Shown: positions 1 to 29,377 of the stretch, one piece after another
Layout of the letters: each line of letters begins with the position of its first letter
Numbering within the stretch: the stretch's first letter is position 1
Origin: a virus
Length of the DNA stretch: 29,377 nt
IMG/VR virus record: IMGVR_UViG_3300049489_000377
Span: 1-29,377 of that record
Direction: 5' to 3' (one strand)
Position numbers and translations under genes: made by a program
Notes under the pieces: model-generated
What the model was told of the DNA's origin: nothing
Databases searched by the model: none
What the model saw: the letters and a program-made list of their open reading frames with translations, nothing else

Positions 1-996
1 CTTACCAATCAGCGCGTGGGCCCTGTCGGCCAGTTCATCTCGACGGGCCTTACCCTTCGCGACGTGAAGATCGCAGCAGACGAGCTTGCAGGCTCGGACA
101 AGTGCGAGATTCAGATCGACGGTAAGACGGTGATCGTCGGATACGTCGATGACTTTGATTTCGAGTACGACGCGAACCGCGCAGACCTGAGGGTCTCGGG
201 GCGCTCCAAGACGGGCGACCTCGTGGACTGCTCGGCGGTCTATAAGACCGGGCTTTGGCAGAAGGCGACGATCTACCAGATTGCGAGCGACCTTTGCTCG
301 CCGTTCGGCATCGACGTTATCCCGCTCATCGCAAACGACTCCGACTGGCTCAAGCCGTTTGATCGCTTTCGCATCGACGACGGCGAGACAATCTACGAGA
401 CGCTTTCGCGCGCCGCAGAAATGCGCGCATTGCTTCTACGCAGCGGCAACGACGGGAGCCTGCAGATCGAGCGCGCCGGGCAGTTCTCGTCAGGCGCTGG
501 CCTCGAGCTCGGAAAGAACGTGCTCGTGGGAGGCATCGGGCGCAGCTACCGCGAGCGCTTCAGCGAATACACCTTCAAGGGCCAGACCGAAGCCAGCGAC
601 GAATGGTCAGGTCTTACAGCGAACAAGCTTGAGCATCGGGTCACAGACACAGGCGTTGCGCGCTACCGGCCTCTCGTTGTTCACAGCGACAAGCAGCGCG
701 GAAAAGACGACGTTGGCAAGCGCGCAGTCTGGGAGCGAAACGTAAGGGCAGGGCGCTCGATTCGGCACCGCTACACGGTCGAGGAGTGGACCTCGAATCT
801 GGGCCTTTTGTGGGACCCGAACACGTTGGTCAAGATCACTGACGACTGGTGCGACGTGGACACAACGGCGCTTGTGACCTCGGTTGAGTTCGTGCTCGCC
901 GGCGAGCGCGTGACCACGTTGGAACTCATGGACCCGTCGGCATTCACGGCGAAGCCTGAGCAGCCGAAGGAACCGAAGAAGAGGGGACGACGCTGA
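1..996 (+). CDS. Mu gp44-like baseplate hub protein (5' truncated)
   Basis: The reading frame is open from base 1, so the true start lies left of the window; the GTG at 16 is internal. The 331 visible residues match the gp44/gpP baseplate hub family of Mu-like phages. The recognisable part is an early GYVDDF...SGRSKTGDLVDCSA stretch, which in this family lies between the first beta domain and the hub core. Hub proteins join the tail tube to the spike and help trigger contraction. The C-terminus is basic and Lys/Pro-rich (PKEPKKRGRR). The stop overlaps the next ATG (TGATG), and the next gene is gp45-like, as in Mu. Family assignment is from remembered motifs plus gene order. Confidence 0.85.
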   Translation, partial: LTNQRVGPVGQFISTGLTLRDVKIAADELAGSDKCEIQIDGKTVIVGYVDDFDFEYDANRADLRVSGRSKTGDLVDCSAVYKTGLWQKATIYQIASDLCSPFGIDVIPLIANDSDWLKPFDRFRIDDGETIYETLSRAAEMRALLLRSGNDGSLQIERAGQFSSGAGLELGKNVLVGGIGRSYRERFSEYTFKGQTEASDEWSGLTANKLEHRVTDTGVARYRPLVVHSDKQRGKDDVGKRAVWERNVRAGRSIRHRYTVEEWTSNLGLLWDPNTLVKITDDWCDVDTTALVTSVEFVLAGERVTTLELMDPSAFTAKPEQPKEPKKRGRR

Positions 997-1622
997 TGGA
1001 TCGCGCGCTGTTCTCCGAGATCTCGGCCATGCTCAGGCCGCTTCAGCGCAAGCTGCGCAACCAGATCAACCGTGCTGTGATCGCGCTCGTAAGCGACTCG
1101 CCCGGCATGCAGAAGACTCAGGCCAGCGTGCTCTCTGGCGAAGTCATGGAGCAGGAGCACATGCAGCCCGGTGGGCTTACGCATGTCCCGCTCCCTGGGG
1201 CCGAGGGCCTCTTCGTCACCGTGTCAGGCGTGCGCGACGATGGCGTGATGATCTGCGTATCCGATCGCAACTACAGGCCCAAGGGTTTGCAGGCGGGCGA
1301 AACGGCGCTCTACAACGATGCGCCTGCGATCACACAAAGTAAGATCCTGCTCAAGCTCGACGGGTCTATCGAGGTGCTTCCTGCCGCGGGCAAGGGCGTA
1401 CTGATTGGCGGCTCGACTGCGACTCAATCGCTTGTGCTTGGCGAGGCGTTGATCGCGTACATCGATGCAGTGACAGCCGCGATCGTGACAGCTTTCGGAA
1501 CGATTGCAGCTGCCGCACCGTCTGGCGGGGCACCTGCGGCCACATCGCTTTCAGCCGCGCTCACGGCATCCGCTGCGCTGAAAACAGCGTCGCTGTCTCT
1601 GCTCCACAAAATCGATTCCTGA
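996..1622 (+). CDS. Mu gp45-like baseplate assembly/spike protein
   Basis: A 208-aa protein of about the usual length for Mu gp45 (baseplate assembly protein V/spike). Residues 1-30 form an amphipathic start (RPLQRKLRNQINRAV). The middle has an OB-like beta region with the family's pattern of a gene-state-dependent loop (GAEGLFVTVSGVRDDGVMICVSDRNYRPKGL, split here only for recognition: GLQAGETALYND follows). The C-terminus is Ala/Ser-rich. In Mu this protein forms the membrane-piercing tip. It is translationally coupled to the hub gene by TGATG. The next baseplate gene does not follow directly: a regulator gene intervenes. Confidence 0.82.
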   Translation: MDRALFSEISAMLRPLQRKLRNQINRAVIALVSDSPGMQKTQASVLSGEVMEQEHMQPGGLTHVPLPGAEGLFVTVSGVRDDGVMICVSDRNYRPKGLQAGETALYNDAPAITQSKILLKLDGSIEVLPAAGKGVLIGGSTATQSLVLGEALIAYIDAVTAAIVTAFGTIAAAAPSGGAPAATSLSAALTASAALKTASLSLLHKIDS

Positions 1623-1740
1623 GCGTCTAAAGGCGCTCAACAGGACCCACTGGTGCGCCGCAGCCACCGGCAAGCCTTTTCCTCCGTCAGGCGAACCGGA
1701 AACAGCGGCAACTTTTCCCGAGCACGTGGGGTGTTCGGAT

Positions 1741-1745
1741 GGAGG
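1741..1745 (+). promoter_or_regulatory. Strong Shine-Dalgarno GGAGG fixing the start of the regulator gene
   Basis: GGAGG lies 7 nt before the ATG at 1753. It decides against the upstream in-frame GTG at 1726. Neighbouring late genes rely on start/stop overlaps, so a free-standing strong ribosome site fits an independently inserted gene. Confidence 0.6.
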
Positions 1746-1752
1746 CACGACC

Positions 1753-2538
1753 ATGGCAAATTTCGCAGGACTGATTCCGAGAGCTGACTTCGCAGACAAA
1801 GAGCCGCGCATCCGAGACCTGGAGCTTGGGAAGAAGCTCGGTTACGCGTCGCCTGTAGATGTTCGTAAGCTGGTCGCCAGGCTGGCGGAAGCCGGCAAGC
1901 TGCCGGGCGCTTCAGTTGTTGCCACGGTGGCAAAAACCTCAGGAGGCCGCCCTGGGCGCGAATACTGGCTAGACGAGCGCAGCGCACTGCTCGTGGCGTC
2001 CCAGTCCGGCATGCCGTCCGGCATCGATGTCACCATCGAAGTGATCGATGTGTTCGTGCGCTACCGGCGTGGCGAGCTTCCAACTTCTCCGGATCCCATT
2101 CACCCATTGTTCGCTCGGCAGCGATCAGAGTGGGAAGCGCTGTGGTCACCCAAGGTAGTGCGCGCGCTCTGCGCGCTGTACGGGAACAGTAAGCTCTACA
2201 CCATGGGCGGTCAGATGCCCGGCGGATGGTTCGCAGGCATCCAGCGCATGATTTACGAGCACGTGTGGGATTCAGAACACGTTGCCGAGGCCATCAAGCG
2301 ATCGCCACGTGCGCGGCGTGGCAACAACTGGCACCAGCACATGACGCCCGAAGCGCGCGCTGCGTTCTCAGTCGAACTCGACGCAATTGCAGAAATGGCG
2401 ACGCTTTGCCTTGATCACACTGATCCGGTCAGCCGTTTTTGGGAGCGCATGCGAGAGCGCTACCTGAGCATGCCGATGCAGCTCGGGCTACGCGGAATGC
2501 TCATCTCGAGCAACGCGTCTCAAGCCCTTCCGTGCTGA
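1753..2538 (+). CDS. KilA-N/P63C-like phage regulator (putative antirepressor) inside the baseplate operon
   Basis: A 261-aa protein. The N-terminal part (about 8-110) resembles phage antirepressor/KilA-type DNA-binding starts: LGYASPVDVRKLV, GGRPGREYWLDERSALLVASQSG and IEVIDVFVRYRRGEL. The C-terminal part (about 125-235) resembles the P63C domain found in phage regulators, with WFAGIQRMIYEHVW, NNWHQHMTPEAR and DPVSRFWERMRERY. Such proteins usually regulate lysogeny or early transcription; none is a tail component. It sits between gp45- and gp46-like genes, flanked by 130 and 96 nt of noncoding DNA in an otherwise packed operon. That layout suggests a moron. The domain assignment is from pattern memory and needs a profile search. 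Confidence 0.65.
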   Translation: MANFAGLIPRADFADKEPRIRDLELGKKLGYASPVDVRKLVARLAEAGKLPGASVVATVAKTSGGRPGREYWLDERSALLVASQSGMPSGIDVTIEVIDVFVRYRRGELPTSPDPIHPLFARQRSEWEALWSPKVVRALCALYGNSKLYTMGGQMPGGWFAGIQRMIYEHVWDSEHVAEAIKRSPRARRGNNWHQHMTPEARAAFSVELDAIAEMATLCLDHTDPVSRFWERMRERYLSMPMQLGLRGMLISSNASQALPC

Positions 2539-2557
2539 CAGTAAGACACTCAGGTTC

Positions 2558-2614
2558 GCCGTCACGGCCTGGGCCGCTGGGGTTACTCCTTCCCCCTGCC
2601 GGCCGAACGACGGC
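2558..2614. other. Nested inverted repeat (structured RNA or terminator-like) before the gp46 gene
   Basis: GCCGTC (2558-2563) pairs with GACGGC (2609-2614), CGGCC (2565-2569) with GGCCG (2601-2605), and GGGG (2579-2582) with CCCC (2592-2595). Together they make a three-tier hairpin in the 96-nt gap after the regulator gene. There is no U-run after it, so a canonical intrinsic terminator is doubtful. It may instead insulate or shield translation of the gene starting at 2635. Confidence 0.4.
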
Positions 2615-2634
2615 ACTAACTCACGAGGTCCCGC

Positions 2635-3066
2635 ATGATCACAGCTGCAACTACCGGGATCGTGCGCAACGCAGACGGCAGTCTCTACGAAGACGATGGC
2701 CTCGAAACCGTCGTTGCGATCTCCCTGTTCACCGACGCGAAAGCCACGACAGCAGATGGCCTTGAGCCAGGCGACGATCCGCGAGGCTACTGGGCCGACG
2801 CGTACGACGATGAGCAGGGACTCAACATCGGCTCGAAGCTGTGGCTACTCGAAGGCGCCACGATGACAGTCACCGCTTTGCGCGAGGCCGAGACGTACGC
2901 GAAAGCAGCGCTCGAATGGATGATCGCGGACGGCGCAGCGGACCGCATCGAGTGCAAGGCGACGCGCCTGAGCGACGAAGCCGCATCGCTCGACATCGCG
3001 CTCTACAAGCCCGGCACCGGGTCACCTTACCAACTTACCTGGGAGCTGCACTTTGCCCTTCAGTAG
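2635..3066 (+). CDS. Mu gp46-like baseplate protein
   Basis: A 143-aa protein of the GP46 family, a baseplate wedge component of Mu-like phages. Evidence is the acidic start listing a diagonal of inputs (TVVAISLFTDAKA), the GYWADAY and GSKLWLL motifs typical of GP46, and the C-terminal beta strands (YQLTWELHFALQ). It starts at ATG 2635, 20 nt after a hairpin. Its last 14 nt overlap the next gene. Confidence 0.88.
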   Translation: MITAATTGIVRNADGSLYEDDGLETVVAISLFTDAKATTADGLEPGDDPRGYWADAYDDEQGLNIGSKLWLLEGATMTVTALREAETYAKAALEWMIADGAADRIECKATRLSDEAASLDIALYKPGTGSPYQLTWELHFALQ

Positions 3067-4126
3067 ACCGACGCTCCCGCAGATCGCGGCCCGCGTAAAG
3101 ACCGACATCAGCACGGCTCTCGACAGCACCGCTGCGTTCTTTCGCCGGTCCTTCGAGCGCGGTGTGCAGATGGCCATGGCTGGCGTCTCGCACCACCTGC
3201 ACGGCCACATGGCGTGGATCGCGCTTCAGCTTGATCCCACCTCGGCCGACGATGACATGGTGGAAAAGATCCACGGCAACCCGTGGGGAATCACGAAGGT
3301 AGCGGCCGTTCAGGCAGTCATCACTGTCACTGCCACAGGCACCAACGGGACAGTCGTTCCTGACACCACGACATCTTACCTTCGGTCAGACGGAACGCGC
3401 TTCACCGTCACCACCGGTGACACTGTGGCGGGCGGGACAATCACGCTCACGCTCACAGCCGATGAGCCAGGCGCATCGGGCAACACGGACGCGGGCGAAG
3501 TCCTGACCATTGAAAGCCCGATCGCTGGCCTGAGCACTACTGCCACGGTCGCCACGCGGCCCACTGACGGCGCGGACGAAGAGACTCCCGAGGCTTACCT
3601 GGATCGCGTGCTGCAACGCCGCAGAACGCCTCCCAGGGGCGGCGCCGTGGGCGACTACGAAGCGTGGCTGCTCGAAGTCGCGGGCATCACGCGCGCGTGG
3701 GAGTACCCGAGGCAAGAGGGGCCCGGAACGGTTACCTGTTACGTCGTCAACGACGCTGCGGACCCGATCACAGTAAGCTCGGCCAAGCTCGCTGAGTGCG
3801 CCGCGCACCTGGACACGGCAACGCGGCAGCCGACGACGGCAGACGTTTACGTCTACACGCCGACGCTTCAGGCGGTAAACCTTACGATCAACATCTCGCC
3901 GAACACAGCAGCTGTTCAGGCGGCAATCACGACTGAGCTTGAGGCGCTGATCACGCGCGTGGCAAGCCCCGGCGGAACCGAAGTCTTACTGTCCGCGATC
4001 AATGAGGCGATCTCGATCGCCCCAGGCGAGACAGACCACGCGGTGGTGTCGCCGGTTGCCGACATTACTGTTCCATTCGGGAGCATGGCCACGCTCGGAA
4101 CCGTCACCTATGGGACGTTGCCGTGA
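3053..4126 (+). CDS. Mu gp47-like baseplate J protein
   Basis: A 357-aa baseplate J/gp47 family protein, one of the wedge arms connecting hub and tail fibres. It shows the conserved N-terminus with RPTLPQIAARVKTDI, the GVSHHLHGHMAWIA helix, the RTDGxRF-like YLRSDGTRFT turn, and TPEAYLDRVLQRRRTPPRGG followed by GDYEAW, the hallmark of the family. The start is a TTG (LPFSR) overlapping the upstream gene by 14 nt. No ATG or GTG fits the conserved N-terminus. The end overlaps the next gene by GTGA. Confidence 0.92.
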   Translation: MPFSRPTLPQIAARVKTDISTALDSTAAFFRRSFERGVQMAMAGVSHHLHGHMAWIALQLDPTSADDDMVEKIHGNPWGITKVAAVQAVITVTATGTNGTVVPDTTTSYLRSDGTRFTVTTGDTVAGGTITLTLTADEPGASGNTDAGEVLTIESPIAGLSTTATVATRPTDGADEETPEAYLDRVLQRRRTPPRGGAVGDYEAWLLEVAGITRAWEYPRQEGPGTVTCYVVNDAADPITVSSAKLAECAAHLDTATRQPTTADVYVYTPTLQAVNLTINISPNTAAVQAAITTELEALITRVASPGGTEVLLSAINEAISIAPGETDHAVVSPVADITVPFGSMATLGTVTYGTLP

Positions 4127-5124
4127 CCGCTGACGACTTCCTTCATCAGCTGCTAGCGCTTCTGCCTCCGGGTAAGGCATGGTCGCGCGAAGGCGTTTCG
4201 ATCCTTACCAGCGTGATGGATGGCATCGCGCCGGAGTTCGCGCGGGTGCAAGACCGTGCAGACGCGCTGCAACTCGAGCTCGACCCCAACACTGTCACGG
4301 AGATGATCGACGAGTGGGAGTCCGCGAACGGTCTCCCTGACGATTGCCAGGACCCGCTTTCGACCATCGAACAGCGGCGCGCTGCACTCATATCGAGACT
4401 TCGCGAAGCACAGGGACATAACCCCGCTGATTATGTCGCGATGGGCGTAGCGCTAGGGCATGCGTCAACCGGCGTTCTCCGAAGGCCTTACACCCCGTTC
4501 ACCGTGGGCAGCCCTGCGGGCGCACCGTTGTACGGGCCTGATTGGCTGTTCGCGTTCGACGTTCACTACATGGCGAACCTCATTGCGAGCCCGCACGACT
4601 TCACCACGTGGACAAACGTAAACGTTACCGTGTCCGCGAACGCGACCTATGACCCTGCCGGCTCTGCAATTGCTGACTCTCTCGACTTCGGCGCAGTCGC
4701 TCCAGCGTCGAGAACGCTCGCGATCGCAGGCGCTCCGCTTCATGTGCAGTTCAGTGTGTGGCTCGTTTCCTATACGGGCCTGCATCAGGTTCAGCTCGAT
4801 ATCATCGCGGTTGACGGAACGGTAAGCTCGAAGATCGTAACGGTCGATGAGCGCTGGGGCAGGCACGAGCACCGCGCAGAAGATTCGAGCGGAATTGCAA
4901 GCGTAAGGATCTCGCGCGTAGGCACGGGCAGCGGATATCTCGTTTACGCCTGGGGAGCCTGCGCTGGAGAAGTAGATGACGTCTTCGAGTGCAGGCTCGA
5001 CACGGTCAAGCAGGCGCACACGGTGGCGCTCTATCGCGTGGTCGGCGACCGCGCTGGATACATCGCTGGCGACTTCGTTTCGCTCGGTGCGCTCACTGCA
5101 AGCGCAGCCGGAACAGTCGTCTAA
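4123..5124 (+). CDS. Mu gp48/YmfQ-like baseplate protein with inserted beta-sandwich-like domain
   Basis: Residues 1-145 match the YmfQ/DUF2313 (Mu gp48) family: LLPPGKAW start, EFARVQDRADALQLELDPNT, EWE...GLP, and RRAALISRLREAQG. The family's closing motif (ECRLDTVKQAHTVALYR) appears only at about 289-306. A block of about 135 residues lies between, beginning NLIASPHDFTTWTNVNV. It looks like the carbohydrate-binding-type beta sandwiches used in tail fibres. The ordinary family length is about 190 aa; this one is 333. The C-terminus carries SLGALTASAAGTVV, a unit of the repeat in the protein at 8067-9128. GTG start, GTGA overlap. Confidence 0.85.
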   Translation: MTADDFLHQLLALLPPGKAWSREGVSILTSVMDGIAPEFARVQDRADALQLELDPNTVTEMIDEWESANGLPDDCQDPLSTIEQRRAALISRLREAQGHNPADYVAMGVALGHASTGVLRRPYTPFTVGSPAGAPLYGPDWLFAFDVHYMANLIASPHDFTTWTNVNVTVSANATYDPAGSAIADSLDFGAVAPASRTLAIAGAPLHVQFSVWLVSYTGLHQVQLDIIAVDGTVSSKIVTVDERWGRHEHRAEDSSGIASVRISRVGTGSGYLVYAWGACAGEVDDVFECRLDTVKQAHTVALYRVVGDRAGYIAGDFVSLGALTASAAGTVV

Positions 5125-5128
5125 GGAG
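5123..5128 (+). promoter_or_regulatory. Shine-Dalgarno AAGGAG spanning the gp48 stop
   Basis: AAGGAG begins inside the TAA stop of the gp48-like gene and lies 10 nt before the ATG at 5139. The GTAAG word at 5132-5136 fills the spacer. Confidence 0.5.
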
Positions 5129-5138
5129 ATAGTAAGAC

Positions 5139-6290
5139 ATGGACAGAATCACGGGCGCCACGGTCGAACCTGACCTGCACGGCGCCGGTAAGGATGGCTT
5201 CCGCGAAGGCGCCCCTGGTTCCCCGCCTGCCACCAGCGTCACAGAACTATGGCTGAACTCGGTGCAGGAGGAGATTTGTACCGTCATCGAGAACGGCGGA
5301 TCTGTCCTCAACGGAGGGAACAACGATCAGCTGTATGATGGAGTCATCAAAGCTGCTGGCCTGAGGTACATCGGCGGAGCGATCGCAAGCCACGTTTCGC
5401 GTACGTCACCTGTGTCGATGGACTACCGAGGCATTGCCTACGGAGCGAGTGACGCGCTTTTCGTTGCGGTCGGAACTACGGCCCAGGGGCCGTGCACTTC
5501 GCCTGACGGCGTGACGTGGACCAACCGATCAGTGGCTGACTATCGCGCTGTGTGCGAGCACAGCGGAAGGTTCGTGTGTGTCGGCGCCTCTGGATCGATT
5601 GCGACGACGGACAACGGGTCTGCTTATACCGCCCGCACAGCCGACGCGGCTTACGCTTCGACGTTCTACTCGTGCCACCACGGGTCTGGCAGTTCTTACT
5701 ATGTGATCGCAGGGGTTGCCGGCGAAGTGCAGACATCCGCGGACGCCGTGACATGGACGCATCAAACGGGCGGCCCTGGCACAAGCACATTCTTCGGCGG
5801 CGCGTATGGGAGTGGCGTTCACGTTTTGGTGGGTGGCGACTCGCCTAACCTAAACATGATTTACACCGCCTCGAACGCTTCGATCGGGACATGGACGGCG
5901 CGCACCCCAAGCACTGCGAATGGTGTGATTGGCGCCGTTGCATACGGTAACGGAGCGTTCATCACAGTCGGCTATGACGGCAGCGGAGACCCGTTGATCA
6001 TGAGGTCTGTTGACCTCGGCGTCACTTGGGAAGATATCGACATCCCCAACGACATTGCCGTCCCGTTCTTCAGCATTGCATACGACCCTGACAATCAGGT
6101 TTTCGTAGCAGTCGGAGACGACGGTAAGATCATCGTTTCGCGCGACGGGTCGAACGGGTCATGGCGCGACGTATCCCGCGCGTCATTCACGACGAGCATC
6201 AACGCGCTCGCCTTCGGAGACGGCACGTGCGTCATGGTTGGACCTGGATCTGCCATCCGCCAATCGCTCGCCTTCCCATGGATGGAGTAA
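5139..6290 (+). CDS. Tail-associated protein with BNR/propeller-like repeats
   Basis: A 383-aa protein. Residues 1-75 form a conserved tail-fibre-type attachment start (GAPGSPPATSVTELWLNSVQEEI). After that come about six repeats of 45-50 residues with the pattern IAYGxxxFVAVG....TSxDGxTWT, for example at 88-115, 143-170 and 300-330. This is the signature of BNR/sialidase-type beta-propeller blades without an obvious catalytic set. The position after gp48 is where Mu-like phages place tail fibre or receptor-binding genes. A receptor-binding or decoration role is inferred. The stop TAA lies inside a GTAAG word. Confidence 0.72.
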   Translation: MDRITGATVEPDLHGAGKDGFREGAPGSPPATSVTELWLNSVQEEICTVIENGGSVLNGGNNDQLYDGVIKAAGLRYIGGAIASHVSRTSPVSMDYRGIAYGASDALFVAVGTTAQGPCTSPDGVTWTNRSVADYRAVCEHSGRFVCVGASGSIATTDNGSAYTARTADAAYASTFYSCHHGSGSSYYVIAGVAGEVQTSADAVTWTHQTGGPGTSTFFGGAYGSGVHVLVGGDSPNLNMIYTASNASIGTWTARTPSTANGVIGAVAYGNGAFITVGYDGSGDPLIMRSVDLGVTWEDIDIPNDIAVPFFSIAYDPDNQVFVAVGDDGKIIVSRDGSNGSWRDVSRASFTTSINALAFGDGTCVMVGPGSAIRQSLAFPWME

Positions 6291-6293
6291 GGA

Positions 6294-6677
6294 ATGGCCA
6301 CCGCATGCTCTGACAATGAGCCGCTCTACCTTCCTCTGCGCATCGAACAGGGAGAGACTAAGATCATACCGTTGCATGTCGTCGACGCCGACGGGCTCGA
6401 CGTCGACATCACCGGTTACACCTTCGCGGCCCAGATTCGGCGCAAGCCTTCGTCCGCCATCATCACCGCGACGTTCGCCTATGCGATCACGACCGCAGCT
6501 GACGGGCTCGTTCAGCTCTCGCTCACTGCCGCGCAGACAGCGGCGATCACGTGCGGGGATACCGACACTGAGCCCGCGTCCCTGTACTACTGGGACGTGT
6601 TCGCCACTTCACCGGGCGGCAAGGTGACGAAGCTCGCATACGGCGAAGTCGTCATGGTCGCTGCTGTAACAAGGTAA
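6294..6677 (+). CDS. Small phage structural protein (BppU-N-like beta domain)
   Basis: A 127-aa protein beginning with LRIEQGETKIIPLHVVDADG, then DITGYTFAAQIRRKPSS. This resembles the N-terminal beta domain of baseplate/upper-fibre proteins (BppU-type), which start with a tethering strand, an ITGYT turn and an RxKPSS segment. It begins 3 nt after the preceding stop (GAGTAAGGAATGG). Its own stop also falls inside a GTAAG word. No enzyme motif was seen. A role in the tail or fibre assembly is inferred from position. Confidence 0.55.
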   Translation: MATACSDNEPLYLPLRIEQGETKIIPLHVVDADGLDVDITGYTFAAQIRRKPSSAIITATFAYAITTAADGLVQLSLTAAQTAAITCGDTDTEPASLYYWDVFATSPGGKVTKLAYGEVVMVAAVTR

Positions 6678-6802
6678 GATCTGGCACGCTTGAGACTCGC
6701 GTTCACCCTCTAAACCTTACCGTCTAACCACCTCCCAAAAGATTCAACGCCTCGGGTGCATTCCCGCAGGCGGCGGCAGCCCATTGCAAAAAAGGAAACA
6801 CC

Positions 6803-7210
6803 ATGGCCGTCCAGCTCTCCACCGCAGTCCGAAACGCCCGACTCGACGTCATCGAGTCCACGATCAGCACGTCTGCCGTGCTGCGCATCTACACGGGCGC
6901 TCAGCCTGCAAACTGCGCGGCGGCAAACTCGGGCACCTTGCTCGCTGAGATGGCCTTACCGTCTGACTGGATGGCTGCGGCATCCGGTGGATCGAAGGCG
7001 CTAAGCGGCACGTGGAACGATACCAGCGCGAACGGCACAGGCACTGCTGCGCACTTCCGCATCTACGAGACCACGATCACGACCTGCCACATTCAGGGCT
7101 CGGTCACTGCCACGGGCGGCGGCGGCGACCTTACGCTCGACAACACGTCGATCGCGACGGCGCAGACCGTCACGATCACGTCATTCACGCTCTCGGATGC
7201 GAATTCCTAA
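6803..7210 (+). CDS. Conserved phage structural protein (tail region, unknown function)
   Basis: A 135-aa protein of a type often seen beside tail fibre genes. Its pattern is LSTAVRNARLDVIES, LRIYTGAQPANCAAANSG, and FRIYETTITTCHIQGSV followed by a final beta region (TITSFTLSDANS). It has no transmembrane segment. The ATG at 6803 follows a purine-rich AAAAAAGGAAACACC site. The preceding 125-nt gap (6678-6802) holds no gene and no convincing promoter. The next gene starts at the base after its stop. Confidence 0.7.
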   Translation: MAVQLSTAVRNARLDVIESTISTSAVLRIYTGAQPANCAAANSGTLLAEMALPSDWMAAASGGSKALSGTWNDTSANGTGTAAHFRIYETTITTCHIQGSVTATGGGGDLTLDNTSIATAQTVTITSFTLSDANS

Positions 7211-8056
7211 ATGATCAACCTGGTAGGAACCTCGGACATCATCCGAGTCATCACGTCATCGACGGCGAACATTGCCGTACACGCGTCGTGGATGGACCTG
7301 AGCGGTACGACGGTGACGCCAGGTCGAACCAACACGGCGATCTCGATCGCGACCACGACCACGATCGTAGCGGCCCCGGCCGGCAGCACGCAGCGCAACG
7401 TCAAGACCCTTACGATCAGCAACACGCACGCGTCGACCGTGAACACCGTAACGGTGCAGTACTACGACGGCGCAACGGCGTATCAGATCTTCAAGCGCGA
7501 CTTGGCTGCCGGCGAGATGATCGTCTACGACGAGGACGGCGGCGGGTTCAGCGTAAGGGATAGCGTCGGTCGCATCCTCACGCGCACGGACAATCTGGTC
7601 TCAGCGGCAGTCAGTTCGCTGAACACGGTCGTCCTGTCGGCCGACCAGACGAACAACAACGGCACAGCGAACACGATGGAGGACGTGACGGGCCTCAGCT
7701 TCGCTGTCACAGCCGGCGAGACTTACTGGTTCCGCTTCGTGATCGCCTACACCGCCGCAGCAACTACGACGGGTTCTCGTTGGGCAATCAGCGGCCCCGG
7801 CTCGCCGACCTTACTCAACTACACGAGCACCTACACGCTCACCGCGACGAGCAACACCGTCAACTCAGCAACGGCCTACGACATCCCGGCAGCGAGCAAC
7901 GCGACATCGCTCACCGCGGGCAACATAGCGATCATCGAAGGCATCATCACGCCTTCAGCAAACGGAACGGTGATCGCGCGCCACGCGTCCGAGGTGCTTT
8001 CAAGCGCCATCGTCGCGAAGGCAGGCTCTATGCTGCAATGGATCCGAACGCTCTGA
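7211..8056 (+). CDS. Putative phage structural protein, Thr/Ala-rich
   Basis: A 281-aa protein with ATG immediately after the preceding TAA. It is very rich in Thr, Ala, Ser and Val, with predicted beta content. The first half (about 1-115) reads like an immunoglobulin-like fold (TLTISNTHASTVNTVTVQYY). The second half (about 140-281) has GETYWFRFVIAYTAAATTTGSRWAI, resembling domains in phage tail proteins that follow the 6803 type of gene. No catalytic motif is visible. A virion role is inferred from context. Confidence 0.6.
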   Translation: MINLVGTSDIIRVITSSTANIAVHASWMDLSGTTVTPGRTNTAISIATTTTIVAAPAGSTQRNVKTLTISNTHASTVNTVTVQYYDGATAYQIFKRDLAAGEMIVYDEDGGGFSVRDSVGRILTRTDNLVSAAVSSLNTVVLSADQTNNNGTANTMEDVTGLSFAVTAGETYWFRFVIAYTAAATTTGSRWAISGPGSPTLLNYTSTYTLTATSNTVNSATAYDIPAASNATSLTAGNIAIIEGIITPSANGTVIARHASEVLSSAIVAKAGSMLQWIRTL

Positions 8057-8066
8057 GGGGTGACCC

Positions 8067-9128
8067 GTGGCAGAAGGTAGCCGCGCGAAGTCTTACTTCG
8101 ACGAGCACGCCAACGCGATCAGTTGGTTCGCCGACGAGATGCCCCTTTCCGATGGGGTATCCGGCTCTGCTGCGATCACGCTCGGCGCTCTTACTGTTGC
8201 TGGCGTTGGTGACGTAGACGTCAAGGGCGCGTTGGCTGTCACCCTCAGCGCGCTCACCAGCACGGCTGTCGGCGATGTCGATGTCGTCGGATCGTCAAGC
8301 ATCACGCTCGGCACGCTCACCAGCACCGCAGCCGGTGATGTGGATGTCGTAGGCCAGGGCGCTGTTACGCTCGGGGCCCTGACGTCTGCGGCAGCCGGCG
8401 GCGTTACTGTCGCAGGCGCTGCTGTCGTCACCCTGGGCGAGCTGACAGCCTCGGGCATCGGCGACGTGGACGTCGTGGGCATTGCGTCCGTGACGCTCGG
8501 CGCTGTGACATTGGCAGCCGAGGGCGTAGGCGGCGACCCGCCCGTCACAGGCGCCGCAGATATCACCCTGGGAGCCCTCACATGCGCCGCTGAGGGCGCG
8601 GTCGATGTGCAGGGCGCGGCAGCCATCGAGCTGGGCGCCTTGGCCTGCTCAGGCGCCGGCACGGTGGCAATCGTCGGCGAGCTGGCGACGACGCTCGGGG
8701 AGCTTACCGCCTCGGGCGCTGGCGTGGTTCCGATCGTGGGCACTGCGGCCACCACCCTGGATGCGCTCACATCGAGCTCTACCGGAGTGGTCCCGGTCGC
8801 AGGCGCGGCCGATATCACCCTCGGGGCGCTCACGTCGGCGGGCGCTCCGCTGGACGTGCAGGCGGAGGAGTACGACGGCGAAGTCTACACCGTCGTGCTG
8901 CGCGACATGCCGCGCCAACGCGTGGTCATCGCCGATCCTGCCGTGTGCTCGGTGGTACTGGCCGACATGCGCCGGCAGCGTGTGGTCATCGCTGACCACG
9001 ATCCGATCGAAGTCGTGCTCGCCGACATGCGAATGCAAACAGTAAGGCTGCCTTACTCCATCAGGCGCACGAACGGCGCAGCGGCTGTGACGCTGGGAGC
9101 GCTCACGATCTCTGCAATTGCAGAATGA
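8067..9128 (+). CDS. Repeat-built tail protein (21-residue TLGALT repeats)
   Basis: A 353-aa protein starting at GTG 8067 with GAGGGG 8 nt upstream. After a 34-residue start there are eleven units of about 21 residues, with consensus A-x-I-T-L-G-A-L-T-S-x-A-x-G-D-V-D-V-V-G. The sixth unit carries a few extra residues (GVGGDPPVTG). The segment 275-340 changes to three units of VVLADMRRQRVVIAD. The protein closes with one more VTLGALTISA unit. The regular short beta repeats suggest an elongated fibre or decoration. A partner unit occurs at the end of the gp48-like protein. No known function can be assigned. Confidence 0.68.
   Translation: MAEGSRAKSYFDEHANAISWFADEMPLSDGVSGSAAITLGALTVAGVGDVDVKGALAVTLSALTSTAVGDVDVVGSSSITLGTLTSTAAGDVDVVGQGAVTLGALTSAAAGGVTVAGAAVVTLGELTASGIGDVDVVGIASVTLGAVTLAAEGVGGDPPVTGAADITLGALTCAAEGAVDVQGAAAIELGALACSGAGTVAIVGELATTLGELTASGAGVVPIVGTAATTLDALTSSSTGVVPVAGAADITLGALTSAGAPLDVQAEEYDGEVYTVVLRDMPRQRVVIADPAVCSVVLADMRRQRVVIADHDPIEVVLADMRMQTVRLPYSIRRTNGAAAVTLGALTISAIAE
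8169..8866 (+). repeat. Eleven in-frame coding repeats of about 63 nt
   Basis: The protein repeat TLGALT...GDVDVVG recurs every 21 residues. The nucleotide copies have diverged through synonymous and Ala/Ser/Thr changes, so the array is old rather than freshly amplified. Only one GTAAG-type word (8190) lies in the first two-thirds. Confidence 0.75.
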
Positions 9129-9152
9129 CACTTTAGGCAGGAGTCCAAGCAC

Positions 9153-11543
9153 ATGCTCAGCATGTTTCGTCGGAAAAACGACCCCCAAGGTGCACCAATG
9201 CTCAACTACCGAGACATTCTGATCAACGGCGTCGCGCTAGACCGGCGCACAAAGCTCAATTTCGTGGGGGTGTCTGGCGTTGACAACAGCGGCGAGGCTC
9301 GAACCGATGTTACGTTCGATGCCATCGGCACGTCCGTTCTGACTAGCGACCTTCCGCCCGGCGTAGATGGTCAGATCTTGGTGGCATCGGGCCGCGACGC
9401 GATTGGCGACGGTGGCGGCGGCCTGCTTGTGTTCGATGAGGCGTCCAGCGCGACGCCAGACAACGCAACCGTGTGGCAGGTGGATGCGCTGCCGGGTCGG
9501 TGGGAGCGGGTGTATGACGGGACCCACTACAATGTAAGGTGGTTCGGCGCGCATCCTGACGCGACTGCCTCCGCAAACGCGACCGCGATCCAGGCAGCGA
9601 TTGATGCTGCGGTGGCTGCTGACGTCCGTGTGGTCCTGATCCCGTCTGGGATCTATCAAATATCGCGCACCATATACCTGGGCGCATCGGCGTCGTTCTC
9701 TTGTCTAGAGCTGCGCGGTGACGGATACGCCTACGGCGGTGACTACGGTGGCACAGCACTGGTTGCCACATTCTCCAATGCCCCGGCGGTCAACGTGCAG
9801 GCCGCGCGCGGCTCGGTTGTCCGCGACATGGCGCTAGTTGGGCCCAACGTCGATCACGTATCGAGCAACAGCCTGGGTAATGCAAACCCACTGCTGGACG
9901 ACACGAATATCGCGAACTGGTGGGATCCGACGCTCAGCGCGAACGGCGCCACCCGTTACGCGCCAAGCTGCGGAATTGCGATCGATGGATGGTCTGGGTC
10001 GGCGCCTGCAACGGCGTACCCGACAACTCACATTTCGTACGGGAAAAGCTTCTCGACAGATGTCATGATCGATAACTGCCAGATAATCGGGTTTAACACC
10101 GCGATCGTAAACCAGCCATGCGATGCGGACGGCAACGCCGACTTCACCGTAGTCCGCAGATGCAGCATATCCTATTGCGTGTATGCGATCAGCGTCGGTA
10201 ACTCGCAGAGTCGTCAGTTCGGCATACAGGATGTGAAGGTTGGCCAGTGTTACACCGTGCTGACAAACATTACGCATGGAGCCAGGTTCGGGAAATTCAA
10301 CGGAACAGTCGACAACCTGAGCGTTGGGTTTTGTATCCAGTTGTTTGACTTCGGGACCAGCGCGTACTTCGGCCCGATCAAGTTTTCATGCTGCTATGCA
10401 GAGAGCGTGTGGCGGCTGGGAAACTACGCGGCGAACAGCGCGTCGGAGCAAGGGGTTACGTTCGATAACTGCCAGTTCGGTTTTCATCTGCAGAACACTA
10501 CGCGCGGCATTCCTGCCACTATTCTGAGCGGGTCGTCACAGCAGACACTGCTGCGATTCTCAGGGTGCACGTTCGGGAACTACCCGTCAGTTATCCCTAT
10601 CGATCAGCAAGGGGTAGTGCTAGACAACTGCTTGTGCGCTAGCGTCAACAGGCTTGAGAATGGAGTCACAAAAACATATGAGGCGCTATTTCACAACGCC
10701 ACATGTGACGGCGTGATCATCGGGATCGGAAATGGCACTGAGGACCATCGGATAAAGTTCGATCAACTAAACATAGACACGCTGGCCGATGCGGGCAGTG
10801 TTATTGCGCGGCGCGGGTTCAGCAAATCTGACCGCAAAAGGTGCATACCGATTCACACGCACGTGGTGTCTGCGATAGACGACACGCTCGACGATGTCCA
10901 CGTGCGTAGACAATACACTGCGTGGGACAAGTCCGGCTTCTCTTCGTGCACGCTCGTTCACGGATCCTCGAGCAGCTCAGCTAACACGGGAGTGTTGACC
11001 ATCGTGCTATCCGCTGCCACGGCAGCCGAGGCTGAGCATTTCGGCTATGCCGCTGGAGACATCATAGTTGACGGCGCGACGAAAAGCGTTTTCGCCATTC
11101 GCTCGTTCAACGATGGGACGAATACGATCGTTGCGGAGCTACAGAACAACTATAAGGTGTCCGGCGGGAACTACACCACAGTGACCGCGTTCAGCGAGAC
11201 GGTGGGCGTTATGTACGCCTACAACGCTCGTCTGTTTTGCCCGCAATATACGCTCATCGCAGACGTCACATCTGGCAGTGCGGTGCTTGCTGCGACGGGC
11301 AGAGATGACGGGTACTCCGGCTTCATTTCGTCAGGCGGCGTAACCGACGCTGTTAATGTGGACGACCGTGCGTATGTTGCACCCACTGTAGACGCCTGGA
11401 TAACGTACGGTGCAAACAAGGTGACCGCGATAGACGCTGACGGGACGTCCATAACCTTAGACGGCACGGCGCCACGCAATGCCAGCCGCAAACGGCTCGG
11501 CATATGGATCCGAAAACCTCCGGCTAATGAGGCGTCAAGATGA
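9153..11543 (+). CDS. Tailspike with N-terminal pectate-lyase-like beta-helix start
   Basis: A 796-aa protein. Residues 1-120 are an attachment region ending in an RWERVYDG...YNVRWFGAH linker. From about 130 the text NATAIQAAIDAA...VVLIPSGIYQISRTIYLG is the classic start of Pectate_lyase_3-type beta-helices. The 150-560 region fits a right-handed helix. Residues 590-790 form C-terminal beta domains. Such spikes bind and often cleave surface polysaccharide; which one cannot be told. Base use is less GC-biased than in neighbours (ATA, AAC, TAT codons). The GTAAG word common elsewhere is missing from 9539 to 11566, so the body was probably acquired separately. Start: ATG 9153 behind AGGAG. Confidence 0.85.
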   Translation: MLSMFRRKNDPQGAPMLNYRDILINGVALDRRTKLNFVGVSGVDNSGEARTDVTFDAIGTSVLTSDLPPGVDGQILVASGRDAIGDGGGGLLVFDEASSATPDNATVWQVDALPGRWERVYDGTHYNVRWFGAHPDATASANATAIQAAIDAAVAADVRVVLIPSGIYQISRTIYLGASASFSCLELRGDGYAYGGDYGGTALVATFSNAPAVNVQAARGSVVRDMALVGPNVDHVSSNSLGNANPLLDDTNIANWWDPTLSANGATRYAPSCGIAIDGWSGSAPATAYPTTHISYGKSFSTDVMIDNCQIIGFNTAIVNQPCDADGNADFTVVRRCSISYCVYAISVGNSQSRQFGIQDVKVGQCYTVLTNITHGARFGKFNGTVDNLSVGFCIQLFDFGTSAYFGPIKFSCCYAESVWRLGNYAANSASEQGVTFDNCQFGFHLQNTTRGIPATILSGSSQQTLLRFSGCTFGNYPSVIPIDQQGVVLDNCLCASVNRLENGVTKTYEALFHNATCDGVIIGIGNGTEDHRIKFDQLNIDTLADAGSVIARRGFSKSDRKRCIPIHTHVVSAIDDTLDDVHVRRQYTAWDKSGFSSCTLVHGSSSSSANTGVLTIVLSAATAAEAEHFGYAAGDIIVDGATKSVFAIRSFNDGTNTIVAELQNNYKVSGGNYTTVTAFSETVGVMYAYNARLFCPQYTLIADVTSGSAVLAATGRDDGYSGFISSGGVTDAVNVDDRAYVAPTVDAWITYGANKVTAIDADGTSITLDGTAPRNASRKRLGIWIRKPPANEASR

Positions 11544-11641
11544 GACGATTTGGGAGGCGCAGTCGACTTACTTCGGCTGATGATCGCGCCACGGCACAGG
11601 CGGACAAGCAAACGTCGTCGGTCGCATCTAAGTAAGACAGT

Positions 11642-11647
11642 AAGGAG
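11642..11647 (+). promoter_or_regulatory. Shine-Dalgarno AAGGAG choosing the GTG start at 11655
   Basis: AAGGAG lies 7 nt before GTG 11655. It marks this as the start of the holin-like gene rather than the upstream in-frame codon at 11550. Two GTAAG words (11632, 11640) abut it. Confidence 0.55.
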
Positions 11648-11654
11648 CGCACAA

Positions 11655-12407
11655 GTGGACCCGTCAACGCTGATTCCCCTTCTATCGCTCTTGCCCCCCG
11701 CATGGCAGCAAGCGGCCGTCACCGCCTTACTGTTCATGGGCTCCATGACAGTGGTCGTGGCTGCGCTGAAAGCCGTTGTACCATTCCTGCGATCGCTCGC
11801 CGAGCGCACCGCGAGCACGCGCGATGACAAGGCGGTGAGCATCGCGGCTGATGTGTTGAACGACCTCGCGAAGCTTGCCGAGTGGTGCCAGCGGTTCACC
11901 GAGGTGCTGGCAGGACACCGAGCTCCACCTGTGCGCGCGATGCTGAGTGCGGTCAAGCGCAAGGGCCCGCCTGTTGCCGTGATCTTACTCGTAGTGATCG
12001 CTGCGCAAGGTCCGCTGGGCTGCGTGGGCTCGTCGGTGCGAACGCATGCGACGATCGCAGACACCGCATACGAACCAATCCTTGCGACAAAGCTTGCGAT
12101 CGAAGATCACGCCTATCGTGCCGTCGCGCTGATCAAAGAAGACTCGGCCACGACCGAAGAGGCTGAGGGGAAGATCTCGAAGCTGCGCGAGCGGTACCGG
12201 CCAGTCGAAGGCGCCACGGCTCTCGTCATCGAGGCTTACAACGCCTACGTCGATGCGATCCAATCGGCGCATGAAGACGGTAAGGACGTGCGCACCGAAG
12301 CGGGGCTCGCTCTTTTGAATCGCTGGAAAAGCTTACTATCTGCGGCCGAGATGATCGGTCTTGATTTGCCTGAACCGCCCGAAGCGCTGAAAGGTTTGGT
12401 GCCATGA
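11655..12407 (+). CDS. Holin-like membrane protein with internal lipoprotein-type start
   Basis: A 250-aa protein from GTG 11655. Residues 5-42 contain a hydrophobic hairpin or long membrane segment (WQQAAVTALLFMGSMTVVVA), followed by a charged region, as in phage holins. At residue 96 there is an in-frame ATG (11940) followed by KRKGPPVAVILLVVIAAQGPLGC. This is a textbook lipoprotein signal (basic n-region, hydrophobic core, Cys at 123, though with Pro at -3). The rest (130-250) is a helical, charged domain that could act as an outer-membrane spanin or spacer. So the gene may make two products, or be a fusion of holin and lipoprotein. Position before the endolysin supports a lysis role. Confidence 0.6.
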   Translation: MDPSTLIPLLSLLPPAWQQAAVTALLFMGSMTVVVAALKAVVPFLRSLAERTASTRDDKAVSIAADVLNDLAKLAEWCQRFTEVLAGHRAPPVRAMLSAVKRKGPPVAVILLVVIAAQGPLGCVGSSVRTHATIADTAYEPILATKLAIEDHAYRAVALIKEDSATTEEAEGKISKLRERYRPVEGATALVIEAYNAYVDAIQSAHEDGKDVRTEAGLALLNRWKSLLSAAEMIGLDLPEPPEALKGLVP

Positions 12408-12637
12408 GCGATCCGAGCAAACACGACGAGCTAACAGCGGAGATCCTCGAAGGCATGGGCAACGCGGCAGCCGGCATCGCCGGAAGCTTCGGGCATGCAA
12501 TGGCAGGCACCGCGGCCAAGGCCATCATGCACGCAGCGGCCGAAGCGATTCGCAGGCGCGGCGTAACGACCGATCAGCTCGTGGTGTCCCTGCGCCACGT
12601 CTCGCCCCTCGATATGCCTTGGGGTGCTGACAAATGA
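12404..12637 (+). CDS. Small Ala/Gly-rich protein of the lysis region
   Basis: A 77-aa protein coupled to the previous gene by ATGA. It has an amphipathic Ala-rich helix (AAAGIAGSFGHAMAGTAAKAIM) and a hydrophilic C-terminus. No family was recognised. Confidence 0.6.
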   Translation: MSDPSKHDELTAEILEGMGNAAAGIAGSFGHAMAGTAAKAIMHAAAEAIRRRGVTTDQLVVSLRHVSPLDMPWGADK

Positions 12638-12816
12638 CCACCGTCGTCTACTCGCCTTTCTTTGGCGTGATCGCTGTTGAGGATGATGACGATACAGTGG
12701 CCTTCGTTGGCTCGGAGCGAATGGTAAGAGTCGACTATCAGGTCGGAGACTTCGAGGACCTGGGCGACGAAGATAAGCACGTGGTGCGCTTGGATCACAT
12801 CGAGGTAATGCGCTGA
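12634..12816 (+). CDS. Small acidic protein of the lysis region
   Basis: A 60-aa protein (beta-rich, with DDDDT and a DFEDLGDEDKH tail), coupled by ATGA upstream and TGATG downstream. It has a GTAAG word at 12724. Function unknown. Confidence 0.6.
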   Translation: MTTVVYSPFFGVIAVEDDDDTVAFVGSERMVRVDYQVGDFEDLGDEDKHVVRLDHIEVMR

Positions 12817-13520
12817 TGAGCTACATTCTGGTAAGCGGCAAAGAGGTCGCTTGCGATGCTCCAGTGATCCTGTGGGAGGAGAGCGGCCTGCGCTTCGATG
12901 GACTCGGCAAGCGCTCGACCACTACGTGCGTCGTGCTCCACCACACGGGCGGCGTCGGCATGGCTCCGCAGGTTTTCCGCACGCTCAAGACGCGCACAGA
13001 CAAGCGCGGCAAGCTCTTGAACCTGAGTGTTCACTTTTGCGTCGAGCCGAACGGCAACGTCTATCAGTTCGTTGACGCTGACCGTCGATGCGCCCACGCG
13101 GGAAGCGTGGACGACACGAACAACGATGGTTTGCAGCTGTCAGGCAACTCCTGCTCGATCGGAATTGAAGTGATTAATCCCGCGTCCAGCGTGGCGAGCG
13201 CTCGCGGTATTCGGCGGGCTCTTGTGCGTGAGGAGATCCATGGTGTCGAACAGGTGGCAACCGCGTTCACGGCTGAGCAAACAGCAAGCACGATCGCGCT
13301 TTGCCGGTCGCTATGTGCCGCCTACGGGCTCCCCTGCGATGTGGCGATGGATGATCAAGACGTACTCTCGACGGTGATGCCGGAGCAGGAGTTCAAGACA
13401 TTTCGCGGGGTGCTTGGCCACCTTCACCTGACCTCGCGCAAGCGCGACCCTGGCCTTGCAATCTTACGATCCATTGCTGCGCTCAGTCGCAGGCCTTCCA
13501 CGCCACCGGACGTGATTTGA
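12816..13520 (+). CDS. Endolysin: N-acetylmuramoyl-L-alanine amidase (Amidase_2)
   Basis: A 234-aa protein of the zinc-dependent Amidase_2 (T7 lysozyme/AmpD) family, cleaving the lactyl-amide bond between muramic acid and the stem peptide. Visible motifs are HHTGG at 42-46 (first zinc His), SVHFCVEPNGNVYQ at 71-84, HAG at 94-96, SIGIEVINP at 114-122, and GHLHLTSRKRDPG at 201-213, which holds the second His, the catalytic Lys and the Asp/zinc region. There is no signal peptide, so release through the upstream holin is expected. It starts at ATG 12816 with TGATG overlap. Only the exact second His (202 or 204) is uncertain. Confidence 0.92.
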   Translation: MSYILVSGKEVACDAPVILWEESGLRFDGLGKRSTTTCVVLHHTGGVGMAPQVFRTLKTRTDKRGKLLNLSVHFCVEPNGNVYQFVDADRRCAHAGSVDDTNNDGLQLSGNSCSIGIEVINPASSVASARGIRRALVREEIHGVEQVATAFTAEQTASTIALCRSLCAAYGLPCDVAMDDQDVLSTVMPEQEFKTFRGVLGHLHLTSRKRDPGLAILRSIAALSRRPSTPPDVI

Positions 13521-13535
13521 AAATGAAGGTGCCCC

Positions 13536-14069
13536 GTGCCGGAATGGCTGACTCACTTGCTCGGGCAGATGTCGCCGGAGGGCGTTGTGAGCGGAACCAT
13601 TGCGGCAATTGCTGCCATCATCCGAACGGTTGCCGCAGTTCTGGAAGCTCGCACCACGCGTAACTTCAAGCGTAAGGCCAGCTCGATACCGCCAAGCGAG
13701 TGCACAATGCGAGACCTTACTGAGATCGAGCGCGAGAACGAGCGCATGCGCGGCGAGCTGCATCGTCTGCAATGGCGCGTTGATGAGCTTGAGAAGCAGC
13801 TCACCGAGGTCGGGCGCGATCACAGTCACACGGCAAGAGCGCTCAATCGCGAGCGCGAAGACTGCGAAATGCTCAGGCTCCGCGTGGGCGAGCTGAAAGA
13901 AGCGTTGCGCGCCGTCAACTCGGGCGCGTCGACGCACCTGCCCACGCACCCGCGCACGCGTGGGTCAGCGCCTTCGTGGGAGCTGATCGATGTGGTCGAG
14001 GAGGACGCGAGGCCTACGCCGCGGATGGGGATGAAACGAGTCAAGCGCGATGAAACGCCTACGCACTGA
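13536..14069 (+). CDS. Membrane-anchored coiled-coil protein (inner-membrane spanin candidate)
   Basis: A 177-aa protein starting at GTG 13536 (AAGG upstream). Residues 17-36 (VVSGTIAAIAAIIRTVAAVL) form one transmembrane helix. Residues 62-135 form a highly charged coiled coil (ERENERMRGELHRLQWRVDELEKQL). This is the layout of Rz-type inner-membrane spanins. The C-terminal 45 residues are Pro/Arg-rich. It follows the endolysin, as spanin genes usually do. The lipoprotein gene at 14405 could be its partner. The function is inferred from topology and place only. Confidence 0.5.
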   Translation: MPEWLTHLLGQMSPEGVVSGTIAAIAAIIRTVAAVLEARTTRNFKRKASSIPPSECTMRDLTEIERENERMRGELHRLQWRVDELEKQLTEVGRDHSHTARALNREREDCEMLRLRVGELKEALRAVNSGASTHLPTHPRTRGSAPSWELIDVVEEDARPTPRMGMKRVKRDETPTH

Positions 14070-14081
14070 CTGGATGCACCG

Positions 14082-14411
14082 ATGAAACTTACCGACCTCA
14101 ACCCTCAGTTTTTGAATGCGGGCGGCGAGCACTGCTACACGCGCGACCCCGAAACGGGCGCGCTCCTCCCTGCGCCGGATCGTAAGGGCGTGGGCGTTGT
14201 GTTCGATTGCCCGTGTGGCAACCACGAGGAAGAGCACAGGTGCTTTGTGCCGTTCAAGATCGCGATCGATGGCATGCCGAGCGGTGAGCCCAAGGGCTGG
14301 CAGCGCACAGGCGACACCTTCGAGACGCTTACGATCGAGCCGTCGATCCTGCGCATCGGCGGGTGCGGCTGGCACGGGTGGATCCGCAACGGGGACGTGA
14401 TCACATGCTGA
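14082..14411 (+). CDS. DUF6527 family protein
   Basis: A 109-aa protein with the DUF6527 pattern: a CPCG turn (DCPCGNHEEEHRCF), a GWQRTGDTFETLTIEPSI core in which a Trp and a PSI motif are typical, and a closing CGWHGWIRNG. The family occurs in phage genomes near lysis genes. Its biochemical role is unknown to me. The stop overlaps the start of the lipoprotein gene (ATGCTGA). Confidence 0.75.
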   Translation: MKLTDLNPQFLNAGGEHCYTRDPETGALLPAPDRKGVGVVFDCPCGNHEEEHRCFVPFKIAIDGMPSGEPKGWQRTGDTFETLTIEPSILRIGGCGWHGWIRNGDVITC

Positions 14412-14842
14412 GACTCGCCGCCCTGCTCGCCCTTGCCCTCTGCGCGTGCGTCCACGGGCTTCCGCCTGGCTCTACTGATGGTAGAGCCGTCTCGGCTGTC
14501 GAGGGCGCCTGGCGGGCCGCTGGGCTGCCTTCACCGGGGGATTGCCTGGAGCTTGTCGAGGTGCGCCGCCATCGCTCCCTGAGCGCCTACGTGGATGCCT
14601 GCGACGGGGGCAGGCCGGGCCTGTACGGCGATGCCGCGCGAGACTCGGCCGGATGCCTGACCAGTGCATTCCGTGGCGTGCTCGGAAAGAGCGTGTGGAT
14701 CGTGAACGTTGCCCCGGGCTACCACGCGGACCCGACGATCGTGGGCCACGAGCTACGGCACGCCCTTACTTACTGTCACCTTGATCGGCCGAGGCATGAC
14801 CCGTTCGATGCGGGACACTCAGATCTGAGGGTTTGGCGGTAG
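14405..14842 (+). CDS. Lipoprotein with HExxH zinc-protease-like motif
   Basis: A 145-aa protein. The start ATG 14405 gives a lipoprotein signal (LRLAALLALALCAC, lipobox LCA with Cys15). The mature part ends with VGHELRHALTYC (HELRH 115-119) and a distal DAGHSDLRVW, giving a likely HExxH...H zinc set. Similar small lipoproteins with HExxH and a HSDxRVW end are known next to phage lysis genes, with no proven function. It might cut a periplasmic substrate, or it might be a spanin-type outer-membrane factor. Its last 77 nt overlap the opposing gene. Cys47, Cys66, Cys84 and Cys124 could form disulfides. Confidence 0.65.
   Translation: MLRLAALLALALCACVHGLPPGSTDGRAVSAVEGAWRAAGLPSPGDCLELVEVRRHRSLSAYVDACDGGRPGLYGDAARDSAGCLTSAFRGVLGKSVWIVNVAPGYHADPTIVGHELRHALTYCHLDRPRHDPFDAGHSDLRVWR
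14468..14488. other. Perfect 8-bp hairpin inside the lipoprotein gene
   Basis: GGCTCTAC (14468-14475) and GTAGAGCC (14481-14488) flank a 5-nt loop. It falls just after the signal-peptide codons. There is no U-run, so a pause or structural role is more plausible than termination, but none is shown. Confidence 0.3.
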
Positions 14843-15095
14843 CGGGTGGCGCAAGCGGCTCGATGTCATACGCAGAGATCGAGTCAGGATCGAACCATTC
14901 CAGCTCTACGCCGATCGGGCCTGTGTCTCCGCCCCACGGGTTTGCCTCGTAGCAATCATCGCATGGGTCATACGTGACGAGGCACCTGCTTTTGTGGTCT
15001 CTGTAGCGCATCCACGCGCCGGACGTGCCATTTAGCATTCGCTCTGCGCGTTCGATCTGCTCCGGCGTCCACGTGTACCTATCCAAGTCATCCAT
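14766..15095 (-). CDS. Hypothetical early protein (last gene of the - strand operon)
   Basis: A 109-aa protein whose 77-nt 3' end is antisense to the lipoprotein gene. The start ATG 15095 follows GAAAGGTAAGG closely. Features are LDRYTWTPEQIERAERMLNG, a DPCDDCYEANPW segment with two Cys pairs, and an acidic Pro-rich tail. No family was recognised. Confidence 0.7.
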   Translation of the reverse strand: MDDLDRYTWTPEQIERAERMLNGTSGAWMRYRDHKSRCLVTYDPCDDCYEANPWGGDTGPIGVELEWFDPDSISAYDIEPLAPPATAKPSDLSVPHRTGHASADQGDSK

Positions 15096-15102
15096 ATTTT
15101 TC

Positions 15103-15112
15103 CTTACCTTTC
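15103..15112 (-). promoter_or_regulatory. Stop/start junction cassette GAAAGGTAAG (copy 1)
   Basis: Read on the - strand it is GAAAGGTAAG; the TAA is the stop of the 15104-15301 gene. The purine run and TAAGGA act as ribosome site for ATG 15095. Copies occur at 15654, 15859, 16663, 16912 and 25935, with a variant (GAAAGGTAAC) at 15304-15313. Confidence 0.6.
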
Positions 15113-15301
15113 TCCATGTGTTGGCGTCACCCAACGGGCCAGCTCATACCGGCGTGCCTTGCTACCTTCGTCAGTGTGCGAGTTCGCGTGCCTGTCTGAG
15201 GGTGTGGCGATGAACAGCGCGCACCACTCCTCGTAGGTCCTGCGCGGCCACCACCGGCAATGCTCAGCTAGCCATTGCGCCAGCTCGTAGCGATTCGGCA
15301 T
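15104..15301 (-). CDS. Hypothetical small protein
   Basis: A 65-aa protein, ATG 15301, preceded by GAAAGGTAACCT. It has Trp-rich repeats: NRYELAQWLAEHCRWW and RRYELARWVTPTHGER are related, so the protein may have arisen by internal duplication. The stop lies within GGTAAG. Function unknown. Confidence 0.65.
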   Translation of the reverse strand: MPNRYELAQWLAEHCRWWPRRTYEEWCALFIATPSDRHANSHTDEGSKARRYELARWVTPTHGER

Positions 15302-15304
15302 AGG

Positions 15305-15646
15305 TTACCTTTCATCTGCCGAAAGAACCGCCACAAGCATCGTATTTTTGCGATCCATCCACTCGCGGAACGAGTGCGGCGCCACGCCTCCGCGCAGGCA
15401 GGTGTCAGTGTACATTGCGTATTCCATCGTGTTGCGGTCGCGCTCTTGGCTCGCTTGCTCGCGAGCCGCCTCCATCGCCTGGTAGCGCTCCACCTCTGCG
15501 CGAGTGCGCTCGACCAAATCGCGCTTGAATTCGTCCCAACAGCGGGCCTCCTCGCGCTCGTAGTGAGCGCATTCTCCGAAAGAACCGCGGTCAATCGTCC
15601 CGTCCTGGCGGATCGGGTTGTACGGCTTCAGCCCTGGAAAATCCAT
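15305..15646 (-). CDS. Hypothetical helical protein
   Basis: A 113-aa protein with ATG 15646. A charged helical region at 26-75 (EREEARCWDEFKRDLVERTR) looks like coiled coil. It ends ...LSADER, with its TAA inside GAAAGGTAAC. Function unknown. Confidence 0.68.
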   Translation of the reverse strand: MDFPGLKPYNPIRQDGTIDRGSFGECAHYEREEARCWDEFKRDLVERTRAEVERYQAMEAAREQASQERDRNTMEYAMYTDTCLRGGVAPHSFREWMDRKNTMLVAVLSADER

Positions 15647-15654
15647 TCCAAACC

Positions 15655-15855
15655 TTACCTTTCACCCTCGCCAGCCTGTATGGTGAACACCATGCGCCTC
15701 TTGCCGCCGCAGTCTACCGAATAAGCTGAGCCAAGCGCCTGCAGCGGAAGCGCCGTTCGTCCAAGATGCGCTGCTAGGTGCGCGATCAAGAGCGCCGCTT
15801 CGCTCGCGCTGAGTTCGACCACGGAAGTGTCTCCCACGTTTTCGACGTTCGCCAC
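15655..15855 (-). CDS. Hypothetical small protein (GTG start)
   Basis: A 66-aa protein starting at GTG 15855 behind GAAAGGTAAGGCT. It is mostly helical with beta ends. It ends QAGEGER, with its TAA in the next GAAAGGTAAG. No family was recognised. Confidence 0.62.
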   Translation of the reverse strand: MANVENVGDTSVVELSASEAALLIAHLAAHLGRTALPLQALGSAYSVDCGGKRRMVFTIQAGEGER

Positions 15856-15876
15856 AGCCTTACCTTTCGCCCCTGC

Positions 15877-15996
15877 TCAGCCTTCGGGCTGTGCGGGGGT
15901 TTTGTTGTTTTCAGCGCGCTTGCGCCTCTTGGCCGGCTTCGCCAGCGCCTCACCGAGAGCCGCCCCGAGCAGCTTGCTACCGACACGCGAAATCAC
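15877..15996 (-). CDS. Hidden 39-aa basic protein
   Basis: A 39-aa frame (GTG 15996 to TGA 15877) coupled by GTGA to the stop of the 15993-16202 gene. The product reads ...GSKLLGAALGEALAKP then a KRRKRAENN basic patch. It fills the only sizeable hole in this stretch, and the GTGA junction is of the kind used by its neighbours. It is more plausible than the overlapping frame at 15786-15986. Function unknown. Confidence 0.5.
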   Translation of the reverse strand: MISRVGSKLLGAALGEALAKPAKRRKRAENNKTPAQPEG

Positions 15997-16202
15997 TCAG
16001 CCCGTACGCACTCGCACAGGGCGCGTATCGTCTCAGGCATCGGGGCGATTCCGCCTGTCTCGGTCAGCACGCGCACCGGGCGCCACCCTCTGCCATTGCA
16101 GCGCGCGCAGTCGGCGCGAACGGTAAGGGTTCGTGCCTTTGCCCACGCCGCCTCATCCTTCGCGCCTGCGTTCTGAGCGTCGTGCCAGTCAGCGTTGCTC
16201 AT
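15993..16202 (-). CDS. Small CxxC protein (zinc-finger-like)
   Basis: A 69-aa protein. The ATG at 16202 overlaps the previous stop (ATGA) and removes a longer, unlikely in-frame extension. It contains CARCNGRGW, a DnaJ-like CxxCxGxG turn, plus CEC near the end, so zinc binding is plausible. Function unknown. Confidence 0.65.
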   Translation of the reverse strand: MSNADWHDAQNAGAKDEAAWAKARTLTVRADCARCNGRGWRPVRVLTETGGIAPMPETIRALCECVRAE

Positions 16203-16660
16203 GGCGCCCCCAACGGCCTGATAGATCCGTCTGAGTATTCGACGAAGCCCGTCCCCCGCGCAAGCTCGCGCACGACCGTGACCGGCACGCCTGGACGCGG
16301 CAGCCAGTGCGACGGTAGGCCGCACGTGTCGCGAGGCTCAGGCGCGCGCTGTGCCGGGATGTCGTCGAGGCTGCTCACGTAGATGTGCGTTGGCATCGGG
16401 CCGAGCGCGCTGGTTTTCGCGACGACCTTGCTGAGTTGCGCGAGCATGTCTCGCATGCGTCGACGCTGGCGTTTCGATGGTGCCTTACTCTTCGGCGTGT
16501 TGAGCCGGGCGTGGTAGCGGTCGCGCGCGGCGAACATCTCGCCGACAAGTCGATGGTGCGCGTCGTAGCTGCCCGCGCCGAGCCACCACCGATTGAACGC
16601 GCGCTGGTAGTGCCTGCATGCCGCTGCGTACTCGCCTCGATAGTCGTGTAGAGATTTCAT
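16199..16660 (-). CDS. Hypothetical protein
   Basis: A 153-aa protein with ATG 16660 behind GAAAGGTAAGAC. The N-terminus is helical (AACRHYQRAFNRWWLGAG). The centre has a basic SKRQRRRMRDMLAQLSK. The C-terminus is a small beta domain (VTVVRELARGTGFVEYSDGS) of a kind seen in short nucleic-acid-binding folds, but no family is certain. Confidence 0.7.
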   Translation of the reverse strand: MKSLHDYRGEYAAACRHYQRAFNRWWLGAGSYDAHHRLVGEMFAARDRYHARLNTPKSKAPSKRQRRRMRDMLAQLSKVVAKTSALGPMPTHIYVSSLDDIPAQRAPEPRDTCGLPSHWLPRPGVPVTVVRELARGTGFVEYSDGSIRPLGAP

Positions 16661-16663
16661 GTC

Positions 16664-16909
16664 TTACCTTTCGTTGCTCGTTCGTCCCGCCACCTGAGCC
16701 AGCGGGCGAGACCTGTGCTTTTCGCAGGTACGCTTGCACAGTCGGCACGTGTCACCGAACGGCTGATCTTCGTCGCCTGGTGCGCACACGCAGGCCTCGT
16801 TCAGGATTGCGATCGCCGCATGCCTGTACGCCGCAGACTTCGATCGCCACCCGCGACCCTTACCATTCACGCGGTAGACGGTGGCCTTCGAGGCGATGAT
16901 GGTCGTCAT
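16664..16909 (-). CDS. Small Cys-rich protein
   Basis: An 81-aa protein, ATG 16909 behind GAAAGGTAAGAC. CVCAPGDEDQPFGDTC and CRLCKRTCEKH give six Cys suited to zinc binding. The N-terminus has GKGRGWRSKSAAYRHA, likely basic. The stop lies inside the next GAAAGGTAAG. Confidence 0.68.
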   Translation of the reverse strand: MTTIIASKATVYRVNGKGRGWRSKSAAYRHAAIAILNEACVCAPGDEDQPFGDTCRLCKRTCEKHRSRPLAQVAGRTSNER

Positions 16910-17531
16910 GTCTTACCTTTCTGCGCTGACCTTGCCATCGCAATCAACACGTCCCGAAACTCATGCGGCGTTGCACTCGCTGCGCGCTTGCCGACTCGCG
17001 GCCTGTCCTCACCGCTGCGTACGGAATTGCCGCACCACGACACGAGCGCCTTGACATCGGTGTCGATCACGTGGCCCCATCGCAACTCGGGAAGGTCCAC
17101 GCCGCACGCATAGAGCCACGTGGCCTTCTTTGCGGGGTGTCCGTAGCGATTCTGCTCGACGTAGCACGTCCACCCGTCGTGACCGTCGATCCAATCAGCA
17201 CGCGACCATCCCCCGCCTGTCGTCGGTGCTGCAAGACGATGCGCTGCCCATGCGTCTGAGTATGCTGGATGCTCCAACACCCCCCCCATTTGCGCACTGA
17301 CGCGAGCGCAGAGGCAAAGCACCCGCCGTCTTCACCGCGCTTGTGGCCCCAGCGCGCCTCCACGAGGCCAGCGAGCCGGCACCACCGAGAGCACGGCGGA
17401 TGCGCGACAACAGGGTAAGGCCCAGGGTACAGGCGTGCGTCGCGCTTTTCGTCCCACGCATCCACGTCGGGCAAGCCGGCGTAGCAGCCTTTGGCGTCAA
17501 CGAAGAGAGCGGCGATCTTACGCTCACCCAT
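16906..17531 (-). CDS. Methylase-like phage protein, split by a frameshift at a G8 run
   Basis: The product begins MGERKIAALFVDAKGCYAGL and continues AHPPCSRW (PPC motif reminiscent of cytosine methylases), GGCFASALASVRKWGG. It then shifts frame at eight Gs (minus strand; 17280-17287) to VLEHPAYSDAW, GWTCYVEQNRYGH and KKATWLYACGVDLPEL. Homologous phage proteins I know carry all these in one frame, here of 208 aa. Nine Gs, or a -1 ribosomal slip on GGGGGGG, would restore it. No methyltransferase activity is proven for the family. Start ATG 17531, with an alternative at 17543. The last codon overlaps the next gene by ATGA. Confidence 0.68.
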
Positions 17532-17751
17532 GCCGCGCTCCATTCGCATCACCGCGCTTGATTCGCTCTGCGGCATCGTCGCCCATCTCGTCACGCCCGT
17601 CAGTCAGCAGCCACGCCACCACGTCCGCGATGGCGTCGGCGTAGCCTTGCGCGTAGCCGAGGGGGTTGCCTCGGGTCGTGTTCGGGTAGAGTTCGTTCAT
17701 CAGCGCCACGAACTCCGCGCGCGGGTTGCGTGGGGTGACCGGCTCACCCAT
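17524..17751 (-). CDS. Hypothetical small protein
   Basis: A 75-aa acidic helical protein with ATG 17751. It contains GYADAIADVVAWLLTDG and a final DDAAERIKRGD. It shares the junction CATGGGTGAGC with the next gene at both ends. Function unknown. Confidence 0.65.
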   Translation of the reverse strand: MGEPVTPRNPRAEFVALMNELYPNTTRGNPLGYAQGYADAIADVVAWLLTDGRDEMGDDAAERIKRGDANGARHG

Positions 17752-18451
17752 GGGGCACCTCGAAACGATCGAGCGGCGTCGAGTAAGCGAGCATCAGCGG
17801 GTGGCGCGGGTGCCCGTTCTTCGTGCGCCCGAGGCACATCGGTTCGTCCGCGCCTTCGGCCTCGCGAGCAATCTCGAGGATCCTTACCGTCCTACTCGCG
17901 ACGAGCTTGGCGACCCGTGCGCCTCCCGTTGCGCCCCACGCAAACACCGGGCGGTCGTATTCGATCGCAGCCCTTACCCAGTCGTTGTTTTCAGGGCCGA
18001 TCGGGTCTGGTGCGTCCAGCAGTCCGGCAGGGTCCGTCGATCGCAGCGCGAACAGGTTGACGACCCAGATGCCAGACATGCCCCAGCGGCGTGCGAAGCC
18101 CATGCACTTGCGGATCGTGGGGTCGTCTGCGTGAGCATCCGCCGTGCTCGGGTTGAGCATGACGAACGTGGCGAGAGGTCCGTCAGCCCACCTACGCCAC
18201 AGCGTGTACCGATACCGGCCACAAGCAGAGACTTCGGCGCCGGATTCTCCGATCATGTCACCAGGCCAGGCGGGGAGTCCCGGTAATTCCCCGATGCGAC
18301 CTGTCCGCGCGTGTCTTACGCTGTCCGTCTCAGGCGGGGCAATCGTGCCAGATTCGTCCGGTAGTCCCCCGGTGTCCCTGACTGTCTTACCATCGATGTG
18401 ATGAAGGTCATCATCTCGAAGGAGCTTCGACTCTGACGTTTTCGCGCTCAT
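17744..18451 (-). CDS. DUF1643 family protein
   Basis: A 235-aa protein. The ATG at 18451 overlaps the integrase stop (ATGA); a longer in-frame extension runs through the integrase gene and is not real. After a 65-aa variable start the DUF1643 core is clear: CGRYRYTLWRRWADGP, FVMLNPSTADAHADDPTI, RKCMGFARRWGMSGIWVVNLFALRSTDP, PIGPENNDWV, and FAWGATGG. Members are often phage-borne, with unknown biochemistry; some resemble nucleoside-modifying enzymes in fold. A tight link to an integrase is notable here. Confidence 0.85.
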   Translation of the reverse strand: MSAKTSESKLLRDDDLHHIDGKTVRDTGGLPDESGTIAPPETDSVRHARTGRIGELPGLPAWPGDMIGESGAEVSACGRYRYTLWRRWADGPLATFVMLNPSTADAHADDPTIRKCMGFARRWGMSGIWVVNLFALRSTDPAGLLDAPDPIGPENNDWVRAAIEYDRPVFAWGATGGARVAKLVASRTVRILEIAREAEGADEPMCLGRTKNGHPRHPLMLAYSTPLDRFEVPHG

Positions 18452-19632
18452 TCTTGGGCCTTTCGCTTGGCTGCCTTCTTCTTGGTCCCGGTTTGAGACC
18501 CGGTTTGAGCAAGGAACCGTGACCCGACCCGGGCCCCGAGCTCCACGACTTCGCTCGGCTGCGTGCCCAGGTAGCCGGCCTGCACGGCCTCTGTTTTGTG
18601 CCCGCCGACTGCGCGCAGAAGGCGAGCGCTCGCGAACGTCTGAGCGACCGTCAGCATGGTGTGCCGGGCCGTGTGGGAAGCCACGGGCAGGTCGAGCCCG
18701 ATCGCGAGCAATCCGCGTTTGTACACGTGCCACGCCGTGCTGATCGACCAGTGCTCCGAATGCCGCTTGCGTGTCGTGGGCGGGCGGGGGAACACCAGCA
18801 CATCGAAGCCCGGCCACTGCTCGCGCTCCATCGTCGCCCGGTGCGCGGTGATCAGCGCGAGCCCATCGGGTCCAAGCGCAGCTGTGCGCGCGTAACGCCC
18901 CTTCGTCGGCCCGACGCGTCCGCGCACCTGAGCTCGGCGAATCGTGACGATGCCGGTGGTCATGTCGATGTCGCCCCACTCGAGCGAGCTCACTTCGCCG
19001 AACCGGCAGCCCAGAACGAACTGGGCAGCAGCGAGCGGGTAGAACGCCTCTGCGTGGCGCTGGAACCACGACAGCAGCGCGACAGCCTCTGACTCAGTGA
19101 GCGCCCGTCTGGGGGCGTCCTCGAGCGCCTGTGAGCGGGTAGGCCGCGTGCTGCGCCGCTCGGTCTCGGCTGCCGGGTTGCCCTCGCAGTAGCCACGGCG
19201 CACCGCGTAGCGGAACACGTGTTTGAGCACGTCCCTGATGCTGTTCACGGTGCCGGGCGCGAGCGGGAGCGCGTCGAGGTAGGCCTGGAGCTCGCGCCGG
19301 GTGAAGGCGTCCACGAATTGCTGACCGTAGCGCTTGGTCAGCTTGCGGACGTGCGAACCGTAGGAGATGTGCGAACCGTAAGACTCGACAGTTGCGAGCC
19401 ACTCCGAGGCCACGGCGCCGAACCTGCGGCGGTCCTTCGCTCGCGGGTCGGTCTCGTTGCGTGCCGCCTCGAGCTGGCGAGCGCGCTCGACCACTGCAAG
19501 TGCCTTGCTCGCGGCCTCGAAAGTGACCACGCGATCACGGTGCTTGCCGTCGCGCTGGTCGATCCAGTAGAGCCGCGCCTTCCACAGCTTCTTACCGTTG
19601 CGCCTGCCGCACTGCTTGAGTCCCCGGCTCAT
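18448..19632 (-). CDS. Tyrosine recombinase (phage integrase)
   Basis: A 394-aa integrase counted from ATG 19632, which overlaps the previous stop (ATGA); an in-frame ATG at 19641 is possible. The N-terminal arm/SAM-like domain spans about 68-160. Catalytic residues by pattern are Arg210 (LGCRFGEV), Lys244 (PTKGRYAR), His320-x-x-Arg323 (HTARH), His345 (GGHKT) and Tyr354 (AGYLG). The C-terminus is a KKKAAKRK tail. It integrates and excises the phage at att sites. GTAAG words are missing from 18391 to 19377. A 12-bp direct repeat (19351, 19369) encodes YGSH twice. Confidence 0.93.
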   Translation of the reverse strand: MSRGLKQCGRRNGKKLWKARLYWIDQRDGKHRDRVVTFEAASKALAVVERARQLEAARNETDPRAKDRRRFGAVASEWLATVESYGSHISYGSHVRKLTKRYGQQFVDAFTRRELQAYLDALPLAPGTVNSIRDVLKHVFRYAVRRGYCEGNPAAETERRSTRPTRSQALEDAPRRALTESEAVALLSWFQRHAEAFYPLAAAQFVLGCRFGEVSSLEWGDIDMTTGIVTIRRAQVRGRVGPTKGRYARTAALGPDGLALITAHRATMEREQWPGFDVLVFPRPPTTRKRHSEHWSISTAWHVYKRGLLAIGLDLPVASHTARHTMLTVAQTFASARLLRAVGGHKTEAVQAGYLGTQPSEVVELGARVGSRFLAQTGSQTGTKKKAAKRKAQE

Positions 19633-20021
19633 TCGTCGCATGCTTCCCTGGTTGGCGTTCGGCTGAAGTCCCTCAGCGCTTCGAGCATGCGTCCCCATTC
19701 CCGATATCCGCGGTGCAGGCGAGCTAGCCACATGCCCATCGTTTCGTCGGGGTGCGCTCCGTACATTCGCCGGTGAGTCATGTTGCCGTCGAGTTGATCG
19801 GCCAGGTCTTTCCGTGCCGCGTCTCGCTCAGAGCGCAAGCGCTCAACATCTCGCGCAAGGTCTTCTGCGCACACAGTAGCGCCATTGAAAGAGTAAGCAT
19901 GAACGGTTCCGCCAAGTGACCTCGCGGCAAGCCGCGCCTTTTCCTCGGTCGCGTAAGCAGCGACCGAGGCGCCGCTTTTGAGGCGGACGGGCTTAAAATC
20001 TCGCTCGACAACGAAGATCAT
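19629..20021 (-). CDS. Hypothetical protein upstream of the integrase
   Basis: A 130-aa protein starting at ATG 20021 (ATGA overlap). The N-terminus FVVERDFKPVRLKSGASVAA then a helix of acidic and basic residues (DVERLRSERDAARKDLAD) suggest a small domain plus coiled coil. The end has WLARLHRGYREWGRMLEALRDF. Function unknown. Confidence 0.65.
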   Translation of the reverse strand: MIFVVERDFKPVRLKSGASVAAYATEEKARLAARSLGGTVHAYSFNGATVCAEDLARDVERLRSERDAARKDLADQLDGNMTHRRMYGAHPDETMGMWLARLHRGYREWGRMLEALRDFSRTPTREACDE

Positions 20022-20224
20022 TTGGCCCGCCCCTCCATGTATGCGATCAGCGTTTCGCGCGTGAATCGGTGGCACTTGGGCCCGCCCGGTCGCGCGGGCG
20101 AGTCTGGCACCAGGCGCCCACGCAGCACGGCCTTACGCAGCGCGTCCGCAGACATGCCGGTCATGTCTGACGCTTCCTCGAAGGTCAGGTACATGCGCTC
20201 AACTTTTCTCGCTGCGTCGCCCAT
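20018..20224 (-). CDS. MerR-type HTH small protein (excisionase candidate)
   Basis: A 68-aa protein. The ATG at 20224 overlaps the prior TAA (TAATG). The fold pattern YLTFEEASDMTGMSADALRK is an HTH-17/MerR-type helix-turn-helix used in excisionases and small regulators. It is followed by the wing GGPKCHRFTRETLIAYMEG. Closeness to the integrase supports an excisionase or recombination-directionality role; transcription regulation is equally possible. Confidence 0.68.
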   Translation of the reverse strand: MGDAARKVERMYLTFEEASDMTGMSADALRKAVLRGRLVPDSPARPGGPKCHRFTRETLIAYMEGRAK

Positions 20225-20421
20225 TACTTCCTCACCTTCTTGTGCACGTCTACCCGGATCAATCCCTTCGGCGTCATCCTGAGCAGCATCACCTCGCGCG
20301 GCGTGCGCAACTCGAGCAACGTCGTGCCGTGGTGCGTTGTGATGCGCGATACCGTCGTCGGGCCCCACGTGAAACCGTAAAGCGTAAGCTCGCACGGAAC
20401 CGGCGTGTCTAGCGTGCCCAT
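20224..20421 (-). CDS. Small beta-rich hypothetical protein
   Basis: A 65-aa protein, ATG 20421 (GTG 20424 also possible), TGATG at the start. Repeating strands (TTVSRITTHHGTTLLELRT) and a basic end suggest a small beta barrel. Function unknown. Confidence 0.6.
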   Translation of the reverse strand: MGTLDTPVPCELTLYGFTWGPTTVSRITTHHGTTLLELRTPREVMLLRMTPKGLIRVDVHKKVRK

Positions 20422-20711
20422 CACTCCTTGCCTTCCTGCGCTTGCAATGCATTTCGCAGCGCCCCAATCAGCACACGAACGTCATCGGGCGCATTCGCAA
20501 GCACCTCTGCGATCTCCGTGCAACCCATCACCATGTCCGACGCGTGCACGCTGTCCGTCGCGATCCAGCACTCCTTGCCGGTGTCCTCGTCCTCGCCGAA
20601 GCTGCCGATCGGCCAGTCGTTCGCAGCGTCGTCGATGCCTTGCGCGATTCGCAGGCGTGGCATGCGCGACCAGCGTTTCGCGATCTCAGTAAGCTTCGGA
20701 TCAACTGGCAT
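20421..20711 (-). CDS. Hypothetical acidic helical protein
   Basis: A 96-aa protein, ATG 20711 (TGATG). It has a DPKLTEIAKRWSRMPRLRIAQ start, a GKECWIATDSVH strand and an Ala-rich helix at the end (VRVLIGALRNALQ). Function unknown. Confidence 0.6.
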   Translation of the reverse strand: MPVDPKLTEIAKRWSRMPRLRIAQGIDDAANDWPIGSFGEDEDTGKECWIATDSVHASDMVMGCTEIAEVLANAPDDVRVLIGALRNALQAQEGKE

Positions 20712-20923
20712 CACGTCGCCGTACCCTTCCGCGCCCTGTCGTAGGCGGCGAGTGCTTTTGTCAGCGCGGTCCTGCTCCCTGTGCCGCCTTCCGCCAGGTC
20801 GCGAGTCATCCGCACGACCTTACGCGCGGCCAGGAGTTCGCGGGCAAGCTCGACCACGTCCAGCGCAAACCCGCCTGACTGGCACGTCACGATGTAACGC
20901 AACTCTTTGTCGGCGATGGTCAT
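20711..20923 (-). CDS. Hypothetical helical protein
   Basis: A 70-aa protein, ATG 20923 (ATGA overlap). It shows DVVELARELLAARKVVRM and TALTKALAAYDRAR, two basic helices. Unrecognised. Confidence 0.6.
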   Translation of the reverse strand: MTIADKELRYIVTCQSGGFALDVVELARELLAARKVVRMTRDLAEGGTGSRTALTKALAAYDRARKGTAT

Positions 20924-21150
20924 GGCATCTTACCCTTTCGCATCGCGATGTGGAGCCGCGCAGCATCAAGCGCCAAATCAAGCGTGTCGTGCCGGCTAGA
21001 CTCTTCGCCAGGCTGCAGCGGTGCAAGCAGCCAGTAAGACGGGCCGAAGCTCGAAGGGCAAAACAGAGCCTCGTACCTGCACCCGTCTGCTGCCTCGATG
21101 CGGACACAGGTTATCCTGGATTCGTCCGGTATTTTCAGCGTCTTCGCCAT
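20920..21150 (-). CDS. Hypothetical protein
   Basis: A 76-aa protein, ATG 21150 (TGATG). It has CRYEALFCPSSFGPSYWLLAP and ends RKGKMP, with a GGTAAG word overlapping the stop region. Unrecognised. Confidence 0.6.
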   Translation of the reverse strand: MAKTLKIPDESRITCVRIEAADGCRYEALFCPSSFGPSYWLLAPLQPGEESSRHDTLDLALDAARLHIAMRKGKMP

Positions 21151-21437
21151 CACGGCTCGCCTCGGTACAGGCGACTGAGCGCGTCACCGACTGGCGTGTC
21201 GTATCCGAAGTCTCCGGGCGCTCCAAAGGCTGAGTGAATCGCCTTGAGGTCGCATGACGGTACGATGCGTCTGAGCACGCGCACCATTTCGACAGCTTCC
21301 CGTAGCTCCCGTGCCGACTTACGCGCCTCGTCGTCCTCGTCGGCAAAGGATTCGAGCTTGCCCAACGCTTCGTAGTATTCACGTTCGCGCTTTCTCAGCG
21401 CGTCCACCAGCGGCAAATGATTCAGTACGCTTACCAT
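21150..21437 (-). CDS. Hypothetical coiled-coil protein
   Basis: A 95-aa protein starting at ATG 21437 behind GAGGAGGG. A charged helix (RKREREYYEALGKLESFADE) then DLKAIHSAFGAPGDFGYDTP. It has two GATGGTAAG words at its 5' end (21430, 21455). Function unknown. Confidence 0.62.
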   Translation of the reverse strand: MVSVLNHLPLVDALRKREREYYEALGKLESFADEDDEARKSARELREAVEMVRVLRRIVPSCDLKAIHSAFGAPGDFGYDTPVGDALSRLYRGEP

Positions 21438-21476
21438 CTCGTCACCACCCTCCTCTTACCATCCGCCAAACCAACA

Positions 21477-21740
21477 TCAGCAACGGAGGACCACGTTCGG
21501 ACTCGTGATATCCCCAGGGCCAGGCCGCTTCCACGCTGGATCTGATCCGTGCACTGCGTTCAGCTTTGCCTGATTGTCTGCGTCACCCATTGATGGGTCA
21601 ATCTCGTGCACGAACACGAGTTTGAGATGCGCTGCAATCTTCTCGCGTTGCGAGTGTGAGAATCCTGTGCCCGCGGCAGAGGACGCCTCGCTCAGCTCCA
21701 TATAACCCTGCAACCAGAAGCAAAAGTCACGACTCGTCAT
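21477..21740 (-). CDS. Hypothetical protein with short Ser/Ala helix
   Basis: An 87-aa protein with ATG 21740 behind AGAAAGCGAGA. Features are FCFWLQGYMELSEAS and KIAAHLKLVFVHEIDPSMGD, then a Pro-rich tail. It sits after a 30-aa membrane frame. Unrecognised. Confidence 0.62.
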   Translation of the reverse strand: MTSRDFCFWLQGYMELSEASSAAGTGFSHSQREKIAAHLKLVFVHEIDPSMGDADNQAKLNAVHGSDPAWKRPGPGDITSPNVVLRC

Positions 21741-21762
21741 ACCGTCTCGCTTTCTGCCGGCG

Positions 21763-21855
21763 TCACCGGCTTACCAACCTCCACAGCACCCAAGGCGCGT
21801 TCAACACCGCAAACGCGACGATGACCGGGCCGATGTAGACCTTACGGTTAGTCAT
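21763..21855 (-). CDS. Hidden 30-aa single-membrane-segment protein
   Basis: Frame from ATG 21855 (or 21858) to TGA 21763, overlapping the end of the 21848-22075 gene (AATGATGACTAA). The product is MTNRKVYIGPVIVAFAVLNA followed by PWVLWRLVSR: one hydrophobic helix between basic ends. Such tiny membrane proteins are common in early phage operons (lysis inhibition, toxin or anti-host). The coupling and membrane profile support it; the role is unknown. Confidence 0.55.
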   Translation of the reverse strand: MTNRKVYIGPVIVAFAVLNAPWVLWRLVSR

Positions 21856-22075
21856 CATTCGTAGCTTTCTCGCGCCAAGCGTCGACCACGCTTTGAGCGT
21901 CTTCAGCGTCGTGCATTTCGACTAGTGCATCTAGAGCGACCTGCGTAGCGACCAGGAGCTGAAGCGGGCTGAATACGCATCCGTTTTCTTTCGCTCGCTC
22001 TTCAGCGTTTATTGCGTCCAGTTCGCGACGAACCACGCGCGCAAACGCCACTTCAGCCTCTGCTTTCTTACGCAT
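21848..22075 (-). CDS. Hypothetical protein
   Basis: A 75-aa helical protein, ATG 22075 (TGATG). Ala-rich starts (KKAEAEVAFARVVRRELDAI) and an LLVATQVALDALVEMHDAED helix. Unrecognised. Confidence 0.62.
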   Translation of the reverse strand: MRKKAEAEVAFARVVRRELDAINAEERAKENGCVFSPLQLLVATQVALDALVEMHDAEDAQSVVDAWREKATNDD

Positions 22076-22347
22076 CACCCATCCTTCAGCGCGCAGTCGG
22101 GCAGCGCCTTACCTTCTGCAATCGCCTTCGCTATCCGTTCGCGTACGCTCGCGGCAAACGCTTCAACGTCCACGCCCATCTCACGAAGCTCGCTGTCTAC
22201 GCTCTCCTCGGTCATGTCTGCCCACTCGTCCAGCTCGTGCATGTCGACAAACGCGAGGACGCGACGAAGCGCCGCAGTCTTCTGCTCTTGCGTCATCGCG
22301 TCGTACTTCGCGCGCAGCTCGGCGAGCGTGACCTTACCGTTTGCCAT
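22075..22347 (-). CDS. Small MANGK-start helical protein
   Basis: A 90-aa acidic helical protein, ATG 22347 (TGATG). The first five codons are ATGGCAAACGGTAAG, identical to two neighbours. It then runs VTLAELRAKYDAMTQEQKTA and ends with a basic-acidic helix. Function unknown. Confidence 0.65.
   Translation of the reverse strand: MANGKVTLAELRAKYDAMTQEQKTAALRRVLAFVDMHELDEWADMTEESVDSELREMGVDVEAFAASVRERIAKAIAEGKALPDCALKDG
22333..22347 (-). repeat. MANGK start cassette (copy 1)
   Basis: ATGGCAAACGGTAAG on the - strand. Other copies are 22560-22574 and 22804-22818. Confidence 0.75.
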
Positions 22348-22574
22348 CACTCATCCTCATCGCAAGCAACAAGCTCCGCGCACCCCTCGTCGACGCTTAC
22401 GCGCAGCCTCGAATCACAGTTCGGGCAGCTGCCTTCCCGGTCCTCGCACCAGATCGGGCGTGTCTCACGTGGTGGTATGCCCGCGCATTCCCGGTGCGCG
22501 TCATTGCACGCAGGTATCGTTGTCACCGGAGCGCCGCACAGTGGGCAGTCGAGGTAGGCCTTACCGTTTGCCAT
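22347..22574 (-). CDS. Zinc-ribbon-like MANGK protein
   Basis: A 75-aa protein, start ATG 22574 in the cassette ATGGCAAACGGTAAG; a longer upstream frame runs through another gene and is rejected. Two CxxC sets (CPLCG and CPNCDS) plus CNDAHREC and CEDREG fit zinc ribbons. Acidic tail. A nucleic-acid or protein-binding adaptor is possible. Confidence 0.66.
   Translation of the reverse strand: MANGKAYLDCPLCGAPVTTIPACNDAHRECAGIPPRETRPIWCEDREGSCPNCDSRLRVSVDEGCAELVACDEDE
22560..22574 (-). repeat. MANGK start cassette (copy 2)
   Basis: The 15 nt also hold the end of the upstream gene in another frame: its codons read N-G-K-R, with TAA inside GGTAAGG. Confidence 0.75.
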
Positions 22575-22818
22575 TGGCGGCCTCCATGCACACGCAACGC
22601 TTGTCAAACATGACTGGGACGCGGCCACTGCTGCACGTGCTGGCGTGGCACTCCCGTTGCTTTTGCTCGTGCTTGTCCATGCCTTCGCATACCGCAACAG
22701 CGAGGCATCCGAGCACGAGAAGCACTGCAACGGCTTCGATGTTGTCGACAAGTGTCGCGATCACCAGAACCAGCGGTTTGGCCACGTATTGCCACCGCGG
22801 AGTCTTACCGTTTGCCAT
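22561..22818 (-). CDS. MANGK membrane protein
   Basis: An 85-aa protein, ATG 22818. A hydrophobic segment runs from about 14 to 44 (KPLVLVIATLVDNIEAVAVL), followed by LLVLGCLAVAVC. The soluble end is Cys-rich (CHASTCSSG...CVCMEA). The stop overlaps the next cassette. Function unknown. Confidence 0.66.
   Translation of the reverse strand: MANGKTPRWQYVAKPLVLVIATLVDNIEAVAVLLVLGCLAVAVCEGMDKHEQKQRECHASTCSSGRVPVMFDKRCVCMEAANGKR
22804..22818 (-). repeat. MANGK start cassette (copy 3)
   Basis: Identical to the copies at 22333 and 22560. The upstream gene again ends N-G-K-R-stop in the overlapping frame. Confidence 0.75.
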
Positions 22819-23470
22819 TGAGCACCTCGCGGAGTTCTTGTGCGCATCGCTTTGACGCGTTCACGTGCGTGCCAAGCGCCTTACTCTTCCAGTGGTCCAA
22901 GTCGCGCAGCAAGTCAGCAACGTAGGCGTCGCCAGCTTCGAGCTTGACCACCGGGATAGGCTTGTTGGCCTCCGCTTCGAGCCGTGCGCGCAACTGGTCA
23001 TTCTCCCGATGCGCCTTGTTCACGTCTTCGAGCAGCACTCGGCGGTTCGCGGATATCTCAGCGCGCAGCGTGTCGCGCTCGCTCACGACCTTACGCAGTG
23101 CCTCATAGCCCGCGCCTTCCTCGTCTGAGTCTTCTACGCCGAGAATGACTTCGATGCGGTTGAGCGTGGCGCAACGGATGCCGATCGCGTCCATGGCATC
23201 GTCATCGGTGCCAACGTCGCACCGGACGCCCTCGGCCCACTCACGCCAGCGCTTGATCTCTGCCGTGAGTCTGTCGGCGATGCCATGTGAACGGCTCAGC
23301 GCCTCCCGCAAAAGGTCGCGCTCGCGCTCGATGTTGCGCATGGCAACGCGGTCGTCTTCTTCGAGACGCCGAAGAGCCTCACTCAGTGGCGGCGTGCCTT
23401 CGTTCACGACCCACGCGCTTCTGATTATCGCTGCCAACTCCGGCCCGGTCAGCTTGGTAAGGTCATCCAC
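22805..23470 (-). CDS. Long coiled-coil hypothetical protein
   Basis: A 221-aa protein from GTG 23470 (GTGGATGA overlap). It opens DDLTKLTGPELAAIIRSAW and is then rich in heptads (RERDLLREALSRSHGIADRL; AHRENDQLRARLEAEANK). It resembles small coiled-coil regulators or structural helpers of early phage regions. No family was recognised. Confidence 0.66.
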   Translation of the reverse strand: MDDLTKLTGPELAAIIRSAWVVNEGTPPLSEALRRLEEDDRVAMRNIERERDLLREALSRSHGIADRLTAEIKRWREWAEGVRCDVGTDDDAMDAIGIRCATLNRIEVILGVEDSDEEGAGYEALRKVVSERDTLRAEISANRRVLLEDVNKAHRENDQLRARLEAEANKPIPVVKLEAGDAYVADLLRDLDHWKSKALGTHVNASKRCAQELREVLNGKR

Positions 23471-23795
23471 GCTCGCCCCCGATCTTACCGAAGCGCTTCT
23501 CTTCCTCGGCGAGCAACGCGTCGGCGCACTTGTACGCGGAATCAAGCGTCAGGTCAGATGACACAAGATGCCCCGCGTACCAACGCCACGCATGGCGCCG
23601 CATTTCGTTGTGGTCGGTGATGGTAGTAAGGTTTCGCTTGAACAGTTCATTGCACTCGTCGCGCAACGCGTCGCTTTGCGCATGCATCGCGTCAAGCGTG
23701 GCCTTACGCTCCCGCTCGAATACTTCGATCTTTCCTGAAAGCTCCTCGGCCAGCTTGTCAACCGCGCTTACCTTCTCGTCGATGCCTTCGCTCAT
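23463..23795 (-). CDS. Coiled-coil hypothetical protein
   Basis: A 110-aa protein, ATG 23795 (TGATGA); ATG 23804 is an alternative. The helix KLAEELSGKIEVFERERKAT and a Trp-rich segment (RRHAWRWYAGHL) precede an LTLDSAYKCADALLAEEE helix. Unrecognised. Confidence 0.65.
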   Translation of the reverse strand: MSEGIDEKVSAVDKLAEELSGKIEVFERERKATLDAMHAQSDALRDECNELFKRNLTTITDHNEMRRHAWRWYAGHLVSSDLTLDSAYKCADALLAEEEKRFGKIGGERG

Positions 23796-23971
23796 CACAT
23801 CCACCCCTTCTTACCTTCGATCGCGTACCGTTCCTGAGTGTCTCGGCGCCTGTTTGACGCTTTCGTGAACGTGAGCCATTCGACGCTAGGCGATTTGCCA
23901 ACGCGAAGCTTTGCGCGCTCCCAGCGCTTCCACGCGCGTAGCTCAGACCTGAGCGCTTGCTTGAGTGACAT
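23795..23971 (-). CDS. Hidden 58-aa basic protein
   Basis: Frame from ATG 23971 (or 23974) to TGA 23795. It overlaps the HTH gene by about 30 nt and the next start by TGATG. The product is basic and Trp-rich (KQALRSELRAWKRWERAKLR), then KSPSVEWLTFTKASNRRRDT, with a final IEGKKGWM. DNA or RNA binding is possible. It closes the 150-nt hole between two genes, which supports its reality. Confidence 0.55.
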   Translation of the reverse strand: MSLKQALRSELRAWKRWERAKLRVGKSPSVEWLTFTKASNRRRDTQERYAIEGKKGWM

Positions 23972-24272
23972 CATGTGACCTTACCGTTCCTCGGTTCTTG
24001 AACTTGAATACGGTTGCGTGCGAAACCCCGACCTCAAAGGCGATCCATGTGGCCTTCTCGCCAGCGGCAAGCAACTCGCGGATCCTTGCCACCCTTACAG
24101 CGTCGATCTCGTTCGGGTTTCGCCTGCGCTCTGCCCGCCAGTTTTCACCGGCAGCAACGCGCTTTGCCTGGCTCCACGACACGCCGAACGCCCGCGCGCA
24201 CTCGGCGAGGCTCGCGCCGGTCTGAGCCTTTGCACGAAGCTGTGCGGCTGACTCGATGGTAAGGCGGATCAT
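23943..24272 (-). CDS. Twin helix-turn-helix DNA-binding protein
   Basis: A 109-aa protein, ATG 24272 (ATGA overlap). Two HTH-like halves are visible: SLAECARAFGVSWSQAKRVA and EKATWIAFEVGVSHATVFKF. The pattern of paired HTH with a basic end fits a small transcription factor or replication accessory factor. It is the best regulator candidate in this operon, but no repressor family was recognised. Confidence 0.6.
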   Translation of the reverse strand: MIRLTIESAAQLRAKAQTGASLAECARAFGVSWSQAKRVAAGENWRAERRRNPNEIDAVRVARIRELLAAGEKATWIAFEVGVSHATVFKFKNRGTVRSHDVTQASAQV

Positions 24273-25036
24273 CCGAACAGCTCCTTTTCGCGAGCTAGCA
24301 TGTGGGTAGCCATTTCTTCGATGAGATCAGCGCTTACGTCTGACCTTGATGCCATCGCGCAGGCGTACTGCCGCCACACGATCCTATCCTCGGCATTCTT
24401 ACGCTTCTGATAGTCGGCCCAGTCCTGCTCGCGCTCAGCCTCGCAGCGTTCGACCCGTGCGAGGAGTTGCTGCGCCGTGGCCTTACTTTCTCCGCCCATG
24501 ATGGCGAAAAAGAGCATACCGGCAGCAATGGCGTCTGCCTCGGCCCGGTGGGCCCCAACGATGCGGATTCCCCGGCGCTCGCAGCACGCGCCAAGTTTGT
24601 GGCGACCTGAGCCCTTCGCGAAACGATCCGCGCTCCACGCCATCGCGTAGGAGCACAGCCAGGGCTGCGCAGGGTCGAACAGCGGCACGCCTTCACCGCT
24701 CAGATGGCGGTGCATGATCGTCCGGTCGTAGGTGCGATTGAACGCGAGCGGGATCGCATCCTGCGCGACCTCTAGCAGCTTGTGCGCGACCTCTTCGAGC
24801 GTGGGCGCGTCCCTTACCATCTCGTCGGTAATCCCGTGCACCTTGGTTGCTTCCTCAGGAATCGGAGCAGCCGTACGAAGCAACGTCGAGAACCTCTTGA
24901 CGACGTTGCCAGCGCCGTCGAAGCGCACGCACGCGACTTCAACGGGCTCGCACGTCTGATGGTCTGCCGATGAGGTCTCGAAGTCGACTGAACACACGTC
25001 AGACTCGCGCCAGCACTTGGTAAGGTCGAGCGCCAT
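24269..25036 (-). CDS. DEDDh 3'-5' exonuclease (DnaQ-like)
   Basis: A 255-aa protein, ATG 25036, 2 nt after the recT stop. Motifs are VDFETS (D-x-E, residues 18-20), HGITDEMV, AFNRTYDRTIM (second Asp) and AHRAEADAIAAG (H-x4-D), the DEDDh set of the DnaQ superfamily. The C-terminus is an extra charged domain (about 190-255). It would degrade single-stranded DNA 3'-5' and may act with the YqaJ exonuclease and RecT in phage recombination or repair. Confidence 0.86.
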   Translation of the reverse strand: MALDLTKCWRESDVCSVDFETSSADHQTCEPVEVACVRFDGAGNVVKRFSTLLRTAAPIPEEATKVHGITDEMVRDAPTLEEVAHKLLEVAQDAIPLAFNRTYDRTIMHRHLSGEGVPLFDPAQPWLCSYAMAWSADRFAKGSGRHKLGACCERRGIRIVGAHRAEADAIAAGMLFFAIMGGESKATAQQLLARVERCEAEREQDWADYQKRKNAEDRIVWRQYACAMASRSDVSADLIEEMATHMLAREKELFG

Positions 25037-25038
25037 GG

Positions 25039-25926
25039 TCAGCCTTCGCTTCCCGGTTCGCGGTCCATCTCATCGGGCAAGACTTCACCCGTTTCCGGGT
25101 CGTGCTCGACCTCCGCGTGGGCTTCGATCGGAGCGTCCACGCCATGCGCTTGCAGCATGCTCACAACCTCAGGATCGGCTGCAGACAGTTGAGAGCGTCC
25201 GATCTCCGGGGCTTCGTCGAATGCCTCTGCGCGCGCCATTTCAGCGGACTTCGGGAGCCAGCGATACAGGCGACGGATCGCGGTCTTCAGCGCCATCGCC
25301 TCGAAGTCGGTCACCCACGGGCCACTGTTCGACGCGCGCGACCTTCCCTTGTAGCGCTCTACCTCGCCACGCGTGAGCACGGTAAACACGGGCTCGCCCC
25401 CTTCGAGCTTGGCCACAGCGTAGACGTGTGTAAGGCGCTTACGCTCGCGGTCGTTGTCCTTGCTCGGGACGTGCTTGATCGTTGGATTGAGTCCGAGCTC
25501 CCAATCGAACACGTCACCCTCGTAAACGGGGAACGCGTAGATCGACTTTACCATCCCTGATCGACGCGTGAGGTCGAGCATGCCCTGATAGCCGATGATG
25601 AGCTGGCAGATCGTCTTTCCGCTCTTGCGCTCGTCGAACGGTAAGAGGTAGGCGTGACCGAGCGGGGTGTTCACCTCCAGGCCGAGCTGCGACGCTTGAA
25701 TGATTGCGCCGAGAAACGAATCAGGCGTGCACTGCGCAAGCTTCGGTGTCGTGCGCAGCGCGGTCAACGCAATGCGCGCCATACGGTCGGCCTTGACGTG
25801 CTTCGGAAGCGCGCGCGCAATCTCCGGGCCCATGCGTTCGAGCAGGGTTACCAGGCTCCTCTGCTCTGCCCCGCCCTCGGGACGCTTGGCAATGCGCCCC
25901 TGGTTGTCTGTGCGAATCTGGCTCAT
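25039..25926 (-). CDS. recT: RecT single-strand annealing protein
   Basis: A 295-aa RecT family annealase, usual length. Key stretches are LTALRTTPKLAQCTPDSFLG, AIIQASQLGLEVNTPLGHAY, LPFDERK and QLIIGYQGMLDLTRRSGMVK, with SGPWVTDFEAMALKTAIRRL near the C-terminal third. It anneals complementary strands exposed by the exonuclease encoded just upstream. Start ATG 25926 overlaps the exonuclease stop (ATGA) and is preceded by GAAAGGTAAGG 10 nt before it. Confidence 0.93.
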   Translation of the reverse strand: MSQIRTDNQGRIAKRPEGGAEQRSLVTLLERMGPEIARALPKHVKADRMARIALTALRTTPKLAQCTPDSFLGAIIQASQLGLEVNTPLGHAYLLPFDERKSGKTICQLIIGYQGMLDLTRRSGMVKSIYAFPVYEGDVFDWELGLNPTIKHVPSKDNDRERKRLTHVYAVAKLEGGEPVFTVLTRGEVERYKGRSRASNSGPWVTDFEAMALKTAIRRLYRWLPKSAEMARAEAFDEAPEIGRSQLSAADPEVVSMLQAHGVDAPIEAHAEVEHDPETGEVLPDEMDREPGSEG

Positions 25927-26987
25927 TCCGATGCCTTACCTTTCATGCGTCGAAGGACGCGAAACTCACTCGCCGCAACCGTCGACGCGGCGCGCTTTTG
26001 CGTGCGATAGCTCCACCCACTGCCGTCCGGGAGAATCCCGCGCGGAGCGTTGCCGATCTCGGCCTTGAGCGCGTTCTCGATGGTCGATATCTTACCATCT
26101 AACTCTTTGCGATCGGCCTTCATTCGTTCGAGATCCCCCATGTGATCGAACCACTCAGCGCCGAGCTGTGCGAACGTTTCTGGATCTTCGCGAGGGTAGA
26201 GCGCTTTGATTGCTCCGGTCGTGCTCTCGCTGCCATCGACGGGCGGAAGGCGCCCAGCCTCGCACTCATGCACGAATGAGCGCGTAAGGTTTACGATCTG
26301 ACGATCGGTCAACTCCGTGCGGTCAACGTCGTCCCAGACCAGGCGCTGGCCTGCCACGAGTGCAGCCCCCGTGCAGCGCTGGACACCGCACACGATGGCC
26401 TCGGCGCGGCACTGCGCGGCGTAGTAGTCGGGCACGCCTTCGACCCAGTGCTCAGCTGAGCCAAACCCGATGTTTTTGACCTGCAAAGGGTGCCAGCCGC
26501 AGTTGATCACGTTGTCGTGAAACTCCGCCGCGAGGTCGCTGCAAGCGCTGGACGAAGCGCCAAACGCATCGCGCAACTCGCGCAAGATCTTACGCATTCG
26601 GCTAGCGTCCATCAGGCTGGACCGCTCGCTTACGAAAGCGTCAGGGGTCGCCGTCATCCAAGGATGCACGCGCGACCTGAGTGTCAGGCCGAACGGCACG
26701 GCAACGCGGCCAGTGCGACCTGAGTATCCCGCCACGATCGCGTCCTCAAGCTGGTTGCCCCAGAAAACACGCTCGCTATCGCTGAGATCCTCAGGCGGCA
26801 GCCTGCCCGTCTTGACGCATGCGAGCATGTACGCGCTCTGAAACGGCGAGATTCCGAGCACACAAGCGACCTCACTTGCGCCCACCGTGTGCACCGTGCG
26901 GCGTGCCTTGAGCCAGTTCTCGCGGTCGCGCGAGTCGGCGATCACGTCGAACGGAACGACACTCAGGTTTCGTGCTGCGTTGTTCAT
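25923..26987 (-). CDS. YqaJ-type viral recombinase exonuclease
   Basis: A 354-aa PD-(D/E)xK nuclease. Motifs are GASEVACVLGISPFQSAY, WGNQLEDAIVAGY, TATPDAF and PLQVKNIGFG (Q-x-K in place of E-x-K, a known variant), then DYYAAQCRAEA, the downstream Q motif. About 45 residues (SERSSLMDASRMRKILREL and on) separate TPD from QVK, more than usual. The enzyme resects 5' strands for RecT. The C-terminal 100 residues are helical. Start ATG 26987, overlapped by a 30-aa gene's stop. Confidence 0.88.
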   Translation of the reverse strand: MNNAARNLSVVPFDVIADSRDRENWLKARRTVHTVGASEVACVLGISPFQSAYMLACVKTGRLPPEDLSDSERVFWGNQLEDAIVAGYSGRTGRVAVPFGLTLRSRVHPWMTATPDAFVSERSSLMDASRMRKILRELRDAFGASSSACSDLAAEFHDNVINCGWHPLQVKNIGFGSAEHWVEGVPDYYAAQCRAEAIVCGVQRCTGAALVAGQRLVWDDVDRTELTDRQIVNLTRSFVHECEAGRLPPVDGSESTTGAIKALYPREDPETFAQLGAEWFDHMGDLERMKADRKELDGKISTIENALKAEIGNAPRGILPDGSGWSYRTQKRAASTVAASEFRVLRRMKGKASE

Positions 26988-27076
26988 CTTGCCAACCTAT
27001 TTCCTTCCGCGACGGTAAGGTCGCCGAACACCTGAACCCACGCCCTCAGCACGGCCATCCGCTCGCGGAAGCTCAT
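26984..27076 (-). CDS. Hidden 30-aa protein before the exonuclease
   Basis: Frame ATG 27076 to TGA 26984. The start overlaps the upstream stop (ATGA) and the stop overlaps the exonuclease ATG (ATGA). The product is MSFRERMAVLRAWVQVFGDL followed by TVAEGNRLAR. Two exact couplings on a 93-nt frame make it a likely gene or translation-coupling leader. Function unknown. Confidence 0.55.
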   Translation of the reverse strand: MSFRERMAVLRAWVQVFGDLTVAEGNRLAR

Positions 27077-27351
27077 ACCGGCGCCCCGTCACCGTCCACC
27101 GACACCGGGCCAGCGGGGGCCATCGAGACAGCGCCCGTCCTCAGCGCGTGGTGCTTGCGGCATGCTTCGATCGCGTCCGCCTTCGTGGGCCAGTGTTCAC
27201 CGCTCGGGTCTTTGATCATCTCCGGGTGCTTCGGATACCTGGGCAGAAACCAGGCTGCCCATTCGTCGTCGACGCGATGGTCCACGTCGTAGAATCCGTG
27301 CGCGACATGCGCGCGAAAACCGATTGCAGAGAAAGTAAGCTCCTCAGACAT
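27073..27351 (-). CDS. Hypothetical protein
   Basis: A 92-aa protein, ATG 27351, GGAG 6 nt upstream. The N-terminus FSAIGFRAHVAHGFYDVDHR and EHWPTKADAIEACRKHHALR form a compact mixed fold; the tail is Ala/Pro/Gly-rich. The long upstream frame with APRRLATL repeats is an antisense artefact of the octapeptide repeat gene. Unrecognised. Confidence 0.65.
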   Translation of the reverse strand: MSEELTFSAIGFRAHVAHGFYDVDHRVDDEWAAWFLPRYPKHPEMIKDPSGEHWPTKADAIEACRKHHALRTGAVSMAPAGPVSVDGDGAPV

Positions 27352-28096
27352 CATCCACTCCCTTGTCAGCGCGCACAAAACACCCGTTGTCATCCAGACG
27401 GTAAGGCCGGTTTGGCTCAATCCCATCCTCACCGACGTGGGCCACTTCGATCCGCCAGCGCTTGCTGTTCCAGCGCCTGATCGCAATGATCCCACCTTCG
27501 CCAGCCGTCGCGGTGCCACGTGCGCCAGCCGTCGCGGTGCCAGCGTAGCCAGCCGTCGCGGTGCCAGCGTCGCCAGCCGTCGCGGTGCCACGTGCGCCAG
27601 CCGTCGCGGTGCCACGTGCGCCAGCCGTCGCGGTGCCAGCGTCGCCAGCCGTCGCGGTGCCACGTGCGCCAGCCGTCGCGGTGGCGTACACGACGCCTAC
27701 GCCGCAGAGATCGACGATCTGCTGCACAGCCGCATCACGCGTGCCGGAGTACGTCACCCACGCGCGCGGCACCTTGACCTTACTGTTCAAGTCAATGGCA
27801 TCATCGGCGAACACTGCGCACACGAGCCACACCGCATTCGGGTCTGAGTGATTGATCGACGCGCTCGCATCGCCAGCTCCCATCAGCCACCCGTGCAGGC
27901 CGTGGCCGCACTCCTGCGTAGGCTGCCAGTCAGGCGCCTCCACCGGGCCGGACTCAGGCCAAACGAACCCGCCATGGGCGCGGCGCTGACTGTCGCAGCA
28001 CCTAAGCATGTACGTGATCTTACCCTCGCGGCTACGCGCCAAAAACTCGCGCATCTCGTCGACTGGTGCAGCCTTGCTTTTCTTCGCGCGTGCCAT
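27344..28096 (-). CDS. TATAG-repeat protein with conserved phage N-domain
   Basis: A 250-aa protein, ATG 28096 (TGATG). Residues 10-130 are a conserved phage domain with CGHGLHGWLMG and NAVWLVCAVFADDAIDLNSK followed by KVPRAWVTYSG. Then come eight octapeptides TATAGxxG (TATAGARG, TATAGDAG, TATAGYAG, TATAGEGG). The end is a short beta tail (IIAIRRWNSKRWRIEVAHVG). Similar GTATAG repeats form beta-solenoids in bacterial and phage proteins, reminiscent of ice-nucleation repeats. The repeat number probably changes by slippage. The cellular job is unknown. Confidence 0.75.
   Translation of the reverse strand: MARAKKSKAAPVDEMREFLARSREGKITYMLRCCDSQRRAHGGFVWPESGPVEAPDWQPTQECGHGLHGWLMGAGDASASINHSDPNAVWLVCAVFADDAIDLNSKVKVPRAWVTYSGTRDAAVQQIVDLCGVGVVYATATAGARGTATAGDAGTATAGARGTATAGARGTATAGDAGTATAGYAGTATAGARGTATAGEGGIIAIRRWNSKRWRIEVAHVGEDGIEPNRPYRLDDNGCFVRADKGVDDV
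27491..27682 (-). repeat. Eight tandem 24-bp coding repeats
   Basis: Unit gccagccgtcgcggt (+ strand) plus 9 variable bases, encoding TATAG plus a three-residue spacer. Eight units of exactly 24 nt with near-identical cores suggest recent unequal exchange. It is coding, not a CRISPR array. Confidence 0.88.
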
Positions 28097-28398
28097 CAAT
28101 CCTCCCCATCCAAGCCCACCAAGCGCAGGCCAGCCAAACTAACCCCACCCCTCACGCGAGCTTCAGCAGCGCGCCTCAGCCGGTCAGCGCGGGCGCGCGC
28201 CCGGCGACAGCAAGAGCAGTCGCACGTGCCGTCATGGGACTCCCAGACCATGTCGGACTCGCAGTCGTTCTCGGAGCCTTCGCCACACGCTACGTCGTCT
28301 GAACGAGTGCCTGGCAGGTCGCCAACGTGACGAGCCGTGTCACCGTCGAGAGGCTCGCCGCATCGGCAGCACGATAGATCTGACGGTTCGGCTATCAC
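28096..28398 (-). CDS. Zinc-ribbon-like small protein
   Basis: A 100-aa protein, GTG 28398 (GTGA overlap). CCRCGEPLDGDTARHVGDLP and CDCSCCRRARARADRLRR give Cys clusters and a basic end. Zinc binding is inferred. Confidence 0.62.
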   Translation of the reverse strand: MIAEPSDLSCCRCGEPLDGDTARHVGDLPGTRSDDVACGEGSENDCESDMVWESHDGTCDCSCCRRARARADRLRRAAEARVRGGVSLAGLRLVGLDGED

Positions 28399-28592
28399 CT
28401 GGCCCGCTCCTGATAGTTCGCACGCGCCCGCAGGTAGTCGCTGTAGAGCTCCGCCTTGAGCTGCGCGGCATCGGCGTCGTCGCCCAGCTCGTCCACGAGG
28501 TCAGCGACGTAGACAGCGCGCTCAGCGATAAGCCGCCATTCGCACAGGAGACAGTCAGACTCGGCACGCCGGATCGGGATGATCTTGCCCAT
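28395..28592 (-). CDS. Hypothetical protein
   Basis: A 65-aa protein, ATG 28592 (TGATG). It starts GKIIPIRRAESDCLLCEWRL, with a CxxC, then an acidic and a basic helix. Unrecognised. Confidence 0.6.
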   Translation of the reverse strand: MGKIIPIRRAESDCLLCEWRLIAERAVYVADLVDELGDDADAAQLKAELYSDYLRARANYQERAR

Positions 28593-28792
28593 CACGCGAA
28601 CCACCGAGCAAAACGGATGTCGTTGGTAGACAGCGCAATCACTGCCAGCTCGCGCGCATTGGGCGAGCCTTGCGCGATAGCCGTCAGCACCTGATCGCGC
28701 AGGTCTCGCTCAAGCCTGTGCGCGGTCTCGTCGTCGCTGCTGTCGCTCGCGATTTTGCTGACCATCACGCGCGCCTTTCTTACGGTGATCAT
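28592..28792 (-). CDS. Hypothetical helical protein
   Basis: A 66-aa protein, ATG 28792 (TGATGA); the longer upstream frame is rejected. Charged helices (ETAHRLERDLRDQVLTAIAQ) and LAVIALSTNDIRFARWF. Unrecognised. Confidence 0.58.
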   Translation of the reverse strand: MITVRKARVMVSKIASDSSDDETAHRLERDLRDQVLTAIAQGSPNARELAVIALSTNDIRFARWFA

Positions 28793-29016
28793 CACGCGAC
28801 CTTCCTCTCGCACCTGACAGCCTCGAAATACGCGACCTCTGCGCAATCCATGTCGAACTCGAGCGCCTTCGTGTGCGCCCGGGCAAGCGCCACGGATGAC
28901 CCGCACGCGCCCTGCTCTTCGATCGCGCGGAGCAGTTCGCGCCCGCTCAGCCACCGCTGCGTTGCCGCGTTCCAGCGCGACATAAGACGCTCAGTAATGT
29001 CTTCCCCCGTGCCCAT
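28792..29016 (-). CDS. Hypothetical helical protein
   Basis: A 74-aa protein, ATG 29016 (TGATG). It reads EDITERLMSRWNAATQRWLS and then VALARAHTKALEFDMDCAEV. Unrecognised. Confidence 0.58.
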   Translation of the reverse strand: MGTGEDITERLMSRWNAATQRWLSGRELLRAIEEQGACGSSVALARAHTKALEFDMDCAEVAYFEAVRCERKVA

Positions 29017-29222
29017 CACTCCCCCCTCCAGCGCCGATGCGCTGCATCCCTCGTGTTGCGGTGCAGGCCTGCGGACAGATTCGCGGCCAGGTCCCAGAGC
29101 CGAGCCGACTCGGTCTCCATCTCCTCCGTGCGCGGGTACGCGTACGTGAGTGCGTCGCTCTCAGTGCGCAGCAGGTGGGCCACCCATTCGCGCGCCTGCA
29201 GTGGCGTCAGCGGGCGACTCAT
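29016..29222 (-). CDS. Hypothetical helical protein
   Basis: A 68-aa protein, ATG 29222 (ATGA). Residues such as LTPLQAREWVAHLLRTESDA and LWDLAANLSAGLHRN are helical. Unrecognised. Confidence 0.58.
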   Translation of the reverse strand: MSRPLTPLQAREWVAHLLRTESDALTYAYPRTEEMETESARLWDLAANLSAGLHRNTRDAAHRRWRGE

Positions 29223-29377
29223 ACAGCCCGCCCCATCATCGAGTCGTAAGATCTGCCCAAACGCTCCTGACGGTCTTCACGCTCGCGCATCCTGAGCGCG
29301 TGAGCCGTCATCTCGGCGTCATGCGCCAGCACCTTACGTTCCAGCTCCGCGCCCACGAAGTGGTGACTAAGCACCTG
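29219..29377 (-). CDS. Partial hypothetical protein (5' end outside)
   Basis: An open frame entering from the right edge and ending at TGA 29219, 52 residues visible. It is charged and helical (ELERKVLAHDAEMTAHALRM, then RERED), overlapping the next start by ATGA. Unrecognised. Confidence 0.5.
   Translation of the reverse strand, partial: QVLSHHFVGAELERKVLAHDAEMTAHALRMREREDRQERLGRSYDSMMGRAV

Follow-up and report, generated by a model that had tools for sequence, protein, structure and literature searches.

A dense, ten-base gapped word in the DNA of a temperate phage and its possible reading as a Chi-like self signal

The means by which bacteria distinguish self from foreign DNA came to light through words such as Chi and USS, of which few are known. 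The known Chi words are G-rich. Uptake sequences are more evenly spaced than random and occur in both orientations. A 2021 survey (PMC8022716) lists just five species with a known Chi-like word, found none for the majority of Proteobacteria, and describes Chi as more frequent in core genes than in genes of recent acquisition. Over-representation of Chi is described for lambdoid phages that lack a RecBCD inhibitor, including those with a recombinase of their own (O/E 2.50), under a selection similar to or stronger than that in the host (PMC3784561). The same source gives about 0.2 Chi per kb for recombinase-free phages, avoidance of Chi in phages that have both a recombinase and an inhibitor, and a concentration of Chi between the replication genes and terminase in the phages described there.

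Among uptake words, USS counts are reported to set apart all 12 Pasteurellaceae-lysogenising phages among 2,045 phages, and USS were proposed to accumulate with co-evolution time (PMC6776037). HIP1 (GCGATCGC) of cyanobacteria, with about one copy per 1,000 nt, is described as almost coextensive with CGATCG methyltransferases (PMC4390886). In E. coli, BREX is reported to methylate the fifth base of GGTAAG, and lambda from BREX+ lysogens was marked at all 18 sites (PMC6326788).

The window analyzed here (the whole stretch of DNA, positions 1-29,377 of IMG/VR record IMGVR_UViG_3300049489_000377, 29,377 bases) is probably a fragment and not a whole phage genome. It is filled with the word R-A-N-V-GTAAG-R beyond what composition, codon use and protein sequence explain. 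We infer that the word is kept by selection because a host DNA-processing protein reads it as a mark of 'self'.

Abundance and shape of the word

Direct counting gave 129 copies of GTAAG/CTTAC in the window (46 GTAAG and 83 CTTAC), close to the approximately 127 counted by hand in a first-pass annotation of this DNA, which had also put the expectation from base composition at about 39 for about 62% GC; the computed value was 38.0. First-order (dinucleotide) and second-order (trinucleotide) models predicted 20.5 and 36.2 copies, respectively, and CTTAC ranked first among all 5-mers under both models and second under base composition. Set against Markov models, as the annotation had proposed, the excess is thus real and stronger than claimed. 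The earlier figures for GGTAAG (about 54, with about 12 expected) were reproduced, with 17 + 37 = 54 copies of GGTAAG/CTTACC against 11.8 expected from base composition. GTTAC/GTAAC, which has the same composition, was indeed scarcer than GTAAG/CTTAC, but with 24 copies rather than the roughly 30 claimed. Under the maximal-order model, which takes tetramer counts as given, 109.9 copies were expected versus 129 and the word still ranked first (z 6.2), the excess being small because GTAA (174 vs 97.8 expected) and TAAG (144 vs 84.3 expected) already carry it.

The overlapping words GGTAA, CCTTA and TAAGA were also raised. An apparent avoidance of GTAC (116 vs 218 under the second-order model) proved to be an artefact of inflated GTA/TAC counts, since 115 copies are already predicted by the first-order model.

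A tally of the flanking bases showed that the unit is longer than GTAAG, namely the ten-base gapped consensus R-A-N-V-GTAAG-R, with A at position -3 of GTAAG in 80 of the 129 copies. It is not its own reverse complement, and is therefore asymmetric and non-palindromic. Counted as ANVGTAAGV, the full word was present in 78 copies versus 6 for a backward control (28 plus and 50 minus, vs 3 and 3), a pattern-to-control ratio of 13 that is somewhat inflated because the motif was refined on the window in which it was counted, GTAAG itself having been named beforehand. The density is 2.66 per kb (2,655 per Mb). First bases of the copies are as follows.

Plus strand, 28 copies of ANVGTAAGV: 119, 739, 1336, 2186, 2538, 3770, 4819, 4900, 5129, 6121, 6671, 7550, 9039, 11637, 12277, 12721, 13669, 14179, 16120, 17412, 19375, 19890, 20381, 24256, 25638, 27012, 27332, 27398
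Minus strand, 50 copies of ANVGTAAGV: 48, 3374, 3880, 3984, 5649, 5694, 6715, 6954, 7129, 7408, 8189, 11725, 12331, 13462, 14327, 15102, 15653, 15858, 16483, 16662, 16858, 16911, 17516, 17882, 18314, 18385, 19590, 20928, 21429, 21454, 21840, 22107, 22332, 22559, 22803, 22879, 23702, 23766, 23809, 23979, 24397, 24481, 24812, 25437, 25934, 26090, 27778, 28018, 28778, 29332

The longer gapped motif, its conservation and the absence of the full word from a tail-spike gene had been missed in the first-pass annotation. Among one-base variants with the upstream A, A..GTCAG was raised (22 vs 11.3 expected), and A..GTGAG (5 vs 12.2) and A..GTAGG (2 vs 5.4) were below expectation.

Codon, protein and conservation tests

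The codon tests covered 41 genes chosen by hand from the list of open reading frames, a few of them overlapping by some bases, with the unassigned region 14843-17743 lying outside. These genes hold 102 copies of GTAAG/CTTAC, compared with a mean of 32.3 and a maximum of 46 in 300 codon-preserving shuffles (z 14.2; the runner-up 5-mer reached z 6.3), so that the shuffle, which had been named as a possible refutation, did not reproduce the count. For the full motif, 55 copies were observed versus 8.7 expected (maximum 17 in 300 codon shuffles). Relative to the genes, the motif was found 35 times in sense (5.3 expected, 6.6 fold) and 20 times in antisense (3.2 expected, 6.2 fold), and the similar fold on coding and template strands indicates a signal at the level of DNA, not RNA. 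A difference between sense and antisense in the use of encodable sites vanished once codon use was modelled. As the annotation had reported, GTAAG lies in unrelated genes on both strands, and it was seen in all usable frames. The idea that the word creates otherwise seldom used codons applies mainly to TTA (the word accounts for 9 of the 13 TTA codons) and to GTA (23 of 74), and less so to CTT (21 of 111), GGT (14 of 86) and CGT (11 of 83), the codons originally listed.

The phage proteins themselves are shaped to admit the word: they offer 149 places able to hold the full motif versus 105 in order-shuffled proteins (z 5.1), and six control words in the same test gave z 2.3 or less. For bare GTAAG this test was less clean (z 4.3), with two of 11 control words at 2.8 and 2.6.

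A close relative, contig L009, aligns with stretches of the window that lie within the following genes.

1..5124, plus strand: Mu/SfV-like baseplate genes (hub, GP46, two wedge subunits)

In this alignment the full motif was kept in 7 of 8 window places and 7 of 7 L009 places against a background of 0.48 (P 0.03), a result based on these 8 and 7 sites and one close relative. GTAAG lacking the upstream A was kept in L009 at 4 of 9 window places, and the four such copies of L009 were all kept in the window.

Distribution in the window and in other genomes

The full word is present in all modules except one gene.

9153..11543, plus strand: tail-spike/depolymerase-like gene (PHROG EPS depolymerase/tail spike, 6.5e-10)

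This gene holds no full word, although 6.9 would be expected at the density of the rest (P 0.001), which is approximately one copy per 345 bp. None of its 12 encodable places is used (codon-shuffle expectation 0.3), and the only GTAAG in it carries the A at -3 together with a T at -1. Its GC content is 57.7%, compared with 60.9-66.3% in the other ten blocks, and its protein had no match in the phage collection. The gene is probably a recent import. A 1.57-kb stretch of L009 that does not align with the window likewise holds no full word versus approximately 4.5 expected (P 0.011); both stretches are probably recent gains.

Outside the spike gene, which was excluded after its gap had been seen, the full words are more evenly spaced than random (CV 0.73 vs 0.98, P 0.0012), with a longest gap of 990 bp (P 0.0023), and none of 49 control hexamers was as even. 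With the spike gene included, spacing was no more even than random (CV 0.94 vs 0.98, P 0.40). Taken together with the codon shuffles, the similar strand folds and the conservation of the full word (at few sites), the even spacing outside the spike supports the earlier proposal that selection acts on a DNA word rather than on amino acids. The minus strand is favored 50:28 over the plus strand (P 0.017), and 27:8 within 17744-29377. Same-strand neighbor pairs numbered 45 versus 41.2 expected (P 0.21), indicating no clear polarity, and no helical phasing of the sites was found in the window.

The viral comparison was built on the best 80 relatives of the hub protein, and 94 sequences of at least 3 kb were counted: the window, its own stretch L001, L009, and 91 others (89 viral contigs and the two MAG loci L010 and L013). 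The median GTAAG ratio across all 94 was 0.79, and among the 91 others the ratio did not exceed 2.47 (L043) and full-word density did not exceed 0.77 per kb (L059). A search for three words set a fixed distance apart returned at least 120 stretches, all counted wherever their length allowed (216 sequences, and 169 after masking of the scan matches), some of them with many full words: L163 (2.45 per kb), L202 (4.08), L179 (3.68) and L208 (2.18). The copies in L163 sit in a tandem protein repeat of approximately 105 bp, and those in L208, L202 and L179 are clustered on one strand and are probably repeats. In the complete records from which L112 and L146 come, there are 24 words versus 0 control in 22 kb and 36 versus 7 in 43 kb, respectively; in the fetched stretches GTAAG did not exceed what the second-order model predicts (36 vs 29.8 for L112, rank 88, and 45 vs 47.1 for L146, rank 287). 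A T directly before the word is avoided in these two as well, and the window is not unusual in this respect. Among the contigs compared, only the window and L009 carry the word at this strength. An equal abundance in unrelated phages, which the annotation had regarded as a possible refutation, was therefore not seen at this strength among the fetched contigs once repeats and composition were considered.

No near DNA match to the window was present in the phage collection, and further protein searches for a host gave matches all below 60% identity from mixed hosts. The sole relative among bacterial genome contigs was a Planctomycetota MAG at 38%, whose genome showed no enrichment (22 vs 120 control). 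Counting genome by genome in 199 Planctomycetota and 398 Pseudomonadota revealed no comparable density; in tables read by eye the densest was G149 with 978 copies in approximately 2.5 Mb (about 390 per Mb vs 2,655 in the window), and the pattern-to-control ratio reached about 2 versus 13. A two-word pattern occurred at no more than six places per genome in 274 class-level genomes that overlap in part with those above.

Possible readers of the word and comparison with known systems

Four further genes of the phage were recognized.

18448..19731, minus strand: tyrosine integrase (phrog_1 2.2e-43; PF00589)
23943..24272, minus strand: helix-turn-helix DNA-binding protein of 109 aa, two such regions matched (PF02796 8.6e-7; phrog_664 DNA binding protein 1.9e-9)
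25039-25926, minus strand: RecT-like annealing protein
25923-26987, minus strand: RecE-like exonuclease (phrog_148/phrog_434 matches of the RecT/RecE pair 2.9e-81 and 1.3e-55)

The integrase indicates a temperate phage, and the RecE/RecT-like pair (25039..26987) is the phage's own recombination pair. No methyltransferase was found among the scanned proteins of the window, itself probably a fragment. In agreement with the first-pass annotation, no feature of the window reveals which protein reads the word.

The explanation preferred here, at a probability of about 35%, is a Chi-like one, in which a host end-processing helicase-nuclease recognizes the word and the temperate phage mirrors it. An enzyme of the RecBCD, AddAB or AdnAB type would stop degrading and start recombining at the word, a temperate phage with no means of blocking this nuclease would gain from a copy near every possible end, and recently imported genes would have yet to acquire it. 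This proposed mechanism is favored by the codon shuffles, the strand folds, the protein places, the even spacing outside the spike, the conservation in L009, the absence from the spike gene and the unaligned L009 stretch, and the precedent of the lambdoid phages (PMC3784561). Counted against it are the lack of a host among the searches, the density, the phage's own RecE/RecT, the spread over all modules, the absence of clear polarity, the spacing with the spike included, the retention of L009's four A-less GTAAG copies and a sequence that is not G-rich. Of the other functions offered earlier, modification is a less probable candidate, and packaging fits 78 copies in all modules but the spike poorly. 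A primase site is a poor fit to a ten-base gapped motif, known primase sites being of about three bases.

More broadly, and tentatively, the reader may be a host or phage protein of a type so far connected with no such word. The word would then represent a third family of the uptake type, beyond those of Pasteurellaceae and Neisseriaceae, or be the phage's own dispersed replication, packaging or recombination signal, held near one per 350 bp even at a cost in protein sequence. A phage protein for replication, packaging, segregation or recombination that needs many evenly spaced sites is a doubtful candidate. The occurrence of the word at this strength only in the lineage of the window and L009, among the contigs compared, would suit it, and the helix-turn-helix protein near the recombination genes, or a protein from the missing part, could be the reader. 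That gene had no relative at E 1e-4 among the fetched contigs (L009 does not reach that region), and its protein had no match in the phage collection at E 0.01; its single-sequence model is all-helical with low confidence (mean pLDDT 71.9, pTM 0.48). Its candidacy, however, comes from position only, and we know of no phage that uses approximately 80 dispersed sites in this way. RecE/RecT is an unlikely reader, since its nearest relative, L014 (49% and 61% identity), is not enriched (2 full words in 21 kb; 8 vs 8 control in the whole record).

It is rather unlikely that a naturally competent host prefers word-bearing DNA and that the prophage accumulated the word by long residence, as Pasteurellaceae phages did with USS. 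The even spacing outside the spike, the lack of clear polarity, the gapped core-plus-flank motif and the absence from the spike gene and the unaligned L009 stretch are all consistent with it. However, 2,655 per Mb exceeds the saturation near 750 per Mb given for Hin-USS (PMC6776037), though USS is a longer word; the 199 Planctomycetota and 398 Pseudomonadota genomes held no comparable density; and uptake offers the phage no obvious gain, although its proteins are adapted to carry the word. Methylation by a host or phage enzyme, with the word kept for the function of the mark as proposed for HIP1 and mismatch repair in cyanobacteria, is improbable. The 54 GGTAAG copies recall the E. coli BREX site and the longest gap of 990 bp outside the spike recalls the frequency of HIP1, but a phage would be expected to deplete a defence site or be indifferent to it rather than enrich it, the A at -3 (80 of 129) lies outside the six-base site ('flanking' occurs 0 times in the paper on the BrxX structure), HIP1 is palindromic, and the scanned proteins of this probable fragment include no methyltransferase. 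That codon bias, composition or context-dependent mutation pressure makes the word is very improbable: the raised GGTAA, CCTTA, TAAGA and A..GTCAG, the low A..GTGAG and A..GTAGG (as directed mutation into the word would give) and the small maximal-order excess (129 vs 109.9) agree with it, but it fails against the codon shuffles, the amino-acid-level excess, the even spacing outside the spike and the conservation of the full motif.

Phage proteins bent to carry a dense, unrelated word point to a strong and probably new DNA-reading process, for which the exact bait sequence can now be named. Much as USS counts single out Pasteurellaceae phages (PMC6776037), the word could also provide a fingerprint by which to find the host.

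Compared with known systems, the word resembles Chi (RecBCD/AddAB) in being short, asymmetric, double-stranded, over-represented beyond composition and codon use, probably rarer in recent acquisitions, and enriched in a temperate phage. It differs in being more than 10 times denser than Chi in lambdoid phages (2.66 vs 0.2 per kb), in occupying all modules but the spike rather than the interval between replication genes and terminase, and presumably in sequence; also, it is not G-rich. Like USS of Pasteurellaceae and DUS of Neisseriaceae it is gapped, spread over the genome, poorer in what are probably recent imports, and accumulated by a temperate phage, but its sequence is different (ANVGTAAGV does not match Hin-USS, AAGTGCGGT, and presumably also differs from the Neisseria and Apl uptake words), it lies in a GC-rich genome, and its density is approximately 3.5 times the Hin-USS saturation. 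With HIP1 it shares a very high genome-wide density, roughly one per kb for HIP1, which is palindromic and methyltransferase-linked, whereas the window word is asymmetric with no enzyme found among the scanned proteins. With the E. coli BREX site it shares the GTAAG core and the asymmetry, but the A at -3 is no part of that six-base site, which is a defence mark that a phage has no reason to gain.

GTAAG excess and the extended motif

The window contained 129 copies of GTAAG/CTTAC, in agreement with the first-pass annotation, which had counted about 127 where about 39 were predicted. The expected numbers were 38.0 from base composition, 20.5 under a first-order Markov model and 36.2 under a second-order model. 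GTAAG/CTTAC ranked first among all 5-mers under both Markov models, and still did so (z 6.2) under the maximal-order model, where 109.9 copies were expected because the tetramers GTAA and TAAG already contain the excess. GTAAC/GTTAC was rarer, as had been stated, although with 24 copies instead of about 30.

For the codon test, 41 genes were picked by hand from the ORF list and shuffled synonymously 300 times, preserving each protein and its codon use. These genes held 102 GTAAG/CTTAC words, whereas the shuffles averaged 32.3 and never exceeded 46; the count, for which such a shuffle had been proposed as the refuting test, was not reproduced. The words occupied all usable frames on both strands, as previously described (frames 0 and 1 contained 23 and 31 GTAAG, respectively, and the remaining frame would give a stop; CTTAC was split 21, 18 and 9).

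The core is embedded in a longer motif. An A was present at -3 from the first G in 80 of the 129 copies (24 expected, z 12.6), the strongest dependence at the offsets scanned among 5-mers with at least 25 copies. T was scarce at -1 and +5 (6 of 128 each), and its avoidance at -1 was also seen in two unrelated contigs. Of the 80 copies with A at -3, 71 carried a purine immediately before that A and none carried T there (TA frequency predicted 8.6); T followed GTAAG once. The resulting consensus is R-A-N-V-GTAAG-R. Written as ANVGTAAGV, this full word occurred 78 times (28 on the plus and 50 on the minus strand), against 6 for the same pattern read backwards; 55 copies lay in genes, versus 8.7 by codon shuffle (maximum 17 in 300 shuffles). 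A..GTCAG, found 22 times in the genes of window 1-29377 versus 11.3 in shuffles, could represent a weaker form of the full word, as GTMAG.

The motif was enriched to a similar fold on the coding (35 versus 5.3) and template strands (20 versus 3.2), and is therefore not an RNA element; it is a signal at the DNA level. About one third of the synonymously encodable places were used (55 of 150). Places in proteins permitting the full motif numbered 149, versus 105 in order-shuffled proteins (z 5.1; at most 2.3 for six control words), and bare GTAAG gave z 4.3 (controls up to 2.8). Because the number of permitting places was raised, selection for the word seems to have extended to amino acids. Of the 13 uses of TTA, which is rare among leucine codons in the window, 9 fell within the word.

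Gene content and word-free stretches

The record of 29,377 bases is probably a fragment of a phage genome; no head or terminase genes were found among the window proteins scanned. The genes are arranged as follows.

Left part of the window, plus strand: Mu/SfV-like baseplate hub, GP46, baseplate wedge genes and tail fibre, in that order
After the tail fibre, plus strand: tail spike (9153-11543) with EPS-depolymerase similarity, then amidase and small genes
After the plus-strand block, minus strand: DUF1643-family gene (17744-18430), then tyrosine integrase
After the integrase, minus strand: small genes including a helix-turn-helix protein (23943-24272), DnaQ-like exonuclease, RecT and RecE

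By its gene content the phage is therefore temperate, and its baseplate is of the contractile type. Plasmids commonly carry relatives of the DUF1643-family protein adjoining the integrase (1,136 plasmid records, all at less than 60% identity), and a Planctomycetota MAG has one as well. The helix-turn-helix gene directly follows the exonuclease gene, beside RecT and RecE, and its product had no match in the phage collection searched. Positions 14843-17743 lack confident gene calls, yet hold long ORFs on both strands, one of which (16906-17322, minus strand) matched phrog_12600 (1.4e-29).

Over the whole window the full words were not more evenly spaced than random (gap CV 0.94 versus 0.98, P 0.40), the longest gap (2,598 bp) lying over the spike gene. 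With this gene excluded, the CV was 0.73 versus 0.98 (P 0.0012), no gap exceeded 990 bp (P 0.0023) and a single gap was 25 bp or shorter versus 5.4 expected; none of 49 control hexamers (50-110 copies, same treatment) was as even. The density was 2,655 per Mb overall, 2.0-4.6 per kb in 10 of 11 blocks and zero in the spike gene.

From the density elsewhere in the window, 6.9 full words were expected in the spike gene (57.7% GC). None of its 12 encodable places was used, and its single GTAAG has T at -1. Since the codon-shuffle expectation there was only 0.3, the gene is unenriched and does not avoid the full word. This gene of lower GC is likely to be an import of a host-recognition function. 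Spikes about 35% identical to it were found in two contigs of different composition (58% and 37% GC). In L009, a close relative of the window, a 1.57-kb stretch (1878-3448) flanked by GP46 and the baseplate spike gene did not align to the window and held no full word versus 4.5 expected, at an ordinary GC of 65.2%. We infer that both stretches are recent imports.

Conservation and occurrence elsewhere

L009 (5,195 bases; 16 GTAAG, 9 full words) was the only close relative, with 94% identity in the hub and, across the aligned part, about 13% divergence from the window outside words. Full words were intact in 7 of 8 cases from window to L009 and 7 of 7 in reverse, compared with 0.48 of comparable positions by chance (P 0.03, on few sites). 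GTAAG copies without the A were kept in 4 of 9 cases from the window, equal to chance, and in 4 of 4 from L009, also few sites.

Among 94 sequences of at least 3 kb, the GTAAG ratio exceeded 2.5 only in the window, its own fetched stretch (L001) and L009; equal abundance in unrelated high-GC phages, which had been named as counter-evidence, was thus not seen in the contigs examined. The closest RecE/RecT relative, an IMG/VR phage, had 2 full words in 21 kb (whole record, 8 versus 8 control). Its RecT and RecE are 61% and 49% identical to those of the window, and it carries a relative of the 14363-14842 gene; by these similarities the two share a common recombination module in phages of different DNA style.

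A scan for contigs with three spaced words yielded, among the matches listed, some with many copies, but the best case was a tandem protein repeat and others faded against the second-order model. In that repetitive gene (L163, 4110-7744) a unit of about 105 bp carries the word at the same place each time, mimicking enrichment. Two contigs of about 55% GC (L112 and L146; records G870 and G871) had 24 words versus 0 control and 36 versus 7; GTAAG in their fetched stretches was not above the second-order model, though the excess over the backward control in the whole records remains.

No comparable density was detected in 199 Planctomycetota and 398 Pseudomonadota genomes, or with a two-word pattern in 274 class-level genomes partly overlapping that set. 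Because only these two phyla were sampled, without comparable density, the host likely lies outside the sampled genomes. No report of ANVGTAAGV or GTAAG as a genome-wide signal was found among the open-licence papers listed, judged by titles and abstract starts.

Possible roles of the word

Codon shuffles, the similar fold on both strands, even spacing outside the spike gene, the protein-level excess and, on few sites, conservation support the initial proposal of selection for a DNA word. We infer that a DNA-reading protein, which would be of host origin, exerts this selection. The window word behaves in the manner of Chi and USS, both known for self-recognition: it is asymmetric, dense, conserved, found on either strand and lacking from an import-looking gene. 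A Chi-like role is our preferred, tentative reading (probability roughly 0.35), favoured because the phage itself would gain from R-A-N-V-GTAAG-R, matching the reshaped proteins. According to PMC3784561, lambdoid phages that lack RecBCD inhibitors over-represent Chi whether or not they encode a recombinase themselves, and the density is about 0.2 per kb in recombinase-free ones. Against a Chi-like role stand the word density, the phage's own RecE/RecT, a polarity that is not clear-cut and a host that was not found. Its confidence was slightly lowered, and that of an origin without selection slightly raised though still very improbable, because evenness appeared only without the spike gene and the A-less words of L009 were also kept.

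A word read by the phage itself is a less probable explanation. A modification site seems improbable: the E. coli BREX site is GGTAAG (PMC6326788), but the likeness is confined to the core and offers the phage no reason to gain copies. An uptake-type word is unlikely, though less so. Temperate Pasteurellaceae phages accumulate USS, with saturation near 750 per Mb according to PMC6776037; the window word reaches 2,655 per Mb, though it is shorter.

Follow-up and report, generated by a model that had tools for sequence, protein, structure and literature searches.

A viral lysis-region reading frame that combines a holin-like segment with a lipoprotein-type module, by fusion or through a one-base indel

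In two-component spanins such as lambda Rz/Rz1, the o-spanin is a lipoprotein encoded in the lysis cassette. The unimolecular spanin gp11 of phage T1 carries a lipid attachment site and a transmembrane (TM) segment in one chain; its lipobox is N-terminal, its TM segment is C-terminal and its periplasmic domain is beta-rich (PMC6139136). The published lipobox consensus is [LVI][ASTVI][GAS]C, and deviations such as AWAC have been shown to be functional (PMC6139136). Lipoproteins of the Ltp type are encoded by prophages and act in superinfection exclusion (phage TP-J34, PMC3952083). Here, we compare with these systems an open reading frame (ORF) at 11655-12407 in which a holin-like segment precedes a putative lipoprotein signal.

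The window, that is, the whole stretch of DNA analysed (29,377 bases), comprises an entire virus record of IMG/VR. It contains Mu-like baseplate genes (gp44/gpP-like, Gp45, gp47-like and Gp48), a tailspike-like gene (9153-11543) and a lysis region (11655-14842), and its minus strand encodes an integrase (18448-19731), an exonuclease, RecT and a YqaJ recombinase. ORF 11655-12407 shares with the two-component spanins a putative lipoprotein in the lysis cassette, but it is helical throughout, has no clear proline-rich region and is joined to an upstream membrane protein. We recognised no overlapping or embedded Rz partner for it. Like T1 gp11, it has a lipid attachment site and a TM segment in one chain; however, the order is reversed and the periplasmic domain is predicted to be helical. 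No TM segment follows Cys123, and the unimolecular spanin arrangement of an N-terminal lipobox with a C-terminal TM segment is absent. It resembles the Ltp-type proteins as a prophage-encoded lipoprotein, but its gene follows the tail genes, in the late lysis region, and we found no sequence link to them.

The ORF is open from GTG 11655 to the stop codon at 12405-12407 (250 codons). ATG 11940 is its codon 96, in frame, and Cys123 occupies 12021-12023; all coordinates given for the ORF and this codon in the original prediction, which was made from the sequence alone, were borne out. GTG 11655 is preceded by the Shine-Dalgarno sequence TAAGGAG (11641-11647, plus strand; best anti-SD duplex -8.4 kcal/mol). 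As predicted, ATG 11940 has no clear ribosome site: its duplex (-1.9) is the poorest among the gene starts compared, all neighbours being better. GTG 11931 has a weak site (-4.0). There are two hydrophobic segments, beginning near residues 20 and 107, with almost no charges before the first and many basic residues between them. From these charges we predict a topology with the N terminus out, a cytoplasmic basic loop and the C terminus out. Codon statistics prefer frame 0 across most of the ORF and for the ORF as a whole. For 11655-11939 taken as a whole, the codon score is +7.9 in frame 0 versus -27.7 and -19.7 in the other two frames. We considered whether the upstream part is a chance extension of a lipoprotein gene; its own ribosome site and the coding signal of 11655-11939 in frame led us to reject this.

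The N-terminal module (11655-11939, plus strand) consists of a short N terminus, one TM segment (approximately residues 20-43) and an amphipathic helix at 58-85, whose hydrophobic moment of 0.455 was reached in 0.2% of shuffles. In its small size, its single TM segment and its place upstream of an amidase endolysin that has no export signal it resembles the one-TM holins, but it matches no holin model in Pfam, PHROG or NCBIfam. Thus, the 'holin-type membrane region' of the original prediction stands as one TM segment in a coding upstream part, and its assignment to the holins does not extend to a family match; we call it holin-like on the basis of position and topology. Several weak genome matches to this part (L197-L200) proved on inspection to be chance matches.

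The rest of the cassette bears on this assignment. A 77-aa ORF (12404-12637, plus strand) overlaps the end of ORF 11655-12407 through ATGA. It is followed by the endolysin, an N-acetylmuramoyl-L-alanine amidase (12816-13520, plus strand; PF01510, E 5e-22; phrog_1794), which has neither an N-terminal membrane segment nor an export signal. Of the possible holins for this cytoplasmic amidase, the N-terminal module, with a TM segment near residue 20 and the amidase as a neighbour, is the best placed. The other membrane candidate of the cassette is a 177-aa protein with one N-terminal TM segment and a coiled coil (13536-14069, plus strand). When this protein was considered as an i-spanin, which has an N-in TM segment followed by a periplasmic coiled coil, to pair with an o-spanin in ORF 11655-12407, the basic residues after its TM segment suggested that the coil lies on the cytoplasmic side. 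A DUF6527 protein (14082-14411, plus strand; PF20137, E 1.5e-10) and a second lipoprotein-like ORF (14405-14842, plus strand; MLRLAALLALALCAC) complete the region. The latter contains an HELRH motif, as in zinc peptidases, and matches no family.

ATG 11940 opens an internal segment that resembles a signal peptide (MLSAVKRKGPPVAVILLVVIAAQGPLG; 11940-12020, plus strand): a basic n-region and an uncharged hydrophobic run are followed by Cys123. The residues before the cysteine are Pro (-3), Leu (-2) and Gly (-1), so that PLGC departs from the consensus at two positions, -3 and -2. The 'perfect-looking lipoprotein start' of the original prediction therefore holds for its basic stretch, hydrophobic run and LGC, but not for the lipobox as a whole, and PLGC is best described as a possible but irregular lipidation site. 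Such internal signals are rare: in 1.03 million codons from ORFs of at least 200 aa we counted 11 internal ATGs, among them ATG 11940, that are followed by a basic n-region, an uncharged hydrophobic run and [GAS]C. Some of the other matches resemble ORFs with over-extended starts, and a stricter lipobox filter passes every match except ATG 11940. Among the papers searched for internal lipoboxes, or for bacterial polyproteins cut by signal peptidase, we found no direct precedent.

Searches with the whole protein or either half returned no relative in annotated phages, plasmids, viral contigs or GTDB genome contigs. Neither half matches a curated family (Pfam, PHROG or NCBIfam), and PDB sequences gave weak, unrelated matches only. 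One genome match was significant (E 1.6e-5), at a locus with a free-standing lipoprotein (MRWLVIVLALVALGC). This relative is carried by IMG/VR contig 3300026519_000002 (L192, 4001-4423), and the same virus, 99% identical, is found in a bacterial genome (L168). BLASTP of the window protein against the L192 lipoprotein gives E 2e-8. When the signal regions were removed and only the mature parts were aligned, the score was 85 against a shuffle mean of 29 (sd 5), approximately 11 sd above. Thus, the match does not reflect mere hydrophobic sequence. Weak genome matches to a profile of the C-terminal part (L195, L201 and L203) were inspected and set aside as chance matches.

Homology between the two proteins begins at the hydrophobic segment, includes LGC and extends to the C-terminal end, and in both viruses the gene lies among holin and small lysis-region genes. 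They differ in that the relative has an ALGC lipobox in a separate gene, whereas ORF 11655-12407 has PLGC inside a longer frame. The L192 gene has its own 14-residue signal right at its start, with the same LGC and the cysteine kept. The signal is therefore N-terminal in L192 and internal in ORF 11655-12407, and how this difference is read depends on whether the indel proposed below is real. The L192 lipoprotein directly follows a 64-aa holin protein, matched by phrog_9752 with E 7e-12, and a 47-aa ORF; the genes have GTGA overlaps. By direct comparison, this holin has no similarity to the N-terminal part of ORF 11655-12407. The gene after the L192 lipoprotein likewise starts by overlapping it, and a direct comparison found no sequence similarity between its product and the 77-aa ORF. 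Elsewhere in the lysis region of the relative (4699-5436), a 245-aa protein seems, as judged by eye, to consist of a receiver domain like that of response regulators, joined to a TM segment at its C terminus.

The original prediction had looked to relatives in which the two halves might be separate genes. In the sole relative found, the C-terminal half is a stand-alone gene with the cysteine conserved, which runs against the contrary expectation of one conserved two-membrane protein without Cys123. The part from Cys123 onwards (12021-12407, plus strand) is a real lipoprotein-type module, and the view that the ORF consists of two modules of separate-gene ancestry is supported. AlphaFold2 predicts a three-helix bundle at residues 125-233, mostly with pLDDT 84-95; the loops and the rest are lower and the mean pLDDT is 65. 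Fold comparison of this model returned generic helical bundles only and names no family (the best PDB match was YicC, Z 10.7; the viral library gave nothing with E < 0.5). A second fused example was absent from 80 viral and 80 genome loci, from the whole collections and from more than 1,100 genome look-ups. The lysis cassettes of 160 relatives, chosen by the baseplate protein gp47, contain nine ORFs with lipoprotein signals, none of them related to ORF 11655-12407.

At the junction of the two modules (11910-11946, plus strand), frame +1 outscores frame 0 over codons 11910-11937; its stop codon, TGA 11944-11946, overlaps ATG 11940 (ATGCTGA). Counted from 11910, the gain of the +1 frame over these codons is 6.83 log units; the stretch was located after the fact, and the signal comes mainly from two rare codons. 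Across 16 other genes of the window (4688 codon positions), no rise of this size occurs in that frame; in the other frame, it is found in 2 of 32 gene-frame combinations. Over the longer stretch 11858-11939, frame 0 still wins (+3.2 versus -3.0). A stop codon overlapping the next ATG is a common phage pattern, and out-of-frame stops overlap an internal ATG by chance in 15 of 68 cases. The pattern fits an upstream gene that overlaps a lipoprotein start and has a single-base indel near its end, and we regard it as suggestive only.

In at least one conserved gene of the contig the reading frame is broken by an indel, from assembly or mutation. An indel near 17.28 kb divides the gene of phrog_12600 (16909-17594, minus strand) between two frames, with E 2e-27 for profile positions 2-79 in the first and E 1e-29 for positions 71-196 in the second. 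Caulobacter phage Jess A encodes both pieces in a single frame of one protein, and intact copies are found in others too.

Based on these data, we propose a model in which two overlapping lysis-cassette genes are read as one through a one-base indel in the contig, and we give this model about an even chance. The upstream gene would encode a small holin-like membrane protein from GTG 11655, most likely running to TGA 11944. The downstream gene would encode a periplasm-facing lipoprotein, its precursor starting near ATG 11940 or at the nearby GTG 11931. The indel would be located within a few codons of the junction, on its upstream side, and could stem from an error of assembly or sequencing or from a mutation that only this copy carries. 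In this model, the holin-like protein would let the amidase get to the cell wall, and the lipoprotein, once exported and carrying a lipid on its first cysteine, would act in the envelope at lysis. We infer both the indel itself and the functions of the two modules; it is the position of the lipoprotein that points to a role in lysis, for instance as an outer-membrane partner. We favour two genes because the C-terminal module is a gene of its own in L192/L168, after a holin and with a GTGA overlap with the preceding gene, because the +1 frame is preferred just before a TGA that overlaps ATG 11940, and because the split of phrog_12600 shows that such indels do occur in this contig. Against this, ATG 11940 has no ribosome site, frame 0 wins over the longer stretch, and both the rise and the overlap have equals by chance in the counts given above.

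A genuine fusion, processed or unprocessed, is a tentative alternative when both forms are taken jointly. In the processed form, the chain from GTG 11655 would insert N-out, pass through a cytoplasmic loop and re-enter the membrane by the segment flanked by KRK; Cys123 would be acted on by Lgt and signal peptidase II of the host, releasing a membrane-anchored lipoprotein and leaving a two-TM holin-like piece. The continuous frame with its single strong start, the fit of the charges to this topology and the cysteine shared with the stand-alone lipoprotein are in its favour. However, Pro -3 and Leu -2, the lack of a second fused case in the loci and genomes searched and the frame anomaly at the join make this precursor unlikely. 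It is similarly doubtful that the virus translates a holin-like membrane domain and a lipoprotein as a single polyprotein that host signal peptidase II cuts at an internal lipobox, which would yield inner-membrane and envelope lysis factors one to one. If Cys123 escaped processing owing to the unusual lipobox, the product would be a two-TM hairpin with a periplasmic three-helix bundle. PLGC, the continuous frame and the confidently predicted bundle agree with this, but the L192 counterpart keeps LGC behind an ordinary N-terminal signal peptide and the frame anomaly again counts against it; we consider this form improbable. Least probable is one ORF with two starts, yielding the full-length protein from 11655 and a free lipoprotein from 11940 or 11931. 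A good n-region and hydrophobic run do lie directly behind ATG 11940, but ATG 11940 has no ribosome site, GTG 11931 has a weak one and, with no in-frame stop, a terminating ribosome could not provide coupling. We assign the small remaining probability to none of these readings. Thus, the original suggestion that one gene could make both a holin and a lipoprotein is supported as to its two modules; its two products are not established, given the missing second start signal, the unusual lipobox, the possible frame switch at the junction and the indel elsewhere in the contig.

A real fusion would provide a natural example of a lipobox located internally, after a TM segment, and of two lysis factors made one to one. 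If an indel joined the genes, which seems at least as likely, the locus would reveal a new, nearly orphan lipoprotein family beside phage holins. It would also be a warning that viral contigs from a single assembly can yield apparent fusion genes.

Three other features of the window were observed. At 27492-27683, eight 24-base units form a tandem array with higher periods of 48 and 72 bases; on the minus strand the array opens an ORF of VAPRRLAH/T repeats, which is possibly not a gene. Between the tail genes and the tailspike-like gene, a 353-aa protein (8067-9128, plus strand) is built from a repeat of the type ITLGALT-x-A-GDVDVVG, present about a dozen times, and has no family match. Last, as judged by eye, a 270-aa ORF unlike any tail protein (1726-2538, plus strand) separates the Mu gp45-like gene from a gp46-like ORF of 143 aa (2635-3066) and appears to be an insertion in a baseplate gene order that is otherwise conserved.
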